Assembly: GCA_027603945.1 (NCBI GenBank)
Contig: JADIIU010000010.1
Location: 124,001-188,000 of the forward strand
Direction of reading: 5' to 3'
Length of the DNA: 64,000 bases
DNA from: Terramyces sp. JEL0728
Lineage: Eukaryota > Chytridiomycota > Chytridiomycetes > Rhizophydiales > Terramycetaceae
The translations under genes and the position numbers were made by a program. Numbering within the stretch: the first letter of the stretch is position 1; each line of letters opens with the position of its first letter. A model generated the notes under the pieces. The model searched no databases. It was not told the origin of the DNA and saw only the letters and a program-made list of their open reading frames with translations. Shown piece after piece: positions 1 to 64,000 of the stretch.

Positions 1-680
1 TCGACCGTCAACTGCATACCTTCAGTAGATCCGGTATCCTTTCTAGCATCGGAAACTACTAAAATCAATGCTTCCATTCCAGGCCAGTCAGTCTCACTTG
101 CAACTTGAACAGCCAGTGAATCAGATCCATTTTCTTCTGTTCCCATTTCCCACTTTACAAATCCACCAAACAAGGATCTACACGCAGATCCAGATCCCAA
201 TCTAGCCAACATTGATACTTGTGACAAATCGATTGGTAATTCATACAGTTGTGCGAGTGAAAAAGTCAAACACGCAAATCCTGATGCAGAGGAAGCCAAA
301 CCAGCAGCAGTCGGAAAGTTATTGAACGAGGCAATGTAGATACCCCATTCAGACAATTTCTCTAAATCAGTATCCCTTTCTTCGATTTCCTTACGCAAAT
401 CTTTAGCTTTGCTCAACACATTAGTCAATCTCTTTGCATTGATATTTTCTTCTTTTCCATTCAGCCAAATTCTATCAGATACGAATTCCGGGCTGGCACG
501 GATTGTAGTTGTTGATCTGAGATCGTCTTGGTTCAATGTAAGGGAAAGGGAGGAATTTGTTGGGAGAAGCAAAGCTGTGTTCCTTTTCCCCCAGTACTTG
601 ATTACTGCAATGTTCACTGGTGCAGAGCATGTTACTTCCTTTGATTTTAAAAGTCTCTGTTTTTTGTTTGGACTGGTCAT
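1..680 (-). CDS. MVD1: Diphosphomevalonate decarboxylase, N-terminal part
   Basis: The first 226 residues of a mevalonate diphosphate decarboxylase, cut by the window edge. The enzyme makes isopentenyl diphosphate in the cytosolic mevalonate/sterol pathway. The start ATG (678-680) opens with [10 protein letters not shown], followed by [15 protein letters not shown], the conserved N-terminal block of this GHMP-kinase-fold enzyme. [13 protein letters not shown] and [16 protein letters not shown] follow; the latter is the phosphate-binding loop with its serine cluster. [16 protein letters not shown] comes next. No intron is needed in the visible part. The identification rests on several long family blocks in the right order, so it is secure. 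The C-terminal part with the catalytic aspartate lies outside the window. Confidence 0.93.
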
Positions 681-1451
681 GATTTGCTGAGATTTTAATT
701 TTGGACTCGCTTCATTAAATACTCATTTAACGAAATTTGCACATGTCATTTATAATAGAAGCGATTTCACTTTGGGGTTATATTCTAGAGGGTAGAGCCT
801 AATGGATCCAGATATTACAGCAGATCTATATCGTGGTTGACGATCCAAGACCCAGCGCTGTATTTCGAATAACAAGGAGCTCAATAATGTGAGAGTGGTC
901 TGACTGAGAGCAGTGTAGACTCTACTTTGATCGTAAGGTTCACGGCAGTTAAATGAAGAAATACCTCACGATCAACATTATTCTTGGTTTTCCGTTTATG
1001 CTGAGACTGTTGGTGTATAAAGCAAGTTTCATCCGCAAATATCGATGTTGTACAAACCATTTTAGGTGGTTTGATCACGAGTCAAAGTTAACTTGCGGGT
1101 ATCGTTCCATTCCCATCTCTATAGCAGCGGGATCGATTAACTTGAAAGGATTGGCGCCGCATCCTTATAATCAGCAAATAGGATCTGACTTCCTGCGAAC
1201 ATATGAATCCCTACTTGTGAGGGGGCCCGTGTGCCGTTTTGTGATCCCGTGTTAAAAAGTGGGGGAGTGAAACATGGTAGATCTCATAAGTGAAACATGG
1301 TAGATCTCATACAAGTGAAATCTGTTTGCTCTATTCCCGGCGAAAGTGAGAAATCGCGATCTAAACGCAAAGTGTTTTCCCCCACCACTGGAGTTTTTTC
1401 TCCGCCAGTCAACGGTGTGGCTCTTATTGGGAACAATTCTTTCTTTTTTTC
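681..1451. other. Intergenic region, possible hidden small exons
   Basis: No convincing gene, tRNA or other RNA is visible between the MVD1 and IDO start codons, which are divergent. On the + strand an ATG at about 744 could be chained through tiny introns (for example 801-820) into a short peptide, but the product resembles nothing I recognise and several frames are equally possible. The region holds a 23-nt tandem duplication (listed separately). It most likely carries both promoters. Confidence 0.4.
1266..1311. repeat. Perfect 23-nt tandem duplication
   Basis: Two identical adjacent copies of a 23-nt unit beginning AGTGAAACATGGTAGATCTC occupy 1266-1288 and 1289-1311, and a third partial AAGTGAAATCT follows. 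It lies about 140 bp upstream of the IDO start codon. It may be a recent slippage event or a duplicated regulatory element. Confidence 0.85.
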
Positions 1452-2751
1452 ATGCCTAGCAACGCAACGACTCCAATGAAAAGACCAGTAAAACTATTGG
1501 AAGAGTTTGGAATCGACCCTCAGACTGGCTTTCTTCCAAACCCGCCTCCAGTTAAACAACTCCCAAAATATTATCAACCGTGGGAATTTATTATCGATAA
1601 TTTAAATGCATTTCTAGTATCTGGAGCAATCAGGGATAGGGTTAGAAAAGTATACATTTATTAATGAAGCTTGAAAAGCTATCGGTGGAATATTTATCAG
1701 GAGTAGTGGAACAGCGTAGAGCTTACTGCATGCTCTCATTTATTGCGCATGCATATATTTACGGAGTTGCAAATGCAGACACTGTTGACCCCGTTTTACC
1801 AGAAAGTATCGCCGTCCCTTGGTTTGAAATTGCAAAGATCTTGCAAGTTAAGCCTGTGGGTTCATACGCAAGCGTAGGGCTATGGAATTGGTACTTGTTA
1901 GATCAAAATGGCCCAAAGGATCTTGGGTATGTTTCAACTAATGTAGTAATCTGTCCATTATGAACACCTTCAGCGGTTCGTTTGATGAATCGTGGTTCTA
2001 TCTAGTTCCACTGGCAATTGAAGTAGTTGGTGCCCCATTTATATCCGCAGCTATAGATGCTCAGAATGCTATTACTGCAAAAGATGAACAAAATGTCCTA
2101 AAAAATGTTGTAATTATGGCGGATGCCATCAGCGAAATGACGGAATTGGTACCAAGAATGTATGAAAAATGTGACCCGCAAGTATTTCTGGCTAGAGTCA
2201 GACTATATAGTGGTGGATCAAAAAATAATTCTCTGATGCCCAACGGCGTGTTTTTTACTGGAGTTACAGAGGTAGCCATTTTCTTACAATAGATGGATCA
2301 ACATGTTAATTTAGACCATCCAAATCCAGGAGGATTGGTTGGAACTTGGAGAAAATACGCTGGTGCATCTGCTGGTCAATCACCATTGATCCACACGATT
2401 GATGCTGCACTGTCAATTCAGCATTTGCCAATGAAGCAAGGTGCCCCAGTGAATCCAATGCAGGAAATGATTGAAGCGCTCCCCTTGGATTTGCAGGATT
2501 TTATTCAAATAGTCAGGGAAGGTCCATCAATCAGAGAATTTTGCCTTGGCTCTCTTGATGAACGGTTGCGGCAAGAATTTAACAGAACTCTAACTAATTT
2601 AAAACTGTTTAGAGACAAGCATATGCAGTTGGCTACCAGATATATTGTCATCCACAAGAAAGACCCTGCTGCGGTTGGTACTGGCGGTACCGACCTTGTA
2701 CCATTCTTGAAGCAAGTCAGACAAGAAACTATGGATACTAGCATTCCTTGA
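1452..2751 (+). CDS. BNA2: Indoleamine 2,3-dioxygenase
   Basis: Haem dioxygenase that opens the indole ring of tryptophan to N-formylkynurenine, the first step of kynurenine and de novo NAD synthesis. Exons 1452-1649, 1670-1926, 1947-2271 and 2293-2751 join to 412 residues, the normal family length; introns are 20, 20 and 21 nt. Family landmarks are PWFEIAKILQVKP near residue 120, HPNPGGLVGTWRKYAGASAG (the GAS-A-Q substrate-pocket motif), the proximal haem histidine in KHMQLATRYIVIH, and GTGGTDLVPFLKQVRQET near the C-terminus. The start could also be the ATG at 1479. The stop is followed by an AATAAA-like stretch. Identification is secure. Confidence 0.93.
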
Positions 2752-2947
2752 ATATTAATAATAAATAAGCGGAAAAATTATTAATTCCAAGTTCGAAGCT
2801 GGACGAATGAAGGCAGATTTAAAGCTTCTACCAGCAGATAGTGTGTCTGCGATATTCCAGCTCTTCTATATCGCTATAATATCGGGAGCACCGTAAGTCA
2901 CATGGTTTGCAAAGAGGTTAAATACCAAGAAAAAACAAGTAAAATAA

Positions 2948-3861
2948 ATGTCACTAAAAGGAAAAACAATCTTCATCACGGGTGCTTCAAGAGGTATCGG
3001 TTTAGAAATAGCTTTACGTGCGGCCAAAGATGGTGCTAATATTGCAATTGCAGCGAAAACTGCCGATCCAAACCCAAAATTACCTGGAACAATCTATTCT
3101 GCTGCAAAGGAAATTGAAAAAGCCGGAGGAAAAGCACTACCTGTTCAGTGTGACATCAGATTTGAAGACCAAATTCAAGCAGCTATCAAACAAACCGCTG
3201 AAAAATTCGGTGGGATTGATATTGTTATAAACAACGCATCTGCAATTTCGTTGACCGATACTGAAAGCACCGACGTTAAAAGATACGACTTGATGAATCA
3301 AATTAATGGCAGAGGAACATGGGTGACATCAAAACTTGCGCTGCCTTACTTGAAAGAATCTGCTAAAAAGGGAAGAAATCCTCACATCTTGGTTTTATGT
3401 CCTCCTCCAGATCTTAGCCAGCACTGGTTTGCCCCTCATGTTGCTTATACTATGGCAAAATACGCAATGTCGTTGTGTGTCCTTGGGTTATCTGGGGAGC
3501 TCGAATCTGACGGTATTGCAGTTAATGGTTTGTGGCCAAAAACTGCAATTGATACTTCTGCCATGAGAAATGTGATTGGTACTTGGAATTAATACTAGAT
3601 CAAGGAGGGCTTTCCAAGAATCGCACAGCAGCAATTATGGCAGACGCAGCCTACGTTATTCTCAACCAGCCAGGAACCTCATACACTGGCCAATTTGCTA
3701 TCGATGAAACTGTCTTGAGGTTGCAAGGAGTGACTGACTTTGACAGGTACAAAGTAGACAAAAATTGCAAAGAAGAAGATATTACCCTCGACTACTTTTT
3801 ACCTCCAAACATCTTCCACAACGCTCAGGTGCCTTTGAAGCAAGTGCTAGCAAAGCTTTAA
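2948..3861 (+). CDS. Short-chain dehydrogenase, HSDL2-like
   Basis: A 297-residue short-chain dehydrogenase/reductase from exons 2948-3578 and 3599-3861 (20-nt intron). TGASRGIGLEIA (residues 11-22) binds NAD(P); NNAS is present, and YTMAK supplies the catalytic Tyr and Lys. The long loop with PNPKLPGTIYSAAKEIEKAG and the tail TSYTGQFAIDETVLR match the HSDL2/peroxisomal SDR group, usually associated with peroxisomes or mitochondria. The sterol-carrier (SCP2) tail of animal HSDL2 is absent and no C-terminal peroxisome signal is obvious (it ends LAKL). The substrate cannot be deduced. Its stop lies 14 bp from the stop of the opposite-strand hydrolase. Confidence 0.85.
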
Positions 3862-3875
3862 TATAATCGGGTTTA

Positions 3876-5273
3876 TTAATGAGAATTTACATAAAGTTGG
3901 GTATTTCCATGTCCATCAATCAGATAGATGTTTGAACTTGCAACACAGTCTTCCTTGTAATTTTCTACAGAGATACCAGAATCAGATTCCACCTCGCCTT
4001 TTTGACTTTCGACAAACATAGACATTCTTTTGAAAGCAACCTTGGACTCTTTGAGGAAAGGGAATGTATGGAATACATGGAACATGTGTCTGTACAGCTG
4101 CAACTCCACCTGGCTACCCGCTGCCGTTGCCAAATCATAAAACCTAAGAGCATCATCAGACACCACTTCGGAATCTCCAGATTGCTAACATTAGAAACAA
4201 TTTACTATAAGAATTGGAGGAAAGTCTTGAAGGTTTGCATAGATTGGAGATATAGCGGGATGTACCAATTCAACACCGTTTGAATAGATCTCTACTGCCC
4301 ATTTTACCCCTTTCATGTCAAGAGAAAGGAAATCAGTGTTCCAGTTGGTATGCCAGCTTGATGATTCCATTTCTATATTTAAACAATTCTTACTATGGTC
4401 CAAGAATGGCGAGAGCAAAATAGCACCTGCTGGCATAGGTAAATTCAGTTCGCGTAGAACTTGCAGCAGTTGCAGACACAAACACCCGCCAGAACTGTCA
4501 CCCATCAAAAACACTCGAGTATTTGACACAACTTGAGTCTCTTGGTTGAATCTACTTTTGGACAACAAAACACCTTCTGGCTGCGTTAGAGCCAAGTAGC
4601 ACGCTAGGGCATCTTCAATCGCAGACGGGAAAGGGTTTTCCGGTGCTAATCGATAGTCTGGAACAAACACAGCCGATTTGGAATGTTTAGATACTCGGGT
4701 TGTAATTGCTCTATGAGTATGAGGAGACATAAATATATGGGCACCGCCGTGTAAATATAAAATAACGTTGTCGTCGACAGCATCTTTATCTCTTACCCAC
4801 TCACCTTCTACGGTTCTGACGCTATCCAATTCTGGTTCAAAGTGCAGTTTTCCTTTTACTTGTAATGCCTCCTTTACTGCGTCGGATAAGATGTTGGAAT
4901 TTTCAATTGTTATTGAGGTTTCCTTGATATCAGCATCAAACAAGAATTTAGGGAGTTTAAAACCAGTTGCGAATCGTACAATGCCAAAAGAGTGTCTTCC
5001 CTGGGGAGAATGTGTAGATAACACTGCCTTCATGAATGAATGTGCAACAGTAGTCGTCATCGTCCAACTAGAGAGCAGTGGTCCATCAATTAGATGAGTC
5101 AAGATAGATACAGATAGCGAGATTGCAAAATACACCAAAGTTATTACAAAGTGAAATAACAGTGGCAATGAGTGAGATAATTTTTGCAAACTGGTTGTTG
5201 GTCTTGGGGCCATTGGGATTCTACCTGCCAGCGACTTTGGCGGATTAAACGACGATCCAAACATAATTTTCAA
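3876..5273 (-). CDS. Membrane-anchored alpha/beta hydrolase (HSL/AADAC/NCEH1 type)
   Basis: A 458-residue esterase/lipase of the hormone-sensitive-lipase fold, from exons 5273-4206 and 4184-3876 with a 21-nt intron. LYLHGGAHIFMSP (HGG oxyanion motif, residues 175-177), VPDYRLAPENPFP and GDSSGG (nucleophile Ser about 260) are diagnostic. One hydrophobic segment (about residues 36-66) near the N-terminus suggests a type II membrane anchor in the ER, like animal NCEH1/AADAC or yeast Say1, which deacetylate sterols and cleave neutral esters. The final exon holds YRHMFHVFHTFPFL, the usual place for the catalytic His. The natural substrate is inferred only from the family. Confidence 0.85.
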
Positions 5274-5294
5274 ATCAGGAAACAGGGCAGGTTT

Positions 5295-5483
5295 TTATAT
5301 TTTATAATTTTCCCTACGTGAAACTGAGGCGCGGAAAAACGATACAAGAAATTGTTGATTGAAGATTTGGGCTCCCTCGCCCCATTTGTAATACATGAGA
5401 TAACATACTTGCCATAAATTCAAAAGTGCAAGTACAAATGCAACAGGGTCTGTAAATACTTCTGGACAAAAGATGTGGTCCAC
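5295..5483 (-). CDS. Small hydrophobic protein, doubtful
   Basis: A 62-codon frame starting MDHIFCPEVFTDPVAFVLAL with one likely membrane segment (FVLALLNLWQVCYLMYY). It sits alone between the stop of the 1065-residue protein and the start of the hydrolase on the same strand. Its composition is protein-like and the spacing fits a gene in this packed genome, but I recognise no family. It could also be 5' leader of the hydrolase. Confidence 0.3.
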   Translation of the reverse strand: MDHIFCPEVFTDPVAFVLALLNLWQVCYLMYYKWGEGAQIFNQQFLVSFFRASVSRRENYKI

Positions 5484-5532
5484 AATTTTCCACTCAACAA
5501 TGACGTCATGTCAAAACAAACCACAAGTTTAT

Positions 5533-8500
5533 TTATTTACGCAGAGACTTTCTTTCTTTGACTTTTTCTTTTAACAATTCTCCAAAAGATGTCAGTTTTT
5601 GAACTGTAGCTTGAAAGATCGAGGGTTTATTCGCCGAACCTGTTGATTTTTCAAGTGAATCTGGATGCCAAGTCTTTCTTCTTGCTATTTTTGAGAGCTG
5701 GTCGTCCACCTTCCTTTTCTTTGAAGATGCCAAGGCGGATATGTCCTTATCACTTTGTTTGGATTGCAACGGAGGGAGTACTTGTTGATTTTCAATTGCA
5801 GCATTCGTTGAAACTATTGTAGGAGTAGTGCGATTTATTATTATCTTTCGTACAGAGTTGAATGTCGAGCTTGAGTGCGATTGGTGCGTTGGCGTACTAT
5901 AGTTTGTCACAGAAATATTTTCTATTGGATTAGGACTAGCTGCGTTATTTTTTTGTGATCTGTCGAAAGAATGCGGTTGTTTTGCTGGCGAGTAATTAAT
6001 GGGTGTATTTGGTAGAGAAAACAGTCTCCTTTCTGGAGAATCTGCAAGCTTCAGCGGAGAAGAGAATATGCGAGCTCGTTTGTGTTTTTTGCTTTGAAGT
6101 TTATCAAATATTGCCAACGGAGTGTACTTGGAAATGTTTGGTGTAGTTAGCGACTGTGTCATGTCATCCGGCGATGGTTTGCTGCATGGTGATACAATTG
6201 ATGGTCCATTAGAATTAAACTTTTGCCCTGATTCAAATGAATGAGCGACTGGTAAAGAGCTAAAACTTGCATTTACATCACGATCCAAGTAGTTGCTACG
6301 ATATTCGTGATCAAATTCATCAGAAGGAGGATCGCATACATCCAAGCCAGGTGATTTCTTGTTTGAAATTGGTTCCGTGAAGCTCTGTATTCCTTTGGGA
6401 GAGTCTTCCATCCCAACGTCTGCCTCGTTTTCATGCTCTAGCTCTGAAAATTCCATTCCATTATCTTGATTCCGATCAAAAATGTTGTCAAGTTCATTTT
6501 CAATAGGAGTTTCTCCTGCAATTTGAACTTTTGTTTGATCAAATTCAGTGCCTTTGATTTGAGCATTGTCCATTTCAACAGGTTCTTTGTCCAAAATTGC
6601 AGAGTAAGCTCCTATGGCGCGGCTAGCAGGCGGTTCGAATTCTGTGTTATAGTCTGGAGTTGATAATTCAACTGTACCCTTAGTTAAATTTTCTTTAACA
6701 AAGTAGTTGTCTAATAATTCTTCAAATTCTTTCCTGTCTTCCAAGTCGTGCTGTATCAGCTGGTTATCTTTTGTGCCAATGTCTGCTAGTTCTGTTTCAG
6801 AAGGAACGGATTCGCTTTCCCCACTGCTTACCTCAACTGCGACCACATCCGACCGATCTTTGTTAATATTCTTTTCTTCATTCTGGCCTTCTGAATTTGA
6901 ATCCAAAGTGCTCATCTCTGAGTTGTGAGAGTCTAAATTTTCAATATCTGATTCTTTTTCAAATTGAAGTGGTTCTACATCCTCCAAGATCAGCACGTCT
7001 TCAATTGGGGCTGTGGTTATAATATATTTACATTCATTTCCATACATCTGCATTTTATCCCCTTTTAGTTCTTCCGAGAATTGCTCTTGAATCGGAATGC
7101 GTCTCAAACGTGTTTCGCTTTCTAGAAGTTCTGCAGACTCAATTACAGGAATAACTACTTCAGAACCAGCTTCGGATTGTTGAATATAATTTAACTGTTC
7201 TTCCGTTTCTGAATAGATGGCCGTGAAGTAGAAATTGTTTTTGTCTGGAGATTGCACCTCTGTTGAATCTTCATTATTATTACCTGTGATCTCAGCTTCG
7301 TCATCTTTCATTAGTCTTCCAGACGAAGCTCGTCTGTAGATGCCTGAGTAATCAATATCTTTGAAAGGGGAAGACTGAATTTCCAGTTCTCCAGTTTGGT
7401 TTCTCTTTACAATTCTAAATTCTTCATCAGAGGCATAGATTAGATCTTCCTTGTTTTCTACAGTATTCAAAGTAGGAGCTGCTTTTTCTGGATGTTCAAA
7501 TTCAAGGTTTGCTTTTTTCAGAGACATTTCATCCTTTGATATGGCTGGTGTCATTGAAAATTTGGACAGAGACAAATCGCTTGCTATATTAGTGAAGAAT
7601 TCTTGATATTCGATATCACTGGCAGTGGGGGAGCATCTGTCTTGATCGTCCCCTTCATCTGCTTCAATAACTATTCCACTGCGATCAAAAGGGTCGTTGT
7701 GAACATGTTCATCTTGCGGCTGAGTAATAAATTCAGCATCCATAGAATCATCATCGTTGCTATCTTCAAATTCTTGATACGCCTTTTCAATCAAGTCTCT
7801 ATCTTCTTCAATTTCCACATCAACCGCCATTTCACTTTCATCATCGTGGTTTTGTGTACTAAATAAATCATAATGGTCTGTTTGTTCCTCAGTAACAGCC
7901 GTCGTTTTATCCTTTGGCAGTTTGCTTACTTTATTGTCGATTTCATTTACAAATGGGCCGTTTGTTTCCAAATTTTTGTCATCAATTCTTTCAGCATTTT
8001 GGTTTCCAGGTTCATCAATATCGATAGCTATCTCACCATAGGACAAAGATTCATGCATTTCACATTCCTCCTCATCATCATTTGAGCCATCTTGCGTTTG
8101 GATATCATCATCAATGTTCACAGTACTGGTTTCATTTAGTTCTGCATTATCGGGGAGTAATTCTTGGTCACCTTCCACATTTTCTTCCGGTTCACTTGAC
8201 TGTGACGAATGATGGTTTATTTGAGGCATAATATTTGCAAATACTTCAAGTTTGGTGTGTTTGAAATTATTAACATTGACAGGATATTGCGTTTGCGAGG
8301 CAACTTCTGGATCTTCTCGAACCTCGATCGGCGGCTCAACTATTTGCTGGAATTCAATTTGATCCTTTTCGATTTCAACTTGTGCTTGTACAAAATCTTC
8401 ATCCAGCTGTTCTTGGGGTTTAGCCGTTGGGGTATTTGCTGTTTGGGAATCATCCAGAGTGGCAATTGACGCTAATATATCAAGAATGTCTTTATCCTGA

Positions 8501-8730
8501 TATTGATCATCTTCTTTGTCCTGGTCTACTGTTTCCTGTACCTTTCCAATAGTTTCCGCCATACAATCAGGCGTAAACTCTCCCCATGCAAAATGAACTG
8601 GTTTTGGTACGATACATTCCTTTATCTTGGCGATAATTTGATTCACTTCATGCGTATAGTTCAAATCTTGGGGATGTCCAAGAATACTGACGTTTTGATT
8701 GGTGACAATTTCAAAATCCAAGATATCCAA
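5533..8730 (-). CDS. Large acidic disordered nuclear protein, function unknown
   Basis: An uninterrupted 1065-residue frame, the longest exon in the window. Residues 1-70 are ordered-looking (MDILDFEIVTNQNVSIL, then PVHFAWGEFTPDC). About 70-780 are very rich in Asp, Glu, Gln and Asn with little hydrophobic content. The last 280 residues turn basic and Ser/Pro-rich, with many SP/TP sites (FSSPLKLADSPERR, LPNTPINYSPAK) and a nuclear localisation signal KKRKVDD followed by ARRKTWHPDS. The layout suggests a chromatin or nuclear scaffold protein regulated by proline-directed kinases. I do not recognise a family. The absence of tiny introns over 3.2 kb is unusual for this genome. Confidence 0.75.
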   Translation of the reverse strand: MDILDFEIVTNQNVSILGHPQDLNYTHEVNQIIAKIKECIVPKPVHFAWGEFTPDCMAETIGKVQETVDQDKEDDQYQDKDILDILASIATLDDSQTANTPTAKPQEQLDEDFVQAQVEIEKDQIEFQQIVEPPIEVREDPEVASQTQYPVNVNNFKHTKLEVFANIMPQINHHSSQSSEPEENVEGDQELLPDNAELNETSTVNIDDDIQTQDGSNDDEEECEMHESLSYGEIAIDIDEPGNQNAERIDDKNLETNGPFVNEIDNKVSKLPKDKTTAVTEEQTDHYDLFSTQNHDDESEMAVDVEIEEDRDLIEKAYQEFEDSNDDDSMDAEFITQPQDEHVHNDPFDRSGIVIEADEGDDQDRCSPTASDIEYQEFFTNIASDLSLSKFSMTPAISKDEMSLKKANLEFEHPEKAAPTLNTVENKEDLIYASDEEFRIVKRNQTGELEIQSSPFKDIDYSGIYRRASSGRLMKDDEAEITGNNNEDSTEVQSPDKNNFYFTAIYSETEEQLNYIQQSEAGSEVVIPVIESAELLESETRLRRIPIQEQFSEELKGDKMQMYGNECKYIITTAPIEDVLILEDVEPLQFEKESDIENLDSHNSEMSTLDSNSEGQNEEKNINKDRSDVVAVEVSSGESESVPSETELADIGTKDNQLIQHDLEDRKEFEELLDNYFVKENLTKGTVELSTPDYNTEFEPPASRAIGAYSAILDKEPVEMDNAQIKGTEFDQTKVQIAGETPIENELDNIFDRNQDNGMEFSELEHENEADVGMEDSPKGIQSFTEPISNKKSPGLDVCDPPSDEFDHEYRSNYLDRDVNASFSSLPVAHSFESGQKFNSNGPSIVSPCSKPSPDDMTQSLTTPNISKYTPLAIFDKLQSKKHKRARIFSSPLKLADSPERRLFSLPNTPINYSPAKQPHSFDRSQKNNAASPNPIENISVTNYSTPTHQSHSSSTFNSVRKIIINRTTPTIVSTNAAIENQQVLPPLQSKQSDKDISALASSKKRKVDDQLSKIARRKTWHPDSLEKSTGSANKPSIFQATVQKLTSFGELLKEKVKERKSLRK

Positions 8731-8832
8731 AACAATTCTAGGTCAAAATACAAATACTTTGAGTTGATTAATACAAATTTGAATTTCTTGATATTCATTA
8801 GTGAACCGTAAATGCTATTGTACTGAGAAATC

Positions 8833-9181
8833 CTAGATTAAGAAGGAATACTTTTCTCCGTGAATTCGGGCATTAATAGCATGATCCTTATCAGAAATAA
8901 TCAATCTGGTTTCTTTTGTTTCTGGGTCATAGACTGATGCCACCTGAGTTAAAATTAATAACTTTAATAATCTGAGCTCTGTAACCTGACTGTTCGATAA
9001 GAGAGAACCTTGAGCCAATTGTATCCATATCGGTCTTCTTTACCTGCACTTCTTGCACAACTCGATTTACTTCATCCAGCAGCTCTTCCTTTATCCACTT
9101 TTTATTCAGAAATGCAGACATAAAGATTTGAAAAAGTTCCTGGACAGCAAAACTAAAGACATATACTAATCTTACGGACAT
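8833..9181 (-). CDS. Small conserved-looking protein, unidentified
   Basis: A 94-residue protein rebuilt from four exons: 9181-9176, 9152-9120, 9097-8963 and 8943-8833, with introns of 23, 22 and 19 nt that restore a single frame. It starts MSFCCPGTFSNLYWIKEELL and continues VVQEVQVKKTDMDTIGSRFS, SGYRAQIIKVASVYDPETKE and TRLIISDKDHAINARIHGEK. The second half, with strand-like alternation and GYRAQIIKV-VYDPETKETRLIISD, looks like a small beta-barrel, but I cannot assign a family. The start is chosen because the frame closes exactly; the alternative is the ATG at 9121. Confidence 0.5.
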
Positions 9182-9293
9182 GTTCCTACAAATTACTAAT
9201 CCGAAAGATGGCTTACTCGGGATACAACTCAATAACCGCACAGTTTCACCAGCGCAGTAATTTACTTTTACAATATCATAACTGAAACGTTTA

Positions 9294-11215
9294 TCATTTA
9301 CAAAGACCATTATCATTTGTTGGTGCATTTGCTGGACATTTGGAAGCCGCTTGGCCTCCAAAACCCCAAATATCACCGGGTTGAGGATTAGTAGGAAGAT
9401 TGACGTTACCACCTTGAACATAGTCACAGAGAGTTCCGCATTGAGAAGTGTACCCACATCCAACATATTGTGTCGCAGCCCACATTACCTGAGTGAAATG
9501 TCCATATTCTGTATTTTCCTGATTGCATGGACTACCATTTTTGTCACCATAAAAGCCATCTTTTTCACTACATGTAGCGTGGGTACTGCAAGTAAAGACA
9601 CCTCCGGAAAATGAAGCACCAATGCAAGTTCCTGTAGTCCACTCTACAGTGGCTCCTCCAAATACATTTTCCGATGGGAAATCTGCGGAATTAATTGGAC
9701 CGCCTGAATACCAGTTTTCACCTAAATTTAATTTGGATTACCAACATAACCACCGTTTTGGCCACCAAGTGCAAGATAATCTGCAGTTCTGGCTGAATTA
9801 TGAGCAAAGCTAGCAGTAGTACATCCAGATTTTACCAGATAATTCTGTGCAGTTTGTTCCAGTTTTGGATCCCACAATAATTCATACATGTTGTTGGCAA
9901 CAGGTGTAGCCAAGGTTCGTCTCGCGCTGTTGTGGTCAGCCAATATTTGATTTCTAATGGCATCAGTAAGAACTAATGGAGCATTTGTTGCGGTTGAAGT
10001 TGAGGAAGTTGTGGTAATTTTAGTGGTAGTGGTTGTTCGAGCAGCAGTTGTAGTTGTTGGAGCAGCGGTTGTAGTTGTTGGAGCAGCGGTTGTAGTTGTT
10101 GGAGCAGCGGTTGTAGTTGTTGGAGCAGCGGTTGTGGTTGTTGGAGCGGCAGTTGTGGTTGTTGGAGCAGCAGTTGTAGTTGTTGGAGCAGCAGTTGTGG
10201 TTGTTGGAGCAGCAGTTGTAGTTGTTGGAGCGGCAGTTGTAGTTGTTGGAGCAGCAGTTGTGGTTGTTGGAGCAGCGGTGGTTGTAGTTGTTGGAGCAGC
10301 GGTTGTAGTTGTTGGAGCAGCAGTTGTGGTTGTTGGAGCAGCGGTGGTAGTTGTTGGAGCAGCAGTTGTGGTTGTTGGAGCAGCGGTGGTAGTTGTTGGA
10401 GCAGCAGTTGTAGTTGTTGGAGCAGCGGTTGTAGTTGTTGGAGCAGCAGTTGTGGTTGTTGGAGCAGTTGTGGAAGATGCAAAAGTTGTCGTTGAAGCGA
10501 ATGTAGTTGATTGAGAAGTATTTCCAGATGTTGAAGTAGCACTACTTGTGGTACTTGAAGTAGAAGTAACACCAGTGCTGGTAGAACTTTGAGATGTAGC
10601 GCCAGATGTTGAAGTTCCACCACTTGTGGAGCTTTGAGTAACGACAGATGTTGAAGTAATAGCGCTAATAGTAGAACTTTGAGAGGTAGAAGTTGCCCCT
10701 GCTCTAGACGTAGCACTGCTACTAGGGGTAGTCTGAGAAGATGCACCAGTAGTGGAAGTAGCGCCATTTGTTGTAGTTTGAGAATTACCAGGTTGACAAC
10801 TAGACCACCAATTACTGCTGTATACACATGTGTAACCAGAGACGCAGCACGTAGAGCCAGCGTATCCAATACCTCCACACTGTCCCCATGCTGTAACGGG
10901 ATTTGCGCAAGTAGAAGCTGGTGAAGATGCCGAAGTGGTGGTACTTGGCGAGCCAGATCCACCAGGTTGGCAGCTAGACCACCAATTACTGCTGTATAGA
11001 CATTTGTAGCCAGAGACACAGCATGTTGCACCAGTCCATATTAAACCGCCGCCTTATGTTAATGGAATCTTACATTGGCCCCAAGCAGGAGCACAAACAG
11101 CATCCTTGAATGAAAGAGACTTTGAATTATGGGGAAAAGATCCATATTTGTGTGGTTTCTGGAATACAGTATGCGCAATCGTGGAGGAAAGAAGAATGGC
11201 ATAAACCACGACCAT
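9294..11215 (-). CDS. Secreted CAP (SCP/PR-1) protein with two cellulose-binding modules
   Basis: A 626-residue exported protein from exons 11215-11074, 11052-9742 and 9721-9294 (introns of 21 and 20 nt). An N-terminal signal peptide (MVVVYAILLSSTIAHT) is followed by two fungal CBM1 modules: WGQCGGGLIWTGATCC...SSNWWSSCQ and WGQCGGIGYAGSTCC...SSNWWSSCQ. A Ser/Thr-rich stretch and a long Pro-Thr-Ala repeat linker come next, then a C-terminal CAP domain with ADHNSARR, GGYVGENWYSGG, GHFTQVMWAA and CGTLCDYVQGGN. CBM1 binds crystalline cellulose or chitin; CAP domains bind lipids or act as extracellular effectors. The likely place of action is the wall of a host, a plant or algal substrate, or the cell itself. 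The linker is probably heavily O-glycosylated. Confidence 0.9.
10036..10472. repeat. 21-nt minisatellite encoding a Thr-Ala-Pro linker
   Basis: About 20 near-identical 21-nt units, each encoding TAAPTTT on the minus strand, inside the CAP gene. Copies differ only at synonymous-type positions (GCAGCGG versus GCGGCAG versus GCAGCAG) and one copy has an extra codon (about 10276), so the frame is kept. Such arrays change length easily, so linker length should differ between strains. Confidence 0.92.
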
Positions 11216-11353
11216 TTTTTGTCAACTTTTTCGGTTTTTTCATCTAAATGCACCTTCCCGATCCAGACCTTATTTAGAACGTTTTCATCCAATCACCATA
11301 GTGGCACTTAATTTTGTTTCTTTAAATACTCAATGCTTGCACTTACTTGACTA

Positions 11354-12343
11354 TTATATTATGGATTTACTTGGTTTACTAACAGATTCCCGGATACTCT
11401 CTTCTTTCCAACTAGCCTCCTTTTCCTTTTGATTCCCTCCCAAAGTACCATCGCGCATGCCACTTTCTCGAAATCCACTTTCTCGCATTGAGCCGCTCTC
11501 CAGCTCAATATCAATGGCTTTCCTTCTCTTCATCTTTGTTCCCTTCCCCTTCTTCAGCGCGTGATTGACTTTTTCCATTACCGTTGCGAGCGATGAATAG
11601 ACCTGGCACAATATTGCAAAATGTATCCCGACTAGCCCTGCAGCTATCTGATCATACATCATTGCTTGTACAGCTACTGTTATTTTGGAGTTACTGTCAT
11701 AAATGAAAAATTCGGCATATGCAAAAATGCATAATGCTATCCATTCCACAAAACTAAAAAAGAACATGTAGTATCGCAAACGCAATATTCCTCGTACCTC
11801 CGCATCCATCAGTTTTTTCCGCTTCTTCATTATGGCTACAGCTATCAGCATGCCTATCGCCGATCCAGATATCACAACAGACATGATCCAAACCATCCCT
11901 ATGATGTTGTAAATCTAGAGTGAGATTTGAATTACTAAATATATTATACTCATCAGCGTAATTTTATAACAAATGTAAACAATGTTTGTTAATGCAAACA
12001 TGATGAAATTAACATCACGCACAAGGTTGATTTTGGATTCTGTGAATATTGGATTCAGCACGTTGTGGAAATCCAGAAATTTCAAATTCAGAAACGCAAT
12101 AGCTTGGATGTTGCAGGTATTTACAAATACCGAAATGAAATTAGTTTTCGAAATCATATCTTGGTTCTGTATTTTTAGCAGTGGTACTCTTATCAGTACA
12201 TCTACGAGTATTGGAAATGTGAAGGCTGCAATGTACAAATTAATTCGTTTTGATCTGTAATTATGTGAAATAAATAAACTGGCAGTGGCGATTGCAGTGA
12301 ATAAGTTGATGAATTCTATTGTATAAGTGATCTCCTGCAGCAT
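11354..12343 (-). CDS. Seven-helix membrane protein, tandem family copy 1
   Basis: First of four tandem paralogues. Exons 12343-11936 and 11914-11354 (21-nt intron) give about 322 residues; a second intron at 11674-11694, at the position used by copy 2, would shorten this to 315. It starts MLQEITYTIEFINLFT and contains about seven hydrophobic helices, then a basic, Ser/Glu-rich C-terminal tail (KKGKGTKMKRRKA, SMRESGFRESGMRDG) probably in the cytosol. The topology resembles a small receptor-like seven-transmembrane protein, but I see no known GPCR motif. It is the most diverged copy, with a longer tail. Confidence 0.75.
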
Positions 12344-12404
12344 ATTTTGAAACTGTCAAAAAAACGTCATTGCAATTGACGTATGTCGTCTAAGGGAATT
12401 TTTA

Positions 12405-13303
12405 TTAGTTAACTACAGAAGCTGATATAGCATCGTCTTCATCGTGCGCTCTTGATATGTCGGGTATTTGGTCTTGGTCTCCTTCGAAATGTTTCTTTCT
12501 CTTCATGTTCATTTGCGATTTTTTCCTTTCCTCTTTGATCTTCATAGTCACCATATATGTATAATAAAACACATGGCTTAAAAGGGCAAAGTGGATACCT
12601 GCAACTGCAGTAGCAATAATATTGTAGGACAAGGCTTGGAATCCTGAGTTAAATCTCCTTACTATCATTTTGGGCAATTTCGTAAACATATATTGCCACC
12701 CCTATCCAATCCATTACACTCAGAGCCAGCAGCAAGTATTTGACGCGTATTAATCCATGTAACGATTTATTTCTTGTTCGCTTTTGCGCTTTAGATATAA
12801 CAACAGGGATATAAAAGCCAATCGCTACTCCTGATATCAAAACCCCGACAATCCACAGTCCAACTAAACCCAGATACATCTATTTTAATCTCAATTACCC
12901 AGTACACCGTATCATCCAGCCAGATTCTGGTGGCAAAATATAGGCAATTGATAATCGCCGATATAACCATATTGATGGTGACTACATGGGAAACATTGAA
13001 TTTCGGTGCCAGATTAAATACAGTGAATAAATGAAAAGTGTAAAAATTTAGAAACATTACTGATTGGATTATTGTGGTGGTTAGTATACTGGATAATAAA
13101 TCTTGAAAAAACATTAATTTTTCTACTCTGAAATTTAGTATTGGTATCCTGATGGTGGAATCCAGAATGGCTGGAATACAGAGTAATGAGACCGTGGTAA
13201 TGCGAGGTTTGCAGCGATAGTCATGAGATAAAAATACGCTTATTGTGAACAGCGATATCAGTATATTTAATGAAGCTGATATGTACGTTATTTCAAAATT
13301 CAT
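12405..13303 (-). CDS. Seven-helix membrane protein, tandem family copy 2
   Basis: Exons 13303-12899, 12879-12663 and 12643-12405 (two 19-nt introns) give 286 residues. It starts MNFEITYISASLNILI; shared blocks with its neighbours are FLSHDYRCKP, FTVFNLAPKFNVS, GVLISGVAIGFYIPVVISKA, LIRVKYLLLALSVMDWIG and AVAGIHFALLSHVFYYTY. The tail MKIKEERKKSQMNMKRKK followed by acidic residues is conserved in copies 3 and 4. Its second intron is not a multiple of three and contains a stop in frame, so it must be spliced; this fixes the intron position for the family. Confidence 0.8.
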
Positions 13304-13381
13304 GAAGATTATGTCATAAAAATATTATGCGTCAGGGTATGGATTTATTAGAATTTGGTTGATTGTAGCCGGATTTCTCTG

Positions 13382-14289
13382 CTATTTAGCCAATGAAAGT
13401 GAAGCGGTTTCGTCTTCTTCATGCGCGCTGGGTTCATCTGCGAGCGCATCTTGATCATTACTTGCGGTTTTCCTTCTTTTGATATTAATTTGCGACTTTT
13501 TTCTTTCTTCCTTGATTTTGCTGGTTACCAAGTAGGTATAGTGATACACGTGGGTCAGGATTGTAAAGTGCAATCCTGCAACCGATGTCGCAATGATATC
13601 GTACGGCAGTGCTTCCATTTCTGCATTAATTATATCTTTACTGTCGTCAATGTACAGCACTTCATATAGATATATGCCCACACCAAGCCAATCCATTACA
13701 CTCAGTGCCAACAGTGCGTATCGAACATGAATCAAGCCATGGAGCGTATTGTTTTTTGTCCGTTTCTGAGCTTTAGATATCACAACAGGAATGTAAAATC
13801 CAATTGCTGTTCCTGATATCAGCACACCGATAATCCATAGCCCAAGAACCACCAGGTACGCCTAAGTAAACACACAAGTACAAGATAAAAGGTATTGGGG
13901 TCTGCTGAAAATTTGCAAGGGAAGAATAAACAGTTGGCTACCAGAGAAATGCAAAAGTTGATTACAATCACTCGAGACACATTGAATTTTGGTGCCAAGT
14001 TGAAAACCGTGAATAAATGGAATGTTGCGAAATTTAAGAAACTAACAGCTTGAATAACTATAGTTACTATTACTGTAGAGTATAAATCTGCAAATAAAAA
14101 CATGTTTGTTGCTTTGTACGTTAAAATCGGCAATCTGCCAACTACATCGAGGATTGGCGGAATACAAAGTAGTGCGATTATTTTGCTTAGAGGTTTTGAG
14201 CGATAATTATTTGAAAGGAAAATGCTGACAGTGAGAATTGATGTGAACAAACTGACTGCTGTAACAACATAGGTAATCTCCGAAATCAT
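13382..14289 (-). CDS. Seven-helix membrane protein, tandem family copy 3
   Basis: Exons 14289-13882 and 13861-13382 with a 20-nt intron give 295 residues, or 288 if the 21-nt segment at 13621-13641 is removed as the homologous second intron. It starts MISEITYVVTAVSLFT and is the closest match to copy 2, with GVLISGTAIGFYIPVVISKA, SVMDWLGVGIYLYE, SVAGLHFTILTHVYHYTY and a KIKEERKKSQINIKRRK tail. The 21-nt segment has no stop and keeps frame, so both spliced and unspliced forms would be full-length. Confidence 0.8.
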
Positions 14290-14569
14290 AAGATTATGTC
14301 ACCCAAATTACGATTTTATAATCACAAATCGCCACCCACCTGTAATACATACGCGTTTGGCGCCGATTAATCTTTCAGGGAATGTAACCTTTTCAATATT
14401 CCCTCTCTAAGAGTTGAAACAGAATGGGATTTATGAAGCCATTCAGTATATGATGATTTCAATATGGTCCGCCGTAGTTTACCAATATTTACGTTATCTT
14501 TGCGGCTGGATTCATTAATACAGGAAATTCTTTAAATTATATTTCTTGTGTATTGTATGACAATGGAAT

Positions 14570-15480
14570 TTACAAATAATTTGGAACAGAGATTGAAGAA
14601 GTAGCATCATCCTCTTCATTGACTTTGGATTCATCACCAGTAATCTCCTGGTCGTTCGCCAAGCTTTTCTTCCGTTTGATATTCATTTGAGCTCGTTTTT
14701 TCTCTTCCTTGATATTGGAGGTGATCAGGTATGTGTAGTGATAAACATGGGCAAGTAGCGCAAAGTGCATTCCTGCAAACGCCGCGGAAGTTATATCGTA
14801 TGGCAACTTTTTCAATTCAGTTTGTTAGATCATTCTTACTATCTTTTACATAGACGACTTTGTAAAAATAGAACCCAAGCCCGACCAAATCAAATACCAG
14901 GAGCGATAGTAAGGCATATTTGACGTTAATGAGACCATGCAAGTTGCTCCTCGTCTTTTTTTGCGCTCTTGAAAGAACAACTGGGATATGCAGACTGATA
15001 GCTGTTGCAGAAACGAACGCTGACAGGATCCAAACACTGAGCACTCCGAGGTACGCCTAGGTTAATCCAGCTTACCAGGTACAATTGGTGGATATTCTGT
15101 ACCTTATAAGTTACATATATTGCAATTACTAGCAGGAACGCCAAAAAATTGCCAACTACAATCCAAGATAATTTGAATTTTGGAGCGAGTTTTAGTGCTG
15201 AAAATAATCCAAGCATGCTAAAATTGAGAAAGCTGACGGACTGAGCTGCTATTGTCGACAGGATCAGTGACAGTACATCGCTGAATGATATATAATCTTC
15301 ATCCCCAAAAGTCATTATTGGAATTCGAATCAAGACATCCAAAATAGCAGGCAAACACAGAATGGAGATTATTTTGCTTATTGGTTGAGATCTGTAATTA
15401 TGCGAAACGAATATGCTGATTGTAAATACTGAAAGAAAGAAGCTTGCTCCTGCAGTAATATATGTAATTTCCAGAATCAT
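14570..15480 (-). CDS. Seven-helix membrane protein, tandem family copy 4, odd last splice site
   Basis: Starts MILEITYITAGASFFL at 15480, matching the other copies. Exon 15480-15076, 19-nt intron, exon 15056-14840, then an intron whose frame-restoring end (14818) reads CTG instead of CAG, and a last exon 14817-14570 encoding KKLPYDITSAAFAGMHFALL and the conserved basic tail. Without removal of the 22-nt segment the protein stops after DSKNDLTN and loses helix 7. Either a GT-TG intron is used, or this copy is a recent pseudogene or truncated form. Confidence 0.65.
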
Positions 15481-15518
15481 GAAAATTATGTCACCTAATT
15501 TGAGCTGTAATTTGAATG

Positions 15519-16308
15519 GCATGGTAGATAAAACTGTGCTGCCCTTATCAAATCATTGCTGAGTATTCGTGATTTGGAATCGATTCAGGAGCATATATTT
15601 GGAATATACCAAAAACGCGAGACGGTATTTGTGTTACGATGATAAGAATGCTGGCGTATTTCTAGTTTCTATTTGTGGGAGTGATCGAATAAGGCTTGGA
15701 AGTTACAAGGATAATTGGCATGACAATTCACCTGAATATTTCGTTGATGAGCAACCTTAATCTTTTGCAGGATCAGCAATCTAAACAGGTGCAGCAAGAT
15801 TTGCTACAATCATAGCATAAACAATTCCCACTCGCCATGGTGCTTTTGCTAATCTCAGACCTTTATCTTCAAATCTTGTTGAGATACCAGAACAACCCTC
15901 GCAAGTTGGCTAATTGGTGGCAAAGGACGAGCAGGTGACGCTTTTGGTCCAATCTCCATTGCCGGATGTGTCTTCAACAGATATCCATCAGTTGCTTGCA
16001 ACTGTAATCGTCTGTAATTACACTGACGGAAGGGAACAGCTTCCTGATGGCGAATAGTGCCAAAACTTTTGCCGTTTCTTATCTATACTCAAAGCGGGTT
16101 TGGTTTCCAGAAATGTCAAAGCGCTGGTTGTAATTTTTCAAAGGGGCTGCAAACGATTTGACATTGAGCCACCTTTGGACAACGTTCGATTGTTCATGTG
16201 GTGTTTGAAGCTCAGATGATAGCCGAAGGGAAACCGGCAGAGCAGTAGCTCATATGATTGGAGATGGAATGCGCCAGGTATTGAATCAGTGCAATCGTGG
16301 AATTCTAT
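15519..16308 (+). pseudogene. Unresolved coding remnants, possible decayed gene
   Basis: Several stretches read like real protein but do not join into one frame. On the + strand 15519-15526 plus 15569-15630 and 15653 onward give MACIRDLESIQEHIFGIYQK then NAGVFLVSICGSDRIRLGSY, using introns of 42 and 22 nt. Later come DQQSKQVQQDLLQS, LSSNLVEIPEQPSQ joined by a possible 21-nt intron (15908-15928) to DEQVTLLVQSPLPDVSSTDI, and LVSRNVKALVVIFQRGCKRF. Stops and frame changes that no tiny intron removes separate them. No family was recognised. It may be a degraded gene or one with unusual splicing. Confidence 0.35.
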
Positions 16309-17896
16309 TTACATATATTTATACAAATTATAAAGGGAGCAGAGAATAGCTATCCCCCACAATAATGAATTAATCCCTTTCCAGAATGGTATTAGATGTG
16401 TTAATGCGTTACTATCGAAAAATTCTGGCAAGATATCTATAAAGTACCGCCCATCAAGGTTGTATACTGGCACAAGATTCAGAAATGCAAACGCAAGATT
16501 TAGCGCAAATAGATATCTGAGTAAGATAAAAAGTACCTAAATGCGATTTCGATAGTGTAGGGAAGCGAACTAGGGAGGAATGGGTATTTTGGAAGCAACT
16601 CTCCCACAGTTACTATTGAATGGAAAGTCTTGACATCTCCAATAAAAGCGATTGACTGATTCTTTGATGGATTGGTTGAAGGGCTGATGATTAAATGAAG
16701 AACCCTCTCATTAGTTGGAATAAACGGAGCCATGCAGCTTTGGCCGTTACATTCCTCAGACGTTTTACAAGCAATTCCATTAGAAAAATTGCCATTCAGG
16801 TCGGCACATCTGTTTGGTATAATGTTGGTAAAGGTGCTGTGTTCCACCAACCTATAGCTATCCAATGATTCTATATCCCAGATGCAATATCGCGCAGCAC
16901 TCTGCTTGATATCTATAGTTGAGCAGCAATTGCTTGGTTGCTGAGAAGTATCCACGCACCTTTGTGGCAGTACATATGGGTCATGAACAACTTGTTCGAG
17001 AATGCTCTGATACTGGGCAATGCCGCCTGTCAAAGGGATGTCATTGATGCTCTTGATTATCGACCCTAATATTAATTTGTGTGAACCTCGCTGGAGAACT
17101 TGAGATAACTCTGATCCGTAAGCTACCTCTTGAACGATGACACTGCCAACAGCAAGAAATTTCAAATATTCGTATCCCCAAGACAATAAATAAGGCAAGT
17201 TTTCCAGAATACTCTTGGATATTAACGCAAGCGTAAAATTATGCCATGGACCTGCTCCAATTACTGCTAACCTATGTACTGGTCTTTTCATCTTTAATTC
17301 TGATGCCCTTAGAGAAACGTATGCACCAGGAAGGATCACATAAATAAACAGTCCGGAATGCAACAGCGTGATGTTGTAACTGCGTTAATGTTTTTATACT
17401 TGGCAGCAGCAATTCCGTGTCCAAACTCATGCCAAATAGCAGAGCAGAGCATGGAGAATATCCAGTATAACGTTCCTGATAGTGGAATAGTCAATCCGGG
17501 CAACTAGAGTCAGAAATTTAAAACCATGATTGTAAAGGGCGAGTTTGAGACAGGCATCAAACTACTTGGTCCAGCAAAATACGATTTTGGAGAGAACCGG
17601 TCCACTGGGAGACTAATGATATTCGTACTTGACAATACAAATATCCCCAAATAAATAGGCATCAGTGTAATAGAAATCAATCCAAAAAGTATCCCACAAT
17701 AAAACCACATTTCTGTAATCCGGGAGTATCCTCTATCACTAAACCATTTATTGAACAACAGCGTTCGTATGGTTAATTTTCCCCACGAATACGACCATCG
17801 AAAATGGGTTTGCATGCTTTTGGCGAAAATTACATGCAATCGTACAGAACAAATAACTCTGAATTCCTGTCGGCAATAGCTAGCAGGATTGTACAT
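16309..17896 (-). CDS. Site-2 protease (MBTPS2-like intramembrane metalloprotease)
   Basis: Cuts membrane-tethered transcription factors such as SREBP or ATF6 within the Golgi membrane. Exons 17896-17525, 17503-17400, 17379-16537 and 16516-16309 (introns 21, 20, 20 nt) give 508 residues. The zinc site HEFGH is at residues 149-153 (IWHEFGHGIAAA) and the third ligand lies in LNLVPVYNLDG near residue 461. Between them are YVILPGAYVSL, GPWHNFTLAL and a Cys-rich luminal part (SNCCS, CKTSEECNGQSCM), all as in animal MBTPS2. The first 27 residues are uncertain: Met28 is another possible start. The divergent neighbour begins only 30 bp away. Confidence 0.92.
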
Positions 17897-17926
17897 GGAA
17901 CTGGATTTAAAGTATTTTACATTATC

Positions 17927-18405
17927 ATGACTATATTATCACTCACATGCTTAATTACAGTAATTCAATAGTTAAACATAGTCGCTCATTCATCCTTGTC
18001 CAATGGGATGGTTTTATGTCTTGGAATTTGTAATAATGGTCAGTATGGTAATCGAAGTTACAATGCGTGTGCTAGCAGTTGGCGACGAATTTTGGCACTC
18101 AATGTACAATATTTTCGATGTCGGATTCGTATGCCTGTGCGTATTAGTGTTTATATTGCTGATGAAAAGCACCTGTGGTTCGTCCCAGGCTGTTGCGGAA
18201 GAAGTGATGCTTGTTTTACGAAATATCATCCAGCTGGCAAGACTGGGGATGATAGTGCAAAGGTAATCCTTGCTAAGTTAGAAACAAATCGAGTTTGACC
18301 AATAATACCAGGACTATTGATTTGGACAGAGTTTCTGGGGTTGGATACAATCTAATCACGACTGACGATTATGGCGCCGGGTTTAACCCAGAAGACGATT
18401 TTTAA
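17927..18405 (+). CDS. Small voltage-sensor-like membrane protein
   Basis: A 145-residue protein from exons 17927-17959, 17982-18262 and 18282-18405 (introns 22 and 19 nt). It looks like an isolated four-helix voltage-sensor domain without a pore: S2/S3 region MVIEVTMRVLAVGDEFWHSM followed by NIFDVGFVCLCVLVFILLM (the N-[IVF]-FD motif of ion-channel S3), and an S4-like RNIIQLARLGMIVQR with arginines at intervals. The tail SLTNNTRTIDLDRVSG is polar. Similar small ion-transport-domain proteins occur in fungi without a known role. A proton channel or sensor function is only inference. The first exon is short and less certain. Confidence 0.75.
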
Positions 18406-18678
18406 TAAACACGTAATATCCTTTCAGAGTGGGTTGATTAAATTAAATGTGAGCCACCAATCGGGTGTTGTAGGAGATTTGATGAAGGATTGCGGGACGA
18501 AAGAATGGCAGGAGACCCAAATGGAATCCCACACCTACCGCAACCTAATTGGCAGACACGACCCATTGCGAATAGAGAAGCATGTAGAAAACAATTATTT
18601 TATTAAGAGTATCGGATTTGGTGGTTTTATACAAGTGCCTAAAATACAATTGGCAGGAGGCAATTAAGACATACATAT

Positions 18679-19473
18679 TCAGTATACAAAAGCACGAAGT
18701 CTATCCCAGGTGTCTTCATCAATGTCCAACACAGTCATTTCAACTTGAATCCCGTTTCTAGCTGCGATTTCTAGTTTAGGTTGGAAGCAGCAGGCAAGCA
18801 CAGTGGTAAATTCGGCGGTTCTATGAGCTGGTAGTTGTTCCAAGAGGTCGGCAAATTCGTTGGTCAGGATTTCCATTCTTGAAGGCTGGTGTTGCTGAAT
18901 AGCTTGAGGGAAGAGTTCCTTTGCAACAGGAGAAGGTGATTCGAAAAGAGATTGTGCAGTAACGGTTTCAACGACTTGAGCAGGTTCTGGTGAGGTTTCA
19001 GGAGTGATTGGCTGGGAGGCTTGACGCTTTGGAGGGCGATGCCAGTAGAGTTCTTCCTCGCTCTTTCTCTTTGTGATTTTTGGAGACTGGGTTTCCTTCT
19101 TTTTCTTTGGAGGAGATACCGGTTTGCATAAATGGTGTCTATTTTCCCCAGAGTGCAAGATTTTACCTCTTCTCCATTTGACTCCGCAAGAGTTGCAAAG
19201 ATTGGTGTACTCTCCAGGCCCATGTCTCCACATGGGAGTAGACGTTGCACCGCAATAGTTGCATCTGCGAGGTCCAGACACGGCTTTTGGAACAAAGTCA
19301 TCCTTCACTTCGTCAGATGGTGAGATTGGTGAGAGTGGTGCATCGATTTCGATATTGAATGGCGCAAGTTTTGGTGAACTTTGAGCAGATGAAGGTGGAC
19401 TTGGGAGTGAGGGTTGGAATGTACAGGTGTTGATGTTTAAGCGAGAAGGAATTATTTGTTTTACAGTTGTCAT
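18679..19473 (-). CDS. GATA-type zinc-finger transcription factor
   Basis: A single-exon 264-residue DNA-binding protein. The finger CNYCGATSTPMWRHGPGEY...LCNSCGVKWRRGKIL spans residues 71-106, with cysteines 71, 74, 93 and 96 (C-X2-C-X18-C-X2-C) and basic residues after it. The N-terminal 60 residues are Ser/Pro-rich (LPSPPSSAQSSPK, APLSPISPSDE). A basic stretch PKKKKETQSPKITKRK is a likely nuclear signal. The last 75 residues (RMEILTNEFADLLEQLPAHR) may form a helical partner-binding region. On the minus strand an ATATAAATA box at 498-506 of this kilobase (19498-19506) lies about 25-33 bp before the ATG. Targets cannot be inferred. Confidence 0.88.
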   Translation of the reverse strand: MTTVKQIIPSRLNINTCTFQPSLPSPPSSAQSSPKLAPFNIEIDAPLSPISPSDEVKDDFVPKAVSGPRRCNYCGATSTPMWRHGPGEYTNLCNSCGVKWRRGKILHSGENRHHLCKPVSPPKKKKETQSPKITKRKSEEELYWHRPPKRQASQPITPETSPEPAQVVETVTAQSLFESPSPVAKELFPQAIQQHQPSRMEILTNEFADLLEQLPAHRTAEFTTVLACCFQPKLEIAARNGIQVEMTVLDIDEDTWDRLRAFVY

Positions 19474-19972
19474 TTCCGGAAATATCGTCTCCCTTTCTAT
19501 TTATATTAAAAAATTGCGTTCAATGAATTTTATGCGTAGACCATGTGGCCTGGTCTTTGTGCTGCGAGGGGTCGATTCATAGGCGAGGCTTGATTGGAAA
19601 AAGAGGAAGTCTTTGTCTTTTTACGCGGTTCCCCCGGCCAGCATTGATTAAAGTCGTACAAGACTAATTACGTGACAGCTTGCTTCTTTCAGCAAAGGAG
19701 GGCTTTTCAAAGGGAGATTTGAAAGGGGGAAAGGAAGCAATCGCCAAAAAGGTAAACCAAATTCCACGTTAAAGGTGGGGCGTCTTTGAAAGGCAAAAAA
19801 TTTCCAAAAGTAGTTCCTCATTCCTAAAGTAACACAGAACTTGGAAGCCACCCTGTTCAATGAAATTTTCCAATTTCAGCCGGATTTCAACACATGATAG
19901 ATGAAGCTGGGATATCGTATTGGCAGACAATGGAGAGTAATGAGCGAAAAACACAATGAGTATTCTTATCTG
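19474..19972. promoter_or_regulatory. Divergent promoter region between GATA factor and MAPKK 1
   Basis: About 500 bp between two divergent start codons, one of the longest gene-free gaps here. A TATA-like ATATAAATA on the minus strand (19498-19506) fits the GATA gene. Purine-rich tracts (GAAAGGGGGAAAGGAAG near 19718) are present. No open frame with convincing protein content was found on either strand. Confidence 0.5.
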
Positions 19973-21112
19973 ATGGGAATCGAAACCACATTATCCATTC
20001 CCAGTACGCCAGGAAGCCTAAGGCAGAAACGTAAGAGCGCATCAGTCATCCCTCTGTTGCCACTATTCAATCAAGATGACCTTCCGGCTCAACAAACCCA
20101 GCAAGACAAATTTGTCATATCAACAGAAAGGTATTCGTTCGACGAAAGCCAACTAGAATTAGTCGCCAATATTGGCTCTGGGATTACATCTATGGTTTTT
20201 AAAGTGGTGCACAAACCCACAAAGACGATCATGGCCCAAAAGGTACAGCGTTATTGATTTTGGTTGTATTTATATTAATCAAAAGAGGTTCAGACTGCCT
20301 CCGACAAATGAAAATGAAAGCCAGAAGGAAATTGAATCTCAGATATTGCGGGAATTGTCGATTCTCCGCCTATGTCAATGCCCCAACATTGTTGGTTTCT
20401 ATGGGTCTTTTATGAGCGATAATACGGTGTCGATGATGCTGGAATACGCAGATTTAGGCTCGCTGGAGAGCATATATAATCGAACTGGACCTATTCCTGA
20501 ACGTGAAATCAGCGTGATTGCGTTCCAAACTTTGTCCGCTTTTATCTATCTGGAAGAGCACCATAAAATTGTCCACCGAGGTAATTTATGATAACAATTG
20601 ATATAAAGCCTGCCAATATTTTGCTGAATTCAGATGGCGTAATCAAACTTTCTGATTTTGGCGTTTCAAAGGAAACAATCAAATCAGCAGCTAAAACGTT
20701 CGTCGGCACGTTCTATTACCTGGCGGTACGTGTTTATCGTTAATAGATAGCCGGAAAGACTGCAGCAAGGACAGGAATCTACAGGGACTAGCGACGTATG
20801 GAGTTTTGGCTTGACTGTTATGGAAATAGCAATGGCTAGGTTCCCTTACCCTAAAGAACTACTCCAGAACCAATTTGACATGCTGCCGTATATTACTGAA
20901 GAGCCGAGCCCCACCCTACCGAAAGATACGTTCTCCCCCGCATTCGAAGATTTCTGTGCGCAGTGCTTGATTAAAGATCATGTACTCAGGCCAAATGCGT
21001 ACTCTCTGCTGGTATCAGATTGCTTATTTAGAATTCGGACTTTATCAAGAATTGCATTACTAACAATTATGATTTAAAAGACTGGATAAAAACCCTAAAT
21101 CTCCTCTCTTAA
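19973..21112 (+). CDS. MAP kinase kinase paralogue 1
   Basis: A 343-residue STE7/MEK-type dual-specificity kinase from exons 19973-20242, 20286-20580, 20601-20725, 20751-21011 and 21032-21112. It has [10 protein letters not shown] (a weak glycine loop), catalytic Lys in TIMAQK, Glu in ILRELSIL, the HRD-IKPAN loop (split by an intron after HRG), DFGVSKE and an activation segment S-AAK-T-FVGT like the S-MAN-S of MEKs, then APERLQ. The C-terminal [11 protein letters not shown] resembles MEK tails. The intron at 20581-20600 needed to restore HRD ends in TTG rather than AG, and the first intron is unusually long (43 nt). It could be a weakened or decaying copy. Confidence 0.82.
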
Positions 21113-21170
21113 TAAATGTATTTTTTGCAACATTGTCTCTTTTGCACCCAGGATCATTGTTTCCATTCCG

Positions 21171-22380
21171 ATGGGTGTATTTCGCAGACTGCAGAGAGAC
21201 GATAGAAATGAAAGTAAACCGGAAAAGAATGGATTATACAAAGATAATTTCCATTCGCTGGGAAATTTAATGGATCCGGCTGAGCTGTCAAAACTCCCAA
21301 AACGAATCAGCCAATCTATGGACTTGGAAATAAACACCTCCATGCAAAACCTTCAATTGCATCTGAGCAATGCGGATATCAGCAAAGATTCGCTGTTTGA
21401 ATTTGATGAAACGAAACTGAAATATATCTCGTCCATAGGAAACGGATCATTTGCAAGCGTGACTAAAGTATTGTACAAACCAAATGGCATGTTTATGGCA
21501 CGAAAAGATGTAATTATAAACGCATTGGATGGGGATACACTGGAGAAAACAGAAATGAATATCATGCGCGAACTTAATATCCTCAAACAATGTAATTGCC
21601 CGTACATCACTAGTTTTTACGGTGCGTTCCTGAATGGGCAGAAGATTTCAATGTTTCTAGAATACATGGATTTAGGATCTTTGGAGTATATTTATAGAGT
21701 TGCCGGACCAGTCCCAGAAAAACAAGTAAAAGTCATCGCAATACACATGTTGAAAGCCCTGGATTATTTTAACAAGAATGAAAAGATTGTACATAGGGGT
21801 GATTTGTTGCTTATATAGATATAAAGCCTGCAAATATTCTTCTTTGCTCAGACGGTATTGCAAAACTTGCTGATTTTGGGCTGTCCAAACAAACCCTGCT
21901 TTCGCCTGCAAAAAGCGTCGTCGGGACGCTAATCTACTTGGCAGTATCCGAATGTTTAACCTTAGCCGGAGCAAATGGTGCAGACGGAAAACAACAAAAA
22001 ATCTACGACAAAGTCTGATATTTGGAGTTTGGGGTTGGCACTGATGGAAATTACGTTGGCGAGGTTTCCTTACGAGACCGATTGGCTATACGAATCAGGT
22101 TCAAAAAGGAAATCCCTGTTTGATATTCTTCCAACGATAAAGAACGGCCCAGTGCCAACGCTGCCCAAGCAAGAATTCTCTCACGACTTTGTGAATTTCT
22201 GTTCTTCGTGTTTGACAAAGGACGAGTATGAGCGTCCATCAGCAAGCAAATTACTGGTATTTCATCTTAATTTAGCAAGATCCGTTTGTGAAATACCAAG
22301 GGAAAACTCCAGATTTAAAAGATTGGATAACGACTCTTCCGGCAATACTGCGAAAGAATACCAAAGTTATTAAATCTTAA
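21171..22380 (+). CDS. MAP kinase kinase paralogue 2
   Basis: 382 residues from exons 21171-21798, 21819-21943, 21966-22256 and 22276-22380 (introns 20, 22, 19 nt). The glycine loop GNGSFASVTK, the catalytic Lys in [26 protein letters not shown], the activation segment S-PAK-S-VVGT, APEQ and the tail DPFVKYQGKTPDLKDWI are all present, so the kinase looks active. Introns after HRG and before PE match paralogues 1 and 3. It would phosphorylate a MAPK on Thr and Tyr. It has the longest N-terminal extension (about 75 residues, basic), where a MAPK docking site would be expected. Confidence 0.88.
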
Positions 22381-22487
22381 TATTAATAAATCTTAATTTT
22401 TAATCTCGTTTGGAGCATTATGTGTTATCTCCACAAACAATAACATTTTTTTCATTTCTCTATCCATTATTTATTATCACAAAAACG

Positions 22488-23571
22488 ATGGGAGTGCAAG
22501 GGATAACAATTCCAACAACAGCTGCGATTCAATCACCAGTATTAGCCCGCAAGAGACTCGGAGTCCCCGCTCTGAAATCCTTAGGCTCTCTGTCAAATCT
22601 CAAACTGCCACAATCAGATCTCAATGAAAATAATATTAGAAAAGACTCGAAAATTAACTTTGTCAACGAAGATTTGACTTTTATCAGTAATTTGGGAGCC
22701 GGAGCTGGCGGTACAGTCAGCAAAGTGTTGCACAAACCAACCGCAATCATAATGGCTAGAAAAATATTAAAGTTGGCGCCAAATGATGAAAACCAAGAAA
22801 AGATTGAAAAACAGATTCTTCGTGAATTAAGAATATTACGCGTTGTACAGTCGCCGTACATTGTCGCTTTTTACGGTGCATTTTTACATGGAGACGAAAT
22901 CAATATCATGCTGGAATTTATGGACTTGGGAGCTCTAGACAGTATTTACAACAAAACCGGCCCGATACCGGAAATTGCAGTCTCAACCATTTGCTTTCAA
23001 ATACTATCCGGGCTGACTTATTTGTATGAAAACCACAAAATTGTACACAGAGGTTGGTAGTATCTCATACTAGATATAAAGCCAAGCAATATACTCGTGA
23101 GTTCGCAAGGATTAGCGAAAATTGCTGATTTTGGCGTTTCAAAAGAAACTGCTGAGACTATGGCAATGACGTTTATTGGTACACAGTGCTTCTTGGCAGT
23201 AATCAATATTTAAATGTAGCCTGAAAGAATAAGAGAAGGATCTCCATGCACTCCAGCTTCAGATGTATGGAGTGTGGGATTAGTCGCAATGGAAATTGCC
23301 TTGGCCAGATTCCCTTTCCCAAGTGAGGCAATGAAGACTTATTTTGACATGATGCAGTTCATTACACAGGAAAAAAGCCCTACGCTGCCAAAGAATATGT
23401 TTTCACCAGAGTTTGAAGATTTTTGCGGGTACTGCTTGATGAAGGATCCGCTACAGCGACCACATCCCAAACAGCTGTTGGTAAAATTATCTTTTATTCT
23501 AGGAAACTCCATTTCTACAAAGGGGTAGCACGTTTAATCTTAAAGAATGGACAGATTCATTAAAACAATAA
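22488..23571 (+). CDS. MAP kinase kinase paralogue 3
   Basis: 339 residues from exons 22488-23052, 23074-23198, 23220-23480 and 23503-23571 (introns 21, 21, 22 nt). It has the glycine loop GAGAGGTVSK, IIMARK, IVHRDIKPSNILV, DFGVSKE, the activation segment T-MAM-T-FIGT (both phospho-acceptors are Thr rather than Ser) and APERIREG. Like its neighbours it starts MG. Its N-terminal ARKRLGVPALKSLGSLSNLK is basic and hydrophobic, as in MAPK docking motifs. Its stop codon ends 2 bp from the stop codon of the convergent Pth2 gene. Confidence 0.88.
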
Positions 23572-23573
23572 TT

Positions 23574-24133
23574 TCAATACAATTTTAAATTTCCAGTTAC
23601 TTCATCGATCAATTTTGCAGGGCCTATTCGTTAGTTGAGTTATACCAGGTCCGATTGCCAGAACTGTCCTCGAACCTGCTGCAATTTGAGTTTTTCCAGC
23701 ATCACAAATGCTTTGCGCAACAAGACCTTTTCTCCTCGCTTCACGTTGCAACTGCAGCCTACATTAAAGACAAATACATTTCTGCCTCGTCGTTGCATTT
23801 TAATGTGATCTTTGCACAACCATACTCTTCCCAAGAATCAACCCATTCTCTCCACTTTTCAGACTCTAGTGATTTTTGATACGCATCCAATGTAGCGTGA
23901 GAACATTGTGCAGCTACTTTTCCTTTACCCATCCCTAAATCTGTGCGGATCACTAGAACCATTTTGCAATTGAAGTCTTTGATATTGTGAGGTTTGGAAA
24001 GAGTTGCTAAATGCACCTTTCGCGCCTTCACTCCAAAATAGCATATTGTATATCCCAGTACAATGCCGGTGATGAAAATCGAAAGTAATATTTGTGTGTG
24101 CTCCACAAAAAAGTCTATATTTCCTTTTATCAT
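23574..24133 (-). CDS. PTH2: Peptidyl-tRNA hydrolase 2
   Basis: Releases tRNA from prematurely ended peptidyl-tRNA; in fungi and animals it sits on the mitochondrial outer membrane. Exons 24133-23778, 23758-23646 and 23623-23574 (introns 19 and 22 nt) give 172 residues. An N-terminal membrane anchor (QILLSIFITGIVLGYTICYF) precedes the enzyme: MVLVIRTDLGMGKGKVAAQC (substrate-binding and catalytic Lys/Asp region), CSHATLDAYQ, ICDAGKTQIAAGSRTVLAIG and the C-terminal LIDEVTGNLKLY. The MIKG start is chosen because it keeps the anchor but not more upstream frame. Confidence 0.93.
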
Positions 24134-24605
24134 TGTCAAGTGAGAAAATCTGTTGAAAATTTTTAAAGCCAACAACGGATAAACTGAGTACAGCCTGCAG
24201 TATCGCTATATTCCAGAAAAGAAGTTTGTGGGTGATCATGAGAGACATTGGGAATGAGTTAAGGAGTGAAAATACTGCCCTCTTGGATGATACCAAAGTG
24301 GGATTTGGCTCCACTAGAATTTACCGGTGTACATTTGCTGTACTGAAAAACAAATATTGGACGTTTTGCGGTTCGTTTTCAGTGCATTAGGTAATCCAAA
24401 CCACAAGATATATCCAGCACAATCCACAACTATCAAGGATTTCACGCGGAATACTCTGTGGTTTGGCATTGTAATTCCCGTTTAATTTGCCTTTTGTATC
24501 GTTTGTCGCGCTTAATGTTAGCTGCACAACTCCAGAGTCACAAGAAAAAAAGATGACCGACTTGAGCGCGAAATTAGAACTTGGAAAAACAGAATAGAAA
24601 TACAT
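24134..24605 (-). CDS. Probable membrane protein, exon structure unresolved
   Basis: Between Pth2 and the velvet gene the minus strand has two protein-like blocks: MYFYSVFPSSNFALKSVIFF ... LTLSATNDTKGKLNGNYNAK (24605-24395) and EPNPTLVSSKRAVFSLLNSF followed by a membrane segment (HKLLFWNIAILQAVLSLSVV, to about 24165). They join in frame only if a 62-nt intron is accepted (24386-24325), plus a 19-nt one (24314-24296); otherwise no AG acceptor fits. I do not recognise the product and cannot place the end, because the frame runs on into Pth2. Confidence 0.35.
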
Positions 24606-24630
24606 ATTTGTCTATATAATTATCTCCATA

Positions 24631-25194
24631 ATGAATACTGTATCGGACTATAATGTAGTAATACGACAGGAACCAACAGCTGGAAGGGAATGCGGAAACA
24701 CACATCCGCTTATCAAAACTGCACTGTAATTGATGTATTCACATAGGCATCCTACCTTGATTGTGCAAATTGAATTTCAAGAGAAGAAATGCTTATCAGA
24801 GGTGCGGCAGTGCTAATTGTAGCTCCAGAAATATAAACTTGTGTGTAATTTGGTGCTATATGACGATACCAGAGAAGCAGTCCTTTCAAATCTATACGGA
24901 ACAGTGAATTCTAAACGGCCGTATACTCAGAATATGCTTGGACAGCTAACCAAAGAAGGTGCTGTATTTCTAGATTCAAATACCAACGAAAATGCGATAT
25001 TTTTCATATTCCAGGATATCTACATCAAAGTCCCAGGTCTGTATTCCTTTGAATGTCAAATTATTTCGCTTGATTTGGATCTTCCCGCGAAGAGCATTTT
25101 CACCAACACTTTTGAAATCTTTCATTTCAACAAGTTCAAAAAGGGCGAGAAGGCCACTCCATACCTTAAATCTCTTGTACAAGTGAATTATTAA
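24631..25194 (+). CDS. Velvet-domain regulator
   Basis: Fungal-specific transcription regulator controlling development and secondary metabolism. Exons 24631-24725, 24747-24801 and 24823-25194 (two 21-nt introns) give 173 residues, essentially a bare velvet domain. VVIRQEPTAGRECG (the hallmark RQ-P-R-CG start), HPTLIVQIEF (the P-IVQL block), GTVNSKRPYTQNMLG, IFFIFQDIYIKVPGLYSFEC (F-F-DL-VR-G-YRL-F block) and a final IFTNTFEIFHFNKFKKG (the F-V-S-K-FPG end block) are in order. Velvet proteins dimerise and bind DNA with an NF-kB-like fold. There is no long Pro-rich tail as in VeA, so it is closest in layout to a minimal VosA/VelB/VelC form. Confidence 0.88.
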
Positions 25195-25346
25195 TTATAT
25201 TACTTTTTATTGCTGAATGTATTTTTTCCTGTCTCGGTAAAAACAAGTGATATGGTACTTTCCCGTTCATTTTGTTAGCAACGAAATCTGTAAAGTCACA
25301 GGCTTAATAGAACACTGAACAAGAAACAGCAGTCAAGAATACAGAT

Positions 25347-26382
25347 TTATTTTAATTGATTCAAGCTGCAAAGCTTGGCTACCAAGGAGCTAATCTGAAG
25401 TAGGGAATGGCACCCTTCTAATAATCTGATATGGCACATTCCAATTTCCTAAAATTAAACAGGATTACTTTGATGTATTCTAATCGCAAGAATTCAGGCA
25501 TCTCAATGGCTTTGGTGACTTTGAACAGCGTGGTTACAATATCGACGGCAGAGTAACCTTTAGCCCACAAAGCTTCTAACAGCGAAAGAGCATCCTCCAC
25601 TTTGCACTCAATACATGACTTGATAATTGTCTGTACCGCAACTGGATGCGGCTGATCGCATACTTTGTATACATTTTCAGGCGAGACAAAACCGAATCCA
25701 GAATGTGTAGATTGAAGATTGTTAACTGCTTGTCTCATATCTCCTTCAGCAGTAAACACAATTGCTTCTAGACCTTCATTCGTGTAGTTGACCTCGTATT
25801 AAACAAACCAACCTTTTCACAGTCACAAATTTGAACGAGTCTGGTGAGAATTTGTAAATCAGCAAGTCGTGTATATCTCAGAATTGCACATCTACTCTGA
25901 ATTGGCTCAATAATCTTGGTAGATAAATTGCATGCCAGTGCAAATCTGGTTGTGCTTGAATAGATCTCCATTGTTCTTCGCATTGCTTGCTGGGCAGCCG
26001 TAGTCATAGAGTCTGCTTCGTCCAAAATAACAATTTTGTGCTTTCCAGCAGGTAGAGTAACCTTTTTCTGCGCAAACATCTTGATTCGATTTCTAACAAT
26101 ATCTATCCCTCTTTCATCTGATGCGTTCATTTCCAATACAGCTTCCTTGTAGTTGTCACCCAATAATTCATGAGCTAGACACAAGATACTAGTGGTTTTA
26201 CCGATACCTGGTGCTCCTGAAATAATCAAGTTGGGCATATTTCCATCTTTCGCAATAACTGACAGACGCTGCACAGTTTCTTCATTCCCAACGATATCGT
26301 GCAATAATTTTGGTCTGTACTTTTCAATCCTTTGTTTAATCTGAATTTACCATGGTAGTTCTTGAGATGGGTTGCCTTGCAT
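25347..26382 (-). CDS. Replication factor C small subunit (human RFC2 / yeast Rfc4 type)
   Basis: Subunit of the clamp loader that opens PCNA during DNA replication and repair. Exons 26382-26351, 26329-25813, 25792-25469 and 25448-25347 (introns 21, 20, 20 nt) give 324 residues. [13 protein letters not shown] starts it (its Trp codon is split by the first intron), then the Walker [19 protein letters not shown], Walker [10 protein letters not shown], the SRC motif ([10 protein letters not shown]), [15 protein letters not shown] and the C-terminal collar [38 protein letters not shown] matches the RFC2 subgroup. The Nudix gene starts 26 bp away on the other strand. Confidence 0.94.
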
Positions 26383-26408
26383 TGAGATCTCCTGGACAAC
26401 TTTTTTCA

Positions 26409-27044
26409 ATGATTTTCAAAAGACTGCTGTCCTTCATGGCACCAAAATCACCAATAAAGTTTGACAGAACAATCTTGGATAACTATAAGAGCATACTGGA
26501 TCGCTTTCCAGAAAAGAAATGGAAGAAAGAAACAGACTTTGAAGCAGGGATTTTGATACCGCTGTGCATTACAAACAGCAAACCTAGTGTTCTATTTACA
26601 GTTAGAAGCAGTAATTTGCGATCACATAACGGGGAAGTCAGCTTTCCAGGAGGTAAGAGGGACCAGGAAGATGTAGACGTTATTGCAACCGCTCTCAGGG
26701 AAACTGATGAAGAAATTAATATCAAACCAGAAAGGGTGCAGATTCTAGGAAAATTTGTTTCTGTCCCAAACAAGAGCGGAAACACAAAAGTTACAAGTGT
26801 CGTTGGATTTCTTGGTGACATAAACCCAGAGCAATTGCAGGTCAACCCTGAAGAAGTGCAAAAGGTATTTGCAGTTGATATCGACACGCTGTTGAAAACT
26901 AAAGCGATGGAAAACTTTAGGGATACGGGCTTTATGATGCCAACATGGACTGTTGGAGAGGACAAGATATGGGGGCTGACTGGATATGTATTGGGCGAAT
27001 TCCTCAAAAAAGTAGTATTGCACGAATCCAACTCGAAACTATGA
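26409..27044 (+). CDS. Nudix hydrolase, CoA-diphosphatase type (NUDT7/8, Pcd1)
   Basis: A 211-residue single-exon enzyme expected to hydrolyse CoA or oxidised CoA to phosphopantetheine and 3',5'-ADP. The Nudix box is SFPGGKRDQEDVDVIATALR-ETDEEI, with the catalytic EE pair; the first box position is Asp instead of Glu, as seen in CoA-specific members. VRSSNLRSHNGEVSFPGG is the upstream CoA-type block. The start MIFKRLLSFMAPKSP could serve as a mitochondrial presequence; Met at 26436 is the other option. Its stop overlaps the ATG of a 49-codon frame (ATGA). Confidence 0.85.
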   Translation: MIFKRLLSFMAPKSPIKFDRTILDNYKSILDRFPEKKWKKETDFEAGILIPLCITNSKPSVLFTVRSSNLRSHNGEVSFPGGKRDQEDVDVIATALRETDEEINIKPERVQILGKFVSVPNKSGNTKVTSVVGFLGDINPEQLQVNPEEVQKVFAVDIDTLLKTKAMENFRDTGFMMPTWTVGEDKIWGLTGYVLGEFLKKVVLHESNSKL

Positions 27045-27190
27045 CCAGTATATATAAAATATTTCAAGTGTTCCTTGAAAGAAAGTATCAAGAATTAAAA
27101 ATATTCAGAGCAAGCCAATGGTTTATTAAAGCGATTGGCGAGCGGTACACTAGCACGGCCAGCAATGTCCATCCATTCCTAAAGAGCTGA
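27041..27190 (+). CDS. Small frame overlapping the Nudix stop, doubtful
   Basis: A 49-residue frame starting MTSIYKIFQVFLERKYQELK and ending TASNVHPFLKS, basic and aromatic like small mitochondrial proteins. Its ATG shares ATGA with the Nudix stop. Eukaryotic genes rarely overlap this way, so it may be chance, or a gene with its own promoter inside the Nudix coding region. No family recognised. Confidence 0.25.
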   Translation: MTSIYKIFQVFLERKYQELKIFRASQWFIKAIGERYTSTASNVHPFLKS

Positions 27191-27380
27191 GTGCTCACAC
27201 CGGAATCTGATCCTGAGATAGTCAACAAGAGACAATTAGCGTGAGAAATTTATACTAGTCGCCGTCGCATAACTGCTTAGTTGACATAATCAACCAAGAG
27301 TTGAAATTTGTCGAAAAATTTCCTTGGCAAATTGCCTTATGCAGAATTTTTTTTCTTCTCCACTCCAAGAATCAAGTAAA

Positions 27381-29060
27381 ATGTGCGGAATTGCAGGATG
27401 TTTTTTAGCAGACACCAATATCAGCTGTAATTCAGAAATATACGAAGCTTTAGGGTTGTTGCAGCATAGGGGTCAAGTACAGAAATTTTAATTGAAGGAT
27501 GCAGCTGGAATAGTTACCTGTGGCCAGCGTGGACGGTTATATCAATGCAAAGCCAACGGTATGGTTAGAGATGTATTCCCGCCTTCTCAATTGACGCAAT
27601 TATTGGGTTCAATGGGAGTTGGACATGGTAACTTTTGAATTGATTTAGTGCGTTATCCAACAGCCGGAACTTCCTCTACCTCTGAAGCACAGCCATTCTA
27701 TGTCAACAGTCCGTATGGTTTAATTTGTGCCCATGTATATTTTTGTTAATCCAGAATGGTAACTTGACCAACACTCCTGTACTTAAAAAGTACCTCGATG
27801 AAGTTGCTCATAGACATGTCAATACTGAATCAGACTCGGAGGTGTTGCTCAATGTATTCGCTGATCACTTGCAACAAACAGGAAAATCAAGGTAAGCCAA
27901 TACCAACATTAGAATCAACGAGGATGATATTTTCAATGCTTTAACCAAATTGTTCGACATGTGCTTGGGAGGATACGCTTGCATTTTAATGATTGCCGGT
28001 TTTGGCATACTTGGGTTCAGAGTAAGTTTCATTAATTACAGGATCCCCATGGATTGCGACCGCTTATTTATGGATCTAGAAAGACTGAATTTGGGACCGA
28101 CTACATGATGGCATCTGAAAGCGTAGTGTTGGAATCACTGGGATATTCCGATTTTATTGATGTTGCACCTGGACAAGGGGTTATGATAACCAAAGACGGC
28201 GTTTCAGTCAGACAGTGCGCAAAAGCAAAAGAGTTTACCCCTTGTATTTTCGAATACGTTTACTTTGCAAGACCTGATTCGATCATGGATGGGATTTCTG
28301 TTTACAAGTCACGTTTGGCAATGGGTGAAGCTTTGGCAACCCAGGTAATCAAAGATTTGGGTGAAGAAAATGATATCGATGTGGTTATTCCAGTGCCAGA
28401 TACAAGTAGAACTGCTGCTCTGCAAGTGTCTTATAAATTAAACAAACTTTATCGTGAAGGATTCATCAAAAATAGATACATTGGACGCACATTTATCATG
28501 CCTGGCCAAACCCAGCGTATCAAATCTGTCCGCAGAAAGTTGAATCCGATGCCTATGGAATTTGCAGGAAAGAATGTACTGCTTGTGGATGGTATTTGCT
28601 ATTTGACGTTAGATTCTATTGTGAGAGGTACTACTTCGCGTGAAATAATCCTGATGGCTAGAGAGGCTGGTGCTAAAAAGGTGTATTTCGCTTCTTGTGC
28701 ACCTGCCATTAGGTACCCAAATGTCTACGGTATCGATATGCCTACCAGACAAGAACTAATTGCTTACAACCGCAACACTGAGCAAATCGCACAGGAAATT
28801 GGCGCTGATAGAATCATATTTCAAGTAAAAGTAACTAATAACAGGATTTGGAAAATCTGGTACAATCTGTTGCAAAGTTTAATCCAGAAATCACAAAGTT
28901 TGATGTATCTGTATTCACGGGTTGCTATGTCACTGGGGATATTGACGAAGCTTACCTCAGATCTCTTGAAAAACAAAGATCGTTATCAATGCAGAATCTT
29001 CGCATTCCTACATCCGATGATGTAATGGGACTGTTCAACAACTTTAACGGGAGAAAATAA
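27381..29060 (+). CDS. ADE4: Amidophosphoribosyltransferase
   Basis: First committed enzyme of purine synthesis: transfers glutamine ammonia to PRPP. Eight exons (27381-27476, 27498-27626, 27648-27734, 27755-27891, 27913-28021, 28042-28591, 28613-28824, 28845-29060) join to 511 residues, the family length; all seven introns are 20 or 21 nt. Met is followed directly by the catalytic Cys (MCGIAG). HRGQDAAGIVT, GHVRYPTAG, NGNLTN and DPHGLRPL belong to the glutaminase half. [23 protein letters not shown] and the PRPP loop [14 protein letters not shown] (split by an intron after VD) belong to the transferase half. A textbook case for the tiny-intron pattern. Confidence 0.96.
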
Positions 29061-29082
29061 TTAAATAAATATTAAATGCATA

Positions 29083-29558
29083 TTATTCATCATCAATGGT
29101 TTGGTCATGGCCAACTGCGAGAGCGATATTTCCTTCCTTTTTCAATCTCTCACCTACAATCAAAAACATTTACGAATTAGATCAGATACAGCAACCATCG
29201 TCATTTTATCCAGTCTTTCCAATTTCTTTTCCAAATCTCTCTTTAAATCCCAGTTTGGCTTCTTTGGCGCAAGGTTGCTTAGATCCAATTCTGGATTCCT
29301 TTTACTTTCTTCCTCCATAATCTGCTCCTTCATCTTTTGCGCTCTTGTTTCAACGGTATCTACAACGTTCTTTGATTCTGGACCAAACTTTGGTGCTTGC
29401 TTTACAAAACTCTGTAATTCTTGGTTTTCTGGAGCATAAGACTTGAACGCAAGCTCCACCTGCTCTTCCCTCGGTCTTTTCTTTTCGTTTGTCAATTCTT
29501 TCAGCTTTTGTAGTCGCTGTTTTCTCTCTTCATTTTGCTCCACCAGCGATTTCCCCAT
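29083..29558 (-). CDS. CCDC12/Cwf18 spliceosome component
   Basis: A 151-residue coiled-coil protein of the NineTeen/activated spliceosome complex. Exons 29558-29174 and 29153-29083 with a 20-nt intron. MGKSLVEQNEERKQRLQKLK, FKSYAPENQEL, NLAPKKPNWDLKRDLEKKLE and TMVAVSDLIRERLKKEGN are the conserved family order. The frame is open for another 49 codons upstream (to 29705), but family members start where MGKSL does. It ends 22 bp from the ADE4 stop. Relevant here because this organism must splice introns near the minimum possible length. Confidence 0.9.
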
Positions 29559-29898
29559 ACTGATCTTGAAAAAAATATTTGCAAAATGAATTGAATAATC
29601 CACAGCTTTGGAATGCCCTCTACCGTGGGTCCAGCCGGTCGATTGCAAACTCAATTGAAATACCACGGGCTCTGGCATATCATTTTCTGTTCTAGGCGTG
29701 GACATGGTTTACCTTTTCACTCCTTTAATTGATGGCCGCATCGTTCTGTTGTGTTGCCAGCCCATGGTTTATCGGCTCCACTTCAAATGTGTTAATGTCA
29801 CGTTTGTGACCATTTTTAAGGCACGAACTAGAAAGCCAAATTCATTGTCCCCAACAATATATTGTACTATAAAACGTTAGCGAAATAAACAGTCAAAA

Positions 29899-31055
29899 AT
29901 GAGCACGGATGGGGTTATTGCAGATCAACAAGCGGAAGCAGACAAATATACAGGACTGGCACTTGCGTTAGCATCGGGTGTGCTTATTGGAATCAGCTTT
30001 ATCATTACAAAAAAAGGTTTGATAGAGTCAAACAAAAATGGAGGTAGATAGCATCTAATAAAGGCAAAGCTGGAGAACATTATGATTTCTTGAAGACTCC
30101 AATGTGGTGGGCTGGAACGCTCACAAGTATTTTTATTGTTTATTGTAGTGGTGATGGGTGAAGTTGCCAATTTTCTTGCATATTCGTTCGCACCAGCTAT
30201 CCTGGTGACTCCACTAGGTGCGGTGTCGATACTGGTGGGGTCAATCTTGTCCTCCTTCTTTTTGAATGAAAAGCTGGGGAAAGACGGAATTATTGGCTGT
30301 GGTTTGTGTGTACTGGGGTCGCTAACAGTCATTTTGCATGCTCCGGAAGAAGAATCTTATGAAACTGTTGACGACGTATTTGTCCATTTCATTCAACCTG
30401 GATTTATGTTGTACATGATTGCAATCATTGGCACTGCATTATATCTCATCTACAAAGTCGGGCCAGTTTATGGAAAGACTCACATGCTGGTATACATTAC
30501 TATTTGCTCGTTGGTCGGATCAATATCTGTAATGGCAGTTAAGGGATTTGCAGTTGCGGTCAAATTGACATTTGCTGGGGATAACCAATTCAAACATTTC
30601 TCCACATGGCTATTCGGGCTTACAGTTTTAGTGTGCGCAATGACTCAGGTCAACTATTTCAACAAAGCTTTAGATTTGTTTTCGACTAACCGTGTCACAC
30701 CCAGTAATTATTGCTAACCAAAGTTTATTATGTGTTCTTCACCAGTGCTACCATTATCGCGTCAGTCATTTTGGGGCAGGGTGTGCAAAAGTCTTCTCCA
30801 GTAATTTGGATTTAATAGTAGGTTGAAATGATTTCTGTGTTGGTTGGATTCTTTACCATTTTTATTGGAGTTTTCATGGTCAACGATGCCAAAGCTGCAA
30901 ACTCTGGATTAATTGAAAAAGCTGGGAGAAGCAGTTTATACTCTGCCGACATTGGCCTCAAAACCGGCGAATTCTACCCTCTCAAAGATATGGATGAAGT
31001 GTTGACGCCGGAGGAAGACTTTGCAACCCAGTCCAAACGTCAAACCGTTTATTAG
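29899..31055 (+). CDS. NIPA-type magnesium transporter
   Basis: A 357-residue multi-pass membrane protein from exons 29899-30043, 30064-30126, 30149-30703, 30724-30800 and 30822-31055 (introns 20, 22, 20, 21 nt). Nine or so helices of the EamA/NIPA fold are seen: LALASGVLIGISFIITKKGL, WWAGTLTMVVMGEVANFLAY, SFAPAILVTPLGAVSILVGS, then FFLNEKLGKDGIIGC and VTPIYYVFFTSATIIASVIL. These are hallmark NIPA blocks (conserved KKGL, APA-LVTPLGA). It is expected to take up Mg2+ at the plasma membrane or endosomes. The C-terminal tail is polar. Confidence 0.93.
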
Positions 31056-31112
31056 ATTTTCAAAAAAGAATTAAAAATAGTAAAATTAGTTTATGAGCGA
31101 TTTGTTACAAAT

Positions 31113-33196
31113 TTAATTTAGGTAGAACCCGCAATTTCTGTTTGCAAGGGCGAGCAAAAGCCTGTCCTTGAGCTTTTCTTTTGAAGAATACTCGCAAAGT
31201 AAAAGGGCATTAAAGCAGGTGTGAGATGTAGGCAGCCTGTCACTGTCTGTGCCATTTCTAGCAATTACAAACTAGAATTAGAACAATATACCTGCAACTT
31301 TCCCAATCCCCCGACAGGCACTCTATCCGACCCAGTAGTGAAAACAAGGAATTGTTTCTTTTGCTCATCAGTAAAGTCTTGTACGATTTCCCAAAAGTAT
31401 TTTATAACCAGAGTGTCGGCTTCATAGCCATCGTACACGGCTGATTCTTGAAGTGCTTTAAAATCTAGAGACGGGCTTCCACAAATTAATTCTTGCAGTT
31501 CCTCTGCTCTGAATAGGGTTATCGCAGAGCCATTCATTACAGAATTAAACCCTTGCTGGAAGGCACTAAATATATCGTCGACGCTCGTATTAAAAAAGTA
31601 TTCCAAATATTGTGCTACATATTCTAAATCAAAAGCCATGTACCTTCTCTATTGGCATTCGTTACCATAATTTCTGAGCCGTTATTCACCAAATCTACTG
31701 ATACTCGTTTCCCCAATACTGTCACCATATCAATTGAAAATGTTCTTGCGAAATCTTGTTCCACATCTCCTTCATAATCTAGCAGCTGGTTCAGCCCTTT
31801 TCCTAGTGCTGGATCCCATTCAGTTAAATCAGCAAGTTGGACCGAACTGTTCACGAGTTTTTTGTAAACAGCCGATGCAAAGTTAATGTCGAGAGCAACT
31901 CCGTTATAAAATGCCAACCCAATTAGTTTTCCCAGCAGGTTGTATTCTGCCAAAGTTTCTTCATCTAAACCTCCATCCCAATAGCCAAACCAACTAGTTC
32001 TTGAATCGTCATTTGTTACAAACATTCCATAGGTAGAGCTGAACATTTCTTTGGATATCAGCTGAAAGAATTCTAAGTCAGCGTCAAGTACCTTTTTGTA
32101 TCCCGCCTTCATCAATGCCGTCTTCACCAAGAAAAGACACACGTAGCTGCTTTTTCAGGTCATGATTGGTTTTTCCTTCCAACTGATAAAGCGTGTCTCT
32201 GATGATATTGGTTCTTCTTAGTTCAAGTTGCAGATATGGATTATTTACTCCGATAAACATGGCCCTGAAGAATGAATCCTGCAATTCATGACGCATCTGT
32301 ATCATGCTTTCAATACGCAAAATATCTCCTTTAGTTGCTGTGCTCAACAAGAACGAATAATTGCAAAACGAGAATCCATCGTGAACCTTCCATTTTGGAT
32401 AATCTTCTTTTAAATCAAGGGATTCCTCGACTGTTTCATTGTATAATTCGTAATAAGGTATAAAATTATTGGTCTCGTTGATAGCGGCTAAATTAATATT
32501 GGGAACCTAGAATGGACAATGTTTGAACCACATTAATAACCTTCTCGTCGGGATCGGTACCTGCTTCGGAATTGAGGATTTGGATTGTAAGATATTGCTG
32601 GAACAGCTGAATTATCTGTTTGAAGAACTGCGATTTTTCAATAGAAGTGTTCCCGCTATGCTGTATTGATTCTTGCAAAATAAAAGCAAAGCCAAACTTG
32701 TCGGTCTGATTGAATTTAGCCAACAGTTGACAGAGTTTTGGCAGTACGGTCATGCTGGTATCTGGGTCTTGTAAAATCGGCAGAATCATCACTATGACAA
32801 AACACAGATAGTCATCCTTTCCAATTTCCTGCACGCCATTTTGGATATGGTCCAGCAACGTATTAACACCGTTCATTATTGCCAACTCATTTTCAAATGT
32901 GACGATTTCTTGAAACCATTTCAGGAATTCTCCAAGATGGATAACGTAGCTATCTAGAGTCTACTGTCAGTCGCGCTTACATTGTCAAATTGAGCGAATG
33001 CGGCAATGATATTCTTTGTATTTGAAAATATATCGTAAAGCAACACTTTGACATTTTCCTGCCCATTTGATTGCATTAAATCTTTGATTTTTGCTTTATA
33101 ATTTCCTTTCATATCGCCATGCAGCTGTAGTTTCTTCAAATCCAAAGCTGCTTGGTTTGCTGCGTTTGTATCGTCGGCCCCTAGTGTATTTGACAT
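31113..33196 (-). CDS. HECT-domain E3 ubiquitin ligase
   Basis: 661 residues from exons 33196-32981, 32960-32507, 32487-32092, 32072-31644, 31623-31292 and 31271-31113 (introns 19-20 nt). The C-terminal half is a HECT domain: [48 protein letters not shown] and the active-site Cys about 628 in [14 protein letters not shown]. It forms a thioester with ubiquitin before transfer. The N-terminal 250 residues are helical without WW, C2 or RCC repeats, similar in layout to the Hul4/HECTD2/UBE3A group. The substrate is unknown. It shares a 64-bp divergent promoter with PAN3. Confidence 0.9.
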
Positions 33197-33260
33197 TTCT
33201 ACGAAAACAATACAAAGTGGCTTCATTCTTGCCGTACTTTTGCAATCACCACAAATCCAA

Positions 33261-35418
33261 ATGAGTGAAGGCAAACCCTCCAAACCCAAAAATTCCAAGT
33301 ATAACGGTACAGATATAGTCTAAATTGTTTAGCAAAGAACCGGCTATGCCGCAATGTGATTATACATGGGAGTTGCAAGTATGAGAATAAGGGCTGCGAA
33401 TACAATCACGACACTGTATTTTTGAATTAATCCAAAGGAGTCTCTGCAGAAACCATCGCCACCGCTATCGTACTTTATTATTTATCATATAGACACACCA
33501 CACCTAAATTATCTGTTGATTCTCCAGAATTTAAACCCTTGAACCAAAATAACGGGGAATCAGAGAGGAAACCGTATTCAAAACCGGAAGGTAACTGATG
33601 TATAACGGCTTTAGTGTACGGAACCAACTATGTTCAACCTAATTACTATTCTTCTTACACTCAAGAAATTCCGTAACACCTTATTAAACTCTAGACAACC
33701 AGACCAGATTTTTGCAGGAGGCTATGACTATTTCGAACAGCAAGTCGCTCAGGAGGATGGATTTGAGCAGGATTACATGTCTCTTGGAGTGGATAATATG
33801 AACCTACACAAGGTTGGTTTTGTTAACCTCAGTCTGGAAAGTTTTCGATAGATGAGCAGCTTGACAACTATTTTTATTCAAACCAGAGATATCAAAGATA
33901 TGCAGCTCCGTTTTTACCGGTACATTATTGTTTATAAAGTTGCAACACCACTTGTACACATCTCCTCCTCCACATATTTCAAATCTCAACCCTCAGCTAC
34001 AACCCTATCATTATTTTTATGTCAATGAAGGATTGAGAGAAGAGTTGTTGGAGAAGAGTGAAGCTCGGCAAAGGATTTTACCTGCAAATGGTTCTATTCA
34101 ATTAATTATAGACCCTGAGAGTTCATCGCTGCCTCAACAAGTGCATATGTACCATACTTTATTTCCTATTGGGTTGGAGTCAGAAAGAACTTCAAAAATT
34201 TTCGGTCTTCAAACTTCATTGTACAAGGCAATACGCGCAATCGATGGGAAACACTATTGTTTAAGGAGAATAGAAAACTATCGACTCAATAATGAAATGT
34301 CTATAGCATGCGTGGAGCACTGGAGGCAAATACAAAATGCTGGAATAGTGTCTGTTAGGGAGGGATTTACGACAAAAGCATTTGGGGATTTATGTATTAT
34401 TCTTGCTTACAATAGCCCTGGTTATTGTATATGATTATCACCCGCTCGCAGTGACGCTACATTCAAAGTACCTTTCTAAACCAGAGATGAATCATTTTAA
34501 TGGGGTGAAAGAGGACATACTTTGGAGCATTATATGCCAAATTGCAAGTGCAATCAAAATTATACACGGGTCCAATCTTGCAGTGCGAGTGATCGAAGCA
34601 AGCAAAATCCTTGTGACAGGAAAGAATAGGTATTCTCAGGTTTATTCAGATTTCGTATCAACTGTTGCGGGGTCATGGATATATTGACGTTTGATGAGAG
34701 GCGAAACCTTTTACATGTACAGGCAAGTGTTATTTAACTATCAGCAAGACGACTTGTTACATTTTGGGCAGCTGATAGTAGCATTATCTTGTGGAAATTC
34801 CAACGCAGTCCATGATCTTCCAAGAGTAATGGATCACATTACACGAAACTATTCGCCGGATTTGAAAGAGATTATTTTGTATTTACTGTCTAGCCCATCT
34901 CAATCAAAAAGTATAGAAAGGATATTTACGATGCTTCCTCACCGCTTCTTTTTTGAATTAAACGCTGTGTATATGTATCTACTAGTTAATGAAAGGCAAA
35001 ACGACGTGCTGGAAGATAATTTACAGCGAGAACTGGAAAATGGCAGGCTGGTTCGTTTGCTATGTAAACTGGGGCATATCAATGAAAGGCCAGAGTAGCT
35101 CATTTTAATGATAGATTTGAGAAAGATTCCACTTGGGCAGAGACTGGGGATCGGTATTTGCTAAAACTATTCCGAGATTACGTGTTTCATCAAGTATCAG
35201 AGAGTGGAGAGCCAATTATAGACATGGCTCACGTTATATCGTGTCTAAACAAGGTACAGCTAAATTAAAGATAGCTGGATGCCGGAGTGGAGGAAAAAAT
35301 CATGCTGATGAGCCGAGATGAGCATTCTTGTCTGATTGTGAGCTACCTAGAGTTGAAACAGTGTATAGATTCTACGTTTAAAGAGCTAGTCAAAAGGAGA
35401 GGTAAAAATCCAATATAG
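33261..35418 (+). CDS. PAN3: PAN3 subunit of the PAN2-PAN3 deadenylase
   Basis: A pseudokinase that recruits the PAN2 nuclease to poly(A) tails. Thirteen exons between 33261 and 35418 (donors at 33307, 33416, 33470, 33591, 33673, 33813, 33920, 34394, 34630, 34723, 35095, 35254) give 631 residues. The N-terminal CCCH finger is [22 protein letters not shown]. The pseudokinase follows ([51 protein letters not shown]). The C-terminal knob ([54 protein letters not shown]) binds PAN2. The intron at 34723-34744 appears to start with GC. Several introns are 22-26 nt, slightly long for this genome. Confidence 0.93.
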
Positions 35419-35434
35419 TTTTTGAATTTCAACT

Positions 35435-36820
35435 TTATTTCGATTGTTTTTCCAATACCTTTTCGGGAATCCTAATTTCTTCTACATTTATGACCACGTC
35501 CCGTGCTGCGCATTCTCCACTCTGGCCAGTGATTGGACAATTCGGTCCTTCCATTGCTTTACCTGTAACGGGACATGTAGCATCCCCGCCTGCCTTTGCG
35601 ATGGTAACCGGGTTGTACTCTGTGTCCTCTTTCAAGTAGTATTTTTTAGTCATGCGATGAGTAAAATTGCCAAACGAATAGGCAAAGCTTGGATAGACAC
35701 TGATAATCAAAAATACTGGGAGATGAATCAAACGTAGGATAAACAAGATAATGTACATCTTGATGGTTGTTCTGGTTGAGACTGGATCTAATTCAAAGCC
35801 TTCATAAACTATCTTTGGGTTTAAATGATGTGCAAACGCCATTGATAATTCGCTGCTGTATGGCAGGCATTCATTCAGCGCTCTAGAGAGTCTTGGCGAT
35901 GCGTCCTTCATTTCGAACGTGCTATACGTGGATAGCACCTGTTCCATGACGACTTGTACTGGTAAAGCCAGCGGGTTGATATCTTCCCTGACACCTAACA
36001 AGAATCCGATGTATCGCCAGAGGTGAAAGTAGTCTTCTATATCTTGTTTCGAAAAATGGATTCCCAGCCTTGCAACTCCCAAAAGCGAATGGAATGCAAA
36101 AGTTGTCAAAGTGAAACACATCTCTGATTGATTGACAAACACGTCTTTTAATTCTGACTCGTTTCTTGCAGCCAGTCTGGTTCTGACAGTTGAATGCAAA
36201 CAACGAACTTTGGCAATTCCCTTCCATCCCACTGAATTTATTGCAAGACTGTCTTCAGAAAGCATACATTCTAGTACGAATCTTGTTGTTTCTACTAATC
36301 TGCGAAGTACTACCTTTTTCCCAACCAAGTACCCAGTTTTTACTAAAGTTTCATTGATCCTAGGTTGAGTATAATTCATATGAAGGGAAACATAAATCAT
36401 ACTGAGAGCAATAAATGGGTAGTGTTTCCAGTGAAATACTTTTCCTCGATTCACGCTATCCATCTCGACCCATTTGGGAACAGTGTACAAGTGGTCCTTG
36501 AGAGCTTTATGATGCAATGCCCACTCTTCCAAGTTGACATTCTCCTTCAGTTGCTCAATTAATGCTGGGCTATCTGGGTCTGTATCCAAGGTTTCCAAAA
36601 TGTCAAAGTTTTTTAGATTATACATCAATTTGAAATGGGACATGAAATTATCCATTGGTTCATCCCCTCTATATGCTTCCAAGTCTTCTTTTTTCGACTC
36701 CAAAAGGCAGGGTACATGGTAGTCGTGCTTACTCTTGGTTCCAAGTATTTGATAGATAGGGTCGAACATTGGCTTCAGCTCCGATAGTAGCCTTTGGGCA
36801 TCACCTTTTTCTTTGTACAT
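35435..36820 (-). CDS. DUF2236/mpaB-type oxygenase, copy 1
   Basis: A 461-residue single-exon membrane protein of the latex-clearing-protein/ER-bound oxygenase (mpaB, DUF2236) family, which use a haem to cleave or oxidise lipophilic chains. VRCLHSTVRTRLAARNE carries the conserved His of the R-LH--VR motif; FHLWRYIGFLLGVREDINPL is a second family block. Membrane segments lie near residues 135-155 and 365-385. The C-terminus carries two CP[VI]TG motifs (TCPVTGK, NCPITGQ) shared with copy 2. The substrate is unknown; fungal mpaB oxidises a terpenoid side chain. Its stop lies 16 bp from that of PAN3. Confidence 0.82.
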   Translation of the reverse strand: MYKEKGDAQRLLSELKPMFDPIYQILGTKSKHDYHVPCLLESKKEDLEAYRGDEPMDNFMSHFKLMYNLKNFDILETLDTDPDSPALIEQLKENVNLEEWALHHKALKDHLYTVPKWVEMDSVNRGKVFHWKHYPFIALSMIYVSLHMNYTQPRINETLVKTGYLVGKKVVLRRLVETTRFVLECMLSEDSLAINSVGWKGIAKVRCLHSTVRTRLAARNESELKDVFVNQSEMCFTLTTFAFHSLLGVARLGIHFSKQDIEDYFHLWRYIGFLLGVREDINPLALPVQVVMEQVLSTYSTFEMKDASPRLSRALNECLPYSSELSMAFAHHLNPKIVYEGFELDPVSTRTTIKMYIILFILRLIHLPVFLIISVYPSFAYSFGNFTHRMTKKYYLKEDTEYNPVTIAKAGGDATCPVTGKAMEGPNCPITGQSGECAARDVVINVEEIRIPEKVLEKQSK

Positions 36821-37216
36821 TGAATACCTCTATTAACTTTTTCCTGCTTTTATCTATCAAGTCCCGTTCCAAATCCCAGTGTCACGTGCCACGATGTTTC
36901 AATTTGGATAAACTTTTAGGGAAAAATATGTTGGGGATATTCTGCTATTCTCCCGGTGAAGGAATATGCAAGCTGGAGTATTTATTAGAGCAAGCACGTT
37001 TGTAGAGAGATTCAGTAGACCTGGTTCACGGTCCGCTTCCGTGTCACGATTTGGTGCATTCACGTTCTCCAACATTCAGATTTGAGATAAGCCAATTGTA
37101 TTGTTTTGAAACCAATAGAGTTGGCCATTAAATTAAAAATACATGCTTCTACTTAAAGATGAAGCCCTCAATCAAGACTGGTCTTTTGAATAAACACTAA
37201 TTTATTAAACTACTTT
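36821..37216. promoter_or_regulatory. Gap between the two oxygenase genes
   Basis: About 400 bp separating the start of copy 1 from the stop of copy 2 on the same strand. I see no coding exons. It presumably holds the copy 1 promoter; a CACGTG-like TCACGTGCC palindrome core is at about 36890. Confidence 0.4.
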
Positions 37217-38611
37217 TTACAACCGCCTGTTGTGTCTCAACTGGCAACCGTCATTAACAGTAACCTTTGAATTTGGACAACTACCGCTCTTTCCAGTTAT
37301 GGGACACGATGCAACTGCTGTCTCCGTTGAAGAAACTTGACCGGTTATTGGGCAAGTAATGGTATTATCTTGATTAGCAATGGCAACAGGATTGAAGTTG
37401 GTATCTCCTTTAATGACTCTAGAGAGTACGTTCAAGCAGAAACCGCCAAAAGTATATGCAAATGAAGGGAATATGTAAATTAGAATTTGTACAGGAAGAT
37501 AGAATAGCCAAATGAACACTAGAGTGAGATGAACTGTCATACAACTCCAGACTGTAGATTGCTCCAATTCGAAAATTTCACAGATAACACTTGGATTCAT
37601 TATCCAACATGATGCAATGCTGAATGTTCTTCCAAATGGATTGCTGTCATTCAGCGCTTTGGACAATCTTGGAGATGCGTTTTCTCTTTTGAATGAATGA
37701 GCATAGAATTGCAAGAAATGGTCCAGTAAATCTTCTATCGGTTGAGCCAGTGGATTAATGTCATCTCTAACGCCAATGTAGTATCCAATGTATCTCCACA
37801 AGTGAAAGTAGTCTTCTAAATTTTGGCGAGAAACCTTGATTCCAATCATTGGCAGTCCAAGAATAGAAAATGCAAATGCTGCAAGAGTATGGCCCATGTC
37901 AGATTGATTGACAAATGCCTCACTGGTGTCAATTGTTTTGCGAGCTTCCAAACGAGCGCGGACTGACGAATGCAAACACCGAACTTTGACAATCGTGTTC
38001 CATCCGCTAGAATTGACAGCCAGACTATTTTTTGAAGCCATACACTCCATGACAAACTTGGTTGTTTCATACAGTCTTCTAAGAACTACTTTGGGATTGA
38101 GCAAGTATCCAGTCTTGGTCAAAGTGCTGTTGATTCTTGGAACAAAATAGTGCATATGGAGTGAAATATAGAGGAAACTAAACAAAAGAAAAGGGAGCTG
38201 CAACCAAAAGAATTTCTTTCCTCTTTGAACGCTTTCCATGTCTACCCACTTTGGAACAGAGTACAGATGCTCTTTGAGTTCTTGGCGGTGCTTTTCCCAC
38301 TCTTCTCTATCAGTATTTTCTTTCAGCAGGTCATTCAATTGCGGACTGTCCTTTTCAATTTCAAGCATTTCTAAAATGTCAAATGTTTTCAAATTATACA
38401 TCAACTTGAAGTGGGACATGAAGTTGTCGATAGGCGCATCACCATTAACAGCTTCAGGATCTTGGTACTTCATTTCCAAATATACTTTTTCGTCATAGTC
38501 ATGTTTATTTGCAGTTCCCAGCAACTTGTAGATGGGTTGATACATTTTCTTCAGATCCTTGAACAATCTGGCTCTATCTTGCTCTGGAGAATGGCTCGCC
38601 TGTACCTTCAT
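37217..38611 (-). CDS. DUF2236/mpaB-type oxygenase, copy 2
   Basis: A 464-residue single-exon paralogue of the neighbouring gene, aligned over its whole length: DNFMSHFKLMYNLKTFDILE, VPKWVDMESVQRGKKFFW, RINSTLTKTGYLLNPKVVLR, VRCLHSSVRARLEARK (haem-type His), and FHLWRYIGYYIGVRDDINPL. It likewise ends with two CPITG motifs (TCPITGQ, SCPITGK) and an extra SCPNSK. Both copies lack introns, unlike most genes of similar size here, which suggests either recent acquisition or retro-type duplication of the ancestor. Function is expected to be lipid or terpenoid oxidation at the ER. Confidence 0.82.
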   Translation of the reverse strand: MKVQASHSPEQDRARLFKDLKKMYQPIYKLLGTANKHDYDEKVYLEMKYQDPEAVNGDAPIDNFMSHFKLMYNLKTFDILEMLEIEKDSPQLNDLLKENTDREEWEKHRQELKEHLYSVPKWVDMESVQRGKKFFWLQLPFLLFSFLYISLHMHYFVPRINSTLTKTGYLLNPKVVLRRLYETTKFVMECMASKNSLAVNSSGWNTIVKVRCLHSSVRARLEARKTIDTSEAFVNQSDMGHTLAAFAFSILGLPMIGIKVSRQNLEDYFHLWRYIGYYIGVRDDINPLAQPIEDLLDHFLQFYAHSFKRENASPRLSKALNDSNPFGRTFSIASCWIMNPSVICEIFELEQSTVWSCMTVHLTLVFIWLFYLPVQILIYIFPSFAYTFGGFCLNVLSRVIKGDTNFNPVAIANQDNTITCPITGQVSSTETAVASCPITGKSGSCPNSKVTVNDGCQLRHNRRL

Positions 38612-39027
38612 TATCAGAGTAGAACTTTGCCTCCTTTTATATCCTAGGACGTGGTGTCCGGTTTCGGCACATTATGCTACCAAAGTCAGAAATAATTTGA
38701 AAATGTCAGGCAAGGTCAGCTAAGGACGGATAAAAATTGCTGTTAGTGTATGGCTGTAATGCTGAATTAGTTTATCTTCAAACTGCAATAAGAGCTTGTG
38801 TCTGAAACAGAAAGTCCCAGACTAAAGCGCTTCCCACAATTGCCCCAAACTAGTGAACCTATTGGCTGGCGATGTGATCATGCTACTAGCAGGGATCCGG
38901 TGAGCTCAAACGAAGCTTAATAAATGGTAGCCGGTATAGATTTCATACATTTACAAGCAATGACAGTCTATTGTAGAATAATTTCCTTCTTCATGAATAA
39001 TAATCGAATGAAAATATCAGGATATAT
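38612..39027. other. Intergenic, nothing recognised
   Basis: About 415 bp between the start of oxygenase copy 2 and the stop of the CFAP97-like gene. I looked for tiny-intron exons on both strands, tRNA-type internal promoters and repeats and see nothing supportable beyond promoter space for copy 2. Confidence 0.4.
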
Positions 39028-39614
39028 TCAATTGTTTTCAAGATATTCACTGCCCCATCTACATTTACTAATTTTACGGTAATTCAAAGAGATATTTTGC
39101 GAAATTTGTTGGTGCTTTAGCCAGGCAATATCCATCTTGGTCCTATCATATGCACTCTTTAAAGAAGCCTGCTCTACTTTTTTAAAATAACGTTCGTTTT
39201 CCAACATTATCTTTTTATCCTACTTTAAATCTTTTTACTTGAAAAAGCTTTCTTGAATCTTTGATTTTTGGTAGCTTTAACCAAGTTGGAAGGTTTGTAC
39301 TGTTGCAACAATCCAACTTGGCCAATGAGCTCAGCAGCCGTTTATTTTCGGCCTGTAATAATATCTGCTTTTCTGCTGTTATTTCCAAGTACCTGTTTCG
39401 TCAAAGAAAAGCTGTTTTTTACTATGTCTGCTCTTTTCAAGACGAGAGTCCATTCCAAAATCAATGACGTGGACAAAAACATCCTTCTAAATTTGATTGT
39501 GCGTGATTAGCGTTCCACTCCCGATATATTTTGTTTGGAATAACAGTAGATTCAAGTATCGCAAACTTTTCAATATCCTCTTTGAATATCACAGCTATGA
39601 GATACACGTCAAGA
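39028..39614 (-). CDS. Probable CFAP97/Hemingway-domain flagellar protein
   Basis: Rebuilt from exons 39486-39393, 39372-39239 and 39219-39028 (introns 20 and 19 nt), with a further upstream exon (to about 39614) joined across a possible GC-AG intron (39487-39511). The start codon is not found. The core reads KQILLQAENKRLLSSLAKLD, then KIMLENERYFKKVEQASLKS and YDRTKMDIAWLKHQQISQNI. EN--LL--L spacing followed by Y-R---DI-W-----I--NIS resembles the Hmw/CFAP97 domain of axoneme-maintenance proteins. If right, it argues for a flagellated stage. The family call comes from pattern memory only. Confidence 0.55.
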
Positions 39615-39758
39615 TAAATTAAACATCAATGCAAACATCTAACGGATCGAAACTAGAGGCAAGTGCCGCAACTGTTTTGCACCAGTTTCTTGCAAATCTT
39701 GCAAATCTCCTACTGCCTTTTTCGTAAATATTTTTTCCTCATCTTGTTCATCAAAAAA

Positions 39759-40842
39759 ATGTTCACATTGAAACGTGCTTTCTCATCCTCAATCGCTGCT
39801 GTAATTCATTCATTAATCAATAGCAAAAGAAAGTTGCAGTCCTCGGTGCTGCTGGTGGTATTGGACAGCCATTATCTTTATTAATGAAATTAAATCCTCA
39901 TGTAACCGAATTATCATTATATGACATTGTAAACACCCCTGGAGTTGGAGCTGATCTCTCTCACATTAACACCAACTCAACTGTTGTTGGATACAAAAAA
40001 GATCAATTACACGAAGCTTTGGCAGATGCAGATGTTGTTATTATCCCAGGTAAGTGACGAATGCTTTGTTATTCATTACCATTAGAGCAAATTAACAGTA
40101 GCCGGTGTGCCAAGAAAGCCAGGTATGACTAGAGATGACTTGTTCAACGTCAATGCTGGAATCGTCAAGAACTTGGCAGAAGTTTCCGCAAAAGCATGCC
40201 CAAATGCAAACTTTTTAATCATTTCCAACCCAGTAAACTCTACTGTTCCAATCTTTGCAGAAGTATTAAAGAAACACGGAGTATTTAACCCAAAGCGCTT
40301 GTTTGGTGTAACCACCCTTGATGTTGTTCGTGCTTCCACCTTTGTCTCTTCGGTTAAAGGAAAGAAGACTGAAGATGTAAACGTGCACGTTATTGGTGGA
40401 CATTCCGGAGTCACCATCGTTCCATTATTGTCACAAACCGGATTGACTTTCAACAAGGAACAAACTGATGCTCTCACTCACCGTATCCAATTTGGTGGTG
40501 ACGAAGTTGTCAAAGCTAAAGATGGTACTGGATCTGCAACTCTTTCCATGGCACAAGGTATTGGTCAGCCTAATTTTAGCTGGTGCAAGGTTTGCCGCAT
40601 CCTTGTTGAAGGCTTTGAATGGTGAAAAGGGAATTGTTGAACCATCATATGTTTTCTCCCCAGTTGCAACCAAGGATGGTGTTGAATACTTCTCCACCAA
40701 CGTTGAACTTGGACAAGAAGGTGTTGCCAAGATCCACCCGATTGGCCCTGTTAATGCTTTCGAAGAAGGATTAATCGCTGCTGCTCTCCCTGAATTAAAG
40801 AAGAACATTAAGAAGGGTGTTGATTTCGTTGCAAACAACTAA
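39759..40842 (+). CDS. Malate dehydrogenase, mitochondrial
   Basis: NAD-dependent TCA-cycle enzyme. Exons 39759-39800, 39824-40049, 40102-40557 and 40580-40842 give 328 residues; introns are 23, 52 and 22 nt, the 52-nt one being the longest I placed with confidence. [14 protein letters not shown] is a mitochondrial presequence and is exactly exon 1. [20 protein letters not shown] binds [23 protein letters not shown] is the mobile loop with substrate arginines, [11 protein letters not shown] and the catalytic His region VIGGHSG follow. The second intron is supported because it must be removed to give [11 protein letters not shown]. Confidence 0.95.
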
Positions 40843-40873
40843 ATAAATAATCTTTATTATTCAATATAGCAGT

Positions 40874-41286
40874 TTATTTGTGTTGATATGAAAACGGTAG
40901 GATGCCAAACGCTCTAGCTCTCTTTATAGCCCTAGCTAACTTTTTCTGGTTTTCCAATGACAATCCAGTTTTTCTTCTAGGTTGAATATGCCCCATCTTT
41001 GTCAAGAAGCTAGACATAATAACAGGATTCTACATAAATGGAAAAATACCTTATACTCACTCAACGGATTAATCTTTAATTTTTCGAAAACATCCTCTGC
41101 AGGTACAGTTTGCTGCTTTGGTTTTCGCAATTCTCGTTCTTCAATAACTAGTCTGTCGTTCAAGTCTGCTGGCGAGTAGGTTGTTTTTGGTAAAAAGTTC
41201 TTTGGCCGCAGTCTAAAATTAGGTCTCGTCTGTCTTTTCGCTGCCTGTGTGGTGTATCTGCATATTGAAATTATTTTGTTCAACAT
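40874..41286 (-). CDS. Mitochondrial ribosomal protein bS18m
   Basis: Small-subunit mitoribosomal protein, 130 residues from exons 41286-41050 and 41029-40874 (20-nt intron). An N-terminal presequence-like stretch (MLNKIISICRYTTQAAKRQT) precedes the S18 core: NPLSEYKNPVIMSSFLTKMG, then HIQPRRKTGLSLENQKKLAR and AIKRARAFGILPF, the conserved rRNA-binding helix. The stop is 31 bp from the malate dehydrogenase stop, convergent. Confidence 0.9.
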
Positions 41287-41586
41287 TTTGAGATTGGTTT
41301 TTTTGGACAGAAAATTGGTGCTGATGGTTTTGGATAATCATCACTGATTTCCAAGATGGTTTTGGATCCATTCATCACTGATTTCCAAGACCCAATCTGA
41401 AAATGGTTTGAACTGAAAAATGGTTGTTACTCAAGCCTATGATTCATTTATCTGCATAGTAACCGCGTGGTGGAATACTACATAAATTGTCAGCATTGGG
41501 GTTAGGGCTATAGATTTTTTTCTTTCCGACTGCGCCACGTCTATATAAACTCTTCTTTTTTCTTCTGATATTCTTAACCATTAAGA
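41287..41586. promoter_or_regulatory. Divergent promoter of bS18m and eL41 with TATA box
   Basis: Divergent start codons at 41286 (minus) and 41587 (plus) are 300 bp apart. A TATATAA box at 41542-41548 lies about 40 bp before the eL41 ATG and is followed by a pyrimidine tract (CTCTTCTTTTTTCTTC), the pattern of highly expressed ribosomal protein genes. Near 41320-41390 two short imperfect repeats of TTGGATCCATCACTGATTTCC type occur. Confidence 0.65.
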
Positions 41587-41688
41587 ATGCGTGATAAATG
41601 GAAGAAGAAGCGTCAAAGAAGACTCAAGCGTAAGAGAAGGAAGATGCGTGCCCGCTCCAAGGTAATTCATTCAACTAACGTGTAGTAA
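41587..41688 (+). CDS. RPL41: Ribosomal protein eL41
   Basis: The 25-residue, extremely basic eL41 of the large ribosomal subunit: starts MRDKWKKKRQRRLKRKRRKM and ends RARSK, the universal length and order. The coding exon is 41587-41661; a 24-nt GT-AG intron (41662-41685) is followed immediately by TAA (41686-41688), so the second coding exon would be the stop codon alone. If the intron is retained, seven extra residues are added before a TAG formed by the intron's own last bases. The gene is far too short for usual gene finders. Confidence 0.93.
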
Positions 41689-42217
41689 ATGGGCTATTGT
41701 TTCTGACTAAAACTTTTAGTTACTGTCAACAATAAATTACTTTCTCATTTTAATTCGGATTGGATTATGCAGAATCAAATGTAGAATTACTTTGCAAACA
41801 TTCATCGTTTTCATGCAGGCGATTGCAAATGGGGTTCATCTTTGAATATTTTCTTTGTATCTGGTTAATATCTATTGTTTTGAGATATATCTGATTAATA
41901 TCTGCTGTTTTGAGATATATCTGATTAATATCTGCTGTTTTGAGATATATCTGATTAATATCTGCTTGTAATTGGTGTAATATATCGTGCATTGAGTGGC
42001 AAACTGTTTCTATTTACCGGTGCTATTTCCCACTACATTCGTTTCCAGTATAAATTGGTGCATCCAGCTCAGATTAGATGGGTTTAGAATGACAAATTCA
42101 AGTGTCCCTGACCATTCACGAATTGTATTCAAGCAAGCATGCATCTAGTGTGGCTCTCGCTAATTGGCTGAAAAATCATGGAAAGCCAACTTTAAAAATT
42201 TCCAGCATCTTTGCCAA
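41689..42217. other. Intergenic with 30-nt minisatellite
   Basis: About 530 bp between eL41 and the ER Hsp70 gene. Apart from the minisatellite at 41851-41966 I see nothing coding. The minus-strand frame through the repeat (units ADINQIYLKT) is open only because 30 is a multiple of three. The last 150 bp should hold the Hsp70 promoter. Confidence 0.5.
41851..41966. repeat. 30-nt tandem repeat
   Basis: Three near-perfect 30-nt units (TGAGATATATCTGATTAATA followed by TCTGCTGTTT) at 41881-41910, 41911-41940 and 41941-41966 (last one partial), preceded by a diverged unit at 41851-41880. Confidence 0.93.
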
Positions 42218-44965
42218 ATGAAACTATTTACTGGAGTTCTATTCTTCATCTGGATATTCTCAGTTTCATCGACAGTAATTGGTATCGATTTTGGAACGGA
42301 TTGGCTGAAAGTATCCGTAATCAAACCTGGAGGTTTAATCGAAACTGTTCTCAACAGAGAATCTAAAAGAAAAACGAATGCTGTTGTCAATATCAGAGAT
42401 GGATTCCGTACATATGGTATAGAAGCAGTCAATTTGGTAATCTGCGGTTAATATCAGGGTATGAGATTTCCTCAAGATACCTTTGGTGGATTAAAGTCAT
42501 TACTGGGGAAACTGTACAATGATCCAGCTCCAAACGACTATCGCAAAATATTTGATAATATCATGGTTGAAACTGACCGCGGTACTGTCGCATTCAAACA
42601 CGGCAAAGAAACATTGCAGGTTGAACAAGTGGTTGCATACTTGCTTGCTCATGCAAAAAAACAAGCCGAAAAATATGCTGAAATCACTGTTTCTGGTGCA
42701 GTTATTACAGTAATCCTAGTTAATTTAGGTTCCTCCAAATTTCAGTCATTTTGAGAGACAAGCAATTTTGGATGCAGCTGCAATCGCCAACCTGAAAGTA
42801 TTCTCGTTGATTAATGACGAAACAGCTGTGGCTATCAACTTTGCAGTCGGCAAAAAGTTTGATAAGAAGGAACATCACATCTTTTATGACATGGGTGCTG
42901 GTACTACCATTGCGACTGTGGTTTCATTCCACTCTGGATCTGATAAATATTCTAAAAATCTGGTTGATATGGAAATTAAAGGGCATGCAGTTGATCCATC
43001 GCTTGGCGGATTGCAAGTTGATTTGAGAATACAAAACCATCTCGCAAAAGAATTCAAAAAGCTGCATGGAAGCAAGCTATCCGGAGATGTCTTTGCCAAT
43101 CCAAGGGCACTAGCAAAATTGCTAAAGGAAGCAAACAGAGTAAAGACTATTCTTAGCGCAAATCAGAACGTGATGGCTTCCATTGAAGGCTTGATGGATG
43201 AAATTGATTTCAAAGTGTCAGTTACTCGAGACACCTTGGAAGAATTATGTGCCGATTTATTCAAGAGAGTTGCTGGGCCTTTAGAACAAGTATTGAAAGA
43301 GTCGCGTATCACTTTGGATGATGTCAAATCGCTGGTGTTGTTTGGCGGCGGTGTAAGGGTTCCAGCAGTTCAAAAGCAATTGGTTGAATATGTTGGAGAA
43401 GGAAAGATTGCTAGAAACGTTGATGGCGACGAAGCTGCGGTTTTGGGTGCTGTATTGCATGCTGCTGCTGTATCGGCGCAATTCAAATTGGGATTAACTA
43501 CTAGGATCAAGGATATCAACTTGACTCCGATCCAAATTGGATATGACACAGAACCAAACGCTAGGTATCATAACGCTGTTTTGTTCACCAACAAGACTGT
43601 TTTGGGATCAAAGAAACTAATGTCATTCAAACGTGTATCTGATTTTGATTTCAACATTGATTATATTGCCAACAAAGTCAAAACCCCAATTGCTACTGTT
43701 AAAATTTCTGGATTGACGGATGCGATTGAAAAATTCAAAGACCAAACAAGTGAAGACCCAAAAGTTAAAGTTCAAATTGAGTTGACTGAGGCTGGAATTG
43801 TAAATATTAAAGATGCCTCTGCGTCCTTTGATATCAAACAAGTCCAAGCTGCCCCAAAATCAGACTCTTTGAAGGACACTGTATTAAACTTTTTCGGCGG
43901 TAAAAAGGAAGGTGAAAAGGAAGAGAAAGACAATGCTGATGGAAAAGATGAAGAAAACACTAAAGAAGAAACATCCACCTCTTCCTCAACCGAAAAGCCA
44001 AAGGTAAGCTTTAAATTAATGCAGGCTACCGAAACCCCAGCCGATTCTAAAAAAGTAGTTGTTGAAAAAGTACCATTGAAATTTAAAGTTATTTGGCACA
44101 CTGTTAAACCATTGACCTCTGAAGACATTAAAGTATTCAAGAACATGTAACTTTATATTAATCCAGACAAATGGAATTGGATGTGGTTGATAATGAAAAA
44201 TTCCAAAGAGAAGAAGCTCTCAATTCTTTAGAGGCATATATCTACAAATGCAAAGAACTATCTTGGGATGATGATTTTGAAGATATCGCTGCTCCAGAAG
44301 AACAAGAATTGCTAAAAGAGACTGCCTCTGCATCTGGTGAATGGCTAGAAGATAACTCTGAAAAGGCAAAGTATGACGAGTTTGTTGCAAAAAAGAAGGA
44401 TTTGGCCAAAATTGCCAAGCCCATCTTCAAGCGAAGAAGCGAGCATGCTCAGCGGCCTAATATACTTGCCAACTATAACGGAGAGCTTGAAGCAGCTCTT
44501 AAACTTGAAAAAATCATCAAAGAAAAGTTGGAAAATACTACTATTACCCCTGAAGAACTGGAAAAATTCGAAACATCCTTACTAGCCGAATCTGATTGGA
44601 TCCGCGAACAAGAAGCTGCTCAAGCAGCCTTAAAAAATAGCCAAGATCCAGTCTTGACAATTAAATTGCTTAAAGAACATGGATTGGCGATTCGCAAATT
44701 GGTATCAACTATGGATCCAGCAAAGAGATTGAAACCAAAGGAAAAGACTGAAAAAGAGTCAGGAAAGAGCAAAGACCCAAAAGCAAAAGACTTTGAAGAA
44801 ATGCTTGCTAAAATGATGGAAAAGTCAGACTTTAAATTCGACAAGAAATTAAGCGAAATGTCGCCTGAAGAATTGGATGCAATTATGAATTCTTTGAAAT
44901 CAGACATTCCTAAAAATGAAGAACCCTCAGAACCTGAGCAGCCAATTGAAAAGGAAGAATTATAA
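42218..44965 (+). CDS. LHS1: ER Hsp70-family nucleotide exchange chaperone (Lhs1/HYOU1)
   Basis: An 895-residue lumenal Hsp110-like chaperone that acts as nucleotide exchange factor for BiP. Exons 42218-42436, 42458-42709, 42729-44146 and 44167-44965 (introns 21, 19, 20 nt). A signal peptide (MKLFTGVLFFIWIFSVSSTV) leads into the ATPase phosphate loop GIDFGTDWLKVSVIKPGG. VPPNFSHFERQAILDAA, INDETAVAINFA and VLFGGGVRVPAVQKQL are the other ATPase blocks. A Lys/Glu-rich insert (about 565-590) and a long helical C-terminus typify HYOU1. It ends IEKEEL; KEEL is a plausible HDEL/KDEL-type ER retrieval signal. Confidence 0.92.
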
Positions 44966-44993
44966 AATAAATGAATTTATATATTTTCCAATA

Positions 44994-45383
44994 TTATTGA
45001 TCCCATTCAGTGCTCTTCCCAGCTGGAGCTTTGAATTCGTGCACTGCCGATTCTTTCCATCCTCGAGGATGTGCTGTTTTAGTCCATTTTGGCACCCAAT
45101 GCACAGGTTTAAATCCATCCCTAAATCTCTTTGAAGGAACCCAGTATTTTTCAAATGCTGACATTTCGCTCTCCTTCGGCGCCAACCTTAGTTTATCCAA
45201 TGCTTTTAGCTGAACTCCGGAATCTGCAATTAGTTGAACAAGTGAATCGACTCCTTGAAGGCGTTTCCTGTGTCTGTATTTTTGGGTGCTGGTCAATCTG
45301 AATCTTCGCTTCCTACTATCAAATTTAATTTACTTTATTAAACCACTTAGTGCTGCTAGCGTTTGTCTAAAGGCGCCAAACAT
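44994..45383 (-). CDS. MRPL31: Mitochondrial ribosomal protein mL60 (MRPL31)
   Basis: A fungal-type large-subunit mitoribosomal protein of 122 residues, exons 45383-45334 and 45312-44994 (21-nt intron). MFGAFRQTLAALSGL then RRFRLTSTQKYRHRKRLQGV, and the C-terminal DKLRLAPKESEMSAFEKYWV with KRFRDGFKPVHWVPKWTK are the family signature. mL60 is known mainly from fungi, so it supports the taxonomic reading. Its start is 43 bp from the start of the divergent glycosyltransferase. Confidence 0.9.
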
Positions 45384-45426
45384 ATTTTTGATTTGACAAA
45401 AAAAACCATCAGGATCAAAAGCCAGT

Positions 45427-48082
45427 ATGGCAAACGTTATTGCGACTCAGTCTTATTTATATTATTTATGGTTCAAGCGCTTAATTAGAAGACGATCAAT
45501 TTTCAGGATATCAGTATTGCTGGGAATTATATTTCTGTATTTCCTATATAATTTCCTTTTCCCTCCACCAGTACCACTTACGCAGGAAGTATTCGACATT
45601 TAATTTAGGGGTTGCAGATAAAGGAACTATTCGACTCGCAGCATGTTCATGATACACCCAATGGAGAATCTGCAAGCAATAGGAGGTTTTTGGCGAAATT
45701 GCCAAAGAAACCCGATCCGCTACCATTTTCCAAGAAGCCAATACTGCCAAACAATGTAGCATCGATATTAGCGACTGCAGGAAAGAAGCGCTATGTTGCA
45801 TTAACAGGACTGAAATTTTGTAGTATGCTGAACGGAGCAATTGTAGATGGGACTACTTTTATATACCCACTAAATGCTACGCTAGCCAGTTCCAACCCAT
45901 CGTCAAAGACCCTTGCAAGTTTGATTGATGAGCATGCATTGAAAACTTATGATTACATTTTTGAAATTTACGTAGACGTCGACCCTCAAGTACAAGGAAT
46001 TAATTATAGGAAGCCAACAGATTTGCATGCTACTCTGTCGCTGAAGGCTCAAATCCAACTGCAAATTTTTCGTCATCCATATTCTCTGTAAAACTGGATC
46101 CGGCAAATTACTTTTCAGACACACTCCCTACAATCCGAAAAAGTGAATCGTTAATAGCTGGGCCTCGCAAGCATTACAAACTTGCTTATTTATTTATTAT
46201 CCAGGAGAAAGAGTTTCTGCAACAGTCGAAAATGCTTATTGATACTCTGGATGATGATCATGCTATTATTCTAGTACATATCGATAAGGATGCACATGTT
46301 GCTTACAATGAAATGGACAAGTTTCTAAAGGAAAGGACGTACGGTGGTACGGGAAATGTTTTTTTGGCGCAAACCCGATACAACTATCTTCAGGGACACA
46401 TATCATCTGTATTTATTCTTCTATCGGGCTATTTCGAACTTTTGGATCTAGCAGATTGGGACTATGTAATCAATTTATCCAGTGTCGATTGGCCATTGAG
46501 AAGAAATCTTGAAATTCACAGGGTTCTTGATTTACATCCGGGATACAGCTACATTGACTACTGGGCGGATACAGGTATTTGATTTTAATTTAGAATCGAT
46601 TGCTAATCGGTATATGCGGCCGCATTTAGGTTCTAAAGACTTTTCAAAGAACATTCACCCTCCAGAATTGGGTATTACCGCATGGCGTTTTCCATATTGG
46701 CAAACATTCAGGCAAATGGAGTGGATGGCCCTGGCAAGATCAGCAACAGAATATTTCAGAAAAGACCATTTGGTTTTAAATTTTCTTGCGCTGATGGAGC
46801 ATTCCAGGGTTCCAGAAGAAAGCTTCTTCATCACAGGTATATTGTTTTAATATAAGCTTTGGTAAATGATGCAAACCAAAAGAAGCTGCTCGTTCCTGAT
46901 AAAAAGCGGTTTGTTCGTCTATGGGGGGATTATCTCTGGGTTGGATGGCAAGATAAACACCTCTTTCCTACTGGAACCAAGAACCCCCAGTATCTATTTT
47001 TCAGGCCATTTAATGCGCTTGGGGACTTTTTCGGGGAGACAAAGCTGGTGGATTGGGTGAAGGACAACCACTTGAACATGAACTCCAATACGAATACCGC
47101 CGCATGTAGAATCGAGCATTTGGGCTATAGAGACGAATGTATCTATGAAATTGTTTCGCAGCTTGATAAAGTTGAAATCATCCTGGTTCCCGTCAATCGG
47201 CCATTCTTTGACACTGCAATGAATCTTCGTTGCTCTTTGGAGCGGTTTGGTATTAAAAACGTCTTGTTTTGGTCTCTGGATATCGAAACCCACGAAAAAA
47301 TCACAGAAGAGGGGAAACTCTCTTTTTATGTTGCCGAAGATGATGATATTCCGGACAGGAAATACGCTGGGGAGCCTGGATTCAACCGTTTGTTGAAAAA
47401 GAAACCCTATGTTATCAGAAAACTGATATCTTCTGGATTTAATGTGTGGTACCTGGATGCAGACACAGTTGTCTTGCGAGATTTCAGAATTCGCGCCAAA
47501 GAATACACCAAGCTATACAGTTCGGATATGATTCTATCTATTGGTGATTCTAACTATGTACAGTCTACTGAGTCTCTGGAAACGCCGCCGTCAGTGAACG
47601 CGGGAATAATGTACTTTACAAATTCTCTCGTGGTTCAAAAGTTTTTGGACAAAATTATCAGCAAGTTAAGTAGCCAGCCTGAATTTAGCGATCAGCAGGC
47701 AATTCAATCCGCAATTGAAACTTCAAATATAATTTACACTGGAATAGGAGTGAAACCAAAGCATTCAGAATATCCAGAAGCTGTTTCCAATGCTACGATA
47801 CAGCAACGAGATGCCAAAGCTGAAAAGCCTGGTTTGCTATACAACATGTTTTCATTCACAAAGGATTCTAAGGTGCGCGTCCATTTCTTTGATCATTTAG
47901 AGTTTATCAATGGTCCTTACTACAATTCCATAACGGAACTCCCATCGCCAAGCCCTTTCAGAATTATACACTTTTCTGGAGTGAAAAATCCTGAAGCTGA
48001 AATCAAAAACAAGCAGCTGTGGTTGTTAAATGAACGCGGAAAGTGCACTGAACCGAGTGAATCTATCCTTTCTTCAGTATAG
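45427..48082 (+). CDS. Two-domain glycosyltransferase: GT14 xylosyltransferase-like plus GT77-like
   Basis: An 858-residue Golgi type II membrane protein from exons 45427-45588, 45609-45989, 46010-46574, 46594-46836 and 46857-48082 (introns 20, 20, 19, 20 nt). A single anchor (ISVLLGIIFLYFLYNFLF) is followed by a GT14 core (LAYLFIIQEKEFLQQ, DDHAIILVHIDKDA, WDYVINLSSVDWPLRRN, then PEESFFITAL), as in peptide O-xylosyltransferase and core-2 enzymes. The C-terminal third is a GT77-type nucleotide-sugar transferase with VWYLDADTVVLRDF (DxD metal site) and SVNAGIMYF. It probably builds a two-sugar branch on glycoproteins or wall polysaccharide. Donors and acceptors are unknown. Confidence 0.87.
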
Positions 48083-48114
48083 AATTAAATATATATAATA
48101 TTCTTGTTTATTGT

Positions 48115-48417
48115 CTATAACAGTAACACTCCAACAATTGGTGTTATGGCCACTATGAAAAACAGCATCAATAGGAATAATCCTAAAATCCTTTTGGAAT
48201 CCATGTTGTAGAAATTAATCAGCTGGAAAAGCATGCCGTGGTAATTCTTTGGTTGTCGAAATATCTGATTCGTGTACCTCTCCCTGTCGGCTACATACAA
48301 TACGCGATTGTCCAAACTTGCAGCTGGCGAATATATCGCAAACTCCTGACAAGTCCTATCAGCTTTTGGCTGCCTTCCGGCCGCTAGGTTCACGAATACC
48401 AGCAGGATAGATTTCAT
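48115..48417 (-). CDS. Small membrane protein, unidentified
   Basis: 100 residues with an N-terminal signal-like segment (MKSILLVFVNLAAG), a polar middle (DRERYTNQIFRQPKN) and a strong C-terminal membrane helix (ILGLFLLMLFFIVAITPIVG). It looks like a tail-anchored or single-pass ER protein and resembles small subunits of ER membrane complexes in layout, but I recognise no family. It lies 32 bp from the end of the glycosyltransferase and 41 bp from the thiolase stop, so the slot is gene-sized. Confidence 0.55.
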   Translation of the reverse strand: MKSILLVFVNLAAGRQPKADRTCQEFAIYSPAASLDNRVLYVADRERYTNQIFRQPKNYHGMLFQLINFYNMDSKRILGLFLLMLFFIVAITPIVGVLLL

Positions 48418-48458
48418 TCAGGAAAAAGCCATTGTTTCAATTAATTGTTTTGAATTTA

Positions 48459-49744
48459 TTAAACTCTTTCAAGGATAACGGCGATACCTTGTCCACCGCC
48501 AATACATGCAGATCCCAAACCGTATTTTCCACCAGTACGTTGCAATTCGTAGGTAATATGAGATAGAATACGCGCACCAGAGGCACCAAGTGGGTGACCC
48601 AAAGCAATAGCACCACCGTTGACGTTGAGCTTGGCCAAGTCAATGTTGAGTTCTTTAGCTACCGAAATCACCTGGGCAGCAAATGCTTCATTGATTTCAA
48701 TGATATCCATATCCTTGATAGAAAGACCGCTGCGCTTCATCACTCCGTTAATTGCAGGAACTGGGCCAATACCCATGATAGATGGCTCGCAACCAACATA
48801 ATACCAGTCGACAATCCTTGCTAATGGCTTGATGCTGTGTTGCTTGACAGCTTCTTCGCTGGCAACGATTAAACTGGCTGCACCATCGCAAATACCTGAT
48901 GCGTTACTATAGTTAAACATGCGATTTACCCTGCAGTAACTAGCCCAGTATCTTTGATGAAAACTGGTTTCAATTTGGACAAGGAGGCCATATCAGTTTG
49001 AGGGCGTGGGTGTTCATCGACTTCAAAATGTTCAACTCCTTTTCTGGTTTTGATTTCAACTGGTGCGATTTCACTCTTGAATAGTCCAGCGCTGTTGGCT
49101 TTGTCAAGTATAAAATACCTTTTCCCCAACGGGCTTGACTGCTTGCTGCGTATTCATCAACAGTTTTGCGATCTAATCCATATAACTTTCCAAGGTTTTC
49201 TGCAGTGATACCCATAGGTACTTTGTGTGGGAAAGTATCTGTTAACCCGTGCGCTAACGAATCTTCCAATTTCAAATCAACCCCATATCTAGCAGCAGTT
49301 CGTGCCCCTCTTAATACATGTGGAGCTTGCGACATGGATTCAGTGCCACCAGCCAAAACAACATTAGCTTCTCCAGTAAGAATTTCTTGGGCTGCATTGA
49401 TAACAGCTTGGAATCCGGAACCACAAAGTCTGTTGATAGTTAATCCAGGAGTGTCGATCGCCAATCCAGCTCGTAATCCAACATGTCTTGCCATGAAAGC
49501 TGCATCTGGGGATAAATTTTAGATTACCTGCAGAGGTTCCAATGACATTACCGTAGATTGTTGAATCAACTTTAACGCCTTCTGGCAATTGTTTGATTGC
49601 AGCTGTGGAAGCAAGTCCACCTAATTCAGTAGCATTAAGGTGAGCTAGTTTTCCTCCGAATGCACCAAATGGCTATATGTTAGTTAATGATCCTACAGTT
49701 CTTTTTGCGGCAACGATATAAATATTCTTTCCAAGGCGAGACAT
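48459..49744 (-). CDS. 3-ketoacyl-CoA thiolase, ACAA2-like
   Basis: Thiolase of fatty-acid beta-oxidation or acetoacetyl-CoA metabolism, 398 residues, from exons 49744-49697, 49672-49528, 49505-49119, 49098-48930 and 48906-48459 (introns 24, 22, 20, 23 nt). VAAKRTPFGAFGGKL opens it; the nucleophile Cys is in INRLCGSGFQAV; the general-base His in GGAIALGHPLGASG; the second Cys in GSACIGGGQGIAVI. NVIGTSADAAFMARHVGLRA, GGTESMSQAPHVLRG and DPSIMGIGPVPAI-like SCEPSIMGIGPVPAI match mitochondrial ACAA2. No obvious presequence, as in animal ACAA2, where the N-terminus itself is the uncleaved signal. Confidence 0.93.
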
Positions 49745-50083
49745 TGTTTTGATGAGGAAGTTACTTTTTGATTTTTCACCCACCTGACTTTGTTCACACA
49801 TGGGTCCATAAAGTCTGGAACATTTCGAAACATTAAGTTGTACTACTTTGCGTTTTTGCGCAAATTGGTAGTCCGTGTAGGTAGCTTGTGTTTAAATCCC
49901 GGGATTATGCCACCTGTATTTTCATGATGCGTAAGGCTACAGCATTTGAATTGAGTAAATTATAAACCTGCTTTATTGAAGGCGACTTTGATAATACCTG
50001 TTTTATTGAAAGTGACTTTGATAATACCTGCTTTATTGAAGGCGACTTTGATAATACGCGTTTTTCTTTTCGGAAGCAACAAA
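49745..50083. other. Divergent promoter region with 30-nt repeat
   Basis: About 340 bp between the thiolase and SNARE start codons. The only clear structure is the three-unit repeat at 49967-50056. The minus-strand frame through it (VLSKSPSIKQ units) is not considered a gene. Confidence 0.5.
49967..50056. repeat. 30-nt tandem repeat just upstream of the SNARE gene
   Basis: Three 30-nt units at 49967-49996, 49997-50026 and 50027-50056, starting CCTGCTTTATTGAAGGCGAC and ending TTTGATAATA; unit 2 differs at two positions. It ends 27 bp before the SNARE start codon, so it sits where a promoter or 5' leader must be. Confidence 0.93.
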
Positions 50084-50849
50084 ATGAGCGCAGGTTGTTC
50101 GTAGTTAAAAGTAGACCTAGAAGATTTCGATGATCAAATGAATGAATTGTTAAAATCCATTCAGAACATTCTGGAAAAGGATATTCCAAAACTCAAAGGT
50201 CAAGAGCGCGTTGAAGTATTAATGTTTAACACAGAAATGCCAATATTTAAGAAACAGATTAGTGAGAGCAAAACAAGTGCATAGATCTATCATGGTGGAG
50301 ATTCGCTCATTGCCTCCTGGCCCAGCAGCTGAATGGGACATCAAAGCAAAACAGCATGAAGAAAGAATCGCCAAACTTGGCCAGGATGTGGAATGGGCGG
50401 AAACCACCAACCAAGGAAAGGAGGAAGTAAAGAAGAAAAGTATTTGGATTTAACAAAAGATGTGGACGAGATGACTACCGTTGAAATTACAAAGCATGCG
50501 TTAATGGTGCAGGATAAAACCCAGGAATCTACAGCTAGAGCAAAGAAAGCGCTTGACGAAACTATTCAAATTGGTATCAGTGTGAATGCTGAAGTCAAGC
50601 AACAAGGAGAAAAGCTGCGCGAGATTGAAGAAGGATTGGATCAAGTAGAAACAAATTTAAAACGCGCTGATAAGCAAGTTAGGATATTTATACGGTACCT
50701 TTAATTAATTCAGTCGATTGTCCAGCGATAAGATTTTCCTTATGATGATTGTATTATTGGTTGTTGGCATCGTCGGTGCAATTGTAGCAGCTCTCTTGAA
50801 AAAAAACTGCCCGAAAGCAGTTCAAGGAAGTAATTATTTGCTCACCTAG
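50084..50849 (+). CDS. NPSN-type Qb-SNARE
   Basis: A tail-anchored membrane-fusion protein of the NPSN/Vti1-like Qb group, about 228 residues from exons 50084-50093, 50115-50215, 50235-50439, 50460-50694 and 50714-50849 (introns 21, 19, 20, 19 nt). The N-terminal helices (MNELLKSIQNILEKDIPKLK, CQYLRNRLVRAKQVHRSIMV) and the SNARE motif KKALDETIQIGISVNAEVKQ ... LREIEEGLDQVETNLKRAD with a zero-layer Gln, then SSDKIFLMMIVLLVVGIVGA as membrane anchor. NPSN SNAREs are known from plants and protists. A last 20-nt segment (50830-50849) may be spliced to give a different C-terminus ending at 50893. Confidence 0.87.
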
Positions 50850-50957
50850 TACTATGTTCCGCCCCTGCAGCTGCAACTGCTCTCGCGGTTTAATGGTTAA
50901 TACAAATACAGCTTGTTCAGATTTATTGCAGGATGCCAATTTAAATTAGAGCGATTT

Positions 50958-51964
50958 CTAATCATCAAACACTATTTTAGAGCCTTTCGATTCCACTATT
51001 CCTTCTTTTTTCAATTTCTTTGCTTGCCATGACGGATGTAGTTCTTCTTTTGCGTTATCTTTTTTCTGGGCTTTGAAGCTTTCCTTCTTTGGTTCTTCAG
51101 CTTTACCAAACTCTTGCTTTTTTGTTATAATTCCTTCGTCGTCAAATACAAGCTTTGATCCTTTAGCTTCTACGATTCCTTCTTTCTTCATCTTTTTCGC
51201 TTGCCATGATGGATGGAGGCTTTCCAATTCCTGCTTTTCATTTGAATTGTCAAAGACTATCTTGGAGCCTTGTGCTTCCACAATTGCCTGTTGTTTCTTT
51301 TTCGCTTCCCATGATGGATGTAGAGACTCTTTCATCTTTTCTTTTTCCTTTGGCTTCTTTACTTTACCCTCAACCACATGCTTTGCTTTCTCTCCATACT
51401 TTTTCTCCCATATTGCTCTTCGAGCTTGTTGCCCCCGTCTATTCTTTTTCTTTTCCTTTGTAGGCTCAAATACTTGATCTTCATCAGAAACCCATTCTTC
51501 GTCGCTTTCTACTTGAGGAGTTGGCTCCTCGCTTATTTCACTTAATTCAGTTGTCTGCTGAAGTTTCTCTCCCCGAATAATCTTGGCCAAATCCTGGAGA
51601 TACTGATCATCCTTAAATATTTTTGTGATTATCCTCGCTTCCAATTCATCTAGTTTGCCATTGCATTTGACTAATGCCAAAATCTTTTCCTTGTTGCTTT
51701 CAATTTCTGGTATTTTGCACTGTTCAACTTTGCGATACAAAGCGAATGGAATTAACTTTTCTACCGATATCTTTTTCAATTTCTGCAGCTCGTCCTCCAG
51801 CTTGTCAGTTTTTTTTCTAGCGTTAGTTTAATTTACTCTTTTAGTTTCCTGATGACTCTTTGCTGTTGGAATCCCCTAGCCTTCTTTACTAGCCCCTTCA
51901 GTTTCTTGTATATGAAAGCAACCCTAGCAGATAGCTTCTTTTCAATGACTTTCCAATTCTTCAT
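50958..51964 (-). CDS. Bud22/SRFBP1-family rRNA-processing protein
   Basis: A basic 328-residue nucleolar protein from exons 51964-51837 and 51816-50958 (20-nt intron). The N-terminus is coiled coil (MKNWKVIEKKLSARVAFIYK, KTDKLEDELQKLKKISVEKL). The family's LHPSWEAKK signature is present three times (LHPSWEAKKKQQAIVEAQGS, LHPSWQAKKMKKEGIVEAKG, LHPSWQAKKLKKEGIVESKG), each followed by SK-VFDD-like residues; normal members have one. Bud22 is needed for 18S rRNA maturation. The divergent NUDCD1 gene starts 26 bp away, so both share a minimal promoter. Confidence 0.85.
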
Positions 51965-51990
51965 TGAAAAACAAAAAAAAATCTCTAGAA

Positions 51991-53466
51991 ATGCTAAAGC
52001 TGGACAGGACCAAATTCAACCATCAATTTAATGGATACAAATTGAACAAGAATCCATACACAAAATATCCACCAGTTGACATTATACAGGTCGACTATTC
52101 TCCTCTATGTCCATACCCAGTACTGGAGTATGTTGCAAGAGCGAATAATATTTTTTGTAATTCGCAGCTGTATTTCTTCAATACGGCAATGCAGCTCATT
52201 AAAACGTCTACAGATATGGACAACCCCGATCTTACTGTGGTCTATGACTTTAAACCAGCTATATCGGACCAATTCCCACCATCTCTTGCATTTACGAAGG
52301 ATTTAATTATCGCATATCCAGGAAACGAACCTGTGTTGTATATCTTTAGTAATGAGATGTTGTTGACGACTGTCCCTGTTTCAATTGAAGGAAATGCGAC
52401 TCTGATCAACTCACACTTGAAAGAAGATGATATCTATGTACTATTTGGTTCAATAACAAAAGACAAGAAGTTTCCAATTGCTTTAAGCCTCGCCAAAATA
52501 TCGTTGGATTATGATTTCGAAATTCAGTGTTCCATGTTTGGACACAGGATTCCCTACTATACAAAGATTTGTGATGAGCACTTTACAATTCTCTCTGAAT
52601 CCCCAATGAAAAGGAATAAAGCGGACGAGCTGATGGATGTAGAGACAATTGAACAACCGCGAGTCGATCCAAACAATATTGATTATATTTGGCAGCAAGA
52701 TGAAGAACAAGTGACGATCCATATTATTCTTCCAACACAAACCAACAGGTCCGCAATTAACTGTATGTTTACACCAAACTCTGTTAAAGTCAACAGCTTT
52801 TTCAACGGCAAGCTTCACTCCCCAATTGTGCCTTCAGAATGTATATGGACTTTGGAATCTAATCAGTATTTGACTCTATATTTGCAAAAAGGGAATCAGT
52901 ATCGCTGGCAGCACATCTTTGAGAACGATGATGGGGTTCTGGAAACAATTGATAGCTCATTGCTAGCAGAATTTAAGGAACGTTTAGAAAAGTATAGCGG
53001 AGATGAAGGAAGACGGGAAATGATTGCCTTTACCGAGCAAACCGAAGATATTGACTTTGAAAACGAGTCTGTTAGTTTGAATGTATTTTCCCTTCAAGGT
53101 GAAATTTTAAAGTCGAATAATACCAGCGGGATGAAATTCATATGTAACTATGCTGATGGGTTTGTCTTAAAGAGTGATGTAGATGGTGTGTTGTTCAAAA
53201 TGGATGGATTGAATACGGTTCATGTTGGCTGTTTCAATGCTATTGCATATGTATACGCCAGCAAGCAAAACAGCAGGATTGCTATTAGTCGAAAAGGTGA
53301 ATACTGTGTGATCATGAGCAACCATATCTATGGTTATATCGATTCTACTGGCAACAATGGCGACTCCTTCCTGCTTGACGGAGGGCATGTGTTAGGATAC
53401 CACTTGAACAGCAACTACGGACTGATTTTCTTTAAAGACTCTGTCACCAAAATTGATTTTTCGTGA
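51991..53466 (+). CDS. NUDCD1-like protein with CS domain
   Basis: A 491-residue single-exon protein. The middle (about residues 220-310) holds a CS/p23-type beta-sandwich: IDYIWQQDEEQVTIHIILPT, NSVKVNSFFNGKLH, CIWTLESNQYLTLYLQKG and QYRWQHIFEND. The N- and C-terminal parts are beta-rich repeats like the propeller of animal NUDCD1 (CML66). NudC-type CS domains work with Hsp90 to stabilise WD-repeat clients such as dynein partners. The identification rests on the CS domain in the middle with propeller flanks. It has no tiny introns in 1.5 kb. Confidence 0.8.
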   Translation: MLKLDRTKFNHQFNGYKLNKNPYTKYPPVDIIQVDYSPLCPYPVLEYVARANNIFCNSQLYFFNTAMQLIKTSTDMDNPDLTVVYDFKPAISDQFPPSLAFTKDLIIAYPGNEPVLYIFSNEMLLTTVPVSIEGNATLINSHLKEDDIYVLFGSITKDKKFPIALSLAKISLDYDFEIQCSMFGHRIPYYTKICDEHFTILSESPMKRNKADELMDVETIEQPRVDPNNIDYIWQQDEEQVTIHIILPTQTNRSAINCMFTPNSVKVNSFFNGKLHSPIVPSECIWTLESNQYLTLYLQKGNQYRWQHIFENDDGVLETIDSSLLAEFKERLEKYSGDEGRREMIAFTEQTEDIDFENESVSLNVFSLQGEILKSNNTSGMKFICNYADGFVLKSDVDGVLFKMDGLNTVHVGCFNAIAYVYASKQNSRIAISRKGEYCVIMSNHIYGYIDSTGNNGDSFLLDGGHVLGYHLNSNYGLIFFKDSVTKIDFS

Positions 53467-53636
53467 ATATAGAATTTCAGTTTATGTTTCTAAAGATATT
53501 GACGGATCCCATTAAGCGGAATCCTAATGACAGCCAGCTGATCAACTATCAAGGCAGGATTTACCAAGTAATCAAAATGTGATAAGATGATGTTTTGTGC
53601 TTTTCGCACTTGAATTGTTTCCCCGATAATCAGCAA

Positions 53637-54540
53637 ATGACTATACAAGAAGAATGGGTAGCGACCCCTGATTGCAAGCTCTACACCAGAACTTGGCTCC
53701 CAGACAAACCAAGAGCAACAGTTATTTTTGTCCATGGTCTCGGAGAGCACAGTATTAGATACGATGAAATGTTTGGGCGATTTGCAGAGAATGGAATTAA
53801 AGTCACCGCATTTGATCAGAGAGGGTAGATAGTTACTAATATGAGATTTGGAAATACAGTTCGATTGAATGGGCTGCACGGGCATGGAGATGGGATCGCA
53901 ACAACTTTCAAGGATATTAAACTTATTTCATCCAAAACACGTATTGGAGGTTTACCGCACTTTATCATGGGGTATCTTTTTTTAATTGCAGTCATTCTAT
54001 GGGAGGCGGTCTCACTCTTGGATATGCCCTTCAAAACCAAAAGGAATTTCAAGGTGTAATTGCGTCAGCACCATTAATAGACAGTGGAGAGAAAACCAAA
54101 CCAAAAGTAGCAGATAGAATCTTGCTTTCGTTTATTCCGTATATTCTCCCTTCATTTGTTATTCCAAATAATCTCGACTTGTCCACGTTGACAAGAGATG
54201 CTAACGAGGTAGCGATTTACAAGAAAGATCCATTGGTTCATTCGTATATTTCAACCGGGCTTTGTAAGAATTACTTGACGCAGGCAATGATATCCTTACA
54301 AACGGAGCAAAATTGATCCAGAATGCCAAGCAATTCAATCTTCCACTGTTGGTTGCTCACGGAACTCATGACGGAATGACTTGTCCAAAAGCTTCTAAAA
54401 GGTTTGTGTCTCTGGCATCTTCCAACGACAAGACTTACAAAGAGTACGAAGGGTTCTACCACGAACTTCACAACGAGCCAAGAAAGGACCGCGAGATCGT
54501 CTACGATACTTATATCAATTGGATAAGCAAAAGGATTTAG
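53637..54540 (+). CDS. Monoglyceride lipase
   Basis: An alpha/beta serine hydrolase that frees fatty acid from monoacylglycerol, 280 residues from exons 53637-53824, 53846-53971, 53992-54263 and 54284-54540 (introns 21, 20, 20 nt). IFVHGLGEHSIRYDEMFGRF, FDQRGFGNTVRLNGLHG, the nucleophile Ser107 in MGHSMGGGLTLGY, Asp in HGTHDGMTCP and His in GFYHELHNEPRKDRE form the catalytic set typical of MGLL/Yju3. Lipid droplets or ER are the usual location. The HSMGG motif is split by the second intron. Confidence 0.94.
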
Positions 54541-54594
54541 TAATATACTTTTTCATTTTTTCAGCCAACAATTTTTGACCAAGTTTAAATCACA

Positions 54595-56880
54595 ATGATG
54601 GTGGATGCAAAGTTATCTATAGATACAATGCTCCATGAAGAGGAAAAGAAAATAGTGAATAGAAGTGAAGTGTCGATAACAGAGACTACAAAAATGCTTA
54701 CGGTTCCAATATTTGACGCACTGCTAAAATTATGCGATGGAATTCATGGTTTTCCAGATTCACCGGTGTGGGAGCGGATATTTTACTGTGAATTACCTCT
54801 ATTCAACGAGTACGATTAATCTAACACAGACAGCTTGCGATGGTGTATGATCACGCTTCAACGATAATCGCAACAGAAATGCTGCAAACAAATCCCCGCA
54901 GCAAGAACTTTAACAAGCTACTATTATATTTATTGACGCATTTAAAAAAGGTGCGGAATAAAGCGTACGATTGTGATTGGCCATATGAATCCAGGAATGC
55001 GTTACACGCAATCAGGATATTTTTAAAGACTTTTGTTCGGATATGTAACAAAGAAGAACTGACGGACCTAATGGAATGTAATGTTTGATTAACAAGTGGA
55101 TAAGTGTGTTGAGCCGCAATCTCCAAGCCAAAATATAGGAAAACGCCGATCAAGTGTCAATGGAAAAGTATTGGAGATTGATTCTAATATACTGCTGGAT
55201 AAACGTTCTAGGGGTATGGCATTGATGGAGGAGTTGCTGCAGACGCTTATTTTTGCCGACACAAAGTGAGTTTAGCTAATATTAGTTCTCCAATCAATTA
55301 TTCGTTTTACCTGGAAACAATCGATTTAGTGTTGATACTATTTTCAAGTCAGCTATATTCCCCTATATCTTCCAAGACGTCAGATCATTTATTTTTGGAT
55401 TTGGCCGTGAATCAATTTGGATACTTTGCCAATGGATTAGTGGCCCGACTAGTGAGGAATATAATTGAAAACCAGGCGCCGCCTACGGAAGGAAGGCATG
55501 GTATTTGGGTTTAATTTCAGGACTTTTCCTAAGTGCTTACTCTTACATATTCCCCAAACAGCTCCATAATCCACATTTTACCAATGCGCTAAAGAACAAG
55601 AGCCTGTCCCTACTACTGCTCTTGGAAACACAATTGAACTTTGGAAAGGACAATCCGTACACAACTGCGATAGGAGAAATGAAAAATACCAATGGGCCAG
55701 CTTCGCCGATTGCTGAGGCTCCAACAGATAGCCTTTTGCCTTTCAAGCAGATTTTCGAATTTATAGTGACGTAAATTGCAGTTCATGTTAGGGATATGAA
55801 GCGGGAAGAAACAAGCATATTATTGTACCAATTGCTGCTGTTGAATACAGAATTTAAAATCTATTTTCTGTCTAGAACTGATCCTGAAGCAATGTTGATT
55901 GCAATCTTGCAAAACGTGTTTGATTCGGTGCAGGATATTCTGAAGCACCGTTTCTTGTACATCCAACTTGGAGTCTTGTTGGTTTTATCCCAGGATGGCG
56001 TTTACAACAAATTCATCCAGAAAATGGTAGTTTCGCAGGTGCCGTGGTACACTGAACGAACCCTAAAGCATATTTCTCTTGGCGGAATCCTTATACTTGT
56101 TCTTGTCCGGACAATCCACATCAACCTTTCGAAACATCATGATATCCACATACATACCATCTGCCTTAGCATATTATCAAACATTTCGACTTCCGTTATA
56201 GATATAGATACAATCGTCGCTCAGAGACTAATAAGGTATTTTTATAATGATATAGTGTGTTTGAGCAAATCAGCAAGAAATATTTCAAGATATTCCAATA
56301 TGACGAGCAACTAGCGATGGAAGACGAGAAAAGAACAAAGTTTTTAGAGAAGGATGACAGCTTGATTGACTTTAAATCTCTCAGTGCTAACTCTGTCGTG
56401 CGAGCCATTTATAGCGACTTGGTAGCACTATTCCTGGAATTCTTCAACTCTGTAATCTCACATAATTTGGGGCACAATCCCCATTTGGTCTATACATTAC
56501 TCCAACGGCAGGAGATATTTCTGCAATTGGAAAAATACGACAGGTTTTCCGTTCTAGTAGGAAATATAGACAATGTAATTAAAGATTAATGCAGACAATC
56601 AACCACTTTAACGAGAAAATCGAGCAAACAGAGCTAGAAACTAGAACTGTTGATACCATAATGGCAGTCATTGAAAAAGCTAGCCAAACCTGGTCGGGAG
56701 CAAAACTTGAAGTATCCGTACCTAATGTAGATGTTGGAACCAATCAAATTCATTTCTGAGATAGATCCAGAAGCCTACAAATTCAATGTGCCTTTTGTGT
56801 GGAGTCTGATTGCAGAACACGACTTGTTTTACTGGGACTTGGAAACAGCCGATGTCCTGGATCAAGTACTCTTGATCTAA
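54595..56880 (+). CDS. Dymeclin
   Basis: A peripheral Golgi protein of about 708 residues, N-myristoylated in animals and needed for Golgi organisation. Nine exons (54595-54809, 54830-55077, 55097-55265, 55286-55500, 55521-55770, 55792-56235, 56256-56574, 56595-56711, 56731-56880), introns 19-21 nt. Dymeclin blocks: SILLYQLLLLNTEFKIYFLS, LGVLLVLSQDGVYNKFIQKM, VPWYTERTLKHISLGGILIL, VLVRTIHINLSKHHDIHIHT and C-terminal FNVPFVWSLIAEHDLFYWDL. The N-terminus starts MMVDAKL, without the Gly2 needed for myristoylation in animals. Dymeclin is missing from yeasts, so its presence fits an early-branching fungus. Confidence 0.88.
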
Positions 56881-56980
56881 TCTAGGAAGTATTGAATGTG
56901 GTAGAAACCCCAATTGCCAACAAGCCATTAGTATAATAAACCCTGTTTGTCTGCTCCCACGTTTTTTGCTTTTTGGAAAC

Positions 56981-57704
56981 ATGAACAAACTGGCAGTGTT
57001 TGATTTTGACTTTACAGTAATTGAAGAAGACAGTGATAGATACATTGTACAGTCATTGTCGCAGCCGCTATACGAATCTATGAGAGATCAGCTCAAGAAA
57101 ATGCAGTTCACGGAGCTCTGCGACAAGATGGTTGGAGAGCTTTACCAACTTGGATTCAAACCTGAAGATCTAAAGAAAACCCTCCGTACAGTTCCATTCG
57201 TAATTTTATATAACCTAGAACCCTGCAATGTACGAAATCATAAAGTTTCTGAACGAAAATAATACAGAAATAATTATCGTTTCAGATGCAAATACAGTTT
57301 ACATTGACGAAATTTGCGATCAGTACAATATCAAGCAATTCGTTAGTCATGTTATTACAAATCCAGCCAATTTTGACACTGATGGCAGGCTTCATATCAG
57401 AAAGAGAGTTGAAAAGCACGACTGTCTCAATGGTTGCGCCGTAAATATTTGTAAGGGGATGGAATTATTGGATTACATAAAGTTAAAAGGAAACAAATAT
57501 GATCGCTTGATCTACTTTGGTGATGGCACAAATGATTTCTGTCCATCAACAAAGATGGGGCCAAACGACTATGTGTTCCCCCGCAAGGACTTTGGCTTTT
57601 CGATAAAGATCAAGGATGAACAGTTTAGAAATCAAATAACCGCCAAGGTTACCGAGTGGGAATCTGCGGACGAATTATTGGTTTTGGTGAAGCAGCTACT
57701 CTAG
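56981..57704 (+). CDS. HAD phosphatase, PHOSPHO1/2 family
   Basis: 234 residues from exons 56981-57199 and 57219-57704 (19-nt intron). AVFDFDFTVIEEDSDRYIVQ carries the nucleophile DxDx[TV] motif; IIIVSDANTVYIDEI is motif II; YFGDGTNDFCPSTKM with the acidic pair is motif IV. CxNGC-like HDCLNGCAVNICKGMELLDY is typical of PHOSPHO1/2, which dephosphorylate phosphoethanolamine, phosphocholine or pyridoxal phosphate. The actual substrate cannot be chosen from sequence. Confidence 0.88.
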
Positions 57705-58006
57705 AAATAAATTGGATTTAGACTTGGAATAGATTACAATAGAAATCCCCTTTCTATGAATGAGTTTCCCTAACTAAAGAATACTTCTATAGTCGCTCTT
57801 TCAATACGATGTGTGCATCCTTCATCAACACAGGCGTTAAATACCTCGCTTGGATTGTGCACCATATTGGATGGCGGGTATACTAGAGGTTATGATCATT
57901 CTTAGAGAGGCGGAAAGCATGCCGAATTGGCGTAAAGTGAGTCACTGAACCACATTTGGATTACAGAAAATGGCCATATACCTTATTTAAGCCAACTTGA
58001 TTTTAT
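57705..58006. other. Intergenic, nothing recognised
   Basis: About 300 bp between two convergent stop codons, unusually roomy for convergent genes in this genome (others are 2-60 bp). I see no open frame, repeat or tRNA. A hidden RNA gene is possible but I cannot support one. Confidence 0.35.
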
Positions 58007-58612
58007 TTAATTGCTGTAGTAAACCTTGATGGACGCATTTCTGATTGAATGAACCCAAGGCGAGGGTGTTGCAGATATACAGAAAACCAGGACTTGACCC
58101 TTCGCCATTTCCATCTGCAAATCTACATCTTGCTCGACATATTCTTTCCCTGCGTGAACATTCGTGTAGACCAAGTGCCTTTCCCCCTTGTGTTCCACCT
58201 TATTAACCACATTATCTGGATAATCTACATATACAACTGCAATCGACCTGCTTTTCAATCTGGTGCCGTGATAGCCAGTTTCGTTACTCCACCCTTGATC
58301 TTTACTTGTCGCCTTGATCTTTATTCGATGGATTTTACTGAACTTGAACGGAATGGTGACCAAATACTGTGCTTCACTATTAAAAACACATCCATATTTC
58401 TCTTTTGTAAACTCGATTGTATTATACACACCAGCATAATTTAGAATCAAACAGGCTATTTCCATCGGGATTAGAGCAGATAACACTTTGCTCTTTTCCT
58501 TCCTTTCGTTGCATGCTGTTATCTTTGTTTCCCTGTCAAGCAAGTTTCTTTTTCCAAGACAGTCAATATCAGAAGCTATGCTATCAAACAGCAAGGATGG
58601 CGGTAATATCAT
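58007..58612 (-). CDS. Unknown paralogue A with SKDQGWS domain
   Basis: A 201-residue single-exon protein related along its C-terminal 160 residues to the next gene. Shared blocks: IPMEIACLILNYAGVY (an F-box-like or helical hook), TIPFKFSKIHRIKIKATSKD-QGWSN, YHGTRLKSRS, GERHLVYTNVHAGKEY, MEMAKGQVLVFCISATPSPW. The core K-QGWS--HGT is seen in many fungal proteins with a jelly-roll-like beta fold of unknown role. Copy A has the shorter N-terminus. Confidence 0.7.
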   Translation of the reverse strand: MILPPSLLFDSIASDIDCLGKRNLLDRETKITACNERKEKSKVLSALIPMEIACLILNYAGVYNTIEFTKEKYGCVFNSEAQYLVTIPFKFSKIHRIKIKATSKDQGWSNETGYHGTRLKSRSIAVVYVDYPDNVVNKVEHKGERHLVYTNVHAGKEYVEQDVDLQMEMAKGQVLVFCISATPSPWVHSIRNASIKVYYSN

Positions 58613-58708
58613 AAGTTTTCAGAAATACTTTGGTTTCCTTTGATCCTGCAGTTCTGCTCGGGAACCTGTCATTCTAACCTGTATTATTGCAATAAAATAG
58701 GACCTTTA

Positions 58709-59458
58709 TTAATCAGTATATGAAAACTCGATTGAAGCATGTTGGATGTGGTGGACCCAAGCAGGATACATAGCTCGTACGCAAAACACCAAAACCTGTC
58801 CTTTTGCTACCTCAATATCCAATTCAATATCATGATCTTCAAAGTTTCGACCTGCATGGATATTCGTATACAGCCGACTTCTTTCTCCGGTGAATTCCAC
58901 ATTATTGGCTACATTTTCATTCGAATCGGTGTACACTTCTCCCCATGTGCAACTTGCATTTCTGGTTCCATGATGTTGAGGATCGGAAGAACTCCATCCT
59001 TGATCTTTACTCATTCCTCTAAACCTAATTTTGTGGATCTTGATAAACTTGAATGGCTTTGTAACGAGATACTTTTCATCGCAATTCGTTCCTCTATACG
59101 TAACGTTTTTTTCGAATTTAACAGTCTTGAACACTCCTGCAAAGTTTAATATCATATCAGCGATTTCAGGCGGGACGATATTGACAAGGACAATTCGTTT
59201 AGCAAGACGGCTGTTTGATGAAAAGGTTATTACTGGGGGAGTATTATCGTGTGGAGTAGGTTGTTGTCTTCGAGGATTCCCTCGAATTGAGACTGGGAAT
59301 CTCCCAGGGATAGCTGGATGTGCTTGGATTTGCGGATTCTCCTCGGTACTCGGATTGGCTGTGTTTGCATTTGACTGATTTGCTTGTTGGTTAGAATTTG
59401 ACTGGTCTTCATTTCTGTTGACTATGCCGTTGAAAAAGCTCGACAGAAAGTTATTCAT
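58709..59458 (-). CDS. Unknown paralogue B with SKDQGWS domain
   Basis: A 249-residue single-exon protein. The first 85 residues are Asn/Gln/Pro-rich and disordered (EDQSNSNQQANQSNANTANP). The domain follows: IVPPEIADMILNFAGVF, TKPFKFIKIHKIRFRGMSKD-QGWSS, HHGTRNASCTWGEVY, GERSRLYTNIHAGRNF, EVAKGQVLVFCVRAMYPAWV. The CTWGEV piece, lost in copy A, is the usual fungal consensus (SWTWFE), so B is closer to the ancestral form. A ligand-binding or ubiquitin-adaptor role is possible but unproven. Confidence 0.7.
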   Translation of the reverse strand: MNNFLSSFFNGIVNRNEDQSNSNQQANQSNANTANPSTEENPQIQAHPAIPGRFPVSIRGNPRRQQPTPHDNTPPVITFSSNSRLAKRIVLVNIVPPEIADMILNFAGVFKTVKFEKNVTYRGTNCDEKYLVTKPFKFIKIHKIRFRGMSKDQGWSSSDPQHHGTRNASCTWGEVYTDSNENVANNVEFTGERSRLYTNIHAGRNFEDHDIELDIEVAKGQVLVFCVRAMYPAWVHHIQHASIEFSYTD

Positions 59459-59484
59459 TTTCGGAATTTTAAAATGGAAAAAGT

Positions 59485-61173
59485 TTATTCGATATTCCCG
59501 TGATAAGCAACCCTTCCATCATCACAAATAAACGTATAAGTGCCAGGGTCGAGATTGCCGACACTAAAGTTGATTGGCTTCCTAGAGATGACATCGTTTT
59601 GCAAGGTTTCTTCCTTCTCATTATCGTTCAAGTTGACAATGTGCTGCCATCCTTCAGACAGTGGTCTGGTCAATACCTCCTTTAGAATATCAACGGATTC
59701 GCCTTCTTTGTGCTTGAAAGCATAGATATTCCATCTTTCAGAATCAATTTCTGGGTACAAAGTGAGCGTGAGGGCCAACGATTTAAATTCTGGAACAGTA
59801 ACTGTTGCGAATTGAGGCGGTGGAACATAAGTGATTTCAATGTGATCAATATGAGTTTTCCAAAGGTCATTGATGCGATCTTCACGAACTCTTGAAAATA
59901 CTGGTTTGTAACGAGGAGGCAATTCACCATTGTTGATCGTGACAGTTTGGCCATTAACCGGAATCTTGAAGCCAGAAAATGCACCTAAAGGATTCATTTC
60001 AGGGGCGTTGAAATCGTTTCTCAGAGTGACGGTGCCTTCACCAGAGAACACATCGTCAAGCGTGGCCCTGATTGTCCCAAATGTGAGTTTAAAGCGAATC
60101 AGGTGAACATTGCCTTGTTCATCCTTGCTTAATTCAATGTTGTCAATATGGCCAGAGAAGTTGTCGCCATCTTGATGCCAGTGAGAAAAGACGAATTCGC
60201 AAGGGTGTTCTCCGTTAATAGCGCTTTTCAATAAAGCATTAGTCAAAGGATCAAATTCTGTTTCTCGAGAAATAACTTCATTTTCAGGAGCAGGATTGGG
60301 ATTGGCACCTGTAATCTTGATCAAGCCCTTCTTTTTCTTTGTGCTCTTGAAGTGAACTTCCATCATATTTGTTTGCATTTCTTGTATTTCCAACAAGCGT
60401 TTCCATTGATAGGAAATCAAATAGTCCAATTTCGCATCAACATGTCTAGTTTGGTGTTCATTGCGAAGGTTGGATTTGCTTACAAAGTCATTCTGGAGAC
60501 GGTCGACAGCTGCCTGTCGATTTTGAGACATCATAATGATTGGAGCTTGAGTTGCCGCCAACATTGACAAGAACAGGTTTAGCAAGATGAACGGGTAAGG
60601 ATCCCAAGCATACGGACCAAGCAGGAGATTGGCAATAGCCCAAGCCAACAGGAGCACAAGCAAATAACCCAAGAACGGCCACGAACCACCAAATGAAGCT
60701 ACAAAATCGGCGGCTCTTTCGCCAAAACTTCCTTTGATTTCAAACTTTTCTTTCCAGTTCTTTTCATCAAGTTCGTACTGTTCCAAATTTCTCATGGCAT
60801 CTTCCTGCAGCTTTGAAATCTGGTGCTTGTCTTCTTCAAGCAGTGCATCAACCCTGTCTTGCATAGCCTTTGTTAAATGATGACTGCACACATATGCGTT
60901 TGGATGCACATTTGATTCGCCATAATCGTTTTGTAGCAATTTAACAATTTTCGGTTTCAATTGGGAAATGAGAGTCAGCCCAGTTTTTCTGTAGCAGCAA
61001 AAGCACTGTGCTACTCTAATATCAACTTCGTTATTGTCTACGAGAAGTGGTTGCATGTCAGCTTGGACTGTAGCTTGTGAATTCGCAAACGAACGCTGAG
61101 TCAGCAGGTTTCCAGTGTTTCTTGATTCATTAATCATAGAGACAACAAAAGTTTCGCTTTTTAAAGAGTCCAT
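59485..61173 (-). CDS. DUF1003 membrane protein with long C-terminal domain
   Basis: A 562-residue single-exon protein. Residues about 148-240 form a DUF1003 domain: GERAADFVASFGGSWPFLGY, WDPYPFILLNLFLSMLAATQ and APIIMMSQNRQAAVDRLQND, with two membrane helices. This family is overwhelmingly bacterial. The N-terminus has CFCCYRKTG and a distant CSHH, a possible zinc site also seen in bacterial members. The C-terminal 270 residues (EFVFSHWHQDGDNFSGHIDN, GAFSGFKIPVNGQTVTINNG) look beta-rich and are unfamiliar. No intron in 1.7 kb. Gene transfer from bacteria followed by domain gain is a reasonable inference. Confidence 0.78.
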   Translation of the reverse strand: MDSLKSETFVVSMINESRNTGNLLTQRSFANSQATVQADMQPLLVDNNEVDIRVAQCFCCYRKTGLTLISQLKPKIVKLLQNDYGESNVHPNAYVCSHHLTKAMQDRVDALLEEDKHQISKLQEDAMRNLEQYELDEKNWKEKFEIKGSFGERAADFVASFGGSWPFLGYLLVLLLAWAIANLLLGPYAWDPYPFILLNLFLSMLAATQAPIIMMSQNRQAAVDRLQNDFVSKSNLRNEHQTRHVDAKLDYLISYQWKRLLEIQEMQTNMMEVHFKSTKKKKGLIKITGANPNPAPENEVISRETEFDPLTNALLKSAINGEHPCEFVFSHWHQDGDNFSGHIDNIELSKDEQGNVHLIRFKLTFGTIRATLDDVFSGEGTVTLRNDFNAPEMNPLGAFSGFKIPVNGQTVTINNGELPPRYKPVFSRVREDRINDLWKTHIDHIEITYVPPPQFATVTVPEFKSLALTLTLYPEIDSERWNIYAFKHKEGESVDILKEVLTRPLSEGWQHIVNLNDNEKEETLQNDVISRKPINFSVGNLDPGTYTFICDDGRVAYHGNIE

Positions 61174-61218
61174 TTCTACCCATGAAGCAAACTTTTTTTT
61201 GGGGAATATAACCGATAT

Positions 61219-62157
61219 TTATTCAATATTCTTCAAGGAGTTAATTGCAGATGCGCAAGCCTCAATTGCCTTGCAAGTCTCAATAATTTCATCCGCTCTA
61301 TCAGTCTGTGAAAGAGTATTTCCCAGGACTTGAATTTTTTGGCGGAGTATGCCAGCCGTTTTTACCTTTTTGAAGATATGTTCTTCCACAGCGGGTGATT
61401 CAGAAACAGGCAGTGACTTTGCGTCGATCTTGTCTGCTGAAAGTTCAAATTCCAAGTCTCCCAGGTCTTCTGTAACCTGTTCACAAGAAACACAATAAGT
61501 CTCCATTTCCTTCTTCATTAGTGGTACATTGCAGGAGGGGCAGCAATTTTCCAACATTGTCCATCCTTGAAGGAGTAATTTCCCCATTAATCTGCTTGGA
61601 TCTGGCTTAGAATTTGTTTGAATTGCCATATTTAGCGATTCATGTTTAGGCAAAGATACACTCTGCTCGACTAGCTGAACCGTTTCTGACTTGATTTCAG
61701 CAATGGGCTTCTTAAACTTTGCACAAGAGACACAGAACAACTCTTTTTGTTTGTTTCTCATATATGGCACCTAGATAAATCAACGAAATACTCCTTCGCA
61801 AGCATCGCAGCATTCCTGCATCATAGTCCATCCCTGCAACAAGTGCTTTCCAAGCAATTCACTGACATTCTTTTTTGCTACTGGAGCCGGCTGGTTTAAT
61901 TCCAAATCCAATAGCTTCTTGTATTCCATTTCTTTTTTCTTTAATAGGTCATCATCAATATCATTATTTACCACCTCCTCCGACGCCAATTGACAAACTG
62001 TGCAAAATTCAACAGTTGAACTATCCTTGGTTCGCAATGTAGGTATTTGACAATTGCGGCATGGAGTATCAGTTAATACCCATCCTTTGAGCAAATAATC
62101 TCCAATTCGCTTGATTGCTAAATCCCGATCAGCCTCTGTTGTCATTTCAAAATTCAA
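61219..62157 (-). CDS. ZNRD2 (p27 autoantigen)-like protein with three zinc ribbons
   Basis: About 305 residues from exons 62157-61792 and 61770-61219 (21-nt intron). Three copies of the ZNRD2/SSSCA1 ribbon are present: GDYLLKGWVLTDTPCRNCQI, GKHLLQGWTMMQECCDACEG and GKLLLQGWTMLENCCPSCNV, each followed by a second C-x-x-C (FCTVC, FCVSC, YCVSC). Human ZNRD2 has one. The C-terminal helix IIETCKAIEACASAINSLKN matches the end of ZNRD2. The function is unclear; ZNRD2 associates with chromosomes and tankyrase. The start may be Met at 62145. Confidence 0.85.
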
Positions 62158-62173
62158 AAAACAGATTCGAAAA

Positions 62174-62804
62174 ATGTATACGTTGCTGCACGGCTTTTAT
62201 CAACAATACACACAAAAGGAACAGTTTTTTGTAATTATATTGGGACTGGACAACGCAGGGAAAACCACTCTCTTGGAGCGTATTAAATTTATATACAACA
62301 AACAGAAACCGCAGCAGCAAATCGCACCAACTGTAGGGTTGAATGTAGGCAAAGTAAACGTACATTCGTGTAGGATAAATTTTTGGGATTTGGGAGGCCA
62401 AAAGCAGCTACAGAGTATTTGGGAAAAGTACTATCACGAATGCCATGCAATCATGTTTGTAGTTGATTCTACCGACAGAGAGCGTATCGAAGAATGTAAA
62501 ACCACACTAGGTACTCGTAGCTAATGTAGAAAAAGTAATCAATAACAACATCGTTGAAGGGGTTCCTGTGTTGATGCTGGCAAACAAACAGGATGTAAAA
62601 GGAGCTTTGAAATTGCAAGAAATCCAAGAGATATTTAATCAAATTGCAGTTGCATTGGAGGCTAGGGATAGCAAAGTGCTGTGCGTATCTGCGCTCAACG
62701 GGTAAATATCTGCTAATTGCAGTGATGGTGTCAAGGAAGCAGTGGAATGGATGTACACCAGGCTACAACGAAACAAGCAAGAGAAGCCACCTGTTTATAT
62801 ATAA
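62174..62804 (+). CDS. ARFRP1/Arl3-type small GTPase
   Basis: A Golgi GTPase that recruits Arl1 and golgins, 196 residues from exons 62174-62510, 62530-62701 and 62723-62804 (introns 19 and 21 nt). It has the P-loop GLDNAGKTTL, the switch region IAPTVGLNVG, WDLGGQK, guanine-binding NKQD and CVSALNG. The N-terminus MYTLLHGFYQQYTQKEQFFV lacks Gly2, so it is acetylated rather than myristoylated, as known for this group; the Tyr at position 2 matches ARFRP1. Its start is about 16-28 bp from the divergent ZNRD2-like gene. Confidence 0.93.
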
Positions 62805-62833
62805 TAAATTCAATCTAATGGAAATTAAATTTA

Positions 62834-63681
62834 TTATGAACTGGCCAATCCAAAGATATTTCCACAATATAGATCGTCATCAATTAAATCTTCGAAAAAC
62901 ACCTGCTTCATCTTGAAAAATGTGAGCGCCGTCAGCAAACTGTCACTGCCAGCCTGATGTTGGGGCCCTATTCTTGGAATCTAACGTTAGCGAAGAGCAC
63001 CTGCAGATCATCAGCAACATCTTGCAATCCGCCACGTAGGGTTTTACAGCTCTTCATCATGTATTTAATATCGTAGATACAAGGAAAGTACAATTTCAAA
63101 TATTCAAAGAATTCATTTTCGTCTGCTGGCAAAGGCAAGCAAGTGGATAATTTCAGCAAATACCCAAAGTCGTAGCCACTAGATTGAGATGCCAGTTACC
63201 TGTGAAACGACAGCCATTTAATTTCAGGAGATAAAACCAATCCTGAACTGATCAAAAGCTCTCCGAAATGTTCGACATCTATTCCATATTCCTCGTGCTT
63301 CTTGAAATCAATCCCGCTCTTTGTTAGCAATTCTATAGAATTCTGCGCATACATATCGTCATTAAGATTAAACTGAAAGTTGAATTGCCATGTATACACT
63401 CCTTCTGGCAACTCGCCAAACTGATTTGAAAACGTTAATCCGAGCTGAATAATCTTGAGCAAGTCTACATTGCATCGTAATGTTTGAAAATGGTAATCTG
63501 CAGAATTCCTGAAATTGCCAATTGGTCTTGCAACTACCCCAGGAAATTCTGTATCCTATGGTTATTCAAAAAGAACCATTGCAACATATGGATATTTATC
63601 AACTATTAGTCTTATCTTATGCATCTCTTGTTCTAGATTTGAAGCCCACACATCAACAAATCTCCCTTCATCCGCTGACAT
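62834..63681 (-). CDS. CAF1/CNOT7 deadenylase of the CCR4-NOT complex
   Basis: DEDD-family 3' exonuclease removing poly(A) from mRNA. Exons 63681-63577, 63555-63200, 63178-63001 and 62980-62834 (introns 21, 21, 20 nt) give 261 residues. MSADEGRFVDVWASNLEQEM leads into VAMDTEFPGVVARPIG (the first catalytic Asp and Glu), then YTWQFNFQFNL, GYDFGYLLKL (third acid) and HQAGSDSLLTALTFFKM (fourth acid). The window thus encodes parts of both deadenylase complexes, with PAN3 at 33.3 kb. Confidence 0.94.
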
Positions 63682-63880
63682 TTGTGATTTGGAAAAAAGG
63701 ATTTTGAATTGCAAAAAACCAACTGAGCACAGGCACCTCACGTAAATTGGATATGGGCTCAGCTGAATATTATATAGCGACTCTACTGCAATATGCTAGC
63801 GATTGATATTTAACTATATTTCAAACCGCTCTCGCCATGTCCGCCTACTTACAACGAAAGCTAGATATTTGATAATAGGT

Positions 63881-64000
63881 TTATTCAGCTTCAAGTCTTT
63901 GCATCCTTCTCTTTACCAACAAATCGCGCTTCAATTCCAATTTCTTCATGTAGTGATCTTCAAATTGTATAGCTCCATAACCTATTCCTGCGAACACTGC
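63881..64000 (-). CDS. C-terminal end of an unidentified protein, cut by window edge
   Basis: The last 39 codons of a minus-strand gene: GIGYGAIQFEDHYMKKLELK then a basic helix (DLLVKRRMQRLEAE). A hydrophobic start followed by a charged helix recalls small inner-membrane mitochondrial proteins, but the piece is too short to identify. The TAA is followed by an AATAAA-like run. Confidence 0.55.
   Translation of the reverse strand, partial: AVFAGIGYGAIQFEDHYMKKLELKRDLLVKRRMQRLEAE

Follow-up and report, generated by a model that had tools for sequence, protein, structure and literature searches.

Among the closest described systems, the heterotrich ciliate Stentor coeruleus carries GT-AG introns of 15-16 nt throughout its genome; in the passages cited, the A lies mostly at base 10 or 11, which is 3 nt before AG, the commonest intron GUAAUUUUUAUAUAG has no G at +5, a strong branch consensus is absent, and U2AF1 and U2AF2 are both listed as present (PMC9505925). 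Mikrocytids, parasites with a strongly reduced spliceosome, have introns of 16-17 nt with a narrow size class and conserved sequence (224 predicted introns in M. mackini; PMC10245619), and the nucleomorph of Bigelowiella natans, a relict endosymbiont nucleus, has somewhat more than 800 introns of 18-21 nt (PMC10245619, PMC5014332). Paramecium introns have a mode of 25 nt (PMC5014332). In Yarrowia lipolytica, the introns of which are described as "rather long" (PMC2483917), branch motif and AG are nearly fused, being separated by 2 nt (PMC2483917) or by a mean of 1 nt between motifs (PMC2911113), and no pyrimidine tract is present; together with Trichomonas and Giardia it provides accepted U2-type introns without this tract, according to the text cited (PMC2483917). 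In the openly licensed papers searched, no fungal genome with introns comparable to those reported here was found.

The chytrid fungus Terramyces sp. JEL0728 (Rhizophydiales) was analysed in a stretch of 64,000 nt, here called the window, and in 264 kb from 20 contigs of an assembly totalling 15.0 Mb. Its introns lie practically in the nucleomorph range, in a fungal nucleus and at a density of about 1.8 introns for every kb of coding sequence sampled, and they share the narrow size class and conserved sequence of the mikrocytid introns. They are 3-6 nt longer than those of Stentor, with which they share the missing G at +5, the presence of both U2AF subunits and a branch A close to AG, whereas they differ by a clear YTRAY branch motif and by belonging to a fungus rather than a ciliate. 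Paramecium, another lineage, and Yarrowia both have longer introns; Yarrowia resembles Terramyces in the missing pyrimidine tract and in the near fusion of branch motif and AG, which are 2-3 nt apart in Terramyces. The preliminary description had placed these introns near the lower limit of known spliceosomal introns, a remarkable position for a fungus-like genome; the Terramyces introns do behave as spliceosomal introns near this limit, in a fungus.

A gene finder without length preference called 353 introns in the 264 kb, of which 226 were 19-21 nt long and the others were spread over 12-295 nt. Introns of 19-21 nt were present in each of 20 extra loci (2-16 per locus), and the peak was already seen with a flat length prior and without a splice-site model. 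The 264-kb run itself used splice-site models seeded with window introns of ≤60 nt, and its acceptor model, which spans the last 14 nt, may have made branch positions look sharper than they are; runs without any splice-site model gave the same branch and length pattern. The window held 111 introns in 53 gene models, distributed as follows:

16 nt, 1 intron; 17 nt, 1; 19 nt, 19; 20 nt, 45; 21 nt, 34
22 nt, 7 introns; 23 nt, 2; 24 nt, 1; 25 nt, 1

Because these window models were made with a short-intron model, which favours short introns by design, intron length is proved by the flat-prior runs together with homology and not by the count of 111. The preliminary estimate of about 110 introns of mostly 19-22 nt was nevertheless close, and the length distribution is centred at 19-21 nt, not well above 30 nt. 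A pattern scan of the window for GTA[A/T]...YTRAY...AG segments found 53 of 19-21 nt, where about 15 were predicted by 20 first-order Markov simulations, and 8 against a predicted 4.4 at 22 nt. Other lengths were mostly near expectation with a few at about twofold (16 nt, 7 against 3.1; 67 nt, 11 against 5.5). The introns of Terramyces fall genome-wide, as sampled in 264 kb of 15.0 Mb, into a narrow range of lengths well short of 30 nt.

Removal of the segments restores coding frames in comparison with homologues and paralogues. In the six genes compared with homologues, 24 of 26 tiny-intron junctions were spanned without a gap; five of these genes are the following:

27339-29060, + strand, PurF (amidophosphoribosyltransferase) gene, seven introns of 20-21 nt
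27477..27497, + strand, PurF intron 1, 21 nt, ungapped in 117/119 homologues
27628..27648, + strand, PurF intron 2, 21 nt, ungapped in 117/119 homologues
27735..27754, + strand, PurF intron 3, 20 nt, ungapped in 117/119 homologues
27892..27912, + strand, PurF intron 4, 21 nt, ungapped in 119/119 homologues
28022..28041, + strand, PurF intron 5, 20 nt, ungapped in 118/119 homologues
28592..28612, + strand, PurF intron 6, 21 nt, once removed ungapped in 117/119 homologues
28825..28844, + strand, PurF intron 7, 20 nt, ungapped in 118/119 homologues
31113-33226, - strand, HECT ubiquitin ligase gene, five introns of 19-20 nt
32961-32980, 32488-32506, 32073-32091, 31624-31643 and 31272-31291, - strand, the HECT introns
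25449..26382, - strand, replication factor C (RFC) small subunit, introns 26330-26350, 25793-25812 and 25449-25468 (21, 20 and 20 nt)
48907..49801, - strand, 3-ketoacyl-CoA thiolase, introns 49673-49696, 49506-49527, 49099-49118 and 48907-48929 (24, 22, 20 and 23 nt)
62981..63681, - strand, CAF1/CNOT7 deadenylase, introns 63556-63576, 63179-63199 and 62981-63000 (21, 21 and 20 nt)

For PurF, ungapped means no gap within about 5 residues of the junction. Intron 6 of this gene is in frame and without stop, and the deposited model P0121 keeps it as 7 extra residues. Four of the five HECT junctions were ungapped in 93-98 of 99 proteins, a set including this genome's deposited model, and the first, in a variable region, in 35 of 99; the deposited model P0001 makes the same call at four of the five introns. 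Altogether, 10 of the 12 introns of HECT and PurF agree with the two deposited Terramyces models compared, and both models contain an error, which illustrates that introns this short can lead gene prediction to produce damaged proteins. A single ungapped alignment to RFC subunit 2 (residues 7-319) covers every junction of the RFC gene, and one of residues 6-260 holds all three of CAF1/CNOT7. The thiolase junctions were ungapped against PDB chains, the top hit having a one-residue gap 5-6 residues from the fourth junction and the second hit none. In the SF1 gene, one predicted 15-nt intron is doubtful and one junction lies beside a one-residue gap. The U2AF2 gene itself has four introns of 19-20 nt.

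Two groups of tandem paralogues carry homologous introns of unequal length, and the last two lines give two single long introns:

11674..15522, - strand, tandem membrane-protein paralogues
11915-11935, 12880-12898, 13862-13881 and 15057-15075, - strand, membrane-protein intron I (21, 19, 20 and 19 nt)
11674-11694, 12644-12662 and 13621-13641, - strand, membrane-protein intron II (21, 19 and 21 nt)
20726..23502, + strand, MAP2K-like tandem paralogues, positions matched by eye from flanking sequence
21799-21818 and 23053-23073, + strand, MAP2K-like intron I (20 and 21 nt)
20726-20750, 21944-21965 and 23199-23219, + strand, MAP2K-like intron II (25, 22 and 21 nt)
21012-21031, 22257-22275 and 23481-23502, + strand, MAP2K-like intron III (20, 19 and 22 nt)
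20243..20285, + strand, intron of 43 nt in a MAP2K-like kinase (labelled by eye), 3' end TTAATCAAAAG
40050..40101, + strand, malate dehydrogenase intron of 52 nt, donor GTAAGT, 3' end TTAACAGTAG

The segment 15057-15075 was placed with intron I by its downstream exon sequence. At each of the five homologous positions, at least two of the introns differ in length by a number that is no multiple of 3. Faster divergence of introns than of exons was not seen between these paralogues, mean DNA identity being 0.63 for introns and 0.59 for flanking exons. Introns longer than the main class also occur, at 22-24, 43 and 52 nt. Both long exceptions named in the preliminary description look real. The 43-nt intron was called at this length without splice-site models, and its removal joins MAQK to RFRLPPT, matching the tandem kinase paralogues in a frame aligned by eye. 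Removal of 40050-40101 restores a 20-residue stretch that we take to be a malate dehydrogenase motif, and its 3' end keeps the short branch-to-AG spacing.

The typical intron is a compact unit of GTA, a short U-rich spacer, YTRAY, 2-3 nt and [T/C]AG. GTA begins 90% of the tiny introns, as had been proposed, while the suggested restriction of position +4 to A or T was too narrow (A 51%, T 24%, C 19%). G at +5 is at background level (41 of 249 introns). The branch is mostly TTAAT, TTAAC, CTAAT or CTAAC; a branch-like site close to AG had thus been recognised correctly, but the pentamer ends 2-3 nt ahead of AG and not 4-7 nt. Branch A occupies position 14 or 15 of the intron, so that 13-14 nt separate it from the 5' splice site, and the distance from it to the last G of the intron is mostly 5-6 nt. 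These four combinations, which yield lengths of 19, 20 or 21 nt, account for 197 of 249 introns; the two spacings are independent (chi-square p 0.67), and the same combinations lead without a splice-site model (88 of 133 introns with branch motif, in a set of 142). With just 3-4 nt, the space between branch A and AG cannot hold a pyrimidine tract, so that the earlier statements of a missing tract and of a branch A almost adjoining the acceptor both hold; such a tract is common in U2-type introns but not defining. U enrichment is mild, with 39% T between +7 and branch against 27% in coding sequence and about 31% in the whole window. Intron-like matches inside exons numbered 1 in sense and 6 in antisense orientation, counts that are too few to show selection against cryptic intron copies and are partly circular because sense matches are callable as introns.

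The genome encodes SF1, U2AF1 (four exon matches to human residues 3-194, 51-69% identity) and U2AF2, of which RRM1, RRM2 and UHM match human chains and the N-terminal part matches S. pombe U2AF59. A U2 snRNA gene was found (140 bits) with GUGUAGUAUCUGUUC, and the branch YTRAY is able to pair with U2 GUAGUA. As judged from sequence, these four components look ordinary, and the altered U2AF-type recognition suspected earlier is therefore not supported; the place where U2AF2 can bind must differ, because the gap between branch A and AG is limited to 3-4 nt. Of the factors that the preliminary description had named for a search, only U1 was not recovered. Neither U1 nor U6 genes were found by family and pattern searches of the assembly, which may lack them; these searches had no positive control. 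Canonical U1 begins with ACUUACCU and canonical U6 contains ACAGAGA and is expected to have an AGC triad. The U1 family search of the genome, likewise without positive control, returned nothing, two U1 pattern matches were rejected as they scored nothing for U1, and a second pattern gave 1 match against 12 for its reversed control. Two covariance-model matches to U6 (27.4 and 26.9 bits; cut-off 44) were rejected since they lie in a repeat and lack the AGC triad; they sit in two copies of a 3.1-kb repeat that are 99% identical. Two U6 pattern matches with 2 mismatches each were not accepted, both being without intact ACAGAGA, and a typed human U6 query gave no initial candidates in the genome. 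A search of the genome for RED (RED_N), also without positive control, found nothing. The human SPF45 query had a single match in the genome, in a gene that presumably encodes an RBM39-like protein, judged by eye.

Very probably, the introns of Terramyces belong to the U2-type spliceosomal class and have been reduced, genome-wide, to a steric floor. That they are instead coding sequence, sequencing indels or decaying genes stitched together by a permissive gene finder is hardly credible. A gene finder free to place GT-AG jumps always makes some, and the off-peak calls of the 264-kb run look mostly like such noise. Without splice-site models, however, GT-AG gave 107 introns of 19-21 nt, whereas seven decoy dinucleotide pairs gave 5-19 (8, 19, 15, 14, 10, 10 and 5) and no peak at this length. 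Moreover, the junctions sit where homologues are continuous, and paralogues with open frames show homologous introns whose lengths differ by non-triplet numbers. If kept, 52 of 58 triplet-length introns would introduce an in-frame stop against 113 of 191 others, a count biased upward since stop-free triplet-length introns can be read as exon; triplet-length introns of Paramecium are likewise rich in such stops (PMC5014332). The introns of 19-21 nt are confirmed as real. Removal by DNA elimination, tRNA-type cutting or ribosome bypassing is just as improbable: a length of about 20 nt is below the distance from 5' splice site to branch, about 50 nt, that is usually regarded as the least with which the human spliceosome can work (PMC6692369), but GT...AG ends, a branch motif that fits the pairing region of U2 and keeps a fixed spacing, the encoded SF1 and U2AF, the same 3' signals on the longer introns and spliceosomal introns of 15-21 nt known elsewhere (PMC10245619) all argue against it. 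We infer that the major spliceosome probably removes these introns.

Two further alternatives accept the spliceosome. Rebuilt 3' recognition with U2AF2 bypassed, for which the space between branch A and AG, too small for a pyrimidine tract, would speak, is rather unlikely, given that U2AF1 and U2AF2 are conserved and that the sole match of the SPF45 query lies in the RBM39-like gene, a search by which absence is not provable. Its model is SPF45/RBM17, which takes the place of U2AF on those short introns of humans in which the pyrimidine tract is truncated (PMC8363638). Still less probable is an active length measurement by which the spliceosome rejects introns outside 19-21 nt. The two narrow, independent spacings would fit it, and splicing efficiency in the nucleomorph drops above 20 nt (PMC5014332), but introns of 22-24, 43 and 52 nt exist. 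The two longest suggest that deletion has brought the introns down to a minimum that is tolerated and not obligatory.

Under the preferred reading of shrunken U2-type introns, SF1 and U2 would read the branch and U2AF1 the AG adjacent to it, while U2AF2 would either bind a U-rich stretch upstream of the branch, an idea drawn solely from the mild U enrichment, or act mainly via protein contacts. Pairing at the 5' splice site would be largely limited to GUA(A/U), since the linker to the branch would be formed by bases +4 to +8, and this would account for the lost G at +5. The human spliceosome is usually credited with a minimum of about 50 nt from 5' splice site to branch, with which the 13-14 nt of Terramyces conflict, and the human B-complex layout needs about 52 nt (PMC6692369); at 13-14 nt, this layout cannot form unchanged, and the extended U6/5' splice site and U2/branch helices would have to be either shorter or formed one after the other. 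Tentatively, and with somewhat less than even confidence, we consider that the spliceosome may treat the entire intron as a single rigid element of 20 nt during assembly, with two spacings that each take one of two values independently (13/14 before branch A, 5/6 after); pairing at the 5' splice site would be reduced to GUA(A/U), G at +5 having been abandoned, and a stage like the human B complex would be missing. If so, this would be the first opisthokont case as far as is known, convergent with heterotrich ciliates and with U2AF1 and U2AF2 kept. Because the fungus has recognisable SF1, U2AF1 and U2AF2 and would splice at a distance of 13-14 nt, it is an opisthokont in which the behaviour of the B complex under this constraint, and the role of U2AF2 where a pyrimidine tract is missing, can be studied.

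Related species may share one of these introns. Among the HECT models, that of Boothiomyces (P0002) is missing residues 366-387 and that of Kappamyces (P0004) residues 366-380, and both gaps begin exactly at the Terramyces junction 365.3. The Globomyces model (P0003) has no such gap, and a partial B. macroporosus model (P0011, 366 residues) has none before its end. These gaps suggest, no more than tentatively, a short intron shared with Boothiomyces and Kappamyces and mis-annotated there.

The assembly of Terramyces sp. JEL0728, placed by NCBI in Chytridiomycota, Rhizophydiales, Terramycetaceae, comprises 15,016,339 bases in 231 contigs, and the contig carrying the window at 124001-188000 (C10) has 202,660 bases. 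The best protein match of the HECT ligase encoded in the window (99%) belongs to Terramyces sp. JEL0728. Predicted introns were surveyed in 264 kb out of 15 Mb, namely the window and one 10-kb stretch on each of contigs 1-20. Features of the window referred to below include:

27339-29060 (+), PurF gene
31113-33226 (-), HECT gene
20243-20285, longer intron of 43 nt
40050-40101, longer intron of 52 nt

A motif scan of the window returned 15 segments of 19 nt, 24 of 20 nt and 14 of 21 nt, compared with 5.2, 5.4 and 4.7 in Markov simulations. Furthermore, we used a gene finder that charges GT-AG introns the same cost at every length from 12 nt upward, with upper limits of 250 nt (first window run), 300 nt (trained 264-kb run) and 120 nt (later runs without splice-site models). 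With trained splice-site models and no length preference, 353 introns were called in 264 kb, with lengths of 19 nt (64), 20 nt (107), 21 nt (55) and 22 nt (14), and at most five at every other length. As the seed set for these models consisted of window introns no longer than 60 nt, the control without them counts for more. The first window run, likewise without splice-site models, already showed the peak at 19-21 nt. In the decoy control, GT-AG yielded 107 introns of 19-21 nt in the same 264 kb, compared with 8 for CT-AC, 19 for TG-GA, 15 for GA-TG, 14 for AG-GT, 10 each for TG-AG and GT-GA, and 5 for CA-TC. Calls of 31-120 nt were fewer for GT-AG (106) than for every decoy (159-181), and most long calls are therefore taken as noise. 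The preliminary description, according to which introns are mostly about 19-22 nt long, is thus borne out by the length-neutral gene finder, which placed 226 of 353 introns at 19-21 nt. Such introns occurred in all 20 added stretches, 2-16 apiece. The count of 111 introns for the window stems from a model favouring short introns, whose calls at 16 and 17 nt must be regarded as doubtful. The short-intron model also gave an intron share of 3.1% of the sample and 1.83 introns per kb of coding sequence, about half of the mean of 3.93 stated for two chytrids in PMC8476143, obtained by different methods.

An in-frame stop was found in 52 of 58 tiny introns of triplet length, a figure inflated because stop-free ones can be read as exon, and in 113 of the 191 others; 28592-28612 in PurF is a stop-free intron of triplet length backed by homology. 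Across six genes, 24 of 26 tiny-intron junctions were ungapped in homologues. In PurF, removal of the seven introns (20-21 nt) left junctions at which 117-119 of the 119 homologues showed no gap, nor did the PDB alignment. All junctions were ungapped in the RFC small subunit (3/3), CAF1 (3/3) and thiolase (4/4, the top match having a one-residue gap 5-6 residues from the fourth, the second match none). For HECT, four of five were ungapped in 93-98 of 99 proteins, among them the model deposited for Terramyces itself; the first, in a variable region, was ungapped in 35 of 99. Three of four were ungapped in U2AF2, where the alignment does not reach the first, and the last was judged from the equal lengths of the aligned ranges rather than from the alignment itself. 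In SF1, outside the 26, one junction was ungapped, one adjoined a one-residue gap and one belongs to a doubtful predicted 15-nt intron.

Tandem paralogues provided a further comparison. Introns judged by eye to be homologous measured 21, 19, 20, 19 nt and 21, 19, 21 nt in a gene cluster that presumably encodes membrane proteins, and 20, 21 nt, 25, 22, 21 nt and 20, 19, 22 nt in a kinase cluster; we take the clusters to be 7TM-like and MAP2K-like, respectively. As the flanking frames are open in the models and the lengths differ, no reading frame can run through these segments in every copy; of all the sequence results, this one comes closest to RNA evidence. Mean identity between paralogues was 0.63 in introns and 0.59 in flanking exons, so the introns were not more diverged, a comparison weakened because the introns share splice signals and because short segments were aligned with gaps. 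One member of the membrane-protein tandem (11354-15522) was scanned and gave no Pfam match.

The deposited Terramyces models of PurF (P0121) and HECT (P0001) match 10 of the 12 tiny introns compared; the fact is thus already implicit in public data. P0121 misreads 28592-28612, so that the PRPP loop of PurF gains seven residues, and P0001 misreads 32488-32506, leaving the HECT junction five residues short and others altered. In the HECT models of Boothiomyces (P0002) and Kappamyces (P0004), conserved residues are missing starting exactly at Terramyces intron 32073-32091, hinting that both relatives may share tiny introns which are mis-annotated there.

Intron architecture was analysed for 249 introns of 17-24 nt from the 264-kb sample. 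The branch motif was mostly YTAAY (TTAAT 64, TTAAC 46, CTAAT 34, CTAAC 20). The branch A was preceded by 13 nt in 108 and 14 nt in 99 introns, and the last G followed it by 5 nt in 117 and 6 nt in 95. The four combinations (60, 51, 43 and 43 introns; 197/249) were independent (chi-square p 0.67) and recurred as 26, 24, 19 and 19 in the set called without a splice-site model (133 with the motif among 142). Two spacings with two states each thus produce the length classes 19, 20 and 21 as their sums. Both have a sharp floor, with 12 nt before the A in one intron and 4 nt after it in seven. The closeness of branch A and AG suggested earlier can now be stated as a distance, mostly 5-6 nt to the last G, and narrowness applies to both spacings. 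The two longer introns kept the short 3′ spacing (by eye, 6 nt in the 52-nt intron, located in what is presumably a malate dehydrogenase gene, and 7 nt in the 43-nt intron) and had a lengthened 5′ part. Donors began with GTA in 90%, followed by A at +4 (51%), T (52%) or G (16%) at +5 and T at +6 (62%). G at +5 was at background (41/249), and +5/+6 were T-rich.

Genome searches for splicing components named in the preliminary description revealed U2AF1, U2AF2, SF1 and U2. U2 snRNA matched over its full length (140 bits) with a canonical branch-pairing region. U2AF2 scored 251.7 bits in the unspliced search, reading through four stops, and its spliced product of 440 residues carries a YWD motif, two RRMs and a UHM behind an N-terminus that is RS-like. 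Four pieces of U2AF1 cover human residues 3-194, and SF1 showed an SF1-HH match plus matches over two further parts, presumably KH and zinc-knuckle. One gene we take to be RBM39-like. The genome searches did not find U1 and U6 snRNA, RED or SPF45, which does not prove their absence. Two loci on contigs C199 and C111 (L022, L023) are 99% identical copies of a repeat that spans 3.1 kb or more and carries a weak U6-like stretch with ACAGAGA and no AGC triad.

The 13-14 nt between 5′ splice site and branch differ from the approximately 50 nt stated as required by Keiper et al. (PMC6692369), according to whom assembly on one substrate was abolished at 35-nt spacing and the geometry of the human B complex calls for about 52 nt. 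If GUA(A/U) and the branch pentamer were both paired, a linker of only about six or seven bases would remain. Extended helices are probably shortened or formed in sequence, and +4 to +8 probably lost most of their consensus because they act as linker. This account argues from structure and does not amount to a demonstration. In lacking a preference for G at +5, the donors resemble the commonest Stentor intron, which has no G there (PMC9505925).

Tiny introns are reported from heterotrichs (15-16 nt), mikrocytids (16-17 nt) and a nucleomorph (18-21 nt; PMC10245619), with Paramecium introns of about 25 nt (PMC5014332), and close branch-AG spacing as in Terramyces was already known from Yarrowia. 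Tiny-intron genomes are thus of a known kind, and the fungal instance appears new within the literature searched.

Two further window genes were observed. The protein encoded at 45427-48082 combines a Core-2/I-branching enzyme domain and a nucleotide-diphospho-sugar transferase domain within a single chain. The secreted-looking protein at 9294-11215 carries two modules, which presumably resemble cellulose-binding domains of fungi, along with a long (APTTTTA)n-like repeat, and we assume that its C-terminal stretch resembles SCP/CAP.
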